49,206 nucleotides of DNA from Candidatus Peribacteraceae bacterium (lineage in GTDB: Bacteria > Patescibacteriota > Gracilibacteria > Peribacterales > Peribacteraceae), in assembly GCA_028711345.1 (NCBI GenBank), contig JAQTSK010000008.1, positions 1-49,206 of the forward strand, given 5' to 3'. The notes beneath the pieces are model-generated. The model did not search any database, was not told where the DNA came from, and saw nothing but the letters and a program-made list of their open reading frames with translations. Shown piece by piece: positions 1-49,206 of this stretch; position 1 is the stretch's first letter, and each line of letters opens with the position of its first letter. Both the position numbers and the translations under genes were made by a program.

Positions 1-147
1 TCTTATCCCGGGACAATCGCCTCAACTCTCCCTCCTTCCGGGTATGGACACTCTGTAATTGCCAACGTTCCTCATACCCTTGAGCTGAAGGTCACCTCGC
101 GAGTCGCAAAAGTCACCAAAGGCGTAAAGACTAAATATGGTGAATAA
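1..147 (+). CDS. C-terminal end of an unknown protein (5' truncated by window)
   Basis: Frame 1 is open from the first base to a TAA at 145-147, giving 48 residues ending in KTKYGE. The segment has many Ser, Thr, Pro and Val residues and a Lys-rich tail, as in the last strand of an extracellular beta domain. No family is recognised. The next gene, a lipoprotein, starts 83 bases downstream on the same strand, so the two may be co-transcribed across the palindrome at 150-228. The 5' part lies outside the window. Confidence 0.5.
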   Translation, partial: SYPGTIASTLPPSGYGHSVIANVPHTLELKVTSRVAKVTKGVKTKYGE

Positions 148-149
148 AA

Positions 150-228
150 TATGAATAATGTAAAGTGAAGTACGAAAGCTTATTTTTACATCAAATTATT
201 CATTCTTCATTTTCACTTCTCCATTTCT
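150..228. repeat. Tandem-unit palindrome (TGAATAATG / CATTATTCA-type units)
   Basis: The left arm has AT-rich units such as AATATGAATAATG and AAAGTGAAG. The right arm has their reverse complements (ATTATTCATTCTTCATT, TTCACTTC). The right arm ends just before the ATG at 231. This is one member of the window-wide family described in the findings. Confidence 0.5.
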
Positions 229-230
229 CT

Positions 231-755
231 ATGCGCTCCCTCCGTCTCTCCACCATCGTCGCCATCATCACACTTTCTTTCGCCGCTTGCGGAGGGAAAA
301 CCGTTATCAAACCTGATAACACCGCAACGGGCAAGATTCAGGAATACAACAAAGTCACCGGCAAGGATCTGGAAACCAGTCCCGAGCATGGCACGCTCGC
401 TCACCTGTGGTACGGCGCTCTGACGGGAATCAATGACACGCCGGCGAACGGTGTCGGATTCCTGCGGGAGTTCGAGGATGGCGTATTCACCGGCTCACTG
501 AACCTCAATATCCTGCCGCGGAAGGATGGTAAGCGCTTCATCGCATGGATGGCGAAGCCGGGAGGAGCGGATCCGGTGCGCGTGGGCGAACTCACCAGCA
601 TCGTGGGGGACTCCAGACACTCGCTGTCCTTCGAAGTGACCGAGATTCTCTCCGATCGCACGGTGGTTCTCATTACGCTCGAGACGACCCCCGAACCGGC
701 ATCTCCCGGCACACGCGCCGCGGAAGGCACGCTGAAGGAGGTGGAAAGGAAATAG
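231..755 (+). CDS. Putative lipoprotein, RskA-like C-terminal fold possible
   Basis: A 174-residue protein with a lipoprotein-type leader: MRSLRLS, a hydrophobic stretch, then FAAC with the lipid-attachment Cys at residue 20. The mature part (about residues 60-170) resembles in outline the extracellular part of anti-sigma-K factors: an FIAWMAKPGG strand, a VGEL strand, then LITLETTPEPASPG before the last strand. That is only a pattern impression. An upstream in-frame ATG at 165 would put the leader inside the repeat, so the ATG at 231, right before the leader, was chosen. No Shine-Dalgarno is visible; the 20 bases before the ATG are almost all pyrimidine. The protein is likely anchored outside the cytoplasmic membrane. 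Confidence 0.7.
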   Translation: MRSLRLSTIVAIITLSFAACGGKTVIKPDNTATGKIQEYNKVTGKDLETSPEHGTLAHLWYGALTGINDTPANGVGFLREFEDGVFTGSLNLNILPRKDGKRFIAWMAKPGGADPVRVGELTSIVGDSRHSLSFEVTEILSDRTVVLITLETTPEPASPGTRAAEGTLKEVERK

Positions 756-756
756 A

Positions 757-878
757 GATCGGTGATCGGGCTATCGGGGATCGGTGAAAAGGTGAGTGAT
801 TATTTCGGCTGAACTGAATGACCGACTGTTTTTAATACAACCACCCGATCACGGATCCCCGATCACCCGTCAGATCGG
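757..878. repeat. Tandem-unit palindrome (GATCGGTGATCGGG units)
   Basis: The left arm (757-786) repeats GATCGG/TGATCGGG. The right arm (842-878) repeats CCCGATCAC and CCCCGATCACCC, the reverse complement. The arms enclose about 55 bases. It lies between the lipoprotein stop and a possible small membrane peptide on the minus strand. It could act as a bidirectional terminator, but no U-tract follows either arm. Confidence 0.6.
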
Positions 879-992
879 CAGCGCCTGCGTCGGTAATGTC
901 TTCACCATCGCGACGATGACAAAGGCAAGCATTGCCACGTGCACGAGCACGAGAGTGAGAGTTGTTCGCTTGAGCGGTGAGATGAATTGCAT
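870..992 (-). CDS. Possible 40-residue single-span membrane peptide
   Basis: A minus-strand frame starts at 992 (ATG) and reads MQFISPLKRTTLTLVLV..., with one hydrophobic helix (about residues 10-30) between a basic N-terminus and a polar C-terminus ending TQALPI. It looks like a small membrane peptide and obeys the positive-inside rule. No Shine-Dalgarno is seen; the leader is CCGCTTCCCCT. Its stop falls in the palindrome arm at 870. It could be chance coding, so confidence is low. Confidence 0.3.
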   Translation of the reverse strand: MQFISPLKRTTLTLVLVHVAMLAFVIVAMVKTLPTQALPI

Positions 993-1310
993 AGGGGAAG
1001 CGGCAGTGTAAGGATTTCTTTACGTCTGTCGAGCTGTTTGATCAAGTTTTGTGTTCTGAATTCAATTTTTCTTTCAATCAAACGGCTAACCGTCGTACCA
1101 ACCGGAGGATTGGCAACGGTTAGTTTTCGCAGACCTATGGCAAACCCCTCATCCACTGGCGACCTCCGTGGCTTGCCATGAGAATGCGAACCAACAACAA
1201 ATCGTCATCTTTGCGCGTTGAGCCGACCCCACTGCCAGGAAGCGGCTGATTTTTTAAACGCTACCTCAACCTCGAATGACGTCTGTATTCCGGTCGATTT
1301 TCAGACGTGC
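993..1310. other. Intergenic stretch without a supported gene
   Basis: About 320 bases. Short frames exist on both strands but none shows protein-like composition. GGCTAACCGTCGTACC and GGCAACGGTTAG form a weak inverted repeat (AACCGT / ACGGTT) near 1085-1125. No promoter or terminator can be supported. Confidence 0.4.
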
Positions 1311-1937
1311 TTAGCTCCGATTACCTAACTCAAATCCTGTATCCAGACCACGTAATAGATTTCTTAGTCCTTGCATGCACGTTATGCGCCTTGGTAAAGG
1401 AGGATATTGAAGCGTTCCCTCTCCATCCACACTATAGGGAACTGTCCGCAGTAACTGATCACCTCTCCTCACACTATAGACGACTTGAGCAATATTTCGT
1501 AGTGGAGTTGAAGCTCCATTAACAGCATTCGCAGGAAAGCACCAACCATCAATATCAACCATTTCGTTTCCATCGGGAAAATCTCGGCTTTGCCTGGCCC
1601 TCTGGTTCTCCGTAGTTAAAAAATCGAAAGCATCAGTAGGTGCTTGTGCCAATTCGGTTCGAATCTGTGCACTTGGACGGATTGAAAGACAGCCTGCTTG
1701 CTTTAAAAGTAATTGTCTGTACCACTCTTGAAGACCTTCTCGACTATGCAAAGCTTCAAAAGGCTTAAATATGGCAGAACGCAAGCCTTGCAAAGGGATA
1801 CCTAATGGCAATGAAATGCCAGTAGATCCTTCTCGTTGCACAACACCATCAGCCGCATTTAAATCAACAATCAGATGTTTTCTTCCATTCCACTTATCCT
1901 TGGCCGTGGTCTGATCTGAAAGATATTCTGCTGACAT
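1311..1937 (-). CDS. Hypothetical protein, 208 residues
   Basis: No family is recognised. The protein is soluble, with no signal peptide or membrane segment, and contains stretches typical of folded proteins (LPLGIPLQGLRSAIFKPFEAL; DFPDGNEMVDIDGWCFPANA). The start at 1937 is supported by a promoter-like TTGACA at 1996-1991 and a leader with a run of six C just before the ATG (minus strand, 1948-1943). The same leader layout occurs at two unrelated genes (starts 9580 and 25732). Lower GC than its neighbours hints at acquisition. It stands alone, facing away from tRNA-Pro. Confidence 0.55.
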   Translation of the reverse strand: MSAEYLSDQTTAKDKWNGRKHLIVDLNAADGVVQREGSTGISLPLGIPLQGLRSAIFKPFEALHSREGLQEWYRQLLLKQAGCLSIRPSAQIRTELAQAPTDAFDFLTTENQRARQSRDFPDGNEMVDIDGWCFPANAVNGASTPLRNIAQVVYSVRRGDQLLRTVPYSVDGEGTLQYPPLPRRITCMQGLRNLLRGLDTGFELGNRS

Positions 1938-1996
1938 AATAAGGGGGGAAAAATTTAATGGAGATATACTTTAATTTATATTATTCATCTTGTCAA
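1935..1996 (-). promoter_or_regulatory. Promoter and C-tract leader of the 208-residue gene
   Basis: On the minus strand TTGACA (1996-1991) is followed after 17 bases by TAAAGT, a poor -10 match, then an AT-rich stretch and TTTTTCCCCCC directly before TTATT-ATG. There is no purine-rich Shine-Dalgarno. Confidence 0.45.
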
Positions 1997-2208
1997 GGTC
2001 CCGTTTCCGACATATATATATTGTTATTAAACGCTTATATAAGCCATTTATCACAAATATTTCATTCAGCATATGTACTAGACTTCACCAAAGCTCTCTT
2101 TTGAATTACGAAGAATGTTATCAGAAAGTTCCCTAATTGCATGAATATTGAGTGAGTGTCGCGAAGTCAATAATCAAACGGGTTCTGCTCTTGCATACAA
2201 TTTTCAAC

Positions 2209-2284
2209 TGGTCGGAGCGACTGGACTCGAACCAGCGGCCTCGTGGTCCCGAACCACGCGCTCTACCAACTGAGCTACGCCCCG
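2209..2284 (-). tRNA. tRNA-Pro(CGG)
   Basis: Minus strand. The seven-pair acceptor CGGGGCG/CGCTCCG has one G-U pair. The D arm is GCTC-AGTTGGTA-GAGC, the anticodon stem CGTGG/CCACG, and the loop TTCGGGA with anticodon CGG and G37. The T arm contains GGTTCGAGTCC. CCA is encoded (2211-2209). G37 next to an NGG anticodon is typical for proline. Confidence 0.93.
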
Positions 2285-2386
2285 ACGTGGACTGAGCATA
2301 CAAACTATATGCGATTGTATCAATTCCATTCTTTTGAAAGCCTACGCATGACCGGTACTGATATGATTCATTTTTCCGCCAACCCC

Positions 2387-2827
2387 ATGCTCATCCCCGA
2401 CTCCCCTGCTCCATCGTGGTCCGGCAAGGATCAAAGCGGCAATACTCTGACGTCGCGAAATCTCACCGGTTCGTGGTACGTGCTGTATTTCTACCCCAAG
2501 GACGACACGCCGGGATGTACGAAAGAAGCCTGCGGATTCCGTGACCGGTTCGCATCACTCTCTTTGGTCGCAACCGTGATCGGCGTCAGTGCGGACTCTG
2601 AGAAGAGCCATCAATTGTTCATCGACAAGTATTCTCTCCCGTTCACACTGATCGCGGATACAGACAAATCAATCATCAGGGCATTCGGCGCCGACGGTCT
2701 CATCTTTCCGAAACGCGTGACATTCCTCGTCGATCCACAGGGGATCATCCGGAAGATCTACAAGGATGTAGACTGTGCCGGCCATGCGGAAGAAATCGAA
2801 AATGATGTCCGAGCACTCCAGGCCTGA
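2387..2827 (+). CDS. bcp: Peroxiredoxin of the PrxQ/BCP type
   Basis: A thioredoxin-fold peroxidase that reduces hydrogen peroxide and organic hydroperoxides in the cytoplasm. The family motif FYPKDDTPGCTKEACGFRD is intact: the peroxidatic Cys is residue 44 and the resolving Cys residue 49, five positions apart as in alpha-type PrxQ. GVSADSEKSHQLFIDKYSLPF and the strand TFLVDPQG also fit. The ATG at 2387 gives a 146-residue protein whose N-terminus aligns with the usual family start (PAPSW..). In-frame ATGs at 2348 and 2363 would only add unrelated residues. The C-terminus overlaps the start of the glycosylase gene by 23 bases, so the two are coupled in a small oxidative/alkylation defence unit. 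Confidence 0.88.
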   Translation: MLIPDSPAPSWSGKDQSGNTLTSRNLTGSWYVLYFYPKDDTPGCTKEACGFRDRFASLSLVATVIGVSADSEKSHQLFIDKYSLPFTLIADTDKSIIRAFGADGLIFPKRVTFLVDPQGIIRKIYKDVDCAGHAEEIENDVRALQA

Positions 2828-3374
2828 ACGATCTCCACTCGTACTCGATAGATCATTCTTCGACCGTCCGACGTGTCAGGTCGCGGAAGAGTTGATCGGA
2901 AAATACCTCGTACGCCGGATCGGCAGTAAGAATGTACCAGCAATGATCACGGAAACGGAAGCCTACGACGGACCGAACGACGAAGCCTGTCATGCGCATC
3001 GCGGGATGACGCCGAGAAATGCCCCCATGTTCGGTGCTGCGGGACATTGGTACGTCTACTTCGTCTACGGCATGCACTGGATGCTCAACATCGTCACTGG
3101 TCCCAAACAGTATCCGGCCGCCGTACTGATTCGCGGCGTGACACTTGAAGACGGAACGGTACTCGATGGTCCGGCGAAACTGACGAAGTATTTGCAGATT
3201 AATCGGACGCTCAATGATTCGATGACTTCAAAAGAAACGGGATTATGGATCGAGGATCGCGGAATCCTGATCGACCGGATGCGGATCAAACGCAAGCCGA
3301 GGATCGGCGTGGGGTATGCGGGGGCGTGGGCGGAGAAGGAGTGGAGGTATGTATATAAAGAAGTAGATAATTGA
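2805..3374 (+). CDS. mpg: 3-methyladenine DNA glycosylase (AAG/MPG family)
   Basis: Removes alkylated purines from DNA as the first step of base excision repair. Family hallmarks seen: RSFFDRPTCQVAEELIGKYL near the N-terminus, ITETEAYDGPNDEACHAHRG with the catalytic-region Glu, GHWYVYFVYGMHWMLNIVTG, and AVLIRGV followed by DGPAKLTKYLQI. 189 residues is normal for bacterial members. The start was placed at 2805 (second of two adjacent ATGs), inside the end of the peroxiredoxin gene. The last 18 codons are duplicated, with four changes, at 4856-4910 beyond the fabG-like gene, which suggests the 3' end was rebuilt or copied when that segment entered. Confidence 0.9.
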   Translation: MSEHSRPERSPLVLDRSFFDRPTCQVAEELIGKYLVRRIGSKNVPAMITETEAYDGPNDEACHAHRGMTPRNAPMFGAAGHWYVYFVYGMHWMLNIVTGPKQYPAAVLIRGVTLEDGTVLDGPAKLTKYLQINRTLNDSMTSKETGLWIEDRGILIDRMRIKRKPRIGVGYAGAWAEKEWRYVYKEVDN

Positions 3375-3746
3375 GCATGCAGCGGCTGGGGTGAAACGAA
3401 TGACCGTCTCAGATTGTCACCGGTGCAGATCTGATCCGACAGATTGCCGTCTTTCGATCACATCTTCCCGCTCCTTTTCACCGCTACTCAATCGCTGGCC
3501 CAATCTCAGCCCATTCGTGAGTTCATTCTGAGTTTGCTATTCCCTTGCGATGAATATGTTGTATAGATATACTTCTGTCGGCGTGAGGTTGCAGATCGTT
3601 TCTACAGCCGTTTGATCACGCCTGATCATTAACAACATCGGAAGGAGAAGAGAAAGGAGGGAAAGAAATATCCGATGTTTTTTTGGCGCGCAGGGGATGG
3701 TCCTTTGCGCGTTTATAAATTAACTTTTGAGAGAAAGGAGAAGGCT
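3375..3746. other. Long leader/intergenic region before the SDR gene
   Basis: About 370 bases without a supported gene. It contains two purine-rich stretches: AGGAGAAGAGAAAGGAGGGA near 3643-3662 and GAGAAAGGAG at 3731-3740. The second is a good ribosome binding site for the ATG at 3747. Such strong Shine-Dalgarno sites are unusual in this window. Confidence 0.5.
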
Positions 3747-4535
3747 ATGACCTTCTTCGTGGAAGGTGAGAGCCAAGAGGCTCCCAAGGGGAAAATTCTG
3801 AAAAACCAAGTCGCTCTGGTGACCGGTGGGTCGCGCGGAATCGGTCGCGCCACGGTTCTGGCCTTGGCTCAGGCGGGCGCGCATGTCATCATCAACTACC
3901 AGCGCAATACCCAGCAGGCCTACGAGGTCTGTGCGGCGGCCGAGGAATTCGGTGTGCGTGCGGAGGTAATCCAGGCGGATGTGTCGGATCAATCCCAAGC
4001 CGAAGGGATGATCCGGCGAGCCTTGGACGAATTTCCGCGCATCGACATCTTGGTCAACAACGCCGGCATCACGCGCGACAAGTCGTTCGTGAAAATGTCC
4101 CGCATGCACTGGGACGAGGTGCTGGACGTCAACCTGACGGGCGTCTTTCACGTCACCCATGCCGTGCTGCCAGGGATGCTGGCCGCCGGCTACGGCCGGA
4201 TCGTCAACGTGGCGTCCATCGTGGGGCAAACGGGCAGCTTTGGCCAAACCAACTTCGCAGCGGCCAAGGGTGCGCTGATCGCGTTCACGAAGAGCCTGGC
4301 GCGGGAAGTAGCCCGCAAGGGCATCACGGTCAACGCGGTTTCGCCGGGCTACATCGAAACGGACATGATGAGCGATGTGCCCGACAAAATCCTCGATGGA
4401 GTCCGGGCGGCAACGCCCATAGGGCGCTTGGGCAAGCCGGAAGAAGTGGCTGCGGCGATCGCCTTTCTGGCGCAGCCGCAGTCCAGCTACATCACCGGTC
4501 ACGTGCTGGCGGTCAACGGCGGAATGTACATGTGA
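3747..4535 (+). CDS. fabG: SDR-family 3-oxoacyl-/acetoacetyl-CoA reductase (FabG/PhaB type)
   Basis: A 262-residue NADPH-dependent short-chain reductase. Seen in order: cofactor loop TGGSRGIGRA (about residues 32-41), NNAGITRD, catalytic Ser in VNVASIVGQTGSFGQTN, the YxxxK position occupied by F in NFAAAKGAL (Tyr replaced by Phe), then VNAVSPGYIETDMM and the C-terminal GHVLAVNGGMYM. The ending and GITRDxxFxKM fit acetoacetyl-CoA reductases (PhaB) as well as FabG. A strong Shine-Dalgarno, higher GC and a clean terminator set it apart from its neighbours and suggest transfer. Loss of the catalytic Tyr would impair classical reduction, so the activity is uncertain. Confidence 0.85.
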   Translation: MTFFVEGESQEAPKGKILKNQVALVTGGSRGIGRATVLALAQAGAHVIINYQRNTQQAYEVCAAAEEFGVRAEVIQADVSDQSQAEGMIRRALDEFPRIDILVNNAGITRDKSFVKMSRMHWDEVLDVNLTGVFHVTHAVLPGMLAAGYGRIVNVASIVGQTGSFGQTNFAAAKGALIAFTKSLAREVARKGITVNAVSPGYIETDMMSDVPDKILDGVRAATPIGRLGKPEEVAAAIAFLAQPQSSYITGHVLAVNGGMYM

Positions 4536-4649
4536 CGCCGAAAATCCCCGCTGCACGACGCGACTGGGACAAATCGGATAAAAAATCGAAAAGAGGAATG
4601 GAGGTCTCCTTCCGATACACCGTCCCTACGCCGCAAGGCACAGGGGCAG

Positions 4650-4679
4650 AAAAGCCCGGACTATGTTCCGGGCTTTTTT
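4650..4679 (+). terminator. Rho-independent terminator after the SDR gene
   Basis: AAAAGCCCGGA (4650-4660), a six-base loop, then TCCGGGCTTTTTT (4667-4679). The 11-bp stem is perfect and followed by a T-run. This is the only textbook intrinsic terminator found in the backbone of the window. Confidence 0.92.
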
Positions 4680-4855
4680 CCGGCACTGCAAATACTCGAT
4701 CGTTTTCATTCTTTCAGCTATACCGAAGAAGTCGCCACTCATTCATGGCATGCAATGGCAATCACATGAAAAGCGATGTTCGAGTGTACGAAGGCGAAGC
4801 CGAATACCCTCCCCGAAGAGCGACGTCTGTTTACGGCGAGAAGTGAACCGATGAT

Positions 4856-4932
4856 CGAGGATCGGCGTGGGGTATGCGGGAAAGTGGGCGGAGAAGAAGT
4901 GGAGGTATGTGTGGATTGGAACAGGAGAGTAG
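4856..4932 (+). pseudogene. Duplicated 3' fragment of the mpg gene
   Basis: Positions 4856-4910 match the mpg 3' end at 3298-3352 with four differences in 55 bases. The reading frame continues to a TAG at 4930-4932 and encodes a variant tail (RIGVGYAGKWAEKKWRYV). An in-frame stop lies directly upstream, so it is not a gene. The two copies flank the SDR gene as direct repeats about 1.56 kb apart. Confidence 0.85.
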
Positions 4933-4942
4933 GGATGTGATG

Positions 4943-5030
4943 TGAGTATCGGGTATTCAGTATCAAGTATGTAGTATTCTGGAAAATTTCAGGATACTGA
5001 ATACTCAATACTGCATACCGAATACTCCGT
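4943..5030. repeat. Tandem-unit palindrome (GAGTAT/GTATTCAGTAT units)
   Basis: The left arm reads GAGTATCGGGTATTCAGTAT and on. The right arm is GATACTGAATACTCAATACT and on, its reverse complement in several units. A short AT-rich loop lies between. It sits 40 bases before the GTG start of the next gene. Confidence 0.8.
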
Positions 5031-5070
5031 TCCCCTACTCCCCTGCTCTCCTCACTCCTATACTCATCCC

Positions 5071-6759
5071 GTGCAACGCACCTGTGCCAACCCTTGGTGC
5101 AACTCATCCTTCGAGATCTCTTCCGCCGATCTCGACCTCCTCGAGAAAGTCTCACCAGTGATCGCCGGAATCCGCTTCGATCTGCCGGCGCCGACCCTCT
5201 GCCCCGATTGCCGCCAGCTCCGACGCCTCAGCTACCGCAATGAACGACGCTTCTACCGTCGTCCCTGCGCGCTGACAGGAAAGGAATGCGTATCGCTGTA
5301 CTCGAAAGACAAGCCCTGCATCGTCTTTGACCAAAAGGCCTGGTGGTCGGATGACTGGAACCAACTCGCAACCGGACGATCGTTCGATCCAAAAAAATCA
5401 TTCTTTGCTCAATTCCATGAACTGAGCCTCGTCGCCCCGCGTCCGTGCATTGTGAATATGAGCAGCGAGAACTCGCTCTACACGAATCATTCCGCATACA
5501 ACAAGAACTGCTACATGTGTATCAACACCGGCTACAGCGAAGATTGCTTCTACACGAGCGACTTTGCGCTGCGCAATAAGAATTGCGCCGATTGTCTGGC
5601 CATCCAGAAATGCGAACGGTGCTACGGTTGCGTGGACACGAAACAGGCATCCTTCTCACTCTTCCTGCACGAGTGCATCAACTGCACTGACTGCGCATTC
5701 TGCTACGACTGCCAGTCATGCAAGGACTGCATCGGCTGCTGGAATCTGCGCCAGAAGCAGTATTGCATCCACAATGAACAATTGACTCAAGAGGCATACG
5801 AAGCGACGAAAGAAAATCTCTGGCCAAAAACTTGGGATGCGATCGAGGAGATCGATCAGTCATTCCGGACACTAGTCAAGAAGAAGGCCATCCACCGGCA
5901 TGTCATCATGGAGCATTGTGAACAAACGACAGGAGATCACGACTTCCACTGCAAAGATGTTCGTGATTCCTACTACACCTGCGAATCCGAAGAATGCGCA
6001 TACTGCTACGACACCGGCACGGTGAAAAGCTGCATCGACGCTAATGAACCCTATCAGGGCGAACTCCAGTACGAGTCCCACGGTTGCAATCTGGGGTACA
6101 GCCTCTGCGTCTGCTCCAAATGCTACGAGTGCAGTAATCTCCTGTATTCGCAGTATTGCTGGTACTGCAAGGACTGCTTCGGATGCTTCGGACTCAGGAA
6201 CAAGCGGTACTGCATTCTGAATAATCAATGTACCAAAGATGAATATGAAGCTCTTGTACCGATGATCATTGAACACATGCGAAACACCGGAGACTGGGGC
6301 CAATTCTTCCCAACAAATCTCTCCGTCTTCGGCTACAACGAAACCGCCGCACAGGATTATGCACCGATCACGGAAAAAGAAACGGCGACACGAGAGTGGA
6401 AATGGCATTCCGTACCGGAGGATAAGCCTGCAGTGGTAAAGGTCATCCCTGCTCACGACCTGCCTGAAACCATCGACAATGTATCGAATGAGATCATCAA
6501 CTGGGCAATTGAATGCGAAGCAACGAAGAAACCGTTCAGGATTATCAAGCAGGAACTCGACTTCTATAGAAACATGAAACTTCCGATCCCCCGCCTCCAT
6601 CCGGACGAACGGCATAAGCGGAGGATGGCGCTGAGAAATCCGCGGAAATTGTGGGAGAGGGAATGCGGGAAATGCGGGAAAAAGATTGCATCAACGTATG
6701 CGCCCGAACGACCCGAAATCGTGTACTGCGAAGAATGTTATCTGGCTCATGTTTATTGA
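5071..6759 (+). CDS. Cysteine-rich multi-zinc-ribbon protein, 562 residues
   Basis: The protein has 47 cysteines, mostly as CxxC pairs, and no signal peptide. The N-terminal part (residues 5-70) has CxxxxWC and CPDC elements. A central array (about 150-245) reads CADCLAIQKCERCYGC and CINCTDCAFCYDCQSC. A C-terminal ribbon has CGKCGKK and YCEEC. Two blocks are clear internal repeats: CKDCIGCWNLRQKQYCI.NEQLTQEAYEA and CKDCFGCFGLRNKRYCI.NNQCTKDEYEA. Similar CPR proteins are often labelled CaiB/BaiF, which this sequence does not support: no CoA-transferase motif is visible. It most likely binds several zinc ions or forms metal-thiolate clusters. Starts at GTG with a CTCATCCC leader. Substrate or partner unknown. 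Confidence 0.8.
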   Translation: MQRTCANPWCNSSFEISSADLDLLEKVSPVIAGIRFDLPAPTLCPDCRQLRRLSYRNERRFYRRPCALTGKECVSLYSKDKPCIVFDQKAWWSDDWNQLATGRSFDPKKSFFAQFHELSLVAPRPCIVNMSSENSLYTNHSAYNKNCYMCINTGYSEDCFYTSDFALRNKNCADCLAIQKCERCYGCVDTKQASFSLFLHECINCTDCAFCYDCQSCKDCIGCWNLRQKQYCIHNEQLTQEAYEATKENLWPKTWDAIEEIDQSFRTLVKKKAIHRHVIMEHCEQTTGDHDFHCKDVRDSYYTCESEECAYCYDTGTVKSCIDANEPYQGELQYESHGCNLGYSLCVCSKCYECSNLLYSQYCWYCKDCFGCFGLRNKRYCILNNQCTKDEYEALVPMIIEHMRNTGDWGQFFPTNLSVFGYNETAAQDYAPITEKETATREWKWHSVPEDKPAVVKVIPAHDLPETIDNVSNEIINWAIECEATKKPFRIIKQELDFYRNMKLPIPRLHPDERHKRRMALRNPRKLWERECGKCGKKIASTYAPERPEIVYCEECYLAHVY

Positions 6760-6787
6760 AGGATTCATCCAAAGTGTCATCCGCATA

Positions 6788-6822
6788 AAGACAGTGAAGG
6801 CATTTGATGGTACAATACTCCG
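6788..6822 (+). promoter_or_regulatory. Promoter giving a leaderless or near-leaderless transcript
   Basis: AAGACA (6788-6793), 17 bases, TACAAT (6811-6816), then only six bases (ACTCCG) before the ATG at 6823. Transcription would begin at or beside the start codon. Confidence 0.65.
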
Positions 6823-7485
6823 ATGCAAGCACACTCTGAACAACCATCAAATCCCGAAAAAAAGAACGAAACCGGTTCCCTACTATTCGCACAAGTTGCC
6901 AAACTCATTCAAGGTGTGATCAAACGCCTTCAGAATGTTATGGGGATTACAGAGGAACGTGAGCGGAAGCGCAATGATGCTGAGTATAGATTGGCATATC
7001 AGGAAGAGACAGAAGGACATATGCTCATTAATGCTGCAACTGAGGGTCTGCCCAGCATAAGAGGACACGGCTGCGAATCAGAAGCCGATTTTCGATCAAT
7101 TCTTGCGGATGGAAAACTCATCCATCACAAAAGAAACGAATTCTATGGACCAATCTATCAAATGGGTTCTTGGGCATCTTGTCGAGACAATGGCTTCGGA
7201 GTGTTTGTACCGGAACCATACAAACCTATTCCATTTCAACATACGAGAGGAGAAGAAGAATATGAAGTCAATCTCGATGGAATCAAATGGATAATGGTAC
7301 GGTCCAGCAGGCTTGATGCATATCGTCGGGAAGCAGAAGCATTCCCGAACGGAGAAATGGCGAAATACATTGGAAAGATGAGAACGTACAAACAAGTTGC
7401 TGACGAAATCGCCGCACGCAGAGATGAATTCATAAAATTGCAAGCTGCTGAGAATGCAGAAATCGTCGGAACGTATCGAGGGTAG
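6823..7485 (+). CDS. Hypothetical protein, 220 residues
   Basis: No recognised family. The first 60 residues are polar and helical (AKLIQGVIKRLQ, TEERERKRNDAEYRL). Then comes a globular part with GHGCESEADFRSILADGKLIHHKRNEFYGPIYQMGSW and an aromatic stretch, VFVPEPYKPIPFQHTRGEEEYEVNLDGIKWIMV. It ends in a charged helix. The phrase around GKLIHHKRNEFYGPIYQMG is reminiscent of ADP-ribosyltransferase-like or toxin folds where a bound ligand is gripped, but this is a guess. The start is fixed by the promoter six bases upstream. It converges on the RNHCP gene with 13 bases between stops. Confidence 0.65.
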   Translation: MQAHSEQPSNPEKKNETGSLLFAQVAKLIQGVIKRLQNVMGITEERERKRNDAEYRLAYQEETEGHMLINAATEGLPSIRGHGCESEADFRSILADGKLIHHKRNEFYGPIYQMGSWASCRDNGFGVFVPEPYKPIPFQHTRGEEEYEVNLDGIKWIMVRSSRLDAYRREAEAFPNGEMAKYIGKMRTYKQVADEIAARRDEFIKLQAAENAEIVGTYRG

Positions 7486-7498
7486 AGAACGCTACCTG

Positions 7499-7807
7499 TT
7501 ATCCGCTATACGCTGCTACTTTCCCCATCACCTCCACATCATCATCCCCCGCCGCCTTGTTCCGGATCTCTTTCTTACACCCGCGACAGCGATGAACAAT
7601 GACAAATCCGCCGGACTGCTGATCGATGGCGACGGGATCCATCAGTTTCCTGCACTCCGACAACCGGTCTCCCGGGCCGTCACGATCAACATGCAACGAT
7701 CGTAAGCAGTTCGGGCAATGATTGCGGCAACCGGTTCCTTCAAGCGGTCGGACGGTTGCGCCGCAGTGCGCGCAGATGAACGGTTCCTGACGGGGAATGA
7801 AAACCAA
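7499..7807 (-). CDS. RNHCP-domain zinc protein
   Basis: A 102-residue protein of the RNHCP family, named after the motif seen here as CRNHCPNCLRSLHVD. Zinc ligands: CAHCG near the N-terminus, the CxxxCPxC of the motif, and CRGC near the C-terminus. Function unknown in the family. The start is best placed at the TTG at 7807 (reads MVFIPRQEPFICAHCG); an ATG further upstream (7849) lies inside the palindrome and adds low-complexity residues. It is divergent from purD, with the palindrome 7809-7904 exactly between the two start sites. Confidence 0.8.
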   Translation of the reverse strand: MVFIPRQEPFICAHCGATVRPLEGTGCRNHCPNCLRSLHVDRDGPGDRLSECRKLMDPVAIDQQSGGFVIVHRCRGCKKEIRNKAAGDDDVEVMGKVAAYSG

Positions 7808-7808
7808 T

Positions 7809-7904
7809 GGAAAATTGATAATTGATAATTGAAAATTATTCATGGACAATCATACACAAGGAACTGCGGCAATTTTCCATTTTCAATTTACAATTTTCAA
7901 TTCC
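7809..7904. repeat. Tandem-unit palindrome (AATTGATAATTGAAAATT units)
   Basis: The left arm repeats AAAATTGATAATTGATAATTG. The right arm (7871-7904) repeats CAATTTTC/CAATTTAC. It fills the space between the divergent RNHCP and purD starts and could form a long AT-rich hairpin. Confidence 0.85.
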
Positions 7905-7910
7905 ACCTCC

Positions 7911-9263
7911 ATGCGCATCTTCCTCGTCAGCAACTCCGCCCGCGGTCACGCCATCGCCGAAGCGCTTGCCCGCAGTCCGCAGAAACCCGAGATCATCGCG
8001 GCATGCACCGTCAACGATCCGGGGATGAAGAAGATCGCGAAAGAGGTGCATGTGATGGACATCATGAGCATGTCCAAGGTCTGCCAACTCGCGAGATCGG
8101 TGAAACCCGACTTCGCCTTCATCGCGCCGGACGACCCCATCGGCGCCGGTCTCGTTGATCGCTTGGAATCGGAAGGAATTCCCTGCGTGGCACCGAGAAA
8201 ACACCTCGCCCGCATCGAATCGTCGAAATCATTCGCGCGTGAACTGATGAAGAAGCACAAGATCGATGCCAGCCCGAAATTCCGGACGTTTGAATTCACA
8301 TCGAAGGACGAGCTCACGCACCTCGAGATCGATATCCGCGCCTACCTCGAACATGAGCTGCACGGTCACTACGTGGTGAAGTATGACGCGCTCAAAGGCG
8401 GAAAAGGCGTGAAGCTGAGCGGCGAGCACCTCCTCACCATCGACGCGGGGGCACGGTACGCCATGGAATGCATCGAACAATGCGGAACGGTCGTCATCGA
8501 GGAGAAGCTCATCGGCGTCGAATTCAGTCTCATGTCATTCGTCTCCGGAACAACAGTCGTCGACATGCCGGCCGTGCAGGATCACAAACGTGCGCATAAC
8601 GGAGACACGGGACCGAATACCGGAGGCATGGGAACCTACAGCGACGCCGGCGGCAGCCTTCCGTTCCTGACCGAGAAGGATCTGGCGGAAGCCAGTGAAA
8701 TCAACCGCAGTGTCGCGAAAGCATTGATGGATGAGTGTGTCGAACCGTTCAAAGGAATCCTGTACGGCGGATTCATCGCGGTCGCAGATGGCGTGAAAGT
8801 GATCGAGTACAATGCACGATTCGGCGATCCGGAAGCACTGAACGTCCTGCCTCTGCTGGAAACGGACTTCGTGAAGATCTGCCAGTCGATCATTGACGGC
8901 ACCCTCTCGCCCGACCTCGTCCGCTTCGGGAAAAAAGCCACGGTCTGCAAGTACATCACGCCGAAAAGCTATCCGGAGCACAAGGATGAGAAGGGACAGA
9001 AGATCATTTTGCCCGAGCGCTTCGCGGACAACGTGCGCGTCTACTTCGGCGACGTCAGCGAAGATCAAAATGGGAATATTCTTCTCGGAGGATCCCGTTC
9101 CATCGGCATCGTCGGAATCGGTGACAACATCGAATTGGCGGAACAGGCTGCACAGGGGGCATGCGAGAAGATCGCCGGTCCCGTTCATTTCCGCGCCGAC
9201 ATCGGCACGCTGGACTCCATTCAGAAGAGAGTGGATCTGATGCACAAGCTACGGGCACGGTAA
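7911..9263 (+). CDS. purD: Phosphoribosylamine-glycine ligase
   Basis: Cytoplasmic ATP-grasp enzyme joining glycine to phosphoribosylamine, step two of purine synthesis. Seen: N-terminal pre-ATP-grasp domain (MRIFLVSNSARGHAIAEALAR, IAPDDPIGAGLVDRLESEGIPCVAP), ATP-grasp loop VVKYDALKGGKGV, VVIEEKLIGVEFSLMSFVSG, the family signature DHKRAHNGDTGPNTGGMG, and metal-site RFGDPEALNVLPLL. 450 residues, near the usual 420-450. The first residues differ a little from the classic VLVIGxGGREHA, where the Gly-rich loop is here SNSARGHA. The start ATG follows a CCACCTCC leader at the end of the palindrome arm. No other purine gene is nearby. Confidence 0.93.
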   Translation: MRIFLVSNSARGHAIAEALARSPQKPEIIAACTVNDPGMKKIAKEVHVMDIMSMSKVCQLARSVKPDFAFIAPDDPIGAGLVDRLESEGIPCVAPRKHLARIESSKSFARELMKKHKIDASPKFRTFEFTSKDELTHLEIDIRAYLEHELHGHYVVKYDALKGGKGVKLSGEHLLTIDAGARYAMECIEQCGTVVIEEKLIGVEFSLMSFVSGTTVVDMPAVQDHKRAHNGDTGPNTGGMGTYSDAGGSLPFLTEKDLAEASEINRSVAKALMDECVEPFKGILYGGFIAVADGVKVIEYNARFGDPEALNVLPLLETDFVKICQSIIDGTLSPDLVRFGKKATVCKYITPKSYPEHKDEKGQKIILPERFADNVRVYFGDVSEDQNGNILLGGSRSIGIVGIGDNIELAEQAAQGACEKIAGPVHFRADIGTLDSIQKRVDLMHKLRAR

Positions 9264-9316
9264 GGAAACTCGCAAGAACAATATGATCATTGGACGATCT
9301 CCATCCTTCTCTCTGA

Positions 9317-9513
9317 GTAGCGATCAGCGATCAGAAAGGTTCCTCAACGCAGTCAGCCGACCAATCGATGAGTCAAGTTATTATTGCTGGTTTCCTAATG
9401 GCAGAATCGGAAAGCCGCTGATCATCGAAATTTCATCGAACTTGAACATTCGATGCTCCCCTTCGGCGATAATCGAGAAATGCTGAACGCTGTTCGCTGA
9501 CCGCTGACCGCTC
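9317..9513. repeat. Split palindrome (GCGATCAGCGATCAG / CTGACCGCTGACCGCT) with about 140-base centre
   Basis: The left arm (9317-9338) repeats AGCGATC. The right arm (9482-9513) repeats GCTGACCGCTG. The centre, 9340-9480, has no gene-like composition and may itself be inserted sequence. The arm resembles that of the element at 10201-10273, so these two may share an origin. Confidence 0.65.
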
Positions 9514-9522
9514 AATCTTCTA

Positions 9523-9579
9523 TTGACTTTTAAATAGTATATTGTAACATGCGTCCGAATTTCTTTCCCCCATCTTTCC
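9523..9579 (+). promoter_or_regulatory. Promoter and C-tract leader of the secreted protein gene
   Basis: TTGACT (9523-9528), 16 bases, TAACAT (9545-9550). A leader with TTTCTTTCCCCC follows and ends TCTTTCC-ATG. No Shine-Dalgarno. Confidence 0.55.
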
Positions 9580-10200
9580 ATGTTCTCCTCTCTTCGGAAC
9601 CTCAAAGCCTTCCAGTTCGCGGCTTCCGCCACACTCATGACGGCTGCCGTCGTCACCCTGCCGCTCTTCGCGCAGGTCGACGTCACCGTCACGCCTCCGA
9701 CAACCACACCCGCCACGACAGAGCTCGGCATGGAGTACTTCGCGGGACAGATCGCCTCACGCTTCGCCAGAATCGGCGCGGAAAGCGGGATCTATGACAA
9801 CCTCACCATCAACTCCAGCGCCTTCGACCTGGTCCAGTACATGAGTGACGGCTGCTACAACGTCAGCGACGTGAACACCGAAACGTGCAAGCAGCAGTAC
9901 GGTCCGTACTACAGCTTGAAGGAGACGATGGACAGCGGTGCGCTGAAGACAATCCTGATGGGTTACCCCTACTTTACGGGAGTCGACAAGCTCTTCCCCG
10001 CGCCGACTCCTGCGGAAAGCCATGTCAGAAAACTCTCCGAACCGGAAGTCTTCCGCCTGCAGATCGATCACCGCTCGCGTGAAGTGTGGGATACATGCCA
10101 AGCCCAGTTCGATGACCGCATGGAACAAAACCGTTGCTACCAGCGCAACATCCGCCTGACCACGAACCGGAACATCGATGTGGAGGGAAACGTTCTATAA
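9580..10200 (+). CDS. Secreted hypothetical protein, 206 residues
   Basis: It has an N-terminal signal peptide: basic start, then FAASATLMTAAVVTLPLFA with cleavage likely after PLFA (about residue 31). A Thr/Pro-rich linker (TPPTTTPATTE) follows, then a helical domain with four Cys (GCYNVS, NTETCKQQ, DTCQAQ, NRCYQRN) that could form disulfides outside the cell. No family recognised. The gene lies alone between two GCGATCAG-type palindromes. The promoter with C-tract leader lies directly upstream. Confidence 0.7.
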   Translation: MFSSLRNLKAFQFAASATLMTAAVVTLPLFAQVDVTVTPPTTTPATTELGMEYFAGQIASRFARIGAESGIYDNLTINSSAFDLVQYMSDGCYNVSDVNTETCKQQYGPYYSLKETMDSGALKTILMGYPYFTGVDKLFPAPTPAESHVRKLSEPEVFRLQIDHRSREVWDTCQAQFDDRMEQNRCYQRNIRLTTNRNIDVEGNVL

Positions 10201-10273
10201 CGAGCGATCAGCGACAAGCGGTTAGCGATTAGCACGGATTACCGTACGCTGATCGCTGATCGCTGTTCGCTAC
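10201..10273. repeat. Tandem-unit palindrome (GCGATCAG/GCGATTAG units)
   Basis: The left arm is GAGCGATCAGCGACAAGCGG and following units. The right arm is ACGCTGATCGCTGATCGCTG and on. The arms are separated by about ten bases. It lies between the convergent ends of the secreted protein gene and prfA, where it may stop transcription from both sides. Confidence 0.85.
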
Positions 10274-10300
10274 AAGATTCCAAAGCGGCAACTCCAACAA

Positions 10301-11356
10301 TTAGACTCTTTTCAGCAGCTGCTCCTCCTCCCACTGCCGCAGCGCCTCCACGATCGGAGCAAGATTCCCGAGCATGATGCCGGGGATATTGGAGAAGTTC
10401 TGATTGATGCGGTGATCGGTGACGCGGTCCTGCGGAAAGTTATAGGTGCGGATCTTCTCTGATCGATCGGCAGATCCCACTTGTCCGGAACGCAAATCCC
10501 CGCGCTCTCTGGCCAGACGTTCCTGCTCCGCGGCGTAGAGTCTGCTCCGCAGAATACCCATCGCCAGCACACGGTTCTTCAGCTGGCTGCGTTCCGTCTG
10601 ACAAGTCACCACAACACCCGTCGGGAGATGAGTAATGCGGATGGCGCTCTCCGTCTTGTTCACGTGCTGACCGCCGGCACCGCCGGAACGATACGTATCA
10701 ATCTTCAGATCTTCCGTGCGAACGGCGATATCGACCTCTTCCGCCTCGGGAAGAATCGCAACAGTGGTCGTGGACGTATGAATGCGTCCCTTCGCTTCCG
10801 TTGAAGGAATGCGCTGAACTCGATGCACGCCGGACTCGAACTTCAGCTCTCCGTACACTCCGTCTCCTTCGATTCTGGCCGATGCCTCCTTCACACCTCC
10901 TGCATCCGCGTCGGACGTAGAGAGCAGTTCGTACTTCCAACCGCGTTTCTCGGCGTAACGCAGGTACATCTTGAGCTGCTCAGCGGCAAAGAGCGCCGCT
11001 TCTTCGCCGCCGGTTCCCGCCCTGACTTCCAGAATGACGCTCTTCTCATCGTCGGGATTTCGTGGGATAAGTTGACGCTTGATTTGCTCGAGCAACACGG
11101 GCTTGCGTTCGCGAGCCTTCGTCGCTTCTTCCGCCGCCATTCCCGCCAGATCAGGATCGTTCTTCAATGCTTCCTCCTCACGTATCGCCGCCTCCAGACC
11201 ATCGTATTCGATCAACGACTTCTCCAAAGGAGCCAGCTGCTTGATGCGACGGGCAACGGTCGTCAGTTCCTTCTGATCGCCGTACACGGCCGGATCCTCC
11301 ATCTTCTTGCGAAGAAGCTGGAGTTCGGCCACCGCTGCGCGGACTTTGGAGATCAT
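10301..11356 (-). CDS. prfA: Peptide chain release factor 1
   Basis: Reads UAA and UAG in the ribosomal A site and triggers peptide release. The GGQ catalytic motif is in YRSGGAGGQHVNKTESAIR. The stop-codon tripeptide, normally PxT, is PST in VQRIPSTEAKGRIHT. VRAGTGGEEAALFA matches the domain 2 signature. 351 residues is normal. UGA cannot be read by RF1, and UGA ends several genes here, so an RF2 gene must lie elsewhere. The start ATG is right beside the GGATGAGAGG palindrome. The gene runs downstream of nothing in its own direction except that palindrome and the DUF5671 gene behind it. Confidence 0.96.
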   Translation of the reverse strand: MISKVRAAVAELQLLRKKMEDPAVYGDQKELTTVARRIKQLAPLEKSLIEYDGLEAAIREEEALKNDPDLAGMAAEEATKARERKPVLLEQIKRQLIPRNPDDEKSVILEVRAGTGGEEAALFAAEQLKMYLRYAEKRGWKYELLSTSDADAGGVKEASARIEGDGVYGELKFESGVHRVQRIPSTEAKGRIHTSTTTVAILPEAEEVDIAVRTEDLKIDTYRSGGAGGQHVNKTESAIRITHLPTGVVVTCQTERSQLKNRVLAMGILRSRLYAAEQERLARERGDLRSGQVGSADRSEKIRTYNFPQDRVTDHRINQNFSNIPGIMLGNLAPIVEALRQWEEEQLLKRV

Positions 11357-11362
11357 GGATGC

Positions 11363-11464
11363 AGGATAAAGGATGAGAGGATGAGAGGAAATAGAGGATG
11401 AGAGGAAACGACAAGCGTTCGCTTCTTCTTCTCATCCTCTCCTCTTCTCAATCCTCTCCTCCTC
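11363..11464. repeat. Tandem-unit palindrome (GGATGAGA / TCTCATCC units)
   Basis: The left arm repeats GGATGAGAGGATGAGAGG and the right arm CTCATCCTCTCCTCTTCTC. On the minus strand it fills the gap between the DUF5671 gene stop (11467) and the prfA start (11356). The same unit recurs at 13801-13954. Confidence 0.88.
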
Positions 11465-11466
11465 CT

Positions 11467-12552
11467 TCACTTCCCCTGCCGATTCAGTGCATCGAACTGG
11501 AAGCATTTCTCAGCGGCAGGATGATTCCAGAAGATGTCGTAGTCGAGGTCGCGGACGAGCGAGAACGTCGCACAGAGCTCGTACGTGGTGCTGGGAGACG
11601 GTCGATACTCATACGTCATACCGGTCTCCGGATCATTGATCTGGAGCTTGGTGTACTGCGCTTCAGCCACAATGTCTTGCAGCGTTGCCGGCAACGGCCT
11701 CGGCATTTCCCTGACGAGCGGAACCGGAGGGTTGAATCTGTCGGAACCATAGACGATATTCAAGATCTCTTCCTGAATCATTCTCAAATCATTCACGCGC
11801 TGCTCATCCAACCTCTGCAGACGGCCGGTCGCAGGAGTTCCCGCCAGTACGACGCCGTAGACCACCGCTGCGACGGCGATGACAATCGCAATCCAGCCGA
11901 AAATGCGATGGAGTGGACTTTTCACGTACGTCGCATGATCCATCCGCAGAACGGAGAAGTAGTACGCAAACGGCACGCCGCAGAGGATGAGGATCGCGAT
12001 GACTTTCAGGAGGAAACGGATGCTCAGCTCACCGTCAAGGAAGTAAAACAGCAACGTGATCAGATCGCCGGTAATGGTGCAGGCTGTCACGAACAGTGTC
12101 AGGTACGTCAGCCAGCGACGAACGCCTGAATGCAAAATCTCGGCATGAGCGACGTAGGAACGATGGAGTGACCGAGACAGGAGAATGAACAGCGGGAACG
12201 CAATGATGACCACGGCCAGCGACCAGCGGATTGCCGAGACGTCGGCGTTGCCCGGGTAGATATCACGCATGGCAGGGTCCGGAAACAGCCGACTGATGTA
12301 CTGGAAAGCAAGAATGATGAGGCTGATGACGGTGGCATAGAGACCTGTGAAAGTCAGCAGATGGAAGAATGCTTCTTTCGCAGATCCCGTATCCGGAGGG
12401 ATGGGAACGGGCATCTCCAGACTTTCGGATGCCAGAGCCGCTGAAATGTCCTTCTCCTTCCATCCGGCGGACAGAAGAAGCAAACGAATCGTCTGATGGT
12501 CCATGTCTTTGGACCGGGCATGCGCGATGAATGTGGAGAGAGAGGATGTCAT
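11467..12552 (-). CDS. DUF5671-type membrane protein
   Basis: 361 residues. The N-terminal helical domain has the sequence type FIAHARSKDMDHQTIRLLLL...SAGWKEKDI, which I associate with DUF5671 proteins of CPR bacteria. Five hydrophobic segments follow (about residues 66-88, 108-125, 145-170, 180-205, 220-240), then a soluble C-terminal domain of about 110 residues with two Cys. The function is unknown. The start ATG at 12552 has leader CTCAAACCCT; an ATG at 12570 in frame is possible. It is probably transcribed with prfA, although the palindrome separates them. Confidence 0.7.
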   Translation of the reverse strand: MTSSLSTFIAHARSKDMDHQTIRLLLLSAGWKEKDISAALASESLEMPVPIPPDTGSAKEAFFHLLTFTGLYATVISLIILAFQYISRLFPDPAMRDIYPGNADVSAIRWSLAVVIIAFPLFILLSRSLHRSYVAHAEILHSGVRRWLTYLTLFVTACTITGDLITLLFYFLDGELSIRFLLKVIAILILCGVPFAYYFSVLRMDHATYVKSPLHRIFGWIAIVIAVAAVVYGVVLAGTPATGRLQRLDEQRVNDLRMIQEEILNIVYGSDRFNPPVPLVREMPRPLPATLQDIVAEAQYTKLQINDPETGMTYEYRPSPSTTYELCATFSLVRDLDYDIFWNHPAAEKCFQFDALNRQGK

Positions 12553-12688
12553 AGGGTTTGAGACTAACATTGAGACTGTTTTCGGAGACAGAAATTACTG
12601 GACACAACATCATACAATGTCGTGATTGTGATCAATCGTGTCTCCGTCTTTGATTATACGGCATTAACCTGATTCGAATCGTTTATCT

Positions 12689-12785
12689 CCGTAGCGGCGA
12701 TTCGAAAATCGCCGCCGCTGCGGTTTTCGCCCTTCGAATTCCTCAGGGCGACCTGAGCTTGTCGAAGGTCGAACCGCAGCTACGG
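12689..12785. repeat. Composite hairpin element bounded by CCGTAGC / GCTACGG
   Basis: The outer pair is CCGTAGC (12689-12695) with GCTACGG (12779-12785). Inside: hairpin CGGCGATT-CGAA-AATCGCCG (12695-12714), arm CTGCGGTT (12718-12725) with AACCGCAG (12772-12779), then CTTCGA / TCGAAG around the hairpin CTCAGG-GCGA-CCTGAG. CTGAGCTTGTCGAAGG is a common REP-like motif in bacteria. Confidence 0.8.
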
Positions 12786-12807
12786 TAACATTCAAGCTAA
12801 TCTCGTA

Positions 12808-13752
12808 TTATACCTTTTTCTTCCGAACGGATTTCTTGGCAGCAACAACCTTCTCCTTCGGTCGCAACGCTACCAGAATAACGATCATCCAGACCCAGAA
12901 GAGAAGAGAATGGACGAATGGAAGACGAAAGTGCAAGAGTACTTGGACTGAGCCATAAATGGTCGAGGCGGTTAGGGCGTACATGCTAAGCAAGTACACA
13001 CGCACATACCCGCCCGGAACACCCAGCATTAAAGAGAGAATCCACAGGACGAGCGTCGAAAAGACAAGACTGATTAATGCGATTGCGACGGAAAAGAATC
13101 CTCCGATGAACGGAAGGACGGTCACTGCGACGATGAGACCACCGATGAGAAGGGGCTTCACGTAGGGGAAGAAACCGGAAACGGCAGCGACAGCCGTGTC
13201 ATACTTCACTCTGTCGATGGAGATATCCTCATCTCTATTGAACGAGATCACTCTGTACTGTCCTGTCTTGAGCCCCTCAGACTTTTCTCCGCCTCCCTGC
13301 CTGCCCTGACTATCGGGATAGACCGCACTCGTCCGTGTGAGAAGCAGTACCGTGTTCATCGACGGGAAATCCTCCACTCTGGCATCAGGATCGATGACCA
13401 CCAGGTGCTGGGGATTCTCCATCTTGAAATATGCCCTTGCGGACTCCGGAACATCCATGGCGAACGGTGTCTGCACATTGGTGGAGAGAGCACCGGTCTG
13501 GATAACGATCTCCAATTCCGGCGGATAGAACTCGTCGAGCGACTGCTCCACCATGGCGATGAAGGGATCAACCTTGGGAAGAATCAGAAATCCCTGCACC
13601 GCCACGACTGCGCCGGATACAAACATCAGCAAAACGGACAGCCAATAGATGTACCAGAAGCCTGACCAGAACTTCTTCTTGAATGTCCTGTAGAAGGAGA
13701 GGTCTGTCGCGCTTCGCCAGAGGGTGGTGAAGAAGGTGGAGATGGAGTGCAT
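12808..13752 (-). CDS. DUF1189-type membrane protein
   Basis: 314 residues. The first 80 residues contain FFTTLWRSATDLSFYRTFKK and one membrane span (WYIYWLSVLLMFVSGAVVAV). An extracytoplasmic domain of about 130 residues follows (PQHLVVIDPDARVEDFPSMNTVLLLTRTSAVYPD). Four closely spaced spans and a basic tail, KKSVRKKKV, complete it. This order matches DUF1189 proteins, whose function is unknown. The start was moved to 13752 (MHSISTFF), with leader AGCACCC; the upstream ATG at 13788 is less likely. It is divergent from mnmA. Confidence 0.7.
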   Translation of the reverse strand: MHSISTFFTTLWRSATDLSFYRTFKKKFWSGFWYIYWLSVLLMFVSGAVVAVQGFLILPKVDPFIAMVEQSLDEFYPPELEIVIQTGALSTNVQTPFAMDVPESARAYFKMENPQHLVVIDPDARVEDFPSMNTVLLLTRTSAVYPDSQGRQGGGEKSEGLKTGQYRVISFNRDEDISIDRVKYDTAVAAVSGFFPYVKPLLIGGLIVAVTVLPFIGGFFSVAIALISLVFSTLVLWILSLMLGVPGGYVRVYLLSMYALTASTIYGSVQVLLHFRLPFVHSLLFWVWMIVILVALRPKEKVVAAKKSVRKKKV

Positions 13753-13800
13753 GGGTGCTAGCTTAGCAAGACGTACGCTGGAGGGCAAAAGGGGAGACAG

Positions 13801-13954
13801 GAAAAGGATGAGAGGATTGAGAAGAGGAGAGGATGAGAAGAGCTGTTATTTTGAAATTCCAAGCTGCTATACACAAAACCTGAAACCTGCAAACATGAAA
13901 CCTGATACTTTATTTCCTCTCCTCCTCTCTCACCTCTCCTCCCTCTCATCCTCT
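13801..13954. repeat. Split palindrome (GGATGAGAGG / CCTCTCATCC) before mnmA
   Basis: The left arm (13801-13841) repeats GGATGAGAGGATTGAGAAGAGGAG. The right arm (13916-13954) repeats CCTCTCCTCCTCTCTCACC and ends in CTCATCCTC right before the mnmA start. The centre includes a second small unit, ACCTGAAACCTGCAAAC. It uses the same unit as the element next to prfA. Confidence 0.8.
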
Positions 13955-15094
13955 TTGAAAATTCTTCTTGCCATGTCCGGCGGCATCGACTCCGGCGTCT
14001 GCGCGCACCTGCTGAAGCGCCAGGGGCACGAGGTGATCGGCGTCCGTCTGCATCTCTGGATGGATCCGCTGGCTCCGCCCATGGCACAGCTCATGCCGAG
14101 TAAATGCTGCACAACCCAGAGCATCAACCGCGCTTCGAATATTGCGAAGAGCCTCGGCATTCCTCTTCATACCGTCGATGTCGCGAGTGAATTCAAGAAG
14201 AAGATCGTCGATCAATTCTTGAAGGATTACGCAGCCGGACTGACGCCCAATCCCTGCGTGCTATGCAACCGGACCATCAAGCATGCGACGCTCATCAAGC
14301 TGATGAAGAAATACAGGTGCGACAAGGTGGCGACGGGGCACTATGCGAGAATCAAATGCAAAACCGATCGATCTGGAAAATCAATCTGCCAACTTCTGGA
14401 AGCCCGCGATACAACGAAAGATCAGAGCTACTACCTCTACAGCCTATCCCAAGAGCAGCTCGCCTCAACGATCTTCCCGCTCGGCGACCTGCTTAAATCC
14501 GAGGTCTACAAACTCGCCAAGAAATTCAAGATCCCGCTCTCGGATGCCTACCGCGAGAGTCAGGATCTCTGCTTCTTTCCGGAACAAGGTCCGTCGGCAT
14601 TCCTGAAGCGGCACCTGAAGAAAGCGAAGGCCGGAGAGATCGTCAAGCGCGATAGCTCCGTCGTCGGCAAACATTCCGGCATCCCCTTCTACACCATCGG
14701 TCAACGCCATGGTCTGGGGATCGGCGGGCTCAAGATCCCGCTGCAGGTGGTGGCGAAGGACACGAAGAGAAACCGCCTGATCGTCGCGGAGAGAGGACAG
14801 GAAACGTGCAAGAAAATCATGCTGACCGATCTGCACTTCATTGCGGGAACGCCGCCGAAGGATGGGAAGTACACATGCAGAACACGTTCGCTGTCAGCGA
14901 AGAAGAAAGGTACGTTCACAATAAATATATGTCATGGTGAGCGGAGTCGAACCATGACATGCAACGATGCAACCTTCACCTTCGCTCACCCCGAACCCCT
15001 GCAATCACCGGGGCAATCGCTGGTGCTATACAAGGGGAATGAAATAATCGGCGGAGGAACTATCGACGAGATTTGCTCGATCCTAGAACAGTAA
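13955..15094 (+). CDS. mnmA: tRNA-specific 2-thiouridylase
   Basis: Adds sulfur to U34 of tRNA-Lys, -Glu and -Gln. The PP-loop ATP site is LLAMSGGIDSGVCAHLL. Catalytic Cys are in NPCVLCNRTIKH and SQDLCFFPE; VATGHYAR and DQSYYLYSL also fit. 379 residues is normal with a TTG start at 13955, giving MKILLAMSGG as in relatives; an ATG at 13895 would code for repeat sequence. The C-terminal beta domain contains an in-frame palindrome (14931-14958) encoding CHGERSRTMTC, absent from typical family members. The last bases overlap a small minus-strand gene. Confidence 0.93.
   Translation: MKILLAMSGGIDSGVCAHLLKRQGHEVIGVRLHLWMDPLAPPMAQLMPSKCCTTQSINRASNIAKSLGIPLHTVDVASEFKKKIVDQFLKDYAAGLTPNPCVLCNRTIKHATLIKLMKKYRCDKVATGHYARIKCKTDRSGKSICQLLEARDTTKDQSYYLYSLSQEQLASTIFPLGDLLKSEVYKLAKKFKIPLSDAYRESQDLCFFPEQGPSAFLKRHLKKAKAGEIVKRDSSVVGKHSGIPFYTIGQRHGLGIGGLKIPLQVVAKDTKRNRLIVAERGQETCKKIMLTDLHFIAGTPPKDGKYTCRTRSLSAKKKGTFTINICHGERSRTMTCNDATFTFAHPEPLQSPGQSLVLYKGNEIIGGGTIDEICSILEQ
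14931..14958. repeat. 28-bp REP-like palindrome inside mnmA
   Basis: Arms GTCATGGT / ACCATGAC around GAGCGGAGTCGA. It is identical to the copy at 17016-17043 and related to the very common GTCATCCTGAGCGGAG repeats. It translates in frame within mnmA. Confidence 0.92.
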
Positions 15095-15401
15095 TCACCT
15101 TTCGATTGCCATGAGATTGCATCGTTTCGCGTGCTTCCTGCATTGTTTGATCTGTAATTGCAACTGGTGCGCTTGATGCCCTCGGCTCCTGCTGAACAGA
15201 ATGCTTCAAAGGAATCTGCTCGTCCCCCATCAATTGCTTCCAAACCTGAAGAATACCGGGGCATGGCGCTTTGCCGCCGGGTCCCATCAATCGATTGTAC
15301 TCTTCAATTTTCCCGCATTCAGTAAGTCTTTGCAGCGCCGCACAAGAATCAACTTCGCCCCCCCCATCTTGAGCCCGGTCACGATTTAATGTTTCGACCA
15401 T
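15060..15401 (-). CDS. Hypothetical protein, 113 residues
   Basis: A small soluble protein with no recognised family. The middle has GKIEEYNRLMGPGGKAPCPGILQVWKQLMGD, which looks like real coding sequence, followed by a Gln/Ala-rich tail. The ATG at 15401 has TATAGT 13 bases upstream. The 3' end overlaps the mnmA end by 35 bases tail to tail, which is tolerable but lowers confidence. Confidence 0.45.
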   Translation of the reverse strand: MVETLNRDRAQDGGGEVDSCAALQRLTECGKIEEYNRLMGPGGKAPCPGILQVWKQLMGDEQIPLKHSVQQEPRASSAPVAITDQTMQEARETMQSHGNRKVITVLGSSKSRR

Positions 15402-15473
15402 AAGAGCATCTTACACTATATGCATCATCATGCAAGTGCCTCTCCCTGCCTTCCCCAAGCCATCCATGGTACA

Positions 15474-16907
15474 ATGATTGACTTTACCGAACCCTACTTT
15501 TCGCCAATGCTTCGCGCACGCTACGACTCCAACGGGAATATCGTCCTCTCCGAAGCCGTGAAGAAGGTTCCGGTGACGATTGCCAAAGAGCGTCCGGTGA
15601 CGATTCACGCGGAGGTGAAAGATGCGCACATTCCTGAAGTCAGGAACGAAGATGTTGCAGGGGCACAACATTCAAATCATTCCTCTTGGACCGAGATTCC
15701 GGACTACCAATCAACACATACTCGCAAAGAAAAGCAGACTCATCAAAAACATGGCAAACAGCAAGCGGAGACCCATTTTTTGACAGAGGAGCAGGTATCT
15801 ACCTGCGGAGAAAGCAAGAGGATACCAAGTCAGAATTTGGATGGAACGCGGGTAGATACCCGCTCCCGAACAGATCTTCAAAACATCAGTCACCCGAAAA
15901 CTTCTGTGATCACTTCCGCTCTGCAGGAAGGCAAAGATCAATTTACGGCAACCGTGAACGATGCGAAATCAGGTCTTCAAACCGCAGCGCAATCCATTCA
16001 TCAGCTGCCCAAGCGAACAGGCGGTACCCTCAAACGACTCTGGCAGGCAGCCAACAAACCGGTCATGTTGCCGGGAAAGAAGGGCATCCGACGCAAGCCG
16101 CCGACCAAGCTCTCGCTCTTCATCACCGACACCATCCGCTTCGGGGGAACATTTGCACTCATCTTCGGCGTACTCTTCGTCAGCATCAACTATCAGAGCT
16201 TCTGGCAGATCGCGCGCGCGCAGCTGGCGCTGGATGCGGATCTCACCACTGAAGAGGCGCTCGAGCGGATGACGCAAACCGACCGACCGGATACGTCCGT
16301 ATCAGCAGAATCCGTCATCGATGCCCCCGCTGCGGGTCTTCTGGCGGCATTGCCGCAGGTCGGCCCCTACGAGGACAGGCTCATCATCCCGAAACTGAAG
16401 AAGAACGTCCCCATTGTCAGGCCGGGCATGGATGCGCTCATGAAAGAGGACTGGAAACAGTTCGAGCTGGACATTCAAACCGCCCTCAAAGACGGCATCG
16501 TGCACTACCCGGGATCGGCGAAGCCGGGACAAGCGGGAAATTTCTTCCTGACGGGACACAGCTCCTACTACCCGTGGGATGACGGACGATTCAAGAACGT
16601 CTTCGCGCGACTGAATGAACTGATGCCCGGTGACACGTACATGGTGTACTACGGCGGAGACCGACACACCTACCGCATCACGAAGAAGGAGGAAGTGAAA
16701 CCGAGCAACGTCACAGTGCTCGACCAACCGACCGATCGACGACTGGCAACACTCATGACCTGCACACCCGTCGGCACCACCCTGCGACGCCTGGTGGTCA
16801 TCGCCGAAGAGATCGATCCTGTCACGGGCGAGGCGTTGAAGGTCGGAGAGAAAATGACGGACCGGAAGGAGAATCCGTTCCTGAAGCTGGGAGCATTGCC
16901 CATTTAA
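15474..16907 (+). CDS. Sortase with long N-terminal cytoplasmic region
   Basis: A transpeptidase that cleaves a C-terminal sorting signal and links surface proteins to an acceptor. One membrane span (TFALIFGVLFVSINY, about residues 225-245) precedes the extracytoplasmic catalytic domain. The catalytic His is in LTGHSSYYPWDDG, the Cys in ATLMTCTPVGT and the Arg in TLRRLVVIAE. The N-terminal 220 residues are polar and low-complexity and contain an in-frame palindrome (15788-15866). The start at 15474 was chosen over the ATG at 15420. 477 residues is long for a sortase because of this region. The class is not certain (D/E/F-like). Likely substrates are the proteins at 44661 and 46012. Confidence 0.85.
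   Translation: MIDFTEPYFSPMLRARYDSNGNIVLSEAVKKVPVTIAKERPVTIHAEVKDAHIPEVRNEDVAGAQHSNHSSWTEIPDYQSTHTRKEKQTHQKHGKQQAETHFLTEEQVSTCGESKRIPSQNLDGTRVDTRSRTDLQNISHPKTSVITSALQEGKDQFTATVNDAKSGLQTAAQSIHQLPKRTGGTLKRLWQAANKPVMLPGKKGIRRKPPTKLSLFITDTIRFGGTFALIFGVLFVSINYQSFWQIARAQLALDADLTTEEALERMTQTDRPDTSVSAESVIDAPAAGLLAALPQVGPYEDRLIIPKLKKNVPIVRPGMDALMKEDWKQFELDIQTALKDGIVHYPGSAKPGQAGNFFLTGHSSYYPWDDGRFKNVFARLNELMPGDTYMVYYGGDRHTYRITKKEEVKPSNVTVLDQPTDRRLATLMTCTPVGTTLRRLVVIAEEIDPVTGEALKVGEKMTDRKENPFLKLGALPI
15788..15866. repeat. In-frame palindrome in the sortase N-terminal region
   Basis: The 19-base arms 15788-15806 and 15848-15866 are reverse complements apart from two positions. Each arm is itself a small palindrome (GCAGGTA-TC-TACCTGC and GCGGGTA-GA-TACCCGC). 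About 41 bases lie between them. Confidence 0.85.
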
Positions 16908-16950
16908 ACAAGTTGAGGTTGATGAAATGACACTTCAAGGAAGAACGGGC

Positions 16951-17121
16951 TGTTAGCTTTTAGCTTTTAGCTAATTGCTAATAGCTAAGGAACCTCTGAA
17001 AAAGGAAGAAAAGTTGTCATGGTGAGCGGAGTCGAACCATGACAACGAGCCAAAATGTTCATCCTTCGACTCCGCTCAGGATGACATTTTGGTAGTTTTT
17101 CAGAGGTTCCCTAATAGCTAC
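16951..17121. repeat. Nested palindrome mosaic
   Basis: Outer layer: TTAGCTTTTAGC / GCTAATAGCTA units, with CTAATAGCTA again at the right end. Next, GGAACCTCTGAAAAA (16989-17003) pairs with TTTTTCAGAGGTTCC (17096-17110). Inside are a REP copy (17016-17043), then CCAAAATG (17050-17057) with CATTTTGG (17085-17092) enclosing a second REP-like hairpin (17059-17084). It lies between the sortase and the convergent transporter gene. Confidence 0.92.
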
Positions 17122-17130
17122 ATGCAAAGT

Positions 17131-18144
17131 TCACACCTTGCCCGGCACCAGCATCGGCGTGAGAACCTGTTCGTGTTGCCGATGCCACGGAACATGGAAA
17201 TGCGACAGGAATGACCGATGACGCAAACGATCCAGCGCATTCGAGGACAGCTGCTCCAGCGCCATACCGAAGACGATGAAGATACCGCCCAGCAGCTGGT
17301 AGGAATGGATCTGCTCTCCAAGGAGAAGGGAAGCGAAGACGAGCCCGGAGAGCGGTCCGCCCAGTTCGATGAATGAGAACGTCGTTGCAGGCAGGCGATC
17401 CAGACCACCGTAGAAGAACATGAGGTTCAAGTACCGCGAGAAGAATGCGAACGCGAGAAGCAGCAACACTTTTTCCATCGGGAACGCGGCGACCTCCGCC
17501 ATGAACGTATACGGCAGGAAGAGGCTGACGCCCAGCACCACAATAATTCCGGAGACATTCCGAATGGCGATGGCAAGCTCCGGCATGACATGGGAAAGAT
17601 ACTTCTTGAAGAAGACGGCGCCGATGCCCGTGAAGAGCGCGCCAAGGAGAATCAACGCGTCTCCGATGTGGACGCCTGTGGCGACGCCGGAAGGCGAGAA
17701 ATTGATGATCAGAATTCCCAGAATCACGACGATCACTCCGATGATCTGTAGACGTCCGACACGCTCGCGGAAGATCATCCAGCTGAAGACAAGCATGAAC
17801 ACCATGTCCGCATTCCCGAGGATGCTGGCATTGATGGCCGATGTTCTGGCGAGACCGTTGAACCACAGAAGAGGCACGATGGCGGACTGCACCAACCCGA
17901 ACAGCACGGACAAGCCGATAGACTTGGCGTCCATCTTCTTGAATTCCCGATACAGCGGCACCAGACCGAACGTCAGAATGATGAACAGCGCGGTCAATGA
18001 CTCACTGATGAGCAGCAGCGCCACCGGCGACAGGTACGGCGTCAGCCCCTTCGCGAGCGCGTTGAACGTTCCGCCCCAGATCAACGCGCCGAACGCGAGA
18101 ATGTACCCCAGCCGCCGCTCATGTGATGTAGTCTGGAAATTCAT
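17131..18144 (-). CDS. EamA/DMT-family membrane transporter
   Basis: 337 residues with ten hydrophobic helices arranged as two EamA repeats (about residues 12-145 and 160-300), the plan of drug/metabolite transporters. Typical pieces: ALIWGGTFNALAKGL in helix 1, ASILGNADMVFMLVFSWMIFRERV at the end of repeat one, and FIELGGPLSGLVFASLLLGEQI in repeat two. The substrate cannot be told. A basic C-terminal tail of 30 residues follows. A TATAAT lies 12 bases before the ATG on the minus strand (near 18160). Confidence 0.85.
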   Translation of the reverse strand: MNFQTTSHERRLGYILAFGALIWGGTFNALAKGLTPYLSPVALLLISESLTALFIILTFGLVPLYREFKKMDAKSIGLSVLFGLVQSAIVPLLWFNGLARTSAINASILGNADMVFMLVFSWMIFRERVGRLQIIGVIVVILGILIINFSPSGVATGVHIGDALILLGALFTGIGAVFFKKYLSHVMPELAIAIRNVSGIIVVLGVSLFLPYTFMAEVAAFPMEKVLLLLAFAFFSRYLNLMFFYGGLDRLPATTFSFIELGGPLSGLVFASLLLGEQIHSYQLLGGIFIVFGMALEQLSSNALDRLRHRSFLSHFHVPWHRQHEQVLTPMLVPGKV

Positions 18145-18225
18145 GTTGTTTTGATTATTATAGCATTTTTATTATCATATGTCCATTTTGATCATTCCGC
18201 TCTTTTCAGCGCATACTCAGCATGT

Positions 18226-18313
18226 GCCGGGGTGGCGAAATGGTAGACGCGAGGGACTTAAAATCCCTTATCCCCAAATGGATGTGTGGGTTCAATTCCC
18301 ACCCCCGGCACCA
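18226..18313 (+). tRNA. tRNA-Leu(TAA)
   Basis: Acceptor GCCGGGG/CCCCGGC with encoded CCA at 18311-18313. The D arm is present. The anticodon stem AGGGA/TCCCT has loop CTTAAAA and anticodon TAA. A long variable arm is followed by the T loop GGTTCAATTCC. This is a class II tRNA of 88 bases. Confidence 0.95.
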
Positions 18314-18360
18314 TCTCTCACATCTCCTCACCTCCCACCAGTCCTTTTACTTCCAATCGT

Positions 18361-18924
18361 ATGAGCAGACAGCTCAGATTCGCAGGAATAGCGGGAATTC
18401 TCTCAGTGATACTGGGTATACCCGAAATCTATTTCGAAACAATCAAAATCAATCAGCCGCTGGGAATGGAGCTGGCAACTCTCTACATACTGACGCTGTT
18501 TCTCAGCATGATCCTGTACGTAGTGGTGTGCAGCGGATTCGTGACACTTGCCAAGAAAACCCAGAACGTTCCGCTGCACGTATCGTCATACATTCTGATG
18601 ATACTTTCCATCGGTTACTTCCTGTACATGCTGCTATCACTGACGATCGTAGACATCCATGCCGTGCTGAACGTTCTTATCGCTGTCCTTATGCTTGTTT
18701 TCGTAGGTGCGGCGAACATCCCGTTCGGCATCGGAATACTGCAACTGGGGCCACGATTCGGCTCACTCGCCACATGGCTCGGCGCTCTGGAGATCATATC
18801 GGGAATCAGTTTGCTATCGGTCATATTTTCCTTCATCGGCATACTGCTTATCATTCCGGTCGCAATACTCGGATCGATATTGCTGTTCCGGGCTGCGGGA
18901 AGTTTTGATGTGAAACACAAGTAG
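18361..18924 (+). CDS. Multi-span membrane protein, 187 residues
   Basis: No family recognised. The sequence is almost entirely hydrophobic, with five to six spans: near residues 7-25, 36-62, 75-98, 100-122, 133-150, 155-178. Short loops include AKKTQNVPL and QLGPRFGS. A short polar tail (SFDVKHK) follows. The start ATG at 18361 lies 48 bases after tRNA-Leu, so it may be read through from the tRNA promoter. Comparable to DUF4386-like proteins in span count only. Confidence 0.65.
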   Translation: MSRQLRFAGIAGILSVILGIPEIYFETIKINQPLGMELATLYILTLFLSMILYVVVCSGFVTLAKKTQNVPLHVSSYILMILSIGYFLYMLLSLTIVDIHAVLNVLIAVLMLVFVGAANIPFGIGILQLGPRFGSLATWLGALEIISGISLLSVIFSFIGILLIIPVAILGSILLFRAAGSFDVKHK

Positions 18925-18971
18925 AGGATTTTCAAAGAGTTGTAACTGCTCACTGACCTTGCGGAGATGGA

Positions 18972-19070
18972 GTAGCACGTGCAACGTGCACGTGGTCGCA
19001 TGGGCATCGTGCCCATGGTGGTTTCACGGCGACTATCGCCGTGCAACCATCGGCTCCAAGCCGATGCTAC
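18972..19070. repeat. Array of four 19-base hairpins, each 8-bp stem and 3-base loop
   Basis: Hairpins at 18976-18994 (CACGTGCA-ACG), 18999-19017 (CATGGGCA-TCG), 19025-19043 (CACGGCGA-CTA) and 19048-19066 (CATCGGCT-CCA), all with perfect stems and different sequences. The spacers are 4, 7 and 4 bases. GTAG and CTAC close the whole array, which shares the GTAGC/GCTAC border with the element at 12689-12785. Confidence 0.93.
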
Positions 19071-19081
19071 GCATCCGAAGC

Positions 19082-19118
19082 TTGCTTTATTCTGTAACTT
19101 ATATTATAATGTACTTAT
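19082..19118 (+). promoter_or_regulatory. Promoter of the 67-residue gene
   Basis: TTGCTT (19082-19087), 17 bases, TATAAT (19105-19110), then eight bases to the ATG at 19119. The leader is too short for a ribosome binding site. Confidence 0.75.
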
Positions 19119-19322
19119 ATGGTAAAACCACTCCCCACCATCAGTGCATTGAAAAGAATTGTTGATAAAGAAACTGCTCCAAAACCAGTTCACGAACGAC
19201 TTTTGGAGTGGGGTTCCGAGGAATGGAAAAGAGTGATAGGGAGGGATTGGCGTTGTCCCACAACAACTCAGAGACCTCTTTCGATCAAAGCCAGAGAGAA
19301 ACATCGCAAGACGTTTGGCTGA
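19119..19322 (+). CDS. Small basic hypothetical protein, 67 residues
   Basis: Charged, with 15 Lys/Arg, two Trp and one Cys; no signal peptide. A consensus promoter ends eight bases before the ATG, which supports a real gene with a near-leaderless message. The segment EEWKRVIGRDWRCPTTTQRPLSIKARE shows no known motif. It converges on the asparaginase-like gene with 18 bases between stops. Confidence 0.6.
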   Translation: MVKPLPTISALKRIVDKETAPKPVHERLLEWGSEEWKRVIGRDWRCPTTTQRPLSIKAREKHRKTFG

Positions 19323-19340
19323 TGTCGCGAAAGGAGACAA

Positions 19341-20330
19341 CTAAACCGTCAGCTCCCCCGTCAGATTCGTCTCCATCAGCTCCCTGATCCTGCGGAGATT
19401 TTTCGATTGCGTGAGCGCCCACATCAGCTTCACGACCGCACATTCGTACGTCATATCCTTGCCGGAAATCACTCCGAGCTGTTCGAGTGTGAGCTGCTTC
19501 CTGAATAAGTGAAGATCGATCTTCCCCCGGAGCAATTGCGATGTGATCACGAGCGGAATCCCCTGCTCCGTGACCTTCCTGATCCACGGGAACAGATGTT
19601 CGGGGAGCATGCCGAGTCCGTACGCTCGGAGCACGATACCGCTGGGTTTGGATGCGAGAAGTGCATTGAATACTTCGTCCGGCATGCCGGGATGCAGCGT
19701 GACGGATGCCACGTGCGGATCGAACGAGGCGCTGCATTGGAGCGTCCTCTTGCGCCGCACCGTCCGCCAGGGATGGAGATCAGGCTGAGGATTGAACGTG
19801 GCGAGCGCGGGAAACTTGGGGCTCTCGAATGTTTCGAACAACGATTGCTGGGCTTTCTTGGCCCGGGATCCGCGCAGAACCCGCGGTCCCAGCGCAACGC
19901 ACACTTCTGCGATGTCCAGCAGCGCCGTCCGGATGGCGTAGGTCAGATTCATCGGACCGTCGCTGCCCAACTCATCGATGGGCATAATGGAACCGGTGAG
20001 CACGACCGGCTTCCCGAGATTCCGGAGTGCGAACGTCAGGGCAGCCGCCGTGTACGCCATCGTGTTGGTCCCGTGGATGATGACAAAGCCGTCAACCTGA
20101 TCGTGGAGCTTCTTGATCATCTGAGCAATCTCGACCCAATGCTCCGGTGTCACTTCCGACGAGCCGACATTCGCAATCGATTTGAACTCCAGCTTCACCT
20201 CGCGCTGCACATCCGGAATGAACCGGTGAAATTCCACGAGCGAATGTACCGGCTCGATGCGTCCGGTCTTGCGATTCCTGACCATTCCGATGGATCCGCC
20301 GACGTAGAGGACTGCGACCGATGGTCTCAT
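19341..20330 (-). CDS. L-asparaginase-like protein with altered active-site residues
   Basis: 329 residues, type I asparaginase fold. Strand-loop one reads LYVGGSIGMV instead of the usual TGGTIGM, placing Ser13 where the nucleophilic Thr sits. The second catalytic loop reads IIHGTNTMAYTA with Asn89 in place of the Asp of HGTDT; the Thr is kept. The typical GPRVLRGSRAKK (Lys region) and TGSIMPIDELGSDG are present. The fold is clear but hydrolysis with this set is uncertain. It could also serve as a GatD-like subunit or a different amidase. The start at 20330 (MRPSVAV) is preferred to the ATG at 20360. Confidence 0.82.
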   Translation of the reverse strand: MRPSVAVLYVGGSIGMVRNRKTGRIEPVHSLVEFHRFIPDVQREVKLEFKSIANVGSSEVTPEHWVEIAQMIKKLHDQVDGFVIIHGTNTMAYTAAALTFALRNLGKPVVLTGSIMPIDELGSDGPMNLTYAIRTALLDIAEVCVALGPRVLRGSRAKKAQQSLFETFESPKFPALATFNPQPDLHPWRTVRRKRTLQCSASFDPHVASVTLHPGMPDEVFNALLASKPSGIVLRAYGLGMLPEHLFPWIRKVTEQGIPLVITSQLLRGKIDLHLFRKQLTLEQLGVISGKDMTYECAVVKLMWALTQSKNLRRIRELMETNLTGELTV

Positions 20331-20364
20331 GCTCACATCGTACCAGAACGGAACGTGCAATGAA

Positions 20365-20787
20365 TTATGGAGCTTGATTTGTCGGATCGAAGACTTCCTT
20401 GGTGTGCAACGCCCTTGCGGAATAACCCAGATTTCTCATTCTCATGTACAGAAACTTGAGATCCGCATCCGGATATTCACGGATGAGATGATCTAAGTCT
20501 TCCAAAATGTTCGCAGATGCAACACCGGATTCCCGATCAGCACCACCCGGCATCAGCATCGGGAATTCATGGAGAAACACCCATTCCCAATCCGATTCAT
20601 CGGAAGCCAATAAATGCCGAGCCAGAGAGACGATCCACTCATGAGTTTGCTGCTCCTCCCTTGTTTGAGATAGCAATCCAAAAAAATGACTCAGATTCGC
20701 CATTCTTCGCGAATACACATCAGCACGAAATCGCTGTTCGTCATATCCCCCTCCTTCGCCAGCCATATCTTGGATGCTCTCTTTCAT
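20365..20787 (-). CDS. Hypothetical protein, 140 residues
   Basis: A soluble, mostly helical protein with no known family. It is acidic, with a Trp-rich stretch (ESDWEWVFLHEFPML) and a C-terminal helix YMRMRNLGYSARALHTKEVF. TATAAT lies nine bases before the ATG on the minus strand, so the leader is very short. It is followed at 34 bases by the asparaginase-like gene, probably in one transcript. Confidence 0.65.
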   Translation of the reverse strand: MKESIQDMAGEGGGYDEQRFRADVYSRRMANLSHFFGLLSQTREEQQTHEWIVSLARHLLASDESDWEWVFLHEFPMLMPGGADRESGVASANILEDLDHLIREYPDADLKFLYMRMRNLGYSARALHTKEVFDPTNQAP

Positions 20788-20834
20788 TCATATTCCATTA
20801 TACAATGTTTTTTTGATTTGTATATCTCTGTCAG

Positions 20835-21845
20835 TTAGACGACAACGATCGTATCCTCAATCCTCATCCCCCACTTCCCCGGAAAGTACACCCCCGGCTC
20901 GATGGTGATCACCTCGTTTCTCAGTAACTTCTTCCGCTTCGCCTTCTTCGAAATCGAGAGTCCTTCGTGAATCTCCAGTCCGACGCCATGACCCAGTGCA
21001 TGCGTGAACGCATTCTCCAGACCGAAAGTCGCCAGTACTTCACGGGCTTTCAGATCAAGAGCGCTATTCTCCCTGCCGGAGCGGACCAATTGCTCGGCTG
21101 CGGATTTCGCCTTCTTCAATGCCTGAAGAGCCGTCCTCTGATCCTTCGTCGGCTGCGTCGTGAAGAAGACCCGACTGTAATCGCTGCAGTACCCGTTGAC
21201 CTTCACACCCAGATCGATCTGCACGATGTCCCCGCGCTTCAAGCGGCGTTCTGTGGGGTGATGATGCGGAAAAGCGGTATTTTCTCCGAAACCGACGATC
21301 GTAGGGAATGCCATCGACTCGGCACCCAGCTTCAGAGCAAGCGCTTCGATCTTCATTGATAATTCTCGTTCGGACATTCCGGATTTGAGGAGTCGCGGCA
21401 TCATCTTCAGAATGGACAACGTGATGCTGCAAGCGCGTTTTACATTGGATAATTCAGATACACTCTTCGATCTTCTCAGCTCTTCAATCAGACCTGAAGT
21501 CTGTACAAATTTTGTATTCTTATATCGCTTCTTCCACCGACTGAGTTGCGTGAGCGTGACGAGATCACCCTCGATGTGAATGTTCCCGGTGTTCTTCAGC
21601 CGCTCACGGAGAGCGTCGATGCGCTCGATCCGCACTCCCGGAATGGACCGCCCCGAAGCGGCGGCGTGATAGCGCGGATCCAGATACAGATCCGCATATC
21701 GGGGAGTGATGACCATGCAGCCCGCTGAACAATCAACGCCGGTGAGATAGCGGAGATTGACGTTCGACGTGACGAGGAACGATCTCATCTTTTTGCGCTT
21801 CAGAATGCGCTGCAATCGTTGAATAGGATACAGGCGGGAAAGCAT
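20835..21845 (-). CDS. pepP: M24-family Xaa-Pro aminopeptidase
   Basis: 336 residues. The N-terminal creatinase-like domain (about 1-120) contains RSFLVTSNVNLRYLTGVD. The catalytic pita-bread domain carries all five metal ligands: two Asp in QIDLGVKVNGYCSDYSR, His in GHGVGLEIHE, Glu in TIEPGVYF, Glu in MRIEDTIVV. Removes N-terminal residues ahead of proline; prolidase is the alternative. The ATG at 21845 gives a normal length; the start upstream (21935) would read through the palindrome. It is divergent from the pilin-like gene. Confidence 0.9.
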   Translation of the reverse strand: MLSRLYPIQRLQRILKRKKMRSFLVTSNVNLRYLTGVDCSAGCMVITPRYADLYLDPRYHAAASGRSIPGVRIERIDALRERLKNTGNIHIEGDLVTLTQLSRWKKRYKNTKFVQTSGLIEELRRSKSVSELSNVKRACSITLSILKMMPRLLKSGMSERELSMKIEALALKLGAESMAFPTIVGFGENTAFPHHHPTERRLKRGDIVQIDLGVKVNGYCSDYSRVFFTTQPTKDQRTALQALKKAKSAAEQLVRSGRENSALDLKAREVLATFGLENAFTHALGHGVGLEIHEGLSISKKAKRKKLLRNEVITIEPGVYFPGKWGMRIEDTIVVV

Positions 21846-21852
21846 CAAAATG

Positions 21853-21914
21853 ATGGTAAACGGGTAAAAAGCCCCTTTTGCCCTGTTCACCTTTTGCCCT
21901 GTTGCCTTTAACCG
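21853..21914. repeat. Tandem-unit palindrome (GGTAAACGGGTAAAA / TTTTGCCCTGTTCACC)
   Basis: The left arm is short (GGTAAACGGGTAAAAAG). The right arm has two copies of CCTTTTGCCCTGTT and ends TTTAACC. It sits between divergent genes. Confidence 0.6.
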
Positions 21915-21970
21915 CTCAAGCCAACTCACTGGCATCGAATGTCGATTTATGCTATCATAAGAAGAATTCT

Positions 21971-22366
21971 ATGACGATCTTCAGGCGTTTCTTCCATCGG
22001 CTGATGTGCGGAATCAGTATCGCTTCGTTCGCATCGATGATCTTCATCCCCCCGGTTTTTGCTGCCGGCAGTCCTGTGTACAGCGGAAACGGCGTGAAGG
22101 ACGGTTTGCGTCAGTTGTCAGGATTGGGGCTTGCCAGCAACCTGAGTCTGACTGATCTCATCTTGGTTATCATCACCTTCATTCTGAATATCGTCCTCCT
22201 GCTCGCAGTCCTCGCCATCATCGTCGCCGGCGTCTACCTGATCGTCAGCAACGGCGATGAAGGACAGAAAGACAAAGCGAAAAATATCGTCTTATACAGC
22301 ATTGCAGGCATCATTCTGATCCTGCTTGCCCGCGTCATCGTCCTCTTTGTCAACCATCTCTTCTAG
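21971..22366 (+). CDS. VirB2/TrbC-like two-helix membrane protein (pilin-like)
   Basis: 131 residues. A signal peptide ends in IPPVFAA (about residue 31); a short polar region GSPVYSGNGVKDGLRQLSGLGLAS follows. Then come two long hydrophobic helices (about 62-92 and 105-128) joined by a charged loop, NGDEGQKDKAKN. This layout matches TrbC/VirB2 pilins and similar CPR proteins. Its partner gene begins four bases after its stop. Secretion or DNA transfer is only suggested; no VirB4 or VirB11 is in view. Confidence 0.6.
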   Translation: MTIFRRFFHRLMCGISIASFASMIFIPPVFAAGSPVYSGNGVKDGLRQLSGLGLASNLSLTDLILVIITFILNIVLLLAVLAIIVAGVYLIVSNGDEGQKDKAKNIVLYSIAGIILILLARVIVLFVNHLF

Positions 22367-22369
22367 CGC

Positions 22370-24817
22370 ATGCGCTTCCTCGAACTCATCAAACGGCCTT
22401 CCGTACTGCTCTTGACGCTCTCGGCATTCGTATCTGCCGCCGTTGCGCTGGATGGAACCCGCGCGTCGGATGCGATCGTCATCCGGCTGGAGGCGGGACA
22501 GACCGTGGAAATAGGAACGGACACCAACTCCCTAAGTCCGCAGTTCAGCTGGATCCTGACGAAGGATAGACAGTTCATCGGCGCTCAGCGGACGCGCTTC
22601 TTCCAGACGCGGCTTGCCGATCCGGGAACCTACACACTGGATGTCAGCATTCAGGACCCTGCACTGACCGAAAGCGGCTACCGCGCATTCACCCTGCTCG
22701 TGAGCGCCCCGACAAACGCCGGAATCCCTTCGCCTCTCCTCGCTGCAGGATCAGGTGCATTTGAGGCGATCCTGCGGACCGATCCTCCGACGATGAACGG
22801 AACCGTCTCCCTACCACCCGACGGCGGGGTGCTCATGCTCGACCCGTCGCAATCGAAAGGAACCATCGCCTCGTACTCGATCGACCTCGACAGCTCGCTG
22901 GATTCCGACGGCAACGGCGATCCTCTGAGTGACCGAGACAATCAAGGTACCATCTCGGAGCGTCAAGGCACCAGCCTCTTCCTCTTCATGTTGCCGAAAG
23001 CCGAGCCGCGTTCCGTCACGCTGACCACAACGGATCTGGCATCGGGTTTGACGACAACCACCTCCGTCCTGGTCGCCTTCTCCGCCCCCCCTGCAACTGA
23101 GCAATCTGCAAGCGGCATCCCGTCATCGTCCGGACCGATCTCCGTACAAGCGGATGGCCTGACGGTCTCGTTCAACGCACAACTGGACGCCGCAACCACA
23201 CAAGGAAAATCACTCCTCATGGAATGGGACTTCGGCGATCGTCTCAAGAGTCTGCTTGAAAGCCCGCTACACACGTACGGCGCACCCGGTGTCTACACCG
23301 TAGCACTCACTGTCAGGGACATTGCGACCGGCACGGTTCTGTATACGGGAACAACCTCAGTCAACGTCACAGCCAACCTGCAAACGGAAGCATCCTCATC
23401 CGCCACGAGCCAGATCGCACCCTCTTCCTCCGCCGCATCCAATCCCGACACCGCCGGCTCGAAGCAGACGGAAGACGGAGGCCTGCCCATCGGCGCCATC
23501 GTGACGGTCGGCTTCATCCTGCTCCTGCTGCTGGGAGGTGCGGTCGCCCTGTTCTTCATTCTGCAATGGCTGAAAGGCAAGACAACCTCCTCACTGCAAA
23601 AAACACTGGAGAAAATGGAAAACACGATCGTGAAGAAAGAAACACCCGGCGCGTCTCCGGCGACACCTGAACCGATGAAGCTGAAGAAAGAACTGCCGAG
23701 AACGATGGCTCCCCAGGAAATCTCGGACAAAGAGAAAGCAAAAACCGAATTCGTTTCCCGCACGAGAACGAATGAAACACCGGTGACGTCCGCAGGGCCG
23801 GTTCCATCCTGGCTTGCCAGTAGCGGAGCGAAAAACGTTCAACCTCCGTCCCCACCGCCTGCAACGCCACTCCCGAAACAGGCTCCCTCCCCGGCGCCAA
23901 GCAGCACCGCAGCGCCCGGCTGGCTGACGCAAGCAACGCCGACCCCGGCTCCGTCAGCTCCGAAACCGATTGCCGCCCCGACTCCCGCGAATGGAGGCAC
24001 AGCAGTGACGCCTCCGTGGCTGGCGAAAGCACAAGCATCAACAATGCCTCCTGCTGTGCCGGCTCCGGCGCCGCACGATGCGAAGCCGGCAGTGCCTGCC
24101 GTTGCACCCGTCCCTCCCGCACCTGCCGCAGCCGCAGCTCCCCCTCCTCCGGTCACACCTCCTGCCCCGACGACGACACCATCGGCACCGGCGCCAATCA
24201 TACCTCCCGCTCCTCAACCTCCCGCTCCTGCACCGATATCCGCACCCGCTCCTGCACCGACTCCTGTTCCGATCCCCGCGCCGGCACCGACACCGGTTTC
24301 GAAAATGCCCATTCCAGCGACGCCGACTCCCCCGATGAAGACACCGACGCCTCCGCCTGAGCCCCGGAAGCCGGAGCCCGCACCCTCACCTCAGAATTCC
24401 GCACCTCAAATGACGGTCAAAACTGCCCCGCAAGCTCCACCTCCGAAACCTGCGACGGCAATACCGCCATCTCAACCGGTGAATACACCGATCACTCCTG
24501 TGACACCGCCGAAGTCACCTGAGCAGAAACCGACTCCGGCGATTCCCGACCGGAAGCAACCCGCTCCGAAGCCGCCCGCGGTCAATCCCGCTCCGGCTCC
24601 GCAGCCGAAGCCTGCCGCAGCGCCCGCACAACCCAAGGCATCGCCACCGGCTGCAAAGCCGTCGGCACCTGCAAATACACCGCCTCCGGCCACACCTCCT
24701 TCTGTGAAAGCGGTTGCTCCGATTCAACAGACGAAACCGCAACCGGCACCTGCAATCAAACCGAAAGAAGCGGACCCGCCGATCGCCATCATTCAGGCGG
24801 ACAGCTTAAACGGGTAA
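22370..24817 (+). CDS. PKD-domain membrane protein with proline-rich cytoplasmic tail
   Basis: 815 residues. A signal peptide (to about residue 26) is followed by an Ig-like region (30-110) and a second beta region with DLDSSLDSDGNGDPLSDRDN, a calcium-binding-like Asp loop. A PKD domain follows (about 260-325; WDFGD and HTYGAPGVYTVALTV). One span lies near 370-395. A cytoplasmic tail of about 420 residues is very rich in Pro, Ala, Thr and Lys, with many PAPA and TPTP runs. It begins four bases after the pilin-like gene and is surely co-transcribed. The tail may span a thick envelope-proximal zone or bind partners. No enzyme motif is present. Confidence 0.75.
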   Translation: MRFLELIKRPSVLLLTLSAFVSAAVALDGTRASDAIVIRLEAGQTVEIGTDTNSLSPQFSWILTKDRQFIGAQRTRFFQTRLADPGTYTLDVSIQDPALTESGYRAFTLLVSAPTNAGIPSPLLAAGSGAFEAILRTDPPTMNGTVSLPPDGGVLMLDPSQSKGTIASYSIDLDSSLDSDGNGDPLSDRDNQGTISERQGTSLFLFMLPKAEPRSVTLTTTDLASGLTTTTSVLVAFSAPPATEQSASGIPSSSGPISVQADGLTVSFNAQLDAATTQGKSLLMEWDFGDRLKSLLESPLHTYGAPGVYTVALTVRDIATGTVLYTGTTSVNVTANLQTEASSSATSQIAPSSSAASNPDTAGSKQTEDGGLPIGAIVTVGFILLLLLGGAVALFFILQWLKGKTTSSLQKTLEKMENTIVKKETPGASPATPEPMKLKKELPRTMAPQEISDKEKAKTEFVSRTRTNETPVTSAGPVPSWLASSGAKNVQPPSPPPATPLPKQAPSPAPSSTAAPGWLTQATPTPAPSAPKPIAAPTPANGGTAVTPPWLAKAQASTMPPAVPAPAPHDAKPAVPAVAPVPPAPAAAAAPPPPVTPPAPTTTPSAPAPIIPPAPQPPAPAPISAPAPAPTPVPIPAPAPTPVSKMPIPATPTPPMKTPTPPPEPRKPEPAPSPQNSAPQMTVKTAPQAPPPKPATAIPPSQPVNTPITPVTPPKSPEQKPTPAIPDRKQPAPKPPAVNPAPAPQPKPAAAPAQPKASPPAAKPSAPANTPPPATPPSVKAVAPIQQTKPQPAPAIKPKEADPPIAIIQADSLNG

Positions 24818-24997
24818 AGAACAAACATATTCACCAAAAAGGGAGTTCATATTTCGATTCATCATGCAGAAGGCGCCATTGTATTATTTATTGAGAAGAT
24901 TCTGGGGAATGGACTGAGCAAGGTTACTATTTGTTCGGGGTGAAACTGGCGATGAATTTCATGGGGAATAATCAGTTTCAGAACCGGGATCGAGTGG
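24818..24997. other. Intergenic, no feature supported
   Basis: 180 bases, AT-rich, with no gene-like frame or hairpin. The sequence composition changes here from GC-rich to mixed. Confidence 0.3.
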
Positions 24998-25489
24998 TCA
25001 CGACTGATCAGAGGCTTCCTTCAAATACCCTCCAAAGAGCCTTCTCAGTGCCAGTCTTCCCATCTCAGCAATTCCAAAGCAGAGAATAAACATGGCAAAG
25101 CCATAGACTCCTAATCCTACGGGCTTTAGAAACGCGTTGACCGTATCGGCATCATTTTTGAGTCCGATCACTCCCATCCCCAATCCGAGAAGCATCAATA
25201 CTCCCGCAATCACAAAGAGACACCCTATCCGTGATACAGCCTGCTGCTGTCCGGCAAGAAAGGCGTTACTGTTCACTGTCAGCATGAGCGTAGCGAGTAC
25301 GAACGTGAAGCCGATGATCTGCACTATAGAATCTACGCTCTCTCTCGCACCGAATTCCCCATACGCAACCATTATTGAACCCATGGCAACCAGAATAAAT
25401 AGTGCGGCAAAAAACGTCGGATAGTAGCGTTCAAATGCCTGCCATGTGAACTTTAGTATGCCGAGTAAAAGGCTGAAAGTTTTTCGCAT
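24998..25489 (-). CDS. Four-span membrane protein, 163 residues
   Basis: No family recognised. Hydrophobic helices lie at about residues 22-44, 54-76, 88-108 and 122-145, with a Gln-rich loop AFLAGQQQAVSR and a conserved-looking GLGMGVIGLKND. A basic N-terminus and a polar C-terminal tail (GGYLKEASDQS) are seen. It could lie just left of the integrative element or be its first gene; the boundary is not visible. Confidence 0.6.
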   Translation of the reverse strand: MRKTFSLLLGILKFTWQAFERYYPTFFAALFILVAMGSIMVAYGEFGARESVDSIVQIIGFTFVLATLMLTVNSNAFLAGQQQAVSRIGCLFVIAGVLMLLGLGMGVIGLKNDADTVNAFLKPVGLGVYGFAMFILCFGIAEMGRLALRRLFGGYLKEASDQS

Positions 25490-25513
25490 AGTTACAAATG
25501 AAATCCGATGGCA

Positions 25514-25732
25514 TCAGTTCAGACTGCTATTACTGAATGCTGAACTATAACCATCTTTGTAAGCTTTCGTCGGACCGAAAAAGCTTCGGTCGGGGCTTCC
25601 AGCATTCACTGTGCTTTTGGCTTTTTGTTCGACAAGAAAACCAATGCTTATAACATTAGATGAAGGATCAATTTGTATCGCCGGAGTCATTGAGAGCCCC
25701 GGGACATCGGGTGAATCTTGACCATATTCCAT
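25514..25732 (-). CDS. Small hypothetical protein, 72 residues
   Basis: A polar protein starting MEYGQDSPDVPGLSM with no motif. The start at 25732 is fixed by a promoter with TTGACA (25788-25783) and a C-tract leader of seven C before TAATC-ATG, just like the gene at 1937. Upstream in-frame starts lie inside that promoter. Confidence 0.5.
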   Translation of the reverse strand: MEYGQDSPDVPGLSMTPAIQIDPSSNVISIGFLVEQKAKSTVNAGSPDRSFFGPTKAYKDGYSSAFSNSSLN

Positions 25733-25788
25733 GATTAGGGGGGGAAAGGATACAAAGCCAATATTATATAATATTATGGATCTGTCAA
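25733..25788 (-). promoter_or_regulatory. Promoter with C-tract leader
   Basis: Minus strand: TTGACA, an AT-rich spacer with TATAAT (14 bases) or TAATAT (16 bases), then CCTTTCCCCCCC directly before TAATC-ATG. Confidence 0.55.
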
Positions 25789-25994
25789 CTGTGCGATAAA
25801 TCCGCAGTCGTTCGCTCAAACACCCCCCACTCCCTCATCATCGGATAGATCGCTTGCTTGTAGTCCCAGCCTTCCTGTCCGATGTACGTGACGGTCATCT
25901 TCATCGGTTGCGCCTTGGGACCCCGCTTCCGTGGCGAGCGCATGGCAGCACCCTCGCTGTCCGGCAATGCCGATGCTGGCAAGGGTGCGTCCAT
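25785..25994 (-). CDS. Small protein after the TOPRIM gene, 69 residues
   Basis: It starts 8 bases after the TOPRIM protein stop, which suggests one operon. The N-terminal half is Pro/Arg-rich (RSPRKRGPKAQP). The second half reads MTVTYIGQEGWDYKQAIYPMMREWGVF, with a compact aromatic pattern. No family recognised. It could be a small accessory replication factor. Confidence 0.45.
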   Translation of the reverse strand: MDAPLPASALPDSEGAAMRSPRKRGPKAQPMKMTVTYIGQEGWDYKQAIYPMMREWGVFERTTADLSHS

Positions 25995-26002
25995 GGTGGT
26001 GA

Positions 26003-27970
26003 TCAGGCGCTCGCGGGGGCAGATTCACTTGGAGCCACCACTCCAAGCCCTTTTGACGCTGTGCGCAGGAGCTGTTTGCATTCGTCACTCAGGAACCAAC
26101 GGAGATCGTCGGCGAGCCGGATATGCAACTGCGGCTCGAAGGTGCTTCCCTCAAATTCTTTGCAGATCCCCAGCACACACAATGTCTTCATCTCCTTCCG
26201 TGCCGTTTCATCCGAGCAGCCGAGGAACTCCTCGACCTTGTCGGTGCGCAGCTGACCGTTGGACTCAATGAGCTTGTGCATGAGCTTCGACCGGTGTCCG
26301 GGTGCGGAATCGAAGGCGAGCAGCACCACAAGGTGCATGTCCTCCTCGGCGATCTGCGTCCGTCCCATGGCGAGCGCGTGCCCTCTGGCGAGGTTGTAGA
26401 GGCACTGGTTTATGCGATCCGGCTTCTCGACCACTGGCACGGTGTAGACGTATTCCTTGCCCTCCGAGTCCATCCGGTCGCGGTGAATCTGCACCTGCCC
26501 GCGCAGCCGTGCGAGCAGCTTGGCGCAGCGTACGATGACCTTCAGGCAGTCTCTGGAATCCGCCTTCTTGTTCCACGTCATTCCGTCCCTATGCGCCTGC
26601 CACAGCGTACGGAGGAAGTCCTGCGTGACTTCCCGACAGGCAAGCTCTTTCAGCTTGTACGCCTCATCCTGCAATTGATCCGCAAGCTCTTCCTCGCTCT
26701 TGTCGCGTGTATGCAGTCCGAGGAAGAAGATGCGGGGTCCGAGTGTCCCCATCGCCCGCCAGACTCGCGGCTGGATGGGTGTCGATCCCGCGACGAACAT
26801 GAACAGGTAATCGCCGACCAGTTCCCGCCTCCCGTGGATGCCTGTATCCGTCGCAAACCCCTCTCCATCCAGCACCCGCGTCAAAATACCGAGGTTCTTG
26901 AGCAAGTCATCGTCACGGTTGGAGAATATGGTGGCAAGGTCGCGGAAGAGGAATGTCTTGTGGCGTATGCGCGGGAGCAGGTCTATTTCCGCCAGCTTCT
27001 CCTTGGCAACGTTCGATGCATTGGAGACGAACGAAGCAGGCGTGAATGAATCCGATGAATAGGTGATGCCGCTGATACTGTCAAAGCAGTTGATGACAAT
27101 GGTTTTACCGGCACTCGGCACGTCTACGAGCACGAGCGCGAAGCAGTTGGTGATGTCCTTGAGGAGGAGCTGGCAGGTGACGCTCAGCATCGCCTCGGCT
27201 GCGGAGAGGAGATCGGGGAAGTTCTTTTCGATCACTCCCCTCCACTCTGCGAACGTCCTCGCCTTGCGTGGGGCGACGATCTGCAAATTGCGCTTACTCG
27301 TCCATGCGCCGTCATTTGCGGGCTTGTAGGGCGTTTCCAGCGCGAAAAAGGCTGCTACAGGGTCAGTGCCTTCCGTCTTGGCACGTTGGAAGAAGTTCGT
27401 CACGTCGCCTCCCTCACCTAGAACAGAGGGAAGTGTGATGTATCGCAGGTCGATATCCGGTCGCTTATCGTAGATCAGTGCCAGCACCTTCTGCATTCCC
27501 TTCCTTCCCGCCTCATCCAGATCGAAGCAGACCGTGACGACCATATGCTGCGGAATGAACCCAAGCCACTCGTCGTGGAATGTCCCCGCACCCGCTGTGG
27601 ACGTGAAGGCGGGGATCTCGCAGGAGAGGAGCACGAGGGCATCCGGCTCACCTTCGCAAAGGACGATGCGCTCACAGCTCGGCAGCAGATACGGAAGCGG
27701 GTACAGCGTGGCAGTGGCACCCTTGGGATATACGAGGCTCTTGGGTTGTGATTCGGGTCCCTGTGGCGGTCTCTTTAGCTTGAGGAACAGAAGGTCGCCG
27801 TTTCGGTCGTATATGGGAAAGACGATCCAATCCTGTCCTTTGTACTTCATCCAGCCGATATTCAAAGCATCCTGAAAGTCCACGCTAATGCCTCGGTCGA
27901 TCAGGTACTGCTTCATCTCCGGCGGTAGTGCGGCTTTGTACTTCGCGATTTCTTCTTTCGTGGTCTTCAT
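26003..27970 (-). CDS. TOPRIM primase-helicase-like replication protein
   Basis: 655 residues. The N-terminal part (1-95) is primase-like (DRGISVDFQDALNIGWMKY). The TOPRIM domain has VLCEGEPDALVLL (Glu near residue 106) and VCFDLDEAGRKGM (Asp-x-Asp near 150-152), then GEGGDVTNFF. The second half (about 270-480) has LVDVPSAGKT (residues 282-290), a degenerate Walker A without the first Gly, and a long helical region. The C-terminus ends in a winged-helix-like segment (LRTDKVEEFLGCSDETARKEMK). It is probably a replication initiator/primase of the mobile element. The start overlaps the CHC2-like gene by ATGA coupling. Confidence 0.8.
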   Translation of the reverse strand: MKTTKEEIAKYKAALPPEMKQYLIDRGISVDFQDALNIGWMKYKGQDWIVFPIYDRNGDLLFLKLKRPPQGPESQPKSLVYPKGATATLYPLPYLLPSCERIVLCEGEPDALVLLSCEIPAFTSTAGAGTFHDEWLGFIPQHMVVTVCFDLDEAGRKGMQKVLALIYDKRPDIDLRYITLPSVLGEGGDVTNFFQRAKTEGTDPVAAFFALETPYKPANDGAWTSKRNLQIVAPRKARTFAEWRGVIEKNFPDLLSAAEAMLSVTCQLLLKDITNCFALVLVDVPSAGKTIVINCFDSISGITYSSDSFTPASFVSNASNVAKEKLAEIDLLPRIRHKTFLFRDLATIFSNRDDDLLKNLGILTRVLDGEGFATDTGIHGRRELVGDYLFMFVAGSTPIQPRVWRAMGTLGPRIFFLGLHTRDKSEEELADQLQDEAYKLKELACREVTQDFLRTLWQAHRDGMTWNKKADSRDCLKVIVRCAKLLARLRGQVQIHRDRMDSEGKEYVYTVPVVEKPDRINQCLYNLARGHALAMGRTQIAEEDMHLVVLLAFDSAPGHRSKLMHKLIESNGQLRTDKVEEFLGCSDETARKEMKTLCVLGICKEFEGSTFEPQLHIRLADDLRWFLSDECKQLLRTASKGLGVVAPSESAPASA

Positions 27971-28245
27971 AAAAAGTGAGAGGTAAGGAATTGAGCCGCC
28001 TCCTGCAAAGAGCAGTCGCGGGCATGCATGACGAGGTCGAGCGGGGACCCGCCGCATACGCCGCCGGATGTCTTGCCGGAGAAGCGGTAGAAAGTATTTG
28101 TTTTGGTGAACAGCGTGAGGGAGGTGATTTTCTTCCCCTCGCGCCGGTTCCATGTTTCGCCACCCGTCCGCACCAGCTCCATGCTGAGGGCATGGGCGAC
28201 GCTAAGGATGGAGATATGCCGCAGCTTGACGTAGTCGTGCTTCAT
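27967..28245 (-). CDS. CHC2-like primase N-terminal domain, zinc ligands lost
   Basis: 92 residues. The end SGGVCGGSPLDLVMHARDCSLQEAAQFL corresponds to the segment GGDPIDFVMxxxGLSFxEAVxxL of DnaG-type CHC2 zinc-finger domains. The usual CHC2 Cys/His pattern is not found. It is coupled by ATGA overlap to the TOPRIM gene, so together they form a split primase. The first 15 residues (MKHDYVKLRHISILS) could contact a partner or DNA. Confidence 0.7.
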   Translation of the reverse strand: MKHDYVKLRHISILSVAHALSMELVRTGGETWNRREGKKITSLTLFTKTNTFYRFSGKTSGGVCGGSPLDLVMHARDCSLQEAAQFLTSHFL

Positions 28246-28394
28246 CGCTGCGGTTTGTTGGATGGGGTGTTGTCGGGTCTGAGAATGAGCGTGGCACCCC
28301 ACGCCGCAGCAAGTCGTGCCAATGCCTGAGGCATGGCAGCCTGATTCTCGGTGTCTTCTTGTGGTCGCCGATGATGTTTTCTGATAGTGTTCAT
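28242..28394 (-). CDS. Small coupled ORF upstream of the split primase, 50 residues
   Basis: It starts at 28394 with MNTIRKHHRRPQEDTEN. A helical stretch, AAMPQALARLAAAWGATLIL, follows. Its stop overlaps the start of the CHC2-like gene (ATGA), the usual sign of coupling. No homologue recognised; a frame open further upstream also exists. Confidence 0.4.
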   Translation of the reverse strand: MNTIRKHHRRPQEDTENQAAMPQALARLAAAWGATLILRPDNTPSNKPQR

Positions 28395-28403
28395 TTGCAA
28401 AAA

Positions 28404-28469
28404 GGAAAGAGCCACAAGCTGTGCGGCGCGGATGTTCCAAGGCATCTGTACTACGGAGGGGCTCTTTCC
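28404..28469. repeat. Inverted repeat before the primase operon
   Basis: GGAAAGAGCC (28404-28413) pairs with GGCTCTTTCC (28460-28469) across 46 bases. Read on the minus strand, the second arm is followed by TTTTTG, so it resembles a leader terminator or attenuator just upstream of the 28394 start. Confidence 0.5.
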
Positions 28470-28515
28470 CGTTGTGCGGGGTTCGCCAAATTGCCGACGC
28501 TTGGATAAGCGCGGT

Positions 28516-28761
28516 TCATTGTCGAGAGAAGAGAAGCGATTTGAGGTGTTTATGGGCAGCCAGAAGGCGCGAAGGAACCATAGGAATTGGTCGACCGCTT
28601 GCGAACGCAACAAGGAGTTCTCCTAATCCCTCGCTTCGTTCAAAACAAAACTTACGCCTTCTGTCATCGACTGGTTCAATGCCGATGAGAGGGATGCCAG
28701 AAGCGTAGAGAAAGGTAGCCTGCGGGAGATCAGAAGTAGAGAATGAATCATGAATACGCAT
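28516..28761 (-). CDS. DUF5659-type small protein
   Basis: 81 residues of the type FSTSDLPQATFLYASGIPLIGIEPVDD..KFCFERSEGLGELLVAFASG..MVPSRLLAAHKHLKSLLF. This is the pattern of DUF5659 proteins, common on mobile elements of CPR and other bacteria, near primase genes. The start at 28761 (MRIHDSF) is favoured. Function unknown. Confidence 0.7.
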   Translation of the reverse strand: MRIHDSFSTSDLPQATFLYASGIPLIGIEPVDDRRRKFCFERSEGLGELLVAFASGRPIPMVPSRLLAAHKHLKSLLFSRQ

Positions 28762-28804
28762 GGGAGCCGAAGGTAAGAAAAATGCTCCCGCACGATAAAG
28801 CGGC

Positions 28805-28856
28805 ACTGTTACGTCAATGCGAAATAAACGTTACCTCAGTGTTACGCCACTGCGAC
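28805..28856. promoter_or_regulatory. Three phased GTTAC repeats, candidate operator
   Basis: GTTACG at 28808-28813, GTTACC at 28830-28835 and GTTACG at 28841-28846. The start-to-start distances are 22 and 11 bases, close to two and one helical turns. They lie between the winged-helix gene's stop and the DUF5659 promoter region, where a repressor could bind. Confidence 0.4.
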
Positions 28857-29912
28857 TAACCGGCTCGAATGTTCTACGAACGTCCAACCCTTGCCTCGCT
28901 CGTTCTCAATATCACACTCACTAAAGTAACGAAGGAGTATTGTTCGGAGTGTTGACACATATTTTCTGATGGCTGTCCGACGTCCCGTCGCGGGTTCTCG
29001 CACACGTTCGCCGTAAATAGCTTTGGCGATGTCGATGTACGAGACATAACCAACCCCTTTCCCCAAAAGGGCATAGAGGGTTTGCCCCACAGCGGGTTCA
29101 AGGTCGTTCGCCTTCTCTCCGTCTACGTACACAGCTCCGTCATCAAGAGCCATGAGTCTCCCATCAAAGGCATAGACGGCGTTCTCCGGAGCATCTCCCT
29201 TCTTCAATTTAGGGGGCGTAATCTTTTCTGCAATTTGAGATTTTCTTGGTGCGGCTATAGCGCAAGGCATTTTCGTCGTACCCAAACAATAATTATCAAA
29301 ATACCACTGCAAATCGTCCATTTTTTTCTTCAGAGTTTTCTTTTGCTGTTCACTCTTTGGGGGCTGATCAGCATCAAGAATGGCTGACACCTTCATGCAG
29401 TAGTCCTTGAGCTGCGGAGACTTTGTATAGGCGGGCAGAAGTTTCTCTGCGCAAAAAGTTTTGAATGCCGTTACGATGCGCCCCCAGTCACTTCCAAAGG
29501 ATTCTCCTTTTTCAAAGAATTCGTCCAAATTCTCCCCGAATGCATCAAGATTACCGCTATGACGAAAACTTTCATCAGTTCTTTCAATCCATTTTTTAAT
29601 CTCATCCAGCAAGCTTATGATCGCATGAAGTTGTAGATTTGCTCTCTCGATGAGATCTCTCGTACCAGTCAAATCGAGATCTCTAGTTAATGATCCCGCA
29701 CCTACACTCTCTGTCCCATATTTCTTTTCCATAATTTCGTCGAAAGCCTTACCAAAACTTTTCGGTAAAGCAGGGTCTTTTATTAATGCCTCAGCGAAGA
29801 CTGGGCGAGTCAGTTGATAATGATTACTAGAGATCCCGCGCATTCCATTCAACACGAGTCCTACCTTGGCAATTTCTATCTCGTCGTGAAGCTCTCGGAT
29901 GTTCATGCTCAT
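28842..29912 (-). CDS. Element-encoded protein with C-terminal winged-helix domain
   Basis: 356 residues. The N-terminal two thirds are helical and charged, with no motif. Residues about 265-345 resemble an OmpR/PhoB-type winged helix (VYVDGEKANDLEPAVGQTLYALLGKGVGYVSYIDIAKAIYG followed by AIRKYVSTLRTIL and a final ERGKGWTFVEH hairpin). It likely binds DNA, perhaps the phased GTTAC repeats next to its end. A TAAAAT sits nine bases before the ATG. AT-rich, as is the rest of the cargo. Confidence 0.65.
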   Translation of the reverse strand: MSMNIRELHDEIEIAKVGLVLNGMRGISSNHYQLTRPVFAEALIKDPALPKSFGKAFDEIMEKKYGTESVGAGSLTRDLDLTGTRDLIERANLQLHAIISLLDEIKKWIERTDESFRHSGNLDAFGENLDEFFEKGESFGSDWGRIVTAFKTFCAEKLLPAYTKSPQLKDYCMKVSAILDADQPPKSEQQKKTLKKKMDDLQWYFDNYCLGTTKMPCAIAAPRKSQIAEKITPPKLKKGDAPENAVYAFDGRLMALDDGAVYVDGEKANDLEPAVGQTLYALLGKGVGYVSYIDIAKAIYGERVREPATGRRTAIRKYVSTLRTILLRYFSECDIENERGKGWTFVEHSSRLVAVA

Positions 29913-29986
29913 AGTGTCAATATTTTACCATTTCCTACACACAAACCGAAGTTATTGGTGTCATGGTGCCTCGGATTTTCGTTCAT

Positions 29987-31414
29987 CTATTCGTCAAAAA
30001 GAGGCTGAAGCCATTCAAGAACAGGATCTATTCCAACAACATACCCCAAACCCTCCGCTGTTCCGCTCACTATAAATGTCGGAATACCGATTAGTTCTCC
30101 TTTCTCATTTAGAGCCGCACCACCAGAATTTCCAGAATCAATTTTTGCTGATGTTTTAATGTAATAGTCGCCAAGTCGCCCACTCATCACACCCTGGGTC
30201 AGTGTCAGCGTATCACCTCCAAAAGATGGATAACCTATAATGAATAATTTATCATTGAATGTGAGTACATCCGAAGAACCGATTTTGCCGATTGTCGGAA
30301 ACTCGCTTGGCATTGTGAATCCATCCCTTGCTCCAACAATTCTCAGTATTGCGACATCAATTTCCTTGTTATCTAAAGTAAATCTTCGCTCATCTTCCTC
30401 AAACTCTGTATCAGCCATGAAGCCATATTCAGGTTTTTTGGCTGGGTCATTTGTGAATCCTACAGCGCAATAATTTTTAGTAACATTTTCTACAACATGT
30501 TTATTAGTCAATATCAGACCATTTTCCCCAACCATAATTCCTGAGCCTCCGACAAGATCTCCATTATCCTGTTCGCAGATTATTGAAACCACAGCCGAGA
30601 GTTGTTTGCTGAAGTCAAATTCTTCAGTAACAAACTTTTTCTTTTCAGTTCCTTGTTCATTTGTCTGTGAAAAAAGATCGGTATTAAGCAACATTCTTGT
30701 TGGAATATTTCTCACTCCTTCACGAATAAATGTCTCTGCACCTTCATCTTCAATGGAAAGCGACGAAAAATAGCCTGCTAATATGACAGCAGTAATAGCA
30801 ATTACAGCCTTATGCCAGTTCTTAGGGAGATAGTGATTTTCCTCTTTAGCGTATTTCTCTCTTATATCAATCACAACTGTTCTAAACCATTTGTCATGTA
30901 AAGACTGTTTATGTTGGTCTTTTGATGCTACATATAACTCAATAAATGGTAGTACTGGAATAGTCTTCACAATATTTCGTAAGAAGCCCGTTTTGAAACT
31001 AATTCTTGTCATGTCCTCGTTCGCTACTTTTAGATTGAAGAACCATTTACCAACTGAAAAACCGCACCAAGATTCAAGTAGCGACATATAAATCGAAAAG
31101 ATCAAAGAGGTCAGTAGCCAATCAGCAGTAGCATTAATATTTGAGAAAACATCGGAGTCAAAACCTACCAATACCCATACTCCACCTATGACAAAAAAAA
31201 TCACAAACACCGCATAAGTATCAATTAGATATGCAAAATACCTACGCCAAAGACTTGGGTATTTTATGCCATCACTTTGAACCACCGGTGTAGCTACTTT
31301 CGTGACTGCTGGCGCTTTCTTAACCTCATTGGAGACAATCAACTTTATGCCGCAGAATTTACAAAATTTAGCGTTAGGCTTAGCGATTTCTGCGCCGCAT
31401 TGTTTGCAAAACAT
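29987..31414 (-). CDS. Zinc ribbon-RDD membrane-trypsin-like protease fusion
   Basis: 475 residues. A zinc ribbon has C3, C6, C18 and C21 (MFCKQCG..KFCKFCG). An RDD-type membrane domain (about 50-200) has WRRYFAYLIDTYAVFVIFF and two to three spans. One further span lies at about 210-228. The C-terminal trypsin-like (HtrA/S1) protease has triad His306 (NKHVVENV), Asp353 (EIDVAILRI) and Ser430 (DSGNSGGAAL). No PDZ domain was seen. The zinc ribbon faces the cytoplasm, and the protease would lie on the far side if the last span is single; the topology is inferred. Start placed at 31414, one base after the previous gene's stop, so co-translation is likely. Confidence 0.85.
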   Translation of the reverse strand: MFCKQCGAEIAKPNAKFCKFCGIKLIVSNEVKKAPAVTKVATPVVQSDGIKYPSLWRRYFAYLIDTYAVFVIFFVIGGVWVLVGFDSDVFSNINATADWLLTSLIFSIYMSLLESWCGFSVGKWFFNLKVANEDMTRISFKTGFLRNIVKTIPVLPFIELYVASKDQHKQSLHDKWFRTVVIDIREKYAKEENHYLPKNWHKAVIAITAVILAGYFSSLSIEDEGAETFIREGVRNIPTRMLLNTDLFSQTNEQGTEKKKFVTEEFDFSKQLSAVVSIICEQDNGDLVGGSGIMVGENGLILTNKHVVENVTKNYCAVGFTNDPAKKPEYGFMADTEFEEDERRFTLDNKEIDVAILRIVGARDGFTMPSEFPTIGKIGSSDVLTFNDKLFIIGYPSFGGDTLTLTQGVMSGRLGDYYIKTSAKIDSGNSGGAALNEKGELIGIPTFIVSGTAEGLGYVVGIDPVLEWLQPLFDE

Positions 31415-31415
31415 A

Positions 31416-32105
31416 CTAGTGCTTGGAGGGAAGTGAAGTGCCACAATGCTGGCAGAACTTGCCATCAGATTCGGTTTCTTTACCGCAAAAAGTACACATC
31501 CTGATGCCACGAGCTGCGTATTTCGCGAACTCATTATGGCATTGGTTCATCAATTCAGATAAGACTGCAGCATTGGTAATTGCTAATGGAATGGAGATGA
31601 ATTCTTGTTTTGCATTTCTCTCTGTGAGATACCAAACGTGTACAACAGCAGATTGCAGGTCTGAGCCAGCAAATTGATGCCAAGGCACTACAACAAGACC
31701 TCTGAATAGTGTTTTCTTATTAAATCCATCCCTATTTAGGCTAAGACCTCCCATTCTGATCGTTCCACCTCCAAGAATTAATAAGAATAATCGTTTGACA
31801 ATGATTGGTTCAAAGAACTTCTTTGATAAAAAGAATAGTTGGTTAAAGACTTTGTTCGGTTCAGTACTACCCCCAGGAATATTGATGGAGATAGCTGCTG
31901 AATCCGTCCCAATATAAAAGGAAGATGTAGTACTAGTATTTACTGGGATAAAATAAATGCTCGTTCGTGTTGTTGTTGAATGATATGAGATACGAGAGAG
32001 ATCTTTGATCGCCAGCTTGGTTGATCCATAGCAAATTTCATCGTCAGATATTACAATCTTCTTTTTTAGCCAGCCTGGGATTGTGAGTTCAATAGGTGTG
32101 CTCAT
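31416..32105 (-). CDS. PH-like domain protein with C-terminal zinc ribbon
   Basis: 229 residues. It appears to hold two bacterial PH-like beta domains (about 10-95 and 105-180; KKKIVISDDEICYGSTKLAIKDLSRISY is the first). The same zinc ribbon as its neighbours lies at the very end (RMCTFCGKETESDGKFCQHCG). No membrane span is certain; one hydrophobic stretch, RLFLLILGGGTI, may be a strand. It precedes the protease gene with one base between, so they are partners in one operon. Confidence 0.7.
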   Translation of the reverse strand: MSTPIELTIPGWLKKKIVISDDEICYGSTKLAIKDLSRISYHSTTTRTSIYFIPVNTSTTSSFYIGTDSAAISINIPGGSTEPNKVFNQLFFLSKKFFEPIIVKRLFLLILGGGTIRMGGLSLNRDGFNKKTLFRGLVVVPWHQFAGSDLQSAVVHVWYLTERNAKQEFISIPLAITNAAVLSELMNQCHNEFAKYAARGIRMCTFCGKETESDGKFCQHCGTSLPSKH

Positions 32106-32121
32106 ATATCAACAAAGAGAA

Positions 32122-32781
32122 CTATTTCCTGTACTTATCCTCAATCTGTCCGAAAAAGTATCCCCAAATAATCCCACCCATGATTTCTCCTCGTAGGGCT
32201 TCTAGTGCCTTCGTATTCATTCTCTTTTGAGATTGGAAGTACGACTCAAATAAGGAATTGAAGCGAAAGTTGCTGTATGTATCGATGACCATTCTCGCAT
32301 CCAATCCAATCTTGGCATACTCAGTATTAAAATCTATTTTTTGTAATTCCTTTCTTAATTCCTCTTCAGAAGGCTCATGTTCAAAAGTACTCAACGACTT
32401 TTTGTATAGCAAGCGATTAGCTAAATAAAGTCGGTACCCTCCTGGATAAGAGAGCTGCAAAGCTAAACGTAATGCCTGAACAAAAGCGTACGTTTCTTGT
32501 TTAATCTCTTCATGTTTAGAAAGCATTTTTTCCAAATCATTGTTCGCCAGGTTGTTCATTATGGTCCACGTAGCGGGACTAATGAGCGCATTATACTTCT
32601 CTCGTTCTTCACCAGTTGAATCATGAATTTCAGCAAACTTGTCAAAGAGTGTAACTGCCTTTTGTGGAGTCTTATCAGCGACTTGAGCAGTGCCTGTTTT
32701 TGTAAGTTTAAGTCCACAGAAACCACAAAACATTGAATCTTCCGGAATTGATTTCCCACAATCTGTACAATAAATAGCCAT
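32122..32781 (-). CDS. Zinc ribbon protein, helical, 219 residues
   Basis: The N-terminal ribbon reads MAIYCTDCGKSIPEDSMFCGFCG. The rest is mainly alpha-helical (DKFAEIHDSTGEEREKYNALISP; KMLSKHEEIKQETYAFVQALRLALQLSYPGG) with no enzyme motif. The start was moved to 32781 (MAIYC) because ribbons of this type begin at the N-terminus. 16 bases separate it from the PH-like gene, same operon. The C-terminus is amphipathic (GGIIWGYFFGQIEDKYRK). Confidence 0.7.
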   Translation of the reverse strand: MAIYCTDCGKSIPEDSMFCGFCGLKLTKTGTAQVADKTPQKAVTLFDKFAEIHDSTGEEREKYNALISPATWTIMNNLANNDLEKMLSKHEEIKQETYAFVQALRLALQLSYPGGYRLYLANRLLYKKSLSTFEHEPSEEELRKELQKIDFNTEYAKIGLDARMVIDTYSNFRFNSLFESYFQSQKRMNTKALEALRGEIMGGIIWGYFFGQIEDKYRK

Positions 32782-32874
32782 AATATGTAAACGATTGTAC
32801 ATTTATTATTCCATGGCTCAACCATAATTCAATAAGTGTTTAAAAATGAGCAATTACCATCTAAGCTGTGCAAT

Positions 32875-33831
32875 GTGAATAATTACTGTACTAATTGCGG
32901 AAGACCCAATCCACAAGAACATAAGTTTTGTAGAATATGTGGATCAGAGTTCCTGCCGGTCACTACGTTCAACTCGCAACGTCAGGGATTTAATGACTCG
33001 AAAACTAGCACCCTGCCATTCTATAAAAGAAAGAGTTTTGCTGTTTCTGTCATCACAGGTGTCGTCATTTTACTGGCATTCATTGGTAACTGGAAACTAG
33101 AGCAGAAATCTGAGCGAGAAATTGAAATTATTAACAGAATGGAAACAGCAGTCCGTGAAATTGGAAAGCACATTGAGTCTATAAGCGAAAATAGAATGGC
33201 TCTGTCCCATGGAACAACGAGGTCATTCTATGACAGGGTTTATTCAAATGATGACATAAACATTCCTTTAGTTGTTAACTTAGCAACAGAAACCGTAAAT
33301 CTTTATGAGGATTATGTAGAGGAGTTTGGATCTGACAGATCCCAATTCGATCATGTTGCCAGCCTCGCAAGAACAGCCTTCTTTTTTGTTAAGCAAGAGG
33401 AAGTTGATCGTGCTGCACCTGAGAGAAATATTGCTGCGATCTCAAATATTATTAACCGCATTAACACTTTCTCTAATAAGGAACCATTCCACACACATCT
33501 TGAGAATGAACGACTTCTGGATGAACTTATGGAATACAAAGCAGTACTACAACAATCTAAAGAATTTGCAGATGCATTGATCGCGATAAATGAACTTGAG
33601 CGTAAGATTAATGCTTTATCAGAAGCAGCTGAATATAATTATGACGCAAACAAAAAATACAATCAGTTGGTCGAAACTTACAATATGAAGCTGAAGCAGG
33701 TTAAGCTAATTTCCAAAACCATCTCCAGCCAAGATACTCATAAAGCGAAATTCTCACTTGTTGATGTAGAATTATTGATTCCATCTGTTGATGAAATCGG
33801 ACTTACTAATTCTTCGGGTGCTATCAAATAA
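32875..33831 (+). CDS. Zinc ribbon, membrane span, coiled-coil protein
   Basis: 318 residues from the GTG at 32875 (reads MNNYCTNCGRPNPQEHKFCRICG). After the ribbon comes a span near residues 52-70 (AVSVITGVVILLAFIGN), then about 240 residues with long helices and little else (EIEIINRMETAVREIGKHIES, ELERKINALSEAAEYN). No known domain. It is divergent from the other operon. A GTG at 32836 is also in frame but lacks support. Confidence 0.7.
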   Translation: MNNYCTNCGRPNPQEHKFCRICGSEFLPVTTFNSQRQGFNDSKTSTLPFYKRKSFAVSVITGVVILLAFIGNWKLEQKSEREIEIINRMETAVREIGKHIESISENRMALSHGTTRSFYDRVYSNDDINIPLVVNLATETVNLYEDYVEEFGSDRSQFDHVASLARTAFFFVKQEEVDRAAPERNIAAISNIINRINTFSNKEPFHTHLENERLLDELMEYKAVLQQSKEFADALIAINELERKINALSEAAEYNYDANKKYNQLVETYNMKLKQVKLISKTISSQDTHKAKFSLVDVELLIPSVDEIGLTNSSGAIK

Positions 33832-33872
33832 AGGTGGTATTCATAAAGATCGATCCTGACGTACTACAGTCA

Positions 33873-34017
33873 TTATTTTTGTTTCATCGAACTTGCATAC
33901 AGTAATCCGAGGCATTCACGACACTTCCATCGCGAATAATCCAAACAATACAGGCTTTCAAGGGGCTTCCCGCAGCTCGGACAAAGGAAATAGTACCTGT
34001 AGGTTTGTGAGCCTTCC
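33873..34017 (-). pseudogene. Truncated copy of the zinc-ribbon gene at 34735-35007
   Basis: Matches the 3' half of that gene closely, but 11 bases are missing near 34001 and the first half is absent. It still reads FLCPSCGKPLESLYCLDYSRWKCRECLG and ends at TAA (33875-33873). It lacks a start. Confidence 0.85.
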
Positions 34018-34057
34018 GCTTCTATGAATGTTATTGGTTATGTGGTAAATTCAGCCA

Positions 34058-34693
34058 ATGTACTGTCAGCAGTGCGGAGGCAAGACTGATGAAGCAAACG
34101 CTAAGTTTTGTAGGCGTTGTGGTGCTCCTCTTGAAAATACAGGGGAGACCAAGCCAAAAACGCATTTAGGAAATGTCTCGTCAGACGCTAGGAAAGTAAA
34201 GATGATCGCTCTGCATATTAAATGGTGCAATGCCCTCTTTTTAGGTGGGATTCTGATAGCGATTATTGGAGGAATATTACAAAGTGAAATCATCTTAGCA
34301 TTTGTCGGATTTGCTATTTTTGGCGTCATCTATTGCATGATTGCAATTGAGATACTGGTTTGGAAGTCATTATGGAAGTATGCAGCAATTCTTTTTCTTC
34401 TTTTTGGAGGCTTCATTGGAATCATCTGCTTTTTTATTGCATACGGTGATGCAAAAATGATTCTGAAGAAATCAGGTTATACACTGGGTATTTTTGGTCC
34501 CCGCGAAATTGATTTCTTTGGTAAGAAACTTGCAGAAATACAACCTTTAACAATAAAAGATGACTTACTCAAAAAGCGAAACGTTAATCCGATCGTTAGT
34601 TTTATTCGGATTCTGGTGATTTTCCTACTGGCTATTGGAATTCTTTCTGTTCTTGCTGCCATCATTATTGTTGCCCTCAATCCAGCAAAGTAG
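34058..34693 (+). CDS. Zinc ribbon membrane protein with pilin-like last helix
   Basis: 211 residues. The zinc ribbon has C3, C6, C18 and C21. Four spans lie at about residues 57-75, 80-98, 100-118 and 121-140. After a cytoplasmic stretch of about 45 residues a last span reads FLLAIGILSVLAAIIIVALNPAK and ends the protein. That last segment resembles the hydrophobic N-terminus of type IV prepilins of CPR bacteria, including the NPAK ending. TAAATT lies six bases before the ATG, so a leaderless message is possible. Confidence 0.7.
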   Translation: MYCQQCGGKTDEANAKFCRRCGAPLENTGETKPKTHLGNVSSDARKVKMIALHIKWCNALFLGGILIAIIGGILQSEIILAFVGFAIFGVIYCMIAIEILVWKSLWKYAAILFLLFGGFIGIICFFIAYGDAKMILKKSGYTLGIFGPREIDFFGKKLAEIQPLTIKDDLLKKRNVNPIVSFIRILVIFLLAIGILSVLAAIIIVALNPAK

Positions 34694-34734
34694 CTCTGTA
34701 TAAAACGAACTATTTTTCACTAATGTCACAACGA

Positions 34735-35007
34735 TCATCGCTTCATCGAACTCGAATACAATAATCCAAGGCAATCACGGCACTTCCACTGTGAATAATC
34801 CAAACAATACAGGCTTTCAAGGGGCTTCCCGCAGCTCGGACAAAGGAAATAGTACCTGTAGCCATTGCGGAGGTTTGTGAGCCTTCCTGTGACGGCAATC
34901 TCCTGTGTACCCACATCAAGAATGGCACTTGTCGCCTTCGGAGGAATTGCGCCCTTCACTTCGGAGATCCGCAGCCGTTGGCAATACTCAAGGAGTGGCT
35001 TTCTCAT
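34735..35007 (-). CDS. Zinc-ribbon protein, 90 residues
   Basis: A single ribbon of the type LCPSCGKPLESLYCLDYSQWKCRDCLG (zinc ligands CxxC-x15-18-CxxC plus an extra Cys). The N-terminal part (ISEVKGAIPPKATSAILDVGTQEIAV) is beta-rich. Such proteins often accompany recombinases or resemble transposase-associated ribbons. The start overlaps the next gene's stop by 20 bases. A damaged duplicate lies at 33873-34017. Confidence 0.7.
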   Translation of the reverse strand: MRKPLLEYCQRLRISEVKGAIPPKATSAILDVGTQEIAVTGRLTNLRNGYRYYFLCPSCGKPLESLYCLDYSQWKCRDCLGLLYSSSMKR

Positions 35008-35623
35008 TGCGATTGGGCACGGGTATTGATTCTGCGACCCTCGGAGCTTGTCCTTGGTTCACCTGCTGATTCTGCGCGAAGAAAGCGTTGGTCGCCTTCA
35101 CTTGGATGGGTGGTTGCACAAGGTTCTGGAGTGCCTGCGTGAGCCGGAGGATCTGATCATTCATGCTCTCTATCCCGCGACGCGCCTCTTTCAAGTATGC
35201 GGTATTTTCATGTGAGCGATTCCATGAATAGGTACCGTCTTCACTCAATTTGTACTTTCCAAGATGGAAGGTTCTTTCGTAAGAAAATGCCATGCTCCAT
35301 GCAGAAGTGATGCGATCGAGAAGAATCCTTTTGATGGGCGTTTCATCCCCATATTGGTTAGCCAGCTCTGCACGGACTCGATTGGCAAATACTTTCAGAT
35401 CCTTATCGGCAAAATGTGTCGAAAGATCACCATTCTTATGCATTATTGCCACACTGACTTTCTGAGTAAGTGTTTCGTGCTCTGCATCCTCTTCCTTGCT
35501 GCGCTTTTTCTTCTCACGCAGCTTGTGCAAAGCAACAATATCCATCCGATCCTGATACTGAAGTTCAGACTCTCCGAGTTGTCTCGGTTGGTCATCCTTC
35601 AGTAGAACAAGTGTAGATTGCAT
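34988..35623 (-). CDS. Hypothetical protein of the element, 211 residues
   Basis: No family recognised. It is charged and helical in the middle (LREKKKRSKEEDAEHETLTQKVS), then has a folded-looking region (DKDLKVFANRVRAELANQYGDETPIKRILLDRITSAWSMAFSYE), ending with a Gln/Pro-rich tail. It lies beside the recombinase, divergent from it, with 118 bases between. It may be a control or accessory protein of excision. Confidence 0.6.
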   Translation of the reverse strand: MQSTLVLLKDDQPRQLGESELQYQDRMDIVALHKLREKKKRSKEEDAEHETLTQKVSVAIMHKNGDLSTHFADKDLKVFANRVRAELANQYGDETPIKRILLDRITSAWSMAFSYERTFHLGKYKLSEDGTYSWNRSHENTAYLKEARRGIESMNDQILRLTQALQNLVQPPIQVKATNAFFAQNQQVNQGQAPRVAESIPVPNRNEKATP

Positions 35624-35741
35624 TACTTAATGCTATGTCTAAATCCTTAGAAAATGAAGACCTCCAAGCAAATCTGACCCTGTGTGCTTGCTTCATTCGT
35701 GTGGTCGGGTTTATATTTATGAAGGTTATTCTTAACCCACT

Positions 35742-37548
<1,807 letters not shown>

Positions 37549-37573
37549 TGATGAGCAATAAACCAACTGCCTG

Positions 37574-37610
37574 CCCACCGAAGCTCAACCGCAGTTGAAG
37601 CGAAGGCGGG
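37574..37610. repeat. REP-like imperfect hairpin between tRNA-His and hisS
   Basis: CCCACCGAAGCTCAAC pairs imperfectly with GTTGAAGCGAAGGCGGG across CGCA. This motif family (CCGCCTTCGC) is common in bacterial intergenic DNA. Confidence 0.6.
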
Positions 37611-37672
37611 AGCTATGCTCGCCACATGCGGGGAGATTGTAGCGGAAAGTATTCTGCGGTACACTCCATTGT

Positions 37673-39031
37673 ATGTCCGAGCCTAAATACCGTTCTCCCA
37701 AAGGCGTCCACGACGTCCTGCCGGAGGATCACCAGTACATGACCTACGTGAAGAAGGCCATCCGTCACCGAGCCAGACAGGCAGGCTACAAGCGTATCGA
37801 TCCGCCGCTGTTCGAGGATCGCGCGGTCTTCGAGCGCGGTATCGGCGAACACACGGATGTCGTGGAGAAAGAGCTCTTTACGGTCGGGAGAAAGGGTGCC
37901 GAGGACGACGCAGGCAATAAGCAATTCGCTCTGAGACCGGAATTCACCGCCGGCATCTGCCGAGCGTACATCGAGCACGGGATGCAGGAGTTGCCCCAGC
38001 CCGTGGAGCTCTACTCCATCGGTCCGTGCTTTCGCTACGACCGACCGCAGAAGGGCCGCTACCGTCAGTTTCACCAGTTCTCCATCGAGGTCATCGGTCT
38101 CAGCGACCCGTCCATCGATGCGCAGGTGATCAACCTCCTCGTCAAAATCTTCGGGGATCTGAAAATCCTCGAGCGTCTCACACTGCAGGTGAACAACATC
38201 GGCTCGGCCGAGGACAGGAAGAAGTACGTCGATGCCATCAAAGATTTTTTCACCGGCAAAGAACGTCATCTGCCTGAGGTTGATCGATCTCGACTCATCA
38301 CCAATCCCCTCCGGTTGCTCGATTCCAAGGAAGAAGACACCATCATCCTGCTCAAGAACGCTCCCACGATGGAGCAATTCCTGAGTGATGAAAGCAAGGA
38401 GTATCATGCGACATTCCTCGACTATCTGACAACGCTCGGCATCGCTTTTACGCCGACGCCCCGTCTGGTACGGGGATTGGATTACTACAATCAGACCGTC
38501 TTTGAATTCTCCGATCGGTCGACCGGAGCGCAGAATGCCGTGGGTGGCGGCGGACGGTACGATCCTCTCATTGAACTGCTCGGTGGTAAGCCGACCCCCG
38601 CCGTCGGATTCGCAGGCGGCATCGAACGGATGATCTGGCACATGAAAGAAGCGGGTGTGAAGGCTCCGAACAAAGATCAAGTGGACGTCTTCGTCGCCCA
38701 GCTCGGTCCCGAGGCCAAGAAGAAATGTCTGGGACTCGTGAGTGCTCTGCGGGATCTCGGCGTGCACACCGTGGGCGCGCTGGGCGAAGCCAGCCTGAAG
38801 AGTCAGATGCGACTCGCAGACCGGTTCCAAGCGCGGCATTGTCTGCTCCTCGGTCAACTGGAGGTGAAGGACGGCACCATCATCCTGCGGGACATGACCG
38901 CCGGAAAGCAGAAGCAGATCCCCTTCGACAAAGCCATTCCCGAAATCATCAAAATTCTGGGCAAGAAGAATCTCGATACGTACTCCATCACGGATAAGCT
39001 CGGCGAGTACACGGATCCGGGGGAGGGGTGA
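37673..39031 (+). CDS. hisS: Histidyl-tRNA synthetase
   Basis: Class II synthetase charging tRNA-His. Motif 2 is seen as GPCFRYDRPQKGRYRQFHQFSIE. The His-specific motif is LVRGLDYYNQTVFEF and motif 3 is PAVGFAGGIERMIWHM; GGGRYDPLI is also present. The C-terminal anticodon domain starts around residue 340. 452 residues. It lies beside tRNA-His on the opposite strand, 160 bases apart. The ATG at 37673 has leader CTCCATTGT. Confidence 0.97.
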   Translation: MSEPKYRSPKGVHDVLPEDHQYMTYVKKAIRHRARQAGYKRIDPPLFEDRAVFERGIGEHTDVVEKELFTVGRKGAEDDAGNKQFALRPEFTAGICRAYIEHGMQELPQPVELYSIGPCFRYDRPQKGRYRQFHQFSIEVIGLSDPSIDAQVINLLVKIFGDLKILERLTLQVNNIGSAEDRKKYVDAIKDFFTGKERHLPEVDRSRLITNPLRLLDSKEEDTIILLKNAPTMEQFLSDESKEYHATFLDYLTTLGIAFTPTPRLVRGLDYYNQTVFEFSDRSTGAQNAVGGGGRYDPLIELLGGKPTPAVGFAGGIERMIWHMKEAGVKAPNKDQVDVFVAQLGPEAKKKCLGLVSALRDLGVHTVGALGEASLKSQMRLADRFQARHCLLLGQLEVKDGTIILRDMTAGKQKQIPFDKAIPEIIKILGKKNLDTYSITDKLGEYTDPGEG

Positions 39032-39145
39032 GGTTTGAGGTGATAGGTAATAGGTTTTAGGTGTTAGGTTCCAGATGACAGGTGAAATGATCGATATCGA
39101 ATTGGGAATACTGCCGATCACCTAATACCTAAAACCTAGAACCTC
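39030..39145. repeat. Tandem-unit palindrome (TAATAGGTTTTAGGTGTTAGG units)
   Basis: The left arm repeats AGGTGATAGGTAATAGG. The right arm is CACCTAATACCTAAAACCTAG. The loop is about 40 bases. It lies between the hisS stop and the small gene downstream of gyrB, both ends convergent. Confidence 0.88.
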
Positions 39146-39338
39146 GTCAGAACGTCCCACCCCACCAACACAACGGTCGATGCTGCCGTCACAAACACGC
39201 ACCAGACAAAGAACCAGATCCACTGATCGAGCACCTTCCCCTGTTTCCACGCACGCAAATATTTCACCGTCGACAACACGATCCCGACGATCCAGACGCA
39301 AATCAATCCAAGCTCTATGGGGAGACCTGCATCCAGCA

Positions 39339-39339
<1 letters not shown>
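39136..39339 (-). CDS. Small two-span membrane protein after gyrB, 67 residues
   Basis: Two hydrophobic helices (about residues 7-25 and 41-62), separated by KYLRAWKQGKVLDQW. The start ATG overlaps the gyrB stop (TGATG), so it is coupled. No family known. Confidence 0.6.
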
Positions 39340-41855
<2,516 letters not shown>

Positions 41856-42052
41856 TGATTCTGACTGATGTAACTACGTTTAATTGCATAAAGAAACACT
41901 CAGCCGGAACGTGCCCTCTTTTCGACAACCAGAACAGCACTGGCACGCTGCTTCACAGAGTATCTCCCGAAGATTCTTTGTTCATTTAGCATTGTTCATT
42001 GTCGGTGATTCGGCTAGCCTCACAACAAGTTCCCCGTTACCATTCCCCCGCT

Positions 42053-42592
42053 ATGCCGACCACCCCCACACCCCCGACCCCGCCCGCGCAGGTCTTCGTC
42101 GACTCCGAAGAAGTCCTGATCACCAAGGAAGGGCTCAAGAAACTGAAGGATGAACTGCAGTTCCTGAAGACCACCAAGCGCGAGGAGATCGCCGCGCGTC
42201 TGAAGGAAGCCATCTCCTACGGCGACCTCTCCGAAAACGCGGAGTACGAGGAAGCCAAGAACGAGCAGGCGTTCATCGAAGGCCGCATTCTGGAGCTGGA
42301 AAAGCAGAGCAAGAACGCCAAGATCATCACGGAAGGATCCGCCGCCAAGACCGGCTCAGCCAAAGGCAAAATCATCGACATCGGCTCCACGGTCACCGTC
42401 CGCAACAAGACCGACGACGACGAGCCGGAGACCTACACCATCGTCGGGAGCATGGAAGCCGATCCGGTGGAACACAAGATCAGCAATGAATCCCCCATCG
42501 GACGCGGTCTGCTGGGACACGAGAAGGGCGATATCATCGATATCGTCGCTCCGGCGGGAAAGTTCAAGTATGAAATCCTGAAGGTCGCTTGA
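42053..42592 (+). CDS. greA: Transcription elongation factor GreA
   Basis: Rescues backtracked RNA polymerase. The coiled-coil has LITKEGLKKLKDELQFLKTTKREEIAARLKEAISYGDLSENAEYEEAKNEQAFIEGRI, with the acidic tip pair in GDLSENAEY. The C-terminal FKBP-like domain has SNESPIGRGLLGHEKGDIIDI. A 19-residue Pro/Thr extension precedes the usual start. The leader has five C a few bases before the ATG (CATTCCCCCGCT). Confidence 0.95.
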   Translation: MPTTPTPPTPPAQVFVDSEEVLITKEGLKKLKDELQFLKTTKREEIAARLKEAISYGDLSENAEYEEAKNEQAFIEGRILELEKQSKNAKIITEGSAAKTGSAKGKIIDIGSTVTVRNKTDDDEPETYTIVGSMEADPVEHKISNESPIGRGLLGHEKGDIIDIVAPAGKFKYEILKVA

Positions 42593-42626
42593 GCGAACTG
42601 GGGATTCTAGTAGATAATAATTGTAA

Positions 42627-42721
42627 TGAAAGGTAGCAGGTAGTTGGTAGCAAGTAGCAAGGTTTCATCTATTTGTCGCCAGAATCCCCCTGCTACCCGC
42701 TACTTACTACTTGCTACTTTC
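42627..42721. repeat. Tandem-unit palindrome (GGTAGCAGGTAG / CTACTTACTACTTG units)
   Basis: The left arm is AGGTAGCAGGTAGTTGGTAG and on. The right arm is GCTACCCGCTACTTACTACT and on. It ends two bases before the next ATG. Confidence 0.88.
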
Positions 42722-42722
42722 C

Positions 42723-43109
42723 ATGGCCGACCAATCACAACCACCAGCCACAAGTCTACTGATCCCTCCGGAGATTCTGGCGCAATTCGGACCGATCATC
42801 GAACTCGTCAAGGGTTCCGAGAGCATGAACAACGAGGAACGGCAGTACTGGGTCAACATCCTGCCCATCATGACACCGGATCAGCGCAAGAATCTGGAAG
42901 ACATTCTGGTGAGTGAGAAACAGCAGCTTGCAGCAATTGACGCGAAGTACAGCCGGAATACCCAGCCTCCCGTCAACCAAGCGAGTGTCGCAGAAGTCGG
43001 TCTGAAGATCCGCGAGAAGAAGCAGGAGCGGGAGCAGATGGAACAGGTGGAACAGGCCAGGGAAGCAGGGAAGGAAACGGACATCCTGTCGCAGATACAG
43101 GCATTGTAA
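42723..43109 (+). CDS. Hypothetical protein, 128 residues
   Basis: Soluble and helical: a first part rich in Pro (PPATSLLIPPEILAQFGP) and a second part of charged repeats (KIREKKQEREQMEQVEQAREAGKE). A phrase NNEERQYWVNILPIMTPDQRKNLEDIL is characteristic and probably helical. No family recognised. It starts directly at the palindrome arm with leader GCTACTTTCC. Confidence 0.65.
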   Translation: MADQSQPPATSLLIPPEILAQFGPIIELVKGSESMNNEERQYWVNILPIMTPDQRKNLEDILVSEKQQLAAIDAKYSRNTQPPVNQASVAEVGLKIREKKQEREQMEQVEQAREAGKETDILSQIQAL

Positions 43110-43110
43110 C

Positions 43111-43140
43111 TTCAAACAGTTAACTGTTAACAGTTCACGG
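43111..43140. repeat. Short self-complementary run (AACAGTTAACTGTTAACAG)
   Basis: CAGTTAACTG units, palindromic in themselves. It lies between the convergent 3' ends of the 128-residue gene and holA. Confidence 0.7.
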
Positions 43141-43151
43141 TTAATTTGTTG

Positions 43152-44123
43152 CTATCCGCACAACAAAATCACACGCTCGATCAACGCCACCACTTCCTCC
43201 TGCCGATCCGCGGAATAATGATGACCGCCGGACTTGAGCGCCAGATCCGCCTCAGCGGCGGTATCGATGATGCGTCGCAGGCAATGAGCGGAAAGAGAAC
43301 GGGCAAGCGGCACGAGACCACGGATGGCATAGGGGCTGACTGCGAATGCCGTAGCGATGGTCCGTTCATCCTGCCGGCCTTCCTGCAGAGAAGACCAGAC
43401 AAGGGCGAGATTCTTGAGTGCGTTTAACAGAATGCCCCAGAATTGATAGGCGTCTTCACCTCGATCGAGACGATGATGGAAGAACCTGATCGCTTCGTAG
43501 GGTTGTCTGCCGCCGATCAAATCGGTGAACCTCCAAATGATCTGATCGCCGGACGGCAGGGAGAGTGCATCGACATCCGGAGAGCGGATGGAAGCGTCTG
43601 AGAATAAAACAAGCTTCTGCAATTCGCCGAGAAGCATCCACTGATCCGTCCCGACGGTCTGAAGAAGATTGCGCACCGCGGCATCGTCGATGGATGCATG
43701 CAGTTTGGCCGCCTCTTTGCGTATCCACTGATCGATTTCGTGTTCGGAGAGCGCAGGATACCGTTTCACATCCGCGCAGGATTCGATATCCTTCACCACC
43801 CCGAGCCGCTTATCCGGCTTCGGTTCGACGATGGCCACCACCACCTGCGGATGAATGTTCCCCGTCAACGACTTGAACTCCTCGCGCGAAAGAGGCGGCA
43901 ACCCATCGATGATGACCAGACGTTTCTCCCCGAGGAACGGCATGGTCGCCGCGGCATCCAGAAGTCTGGAGAGCGTTTCTCTGCCGGATATCTCGAGAAA
44001 ATTCTCCTCTCCGTACTTTTCTAAAAACGCAGACTTCCAACGCTTCAGCTCGCGCCTGAGCGCAAAATCATTCTCGCCGGTGAAGAAGTGAAGATTGGGT
44101 ACCTTCGATCGTGCGGGAGGCAT
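43152..44123 (-). CDS. holA: DNA polymerase III delta subunit
   Basis: 323 residues. Clamp loader subunit that opens the beta clamp. Seen: HFFTGENDFALRRELKRW (N-terminal strand), MPFLGEKRLVIIDGLPPLSREEF, VVVAIVEPKPDKRLGVVKDI, LLGELQKLVLF (the EL-KL helix), and a C-terminal domain with RGLVPLARSLSAHCLRRIIDTAAEADLALKSG. The start was moved to 44123 (MPPARSKVPNLHF), because the upstream ATG lies in palindromic DNA. Confidence 0.9.
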   Translation of the reverse strand: MPPARSKVPNLHFFTGENDFALRRELKRWKSAFLEKYGEENFLEISGRETLSRLLDAAATMPFLGEKRLVIIDGLPPLSREEFKSLTGNIHPQVVVAIVEPKPDKRLGVVKDIESCADVKRYPALSEHEIDQWIRKEAAKLHASIDDAAVRNLLQTVGTDQWMLLGELQKLVLFSDASIRSPDVDALSLPSGDQIIWRFTDLIGGRQPYEAIRFFHHRLDRGEDAYQFWGILLNALKNLALVWSSLQEGRQDERTIATAFAVSPYAIRGLVPLARSLSAHCLRRIIDTAAEADLALKSGGHHYSADRQEEVVALIERVILLCG

Positions 44124-44140
44124 CAAATGGATGTTACGAG

Positions 44141-44216
44141 GAAAATGAGAATACGAGAATATCAGAATATGAGACGAACTGCGTCCGCTTACTCTCATAT
44201 TCTAATATTCTTATCC
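44141..44216. repeat. Tandem-unit palindrome (GAGAATACGAGAATATC / GATATTCTAATATTC units)
   Basis: The left arm is AATGAGAATACGAGAATATC and on. The right arm is TCTCATATTCTAATATTCTT and on. It lies 17 bases before holA's start on one side and 70 bases before the dockerin gene on the other. Confidence 0.85.
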
Positions 44217-44286
44217 ACCATATCTCCATTATCCGTCAACTCCTCCCCATGGCAAAGAAAGCCCTTTTCCGCTATAGTAATGAGAA

Positions 44287-44640
44287 ATGCTACACCCGTA
44301 TTCACTCTTCCGGCGGAAATCGCTGAGGACGATCTCGATCCTCGTGACGAGCATGACGGCAGCATTCGTCCTCGGCATCAAAACGGCCGGTGATGTCCAG
44401 CCGGTCATCGATGCGACTCAAGCGGACAGTGCGATCATCGAAGGAGATATGAACGGAAACGGAATGCTGGATGCGGATGATGCCGCGCTGGCTCTGCAAG
44501 TGTCGTTGGGGTATGTCGCAGTCACCCCGTCCATGCTCGATGCGGATCCGAACCACGACTTCCACATCACCGCCGATGACGCTCTGACCATCCTGGGCAT
44601 GATCGGGCAACTTCCGACGAAACCCCAGGTAGACCTCTGA
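44287..44640 (+). CDS. Dockerin-like secreted or membrane protein, 117 residues
   Basis: A signal/anchor helix (TISILVTSMTAAFVLGI, about residues 15-32) is followed by a dockerin type I-like domain. It has two calcium-binding F-hand motifs, GDMNGNGMLDADDAALAL and DADPNHDFHITADDALTIL. In known systems dockerins bind cohesin domains. The next gene, 20 bases on, carries a cohesin-like domain, so the two are probable partners outside the cell. Confidence 0.85.
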   Translation: MLHPYSLFRRKSLRTISILVTSMTAAFVLGIKTAGDVQPVIDATQADSAIIEGDMNGNGMLDADDAALALQVSLGYVAVTPSMLDADPNHDFHITADDALTILGMIGQLPTKPQVDL

Positions 44641-44660
44641 CACACCTCAAACAGACACAC

Positions 44661-46022
44661 ATGACCCTCCGCACGTTCCCACGCACGGCACTCCAGACCG
44701 GACTGATCGTCCTCCTCATGACGCAGGAGGCAGCCGCACAAGGGACCACAACCGATATGACGCTGCTGCTGACGCCGCACTGCACAACAACCGATCGATC
44801 GACATGCGCATCCTTCTCCGTTGCCGACGGTCAGCATCTGAAAACCGACAAACTGTCTGCAGGGGACATCCTCGACGTCGACGTCGTCGTCACCGGACTC
44901 AAGTATGCGCAAGTTGAGACGATCGAAAGCTGGCTGAAGTACGACCCTGCGATTCTGGAAGCACGAAGCGTGGAAAGTACGGCTGCATTCAGCGCACCTA
45001 CACCCGGAGAGCAGACCATCGATGCCGTTCTCGGCATTGTGAAGATCGGCGGCGAAACGAAAGGGACGCTCACCACCAGTTCCACCGCCATCGCACGAGT
45101 GACGTTCCGCGTCATCGCATCGACCAACAATACCGAAGTGTCTTTCTTCGGATACAAGGTGGACGGGACCGGTCAGACTCTCGTCAATGCGGCGTACGGT
45201 AAAAAGACCGACGGAGGCGTCCTACCGCCGCCGCCATGCTTCGGAGATGTCATCGGCTGCAGAGGGGCGCCGAATCCCCTGCTGCGCATCCACCCGAGCG
45301 CACTCACCGTCATCCTTACCGATCAAACTGCAGGAAGCGCTTCGTTCTCTCAATCAACTTCATCCGCCGGACAGTCATCGTCGAACGGATCGACATTCAT
45401 CCCCATCACGACCGCAGCCGGAAGCGACAGCGGAACGCAAATCATCAATCCGACCGGAGTCGGGACTCTTGCCGGTACGCAGGGTCCCGCCGACGCAACG
45501 AACGAATCGACTGCTGCATCCTCCTTCACACTCCTGCAAGTTCAGCGACTGCGCGTCACGAGCAGAGACACTGCTGCATTTTTGGCTTGGCAAGCTCTCT
45601 TGAGCGCGGAAACCGCCGGATACAACGTCTACTACGGAACGGTCAGCGGACGGTACATCCAACGACGGAGCGTAGCCTCAGCGGACACGTCTCTGTCGAT
45701 CCGTGACCTCGCCCCGGGAACCGTGTACTACTTCGCCGTCCGCGGCGTGAACGCGAGCGGTCAGGAGAGCCAGTTCAGCCAGGAGGTGTCCGTCACCGTC
45801 GGACAACCGGAAACATCGACCTCCCCCATGGAGGCGGTCATTCCCGATGAACCGGCCGTCGAAGGCAACCCCATCGCCATCCGCGACGGTGAGATCATCC
45901 AAGGAGAGACGGGAATGGGAGAAACCGTCCTCATGCTCCTGTTCGTCTCTGCAATCATCGGCACCTCTCTCGCGTTCCGTCGCCAACTCATCCTCACACA
46001 TACCGCACCCTATGGTTCCTGA
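44661..46022 (+). CDS. Cohesin-like and fibronectin III membrane protein
   Basis: 453 residues. Signal peptide to about residue 27. The cohesin-like domain (28-165) has GDILDVDVVVTGLKYAQVETIESWLKYDPAILE and TAIARVTFRVI. A Ser/Thr linker follows, then one FN3 domain (about 300-385; SAETAGYNVYYGTVSGRY and DLAPGTVYYFAVRGVNASGQES). The C-terminus is QGETGMGE, a hydrophobic helix and a basic stretch, FRRQ, which looks like a sorting or anchor signal. It overlaps the next gene by 11 bases. Probably the surface partner for the dockerin protein. Confidence 0.85.
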   Translation: MTLRTFPRTALQTGLIVLLMTQEAAAQGTTTDMTLLLTPHCTTTDRSTCASFSVADGQHLKTDKLSAGDILDVDVVVTGLKYAQVETIESWLKYDPAILEARSVESTAAFSAPTPGEQTIDAVLGIVKIGGETKGTLTTSSTAIARVTFRVIASTNNTEVSFFGYKVDGTGQTLVNAAYGKKTDGGVLPPPPCFGDVIGCRGAPNPLLRIHPSALTVILTDQTAGSASFSQSTSSAGQSSSNGSTFIPITTAAGSDSGTQIINPTGVGTLAGTQGPADATNESTAASSFTLLQVQRLRVTSRDTAAFLAWQALLSAETAGYNVYYGTVSGRYIQRRSVASADTSLSIRDLAPGTVYYFAVRGVNASGQESQFSQEVSVTVGQPETSTSPMEAVIPDEPAVEGNPIAIRDGEIIQGETGMGETVLMLLFVSAIIGTSLAFRRQLILTHTAPYGS

Positions 46023-47127
46023 CGACGACACCATTGCCGGCTGGAACGACACGGATGCGGATACCGCAGTTCCGGTCCGATCCTCACCGACTCCCTCTGT
46101 CATTGTTCCGAGGAATGAAACCCTTGCGGATATGGGCGGTATCGAAAGCGATCAGCCTACGGAGCATGCGGCGGTGCACGTACGGAAAACGGCATCGGAA
46201 CAGATCCAGTCCAGATCCATGGGCGCAGCAGCCGTTCTGGGCATCGCAATCGTCCTGCTCTCGGTCGCTCTGTATGCCGGTATCGGCAGCATCCGGGGAG
46301 ACTTTGCCGGAAATCTGACGGGCGGAAGCCTGAAGGTCGCCATCACGCCGGCCGGTACATTCGACCCTGTGACCATCAACGTGAAAGTGGGACAGGTGAT
46401 CACCATCACGAACAATAACTTGAATCCCCAGGTCTTGAAATCAACTGACACCAACCGCGTTCTCTTCCCCGTGCAGGTGCTTTTCCCGACCACCCCCTAC
46501 ACATTCACGATCCCTCCGTCAGCCAACGGCGCCTACACCTACGTGTCGGAGACACTGCCGGCGGACAAGACGCTCGTCATCAATGTGAGTCCCGCCACCC
46601 CCATTCCGTTCGGGAATGCGCAGTCGGATACCCCTATTCCGTTCGGGCAAACGTCGTCCGCACGCCTCGAAATCCCCATTCCGTTCGGCAAACCCTCCTC
46701 ATCGTCCAGCACCTCTTCTTCGTCCAGCACCAGCTCGTCCTCCAGCTCCTCAAGCTCGGTCACCGGAAATGTCGGGGATGGTCCCGGCAGATCGGTATGG
46801 GGCGGCGGCGTCTGTACAGGCGGTACCTGCTACGTCGCCGGCGGCTACGCACCGCCAACCTACACGGCTCCTGCTGCCCTCCCGGTTAATCCATACACCG
46901 TCGGATCGCCGAATACGACCAGTCAGCAGACGATCACCACGGCTCAGGGGACGACGAAGATCGTCGAAACGGATGGAGATCATGAAGGTGCCGCTCTGCA
47001 GGAACTCTCCGAGCATCGACCGACGTCCGTCAGCGATACCGGCCCCGCGCACATGCTGCTCCTGATCATCCCGGCACTCCTCGGTGTGATACTGATGTTT
47101 GAGAGGAGGGTGCGAGTCGGCATGTAA
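46012..47127 (+). CDS. Cupredoxin-like surface protein with sortase-type C-terminus
   Basis: 371 residues. A cytoplasmic N-terminus (1-80) and a membrane span (VLGIAIVLLSVALYAGIGS) are followed by a cupredoxin-like beta domain (about 108-190) in which the usual copper His/Cys are absent. Then come three PIPFG repeats (NAQSDT and TSSARLE spacers), a Ser-only linker and CTGGTC. The C-terminus is SVSDTGPAH, a hydrophobic helix and RRVRVGM, as in sortase substrates. It overlaps the cohesin gene. Role unknown; likely linked to the cell surface by the sortase family. Confidence 0.8.
   Translation: MVPDDDTIAGWNDTDADTAVPVRSSPTPSVIVPRNETLADMGGIESDQPTEHAAVHVRKTASEQIQSRSMGAAAVLGIAIVLLSVALYAGIGSIRGDFAGNLTGGSLKVAITPAGTFDPVTINVKVGQVITITNNNLNPQVLKSTDTNRVLFPVQVLFPTTPYTFTIPPSANGAYTYVSETLPADKTLVINVSPATPIPFGNAQSDTPIPFGQTSSARLEIPIPFGKPSSSSSTSSSSSTSSSSSSSSSVTGNVGDGPGRSVWGGGVCTGGTCYVAGGYAPPTYTAPAALPVNPYTVGSPNTTSQQTITTAQGTTKIVETDGDHEGAALQELSEHRPTSVSDTGPAHMLLLIIPALLGVILMFERRVRVGM
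46599..46689 (+). repeat. Three direct copies of CCATTCCGTTCGG in the surface protein gene
   Basis: Near 46600, 46634 and 46676, spaced 34 and about 42 bases, in frame. Each encodes PIPFG. Confidence 0.8.
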
Positions 47128-47789
47128 ACCGGTCGCATTCTGTTGAGCAGGCTCAATTCCATGCAATGATTTGCCGGAGTCTTTCGACGAGCAAATTCAT
47201 CCGAGCGTAGTGACGGATATCATGAAACGGATGGTGGTGCGGACTGTACGACGTTCGCACGGAGATTCTGGAGACATATGACCAGATGCAAAGGGCGTTT
47301 TCTCTGTTACAGTCAGGGGTTTTGGCGTGAATTGGTATTGGAACGATTCAAAAATGACACGCAGGTGCCATGGTAAAGACGAATACGAGAAGATTCTCGA
47401 AGACGGCTACCAAGGCGAAAAAGTCTCAAAGTCCGTTGCTCTCGCTCTTGCTCTCAAGCAAGTCCCGTCATGGAATGACGCTCAAAAGAAGCGACAAGAT
47501 GACATATCACAGCTCTACAGTAGCCACAGGCTTCAGGGATAACGGCACGCAAGTGGCATGGTTAGATTGTTCTCCAACTCGACCGTATACTCCATTATCG
47601 AAGGCATGAAGACAATGAATGTCGATCCGATCTTCAGTCTACTAGCAGAGCAAGCCTATGATATTTCCATTGGCGTAGGGTGAATTTCACAATCGGATAA
47701 ACTTTATGCCTACTGACCGATTCTTGTTATACTAAGAATTCGTCTGTACATTTGAGAGCGTTTTCACTACATTCCAGTTGCAAATATCT
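47128..47789. other. Intergenic stretch, one weak ORF
   Basis: About 660 bases. Two overlapping plus-strand frames start at 47349 (reads MTRRCHGKDEYEKILEDGY) and 47370 (MVKTNTRRFSKTATKAKK, ending at 47609), so at most one is real. Basic composition favours the second but no family fits. TTATAC near 47729 could be a -10 for the gene at 47790. Confidence 0.35.
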
Positions 47790-48155
47790 ATGAGCATCCG
47801 TTCTGAAGTCATCGTACGCATTCAAACCGATTTAAGTGGTAGATTCCGCGTTATTGATAATACTGGTGATGACAAAAAGTTAGTTTCTGGACAGTTTCCC
47901 GACATTCTTCTTTACGGAAAAGAGACGGCAATAAATGACACACTCCTATTTATAATGAAAGTAGAAAATGGCGGTGAGCTGGTTGATAGCGTTCCATTAT
48001 GGAAAAGCCTTAGCGGAACTCCAACAGGTTTTTATATTGTGGTGCAAAAAGATAAGTTGAATGAAGCAAAGAAATTAGCTGCTGTTACAGGCGTAAAAGC
48101 AAGATTCGCTTGGTATGAAAAAGCTAACGATAAATTAGTAGTTCATTATGAATGA
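47790..48155 (+). CDS. Hypothetical protein, 121 residues
   Basis: An AT-rich soluble protein: MSIRSEVIVRIQTDLSGRF, then a mixed alpha/beta region (PTGFYIVVQKDKLNEAKKLAAVTGVKARFAWYEK). No family recognised. It overlaps the start of the next gene by eight bases, so the two form one unit. The low GC suggests acquired DNA. Confidence 0.6.
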   Translation: MSIRSEVIVRIQTDLSGRFRVIDNTGDDKKLVSGQFPDILLYGKETAINDTLLFIMKVENGGELVDSVPLWKSLSGTPTGFYIVVQKDKLNEAKKLAAVTGVKARFAWYEKANDKLVVHYE

Positions 48156-48606
48156 TATGTGGTTACTTATTCTCGGCGCTGCAATAGCTGTTTTCGGCGG
48201 CGTGCTCGGCTATGAATATAATGCATGGAGAGATAGTTGTCGCGAATTGAAATCCATTAAAGTGTCTCTCTGTGACGAGCTTGGCGATATTGAATCTACA
48301 ATCAAAAGCATGCATGAGGTGTGGGACAAATCAAAGACTCTATACCCCTCCTATTTAGAAACATTGCAGCAGAACACAACTGCCTTTGATGGCTTGCGTG
48401 AGCGTCTCTTTCTTATCGGAGAATCCGCCCTACGTAAGAAAGTGGTTGATTATTACAGGAAGCTCAAGGATGCAGTGAAAGAATATCAAGGCAAAATAGG
48501 TTCCTTGGCAAATACAGACCAAGCCAAAGCAGAACAGGCGAATATTGCTGCTGCATTTAAAACTCTCGAAACTGAAGCAAAAAACATACGAGAAGGATTA
48601 GAGTAG
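48148..48606 (+). CDS. Membrane-anchored coiled-coil protein, 152 residues
   Basis: An N-terminal span (about residues 4-22, LLILGAAIAVFGGVLGY) is followed by long helices over the rest of the protein (RELKSIKVSLCDELGDIESTIKSMHEV; KKVVDYYRKLKDAVKEYQGKI). No known domain. The ATG at 48148 overlaps the end of the previous gene. Possibly a two-gene membrane/soluble pair, as in toxin-immunity or sensor systems, but there is no direct evidence. Confidence 0.6.
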   Translation: MNDMWLLILGAAIAVFGGVLGYEYNAWRDSCRELKSIKVSLCDELGDIESTIKSMHEVWDKSKTLYPSYLETLQQNTTAFDGLRERLFLIGESALRKKVVDYYRKLKDAVKEYQGKIGSLANTDQAKAEQANIAAAFKTLETEAKNIREGLE

Positions 48607-48632
48607 TAGCGTCGCATTTTATGGAAATATGC

Positions 48633-48644
48633 TAAAATACACTC
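48633..48644 (+). promoter_or_regulatory. TAAAAT box six bases before GTG
   Basis: TAAAAT (48633-48638), then ACACTC, then the GTG at 48645. Same spacing as the promoters before 6823 and 41487. No clear -35. Confidence 0.5.
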
Positions 48645-49097
48645 GTGACAAGACTCGGTCGCCCAACAAAGTACGATCATCAAATGCTAGCCAAGGCACA
48701 GTCCTACGTCCAACACTGCCAAAAAGCTAAGGAAATGCCCTTTATAGAGGAGTTGGCGCTTACATTGGATGTAAATGACGATACGATCGTGGAGTGGGGC
48801 AAAGAACATGATGAATTTTCCGCCACGGTGAGGAAACTCAAGATGCTCCAGAAGCTACACCTGAAGAAGGGTGCGCTTGAAAAGAAGCTACATGCTTCTA
48901 TTGCCGTGTTTCTTCTCAAGACGAACCACGGCATGAATGAGGATGAAAAGGAGCCAGAGCTTGATCACACGACACATATTCATTTTGTCGGCAGAACGCC
49001 AACCACTATGGAAGATGCAATGTACGACAAGAATGAGGCGATTGCTGACTTGGAGAAGGCTGAGAAGGCGATAGAGAAGTTTTGCCTCTTCAGGTAA
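48645..49097 (+). CDS. Terminase small subunit-like protein
   Basis: 150 residues. The start MTRLGRPTKYDHQMLAKAQ and the HTH-like core (ELALTLDVNDDTIVEWGKEHDEFSATVRKLKMLQ), then AIAVFLLKTNHGMNEDEKE, match the small terminase or packaging-type proteins of phages. Starts at GTG, with TAAAAT exactly six bases before. A phage large subunit would be expected next, but a transposase tail is found instead, so the gene may be a leftover of a prophage or belong to a plasmid-like element. Confidence 0.7.
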   Translation: MTRLGRPTKYDHQMLAKAQSYVQHCQKAKEMPFIEELALTLDVNDDTIVEWGKEHDEFSATVRKLKMLQKLHLKKGALEKKLHASIAVFLLKTNHGMNEDEKEPELDHTTHIHFVGRTPTTMEDAMYDKNEAIADLEKAEKAIEKFCLFR

Positions 49098-49134
49098 TCG
49101 AGTGGGTAAACTGATCTGACATTCTTTTTCATGA

Positions 49135-49206
49135 TCAAAGTTTAGGAAGCATGCAAGTGAGCACTTTGAGCCGCAAATATTCTTCATCACGCAGACCGTA
49201 GGCTCG
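49135..49206 (-). CDS. C-terminal end of a transposase (truncated by window)
   Basis: Minus-strand frame of 23 residues ending in TGA. It reads RAYGLRDEEYLRLKVLTCM and then LPKL. An AYG-F/LRD-EYxxLK ending is typical of the last helix of DDE transposases (ISL3- or IS1595-like). The body lies to the right of the window. Confidence 0.5.
   Translation of the reverse strand, partial: RAYGLRDEEYLRLKVLTCMLPKL

Follow-up and report, generated by a model that had tools for sequence, protein, structure and literature searches.

Short unit arrays paired as small palindromes in a Peribacteraceae genome, and how they may have been built

Elements of the window

The window, all 49,206 nt of contig JAQTSK010000008.1 from a Candidatus Peribacteraceae genome, carries purD, three tRNAs (Rfam at gathering thresholds gave nothing beyond these in the window), a large serine recombinase gene whose frame overlaps a tRNA gene, and a series of elements whose arms repeat a short unit (Table 1). 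A whole-window palindrome scan (score at least 13) gave 11 strong matches, more than chance would give: six Markov shuffles yielded 0, 0, 0, 0, 1 and 3. The first-pass annotation had listed 14 loci as two-armed short-unit palindromes; nine of these are strong and five are weaker. The remaining two scan matches, 15788-15866 and 16986-17113, show no unit repeats. The stretch from 25.8 to 37.4 kb, which holds the recombinase, had been described as free of such palindromes; this is so in the window scans, although the stretch is short and such absence alone is weak evidence.

Table 1. Unit-repeat elements of the window, with the corresponding first-pass locus and how it stood as a two-armed palindrome
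Feature	Position	Strand	First-pass locus	Details
Weak palindrome	143..211	.	150, weaker	74% inverted repeat
Palindrome, imperfect unit GATCGGT	757..869	.	757, strong	arms about 757-794, 842-869
AGTATNN palindrome	4944..5027	.	4943, strong	arms 4944-4984, 4987-5027; pattern match G000:C21:4959-5012
AATTGAN palindrome, upstream of purD	7806..7902	.	7809, strong	window scan
AGCGATC/AGCGGTC arrays	9319..9512	.	9317, weaker	9319-9334; reverse complement 9482-9512, about 150 bp away
AGCGATC palindrome	10203..10271	.	10201, strong	arms 10203-10233, 10247-10271
Octamer GGATGAGA palindrome	11370..11463	.	11363, strong	window scan
GGATGAGA palindrome, imperfect unit repeats	13801..13954	.	13801, strong	AAACCTG array 13876-13905 nested in loop
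TTAGCTT heptamer array	16949..16988	.	16951, weaker	broken by REP-type composite 16986-17113
One-armed octamer array, consensus CCCTGTTG	21873..21906	.	21853, weaker	
AGGTNNT palindrome	39038..39144	.	39030, strong	arms 39038-39069, 39120-39144
GGTAGCN palindrome	42626..42724	.	42627, strong	arms 42626-42662, 42688-42724
AACAGTT array, self-inverse unit	43115..43144	.	43111, weaker	
Octamer GAATATGA palindrome	44141..44211	.	44141, strong	arms 44141-44174, 44193-44211

Some units are reused within the window: loci 11363 and 13801 have GGATGAGA in common, and loci 9317 and 10201 have AGCGATC. The element at 13801 has near-full copies at G000:C77:53753-53908 and G000:C66:17709-17861 (78-81% identity, loop included) and is missing from the sister genome at the corresponding place. 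The palindrome upstream of purD has a sister-genome counterpart in the same place, written AATGTAN..CTACATT, and the sister gap corresponding to 11370..11463 holds a nonamer AGAGGAACC palindrome. Palindromes of different unit at orthologous sites bear out the earlier claim of one architecture with different units.

Abundance, unit classes and anatomy

Of the 1.77 Mb genome, 651 kb were analysed, the window among them. This sample contains 84 strong period-7 arrays, against none in one shuffle, and 98 of its 262 intergenic gaps have a palindrome (score at least 12), against 1 when shuffled; among the strongest palindromes (at least 14), 57/69 are unit-repetitive, with a period of mostly 7, 8 or 9. 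Pairing is common: in the genome itself 95 of 187 arrays have an inverted partner, as do 43 of 80 in its sister (5 and 3 under random placement), while direct copies lie near only 15 and 4 of the same arrays. By the calls of a crude home-made gene caller, tandem 7-nt units are mainly intergenic, with 91 of 129 heptamer arrays outside called genes. Intergenic arrays number 88, 19 and 34 in tandem, convergent and divergent gaps totalling 70, 19 and 32 kb; they track gap length rather than gene orientation, and so have no terminator-like preference. Intrinsic terminators were accordingly rejected as an identity for the elements, there being no preference for gene 3' ends or convergent gaps.

According to the first-pass annotation, nearly every locus has a unit of its own, which is borne out only in part. 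Exact consensus units are diverse, with 59 different ones among the 129 heptamer arrays, but most units fall in recurrent classes found throughout the genome and in genus and family relatives (the grouping was made by eye, and 27 of 98 paired elements fit no class). The AGTATNN class core recurs in Patescibacteria, Bacteroidota, Verrucomicrobiota and Chloroflexota, in an inverted arrangement whose polarity was set by the search pattern. Recurrence of classes through the genus with fixed polarity, and of AGTATNN in other phyla, speaks against the proposal that units are made from local sequence. Spread by phage was considered and dropped: viral_contigs gave AGTAT palindromes forward in 1 stretch and reverse in 0.

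Typically, a unit combines a constant core with a free spacer. This contrast was seen in 7/10 classes, in a register anchored on cores chosen by eye, and was not significant in the other three (GGTTT, GTTAA, ATTGG). The core stays constant in lone and in-gene arrays too, with spacer columns taken from the core/spacer analysis of those very arrays. Heptamer arrays have a sharply modal length of 31-33 nt, and 60% of 178 measure 30-35 nt; octamer arrays have no sharp mode, with 36% of 61 in that range. AGTAT arms from Patescibacteria have five cores in 62 of 108 cases, and those in Bacteroidota are shorter, with mostly three to five and some long outliers.

Class polarity is nearly fixed: 69 elements are forward and 2 reverse among the 71 classified of 98. 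An early count of 105/107 was dominated by AGTAT loci and was set aside. In genomes of the phylum, AGTAT palindromes were forward in 2/379 and reverse in 0/379. The pattern defining AGTAT loci required a forward polarity, a gap of 5-35 and, in each arm, three perfect cores; it thereby imposed both the polarity and the core perfection of that class, which prove nothing alone. Evidence free of this pattern comes from the phylum counts, the inverted pairing, the core/spacer contrast and the 71 classified elements. On the 5' arm G exceeds C in 49/51 and 18/19 unit palindromes in the genus, but this bias is absent from the heptamer-poor genome G013 (9/16). Nor is the 5' arm purine-rich in every class, GGTTT units being an exception. 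Stop codons in all frames were likewise rejected by eye as a common feature, several classes (AGCGATC, AAGCGAC) having none on the 5' arm.

The AGTAT class is large enough to ask what the two arms and the loop have in common. Among 67 AGTAT elements most loops are unrelated, the mean pair score being 5.36 (shuffled, 5.15); of 2211 pairs, 10 score at least 12 (1 shuffled) and 6 at least 14 (none shuffled). The spacers use all 16 dinucleotides and are not mirrored between arms (82 elements: 45/203 against 41.8 permuted, p=0.28); other classes were too small to add much to this test. Spacer likeness is higher inside an element (0.232) than from one element to another (0.081), a difference confounded by species composition. 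Apart from apparently decayed units, no motif stands out in the 164 flanks of AGTAT elements.

Turnover between sister species and arrays inside genes

In orthologous gaps of the sister species, elements are gained and lost independently: of 20 such gaps, 8 are occupied in both, against 7.7 expected under independence. The units in these eight, judged by eye as to class and similarity, are clearly different in five, similar in two and of the same class in one. A palindrome that stays while its unit changes, the pattern the first-pass annotation proposed to look for, is therefore indistinguishable in gaps from independent gain. One inherited AGTAT element shows four core differences and one spacer difference; decay in the core as well as the spacer suggests that the core was set at birth and is not maintained.

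Inside genes the picture is different. Called genes contain about one-fifth of the arrays, carB, ligA, tsaD and murD among them, and 38 of the 129 heptamer arrays. In-gene arrays are lone in 39 cases and paired in 16, and are more often perfect (25/55) than intergenic ones (17/112). Of 48 gene queries with arrays, 34 matched other DNA compared, and 16 were displayed. Extra residues lie in frame at the arrays of the carB linker (relative to five relatives), of ligA and tsaD (relative to the G013 ortholog) and of murD (relative to one ortholog, in G001). Several of the 16 displayed genes show no clean insertion, including an RsmF-like gene with orthologs of nearly equal length, and some have no ortholog spanning the array. 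In the carB linker and in a PurP-like gene the core is kept and the spacers are altered in nearly all copies; the same site with a different unit favours in-place unit change there. This pattern is opposite to that of the inherited AGTAT element, and leaves room for selection on the core. Rickettsia palindromic elements are palindromic DNA lying in frame within conserved genes. The in-gene arrays are alike in being in-frame insertions in conserved genes and missing from orthologs, and unlike in being unit arrays of many classes and mostly lone.

Known heptamer repeats and possible origins

In kind, these elements are bacterial heptamer repeats. Previous observations, from scattered bacteria, concerned a single unit or a handful each time; here one genome has many classes that follow common rules (modal array size, class polarity, usually core plus free spacer), with unmirrored arms as the rule in the class that allowed a test, AGTAT. 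An old curiosity becomes a testable question, namely by what route bacteria make or gain such inverted arrays, and the arrays sit in frame within essential genes.

The cyanobacterial parallel drawn in the first-pass annotation is a good one. The P6b heptad stem-loops of the Nostoc and Calothrix trnL intron (Class I TDNGATT, Class II NNTGAGT) likewise combine fixed and free positions, and whole classes have been replaced repeatedly between relatives (PMC4476775); complementary heptads with free positions in a stem-loop-capable arrangement are present here at the sequence level. Those heptads occupy one cyanobacterial intron locus, whereas the present ones have many loci and classes, intergenic and genic, in Patescibacteria. 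In Xanthomonas, intergenic GGGAATC heptamers form 70 and 75 close convergent array pairs and vary extensively in length and sequence between species; one unit class is described, and the relevant passages state neither a modal arm size nor a core-plus-spacer unit (PMC4692102). The TAACTGA heptamer is scattered over marine Beggiatoaceae, cyanobacteria and Bacteroidetes with no known transfer route, almost always in direct sets (169, and 1 indirect) that for the most part sit right before start codons (PMC4679880). Here, by contrast, we find inverted pairs, no orientation preference and a dominance of other units. Titles and abstract openings in the literature collection searched give no account of multi-class palindromes of such design in Patescibacteria.

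Our leading reading, which we hold tentatively, is that the palindromes may be small elements of foldback type, spread over the whole genome and assembled by the insertion of short unit arrays. Each element has a pair of inverted arrays, with about 4 to 5 units of 6-9 nt per array, and a short loop between them. The arrays would go in ready-made and with near-fixed size, one on either side of a break or insertion point, and each would have been written or captured in a form specific to its class. Slippage may later refresh spacers within one arm, the two arms would not be copies of each other, and the elements would be mostly neutral passengers. In favour of this reading are the recurrent classes, the excess of inverted partners, class polarity, the heptamer length mode, the unmirrored spacers and nearly unrelated loops of AGTAT elements, the extra residues in genes, the independent occupancy of gaps, the core kept in lone and in-gene arrays, the decay of the inherited AGTAT element and the near-full copies of one octamer element. 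Against it, no inserting enzyme was found, octamer arrays have no sharp length mode, AGTAT arms in Bacteroidota vary more in size, three classes show no significant core/spacer contrast, the G bias is absent from G013, the core is kept in the carB linker and PurP-like gene, and three of the eight doubly occupied gaps have units of like kind.

More specific, and improbable as it stands, is a putative repeat-writing activity in several phyla that would add about 4.5 class-specific core-plus-spacer copies to both 3' ends of a break and then join them. Its scar would be inverted arrays of near-fixed size and fixed polarity, in which the spacers are unmirrored and the loop is random. Interstitial telomeric sequences are described as short repeat arrays inserted at internal double-strand breaks (PMC7215372, PMC8537989), and the inverted arms here look like arrays joined head to head; those sequences, as described, are vertebrate and tied to break repair and telomerase RNA, while here there are many unit classes. 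Telomere-type end addition would be expected to leave a G-rich strand running 3' toward the junction on both sides; the 5' arm has its G excess in the genus but not in G013. If true, repeat writing would be the bacterial counterpart of telomeric-repeat insertion at breaks.

Alternatively, and possible if unlikely, the elements could be conventional non-autonomous transposons of MITE or foldback type, mobilised in trans by a putative unit-binding transposase. Drosophila Foldback elements are inverted repeats of tandem subrepeats around an unrelated loop, a layout present here in the AGTAT class, although they are eukaryotic, far longer and have known transposon relatives. This likeness, the near-full GGATGAGA copies with their loop, the few related AGTAT loop pairs, the fixed polarity and the presence of elements in genes too are consistent with such movement. 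The near-unrelatedness of most AGTAT loops argues against whole-element transposition of heptamer elements, no target motif is seen in their flanks, and the RAYT genes accompany other REPs.

Rather unlikely, in our judgement, is a neutral origin in which replication slippage generates the heptamer arrays and one arm is copied onto the other by hairpin template switching (quasipalindrome correction). Heptanucleotides are reported as the commonest long simple repeats in most genomes studied, with polymerase slippage proposed (PMC4679880, PMC4692102), and slippage fits the spacer changes common to nearly all arm copies in the carB linker and PurP-like gene, the confounded likeness of AGTAT spacers within elements, and the commoner perfect arrays in genes. 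But heptamer length has a mode instead of declining from the shortest, the core is constant even in lone arrays, and classes and polarity are common to the genus, with the AGTAT core found across phyla. Template switching between arms, proposed in the first-pass annotation, does not agree with the AGTAT class, where unmirrored spacers and nearly unrelated loops argue against it.

We think it quite unlikely that the elements are functional sites under selection, i.e. protein-bound RNA or DNA arrays, terminators or insulators with the core as recognition site. A constant core with free spacer in most classes, the inverted pairs, and the kept core of the carB linker and PurP-like gene would suit this, and a role in translational regulation has been proposed for the TAACTGA repeats of Beggiatoaceae (PMC4679880). 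Against it, arrays follow gap length and not orientation, more than a quarter of the heptamer arrays are in called genes, many unrelated cores occur within one genome, gain and loss between sister species fits independence, and the one inherited element decays at its core.

REP elements of RAYT (Y1) transposases, the REP-like enzyme of the earlier proposal, are already disfavoured and highly improbable: Y1_Tnp matches number 5 in the genome, 7 in the sister and 0 in G013, but all five own-genome loci have other, non-unit REP hairpins (by eye) rather than flanking unit palindromes, the arms are unit arrays with free spacers and not one conserved palindrome per family, and G014 and G005 have two arrays each in 40 kb with no Y1_Tnp match. 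Unit arrays do lie within 1.5 kb of 3/5 own-genome Y1_Tnp genes and of the sister-genome gene read, and at the high array density some are expected there; at the three own-genome genes they comprise a nonamer palindrome (locus L126) and single arrays (loci L124 and L127).

Abundance and classes of the palindromes

Strong palindromes number 11 in the window against 0, 0, 0, 0, 1 and 3 in six shuffles, and nine of the 11 are built of short repeated units. These nine, which are every unit-built palindrome found in the window scan, were all among the 14 loci of the first-pass annotation; of its remaining five loci, one is weak, one has a single arm, one has its arms far apart, one has a self-inverse unit and one is interrupted. 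The window is a single contig of a 1.77 Mb draft genome, of which about 651 kb was examined. Over that portion period 7 was the standout, with 84 arrays scoring at least 12; period 8 gave 34 such arrays and period 14 gave 63. One shuffle had 0 at each of these three periods, and 1 array each at periods 12, 15 and 23. A laxer threshold gave 129, 58 and 76 arrays at periods 7, 8 and 9 (2, 4 and 4 shuffled). A palindrome occupies 98 of 262 intergenic gaps of 60-500 bp (1 shuffled), and 57 of the 69 strongest gap palindromes are unit-repetitive. Relatives were covered by about 219 kb of the nearest one compared, a sister species of the same genus (G001), 399 kb of a member of the same family (G013) and single stretches of others. 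Gaps with a palindrome are 30/67 in G001 and 41/143 in G013 (shuffled 0 for both), and period-7 arrays occur at 14.3 and 24.6 per 100 kb within the genus and at 0 to 25 elsewhere, mostly in samples of 17-40 kb.

Each palindrome had at first been credited with its own unit. Exact units are indeed diverse (59 consensus units in the 129 heptamer arrays), but most fall in recurrent classes, as grouped by eye: AATGTAN, AATGGAN, AATTGAN, AGTATNN, AGCGNNN, AGGTNNT, GTAGYNN, GGTTTNN, GTTAANN and ATTGGNN at period 7; AAATKGYT, AANARGGC and GGATGAGA at period 8; and the GTAAGGTAC and CGGACTCCT types at period 9. The units are thus mostly recurrent classes, not local inventions. The pattern AGTATNN x3 - gap - ATACTNN x3, searched in genome_contigs, matched 102 stretches, with a negligible chance expectation (about 1e-5 by rough arithmetic). 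Going by record titles, the 80 matches listed belong to Patescibacteria, Bacteroidota (Pedobacter, Mucilaginibacter, Bacteroides, Aquimarina and others), Balneolaceae, Verrucomicrobia, Kiritimatiellales and Chloroflexota, together with some unnamed bacteria. When the phylum was sampled evenly, the palindrome turned up in just 2 of 379 genomes, so its spread is sporadic. AGTATNN loci also hold other unit arrays, some familiar (e.g. AATTTTC and ATTGGTC in Bacteroidota), others not.

Construction of the arms

An inverted partner lies within 160 bp of 95 of the 187 period-7/8 arrays, against 5 when arrays are placed at random; the corresponding figures for G001 are 43/80 and 3. Fewer arrays have a nearby copy in direct orientation (15 in our genome, 4 in G001). 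The strand forming the 5' arm is constant for each class in 69 of 71 classified elements (71 classified out of 98), and no reverse-polarity AGTAT palindrome was found in the 379 phylum genomes. Within the genus, G outnumbers C in the 5' arm of 49/51 and 18/19 unit palindromes, a bias absent from the non-unit palindromes of our genome (9 vs 8, 1 equal) and from G013 unit palindromes (9/16).

Mismatches between neighbouring copies concentrate in fixed columns in 7 of 10 classes, e.g. 6 0 1 0 0 36 21 for AGTATNN and 0 0 0 7 14 0 49 for AATGTAN; for GGTTT, GTTAA and ATTGG the concentration is not significant. With core and spacer columns chosen from this analysis, the contrast also holds in lone and in-gene arrays (lone in-gene mismatches: core 9/376, spacer 38/212). 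Period-7 arrays have a sharp length mode at 31-33 nt, and 60% of the 178 measure 30 to 35 nt; for period 9 the mode lies at 40-42, and the period-8 distribution is broad. AGTAT arms in Patescibacteria have five cores in 62/108 cases, those in Bacteroidota mostly three to five with a few long outliers. AGTAT spacers use all 16 dinucleotides, most loops (median 21 nt) bear no relation to one another, and the flanks showed no motif except apparent decayed units.

The literature already describes heptamer repeats and their pairing in Xanthomonas (PMC4692102), heptad stem-loops in Nostoc (PMC4476775) and the cross-phylum heptamer TAACTGA (PMC4679880). As far as titles and abstract openings in the searched library show, we found no account of a single genome with many classes that combine a modal array length, a set polarity for each class, units of core plus free spacer and arms that do not mirror each other.

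Turnover between species and arrays in genes

Upstream of purD the palindrome is AATTGAN in our genome and AATGTAN, in both arms, on the syntenic G001 contig; next to prfA, the same gap holds an octamer palindrome in ours and a nonamer palindrome in G001; and the element at 13801 is absent at the syntenic G001 position. Among 20 orthologous gaps, a palindrome is present in both species in 8, in ours only in 6, in G001 only in 3, and in neither in 3. The first-pass annotation had asked whether units change while the palindrome stays. Judged by eye, units clearly differ in five of the eight common gaps (two are similar and one is of the same class), but joint occupancy is what independence would give (8 vs 7.7). 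One AGTAT element, inherited by both species, is almost unchanged between them; four of its five arm differences are in the core and one in the spacer, and it therefore decays without visible core protection.

Arrays within called genes number 38/129 at period 7 and 4/58 at period 8, counts that are approximate because our simple purpose-made caller misses some genes. At the carB linker array, five relatives lack 16-32 residues; two others have other variable sequence. Extra residues at arrays number 10 in ligA and 7 in tsaD (against one G013 ortholog each), and 9 and 7 in murD (against one G001 ortholog). In the carB linker and a PurP-like gene, arrays lie at the same site in both sister species; the core is conserved there, and almost every copy differs in its spacer. 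Peptides encoded by in-gene arrays (e.g. SDQRSAISDQ, NQKPETRNQKP) may mislead protein searches.

Origin of the elements and other repeats

If slippage acted alone, array lengths should tail off and mismatches should be spread evenly over the columns, and most heptamer classes show neither; slippage within an arm does fit spacer changes common to nearly all its copies. Template switching on local sequence, the origin first suggested, predicts mirrored spacers and locus-specific units, and both are absent as far as testable: AGTAT spacers match between arms at 45/203 positions against 41.8 permuted within elements (p = 0.28), or 31 against 42.0 when outer-anchored, and no mirroring was found in other classes, which offer just 4 to 9 elements or none each. 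The alternative first suggestion, a REP-like enzyme, finds candidates in five Y1_Tnp (RAYT) matches in our genome, yet the REPs at these genes differ from the unit palindromes. Neither gene context nor the turnover between sister species speaks for a terminator or regulatory role.

What remains after these is a process that would insert unit arrays, as inverted pairs or alone, with the class preset and the size nearly fixed. In the GGATGAGA class whole elements have clearly been copied, and a few related loop pairs hint at the same for AGTAT. The arrangement also matches the head-to-head join of repeat-extended ends in interstitial telomeric sequences, as far as the sources consulted in part describe them; that the elements arose in this way, an analogy, seems to us quite improbable.

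Coordinates of repeat features and of the integrative element
Stretch	Position	Feature
Window	13801-13954	GGATGAGA-class palindrome
Window	14930-14961	REP-type hairpin (GTCATGGTGAGCGGAGTCGAACCATGAC) within mnmA reading frame
Window	16986-17113	two REP hairpins within AACCTCTGAAAAA inverted repeat; composite splits heptamer array
Window	25800-37509	integrative element with several zinc-ribbon proteins
Window	35742-37490	large serine recombinase of the integrative element; frame overlaps tRNA gene
Window	37436-37509	tRNA gene
L034	4303-5631	four or five separate arrays in a single gene
L054	3231-4358	four or five separate arrays in a single gene
L091	4815-8408	four or five separate arrays in a single gene
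L073 (G013)	near 19404	telomere-like palindrome, 5' arm TAGGGT-type, 3' arm CCTAAC-type repeats
L241	13229-13280	sole viral_contigs stretch with AGTATNN palindrome

The mnmA hairpin has closely similar 25-40 bp copies in many genomes of the family, and composites resembling that at 16986-17113 occupy other gaps. The Y1_Tnp loci of our genome (L123-L127) carry distinct REP hairpins, of at least four types by eye. A multi-copy composite palindrome containing GACCCCCTCTCCCT recurs in gaps of G013 (L065, L067, L070, L081, L082).
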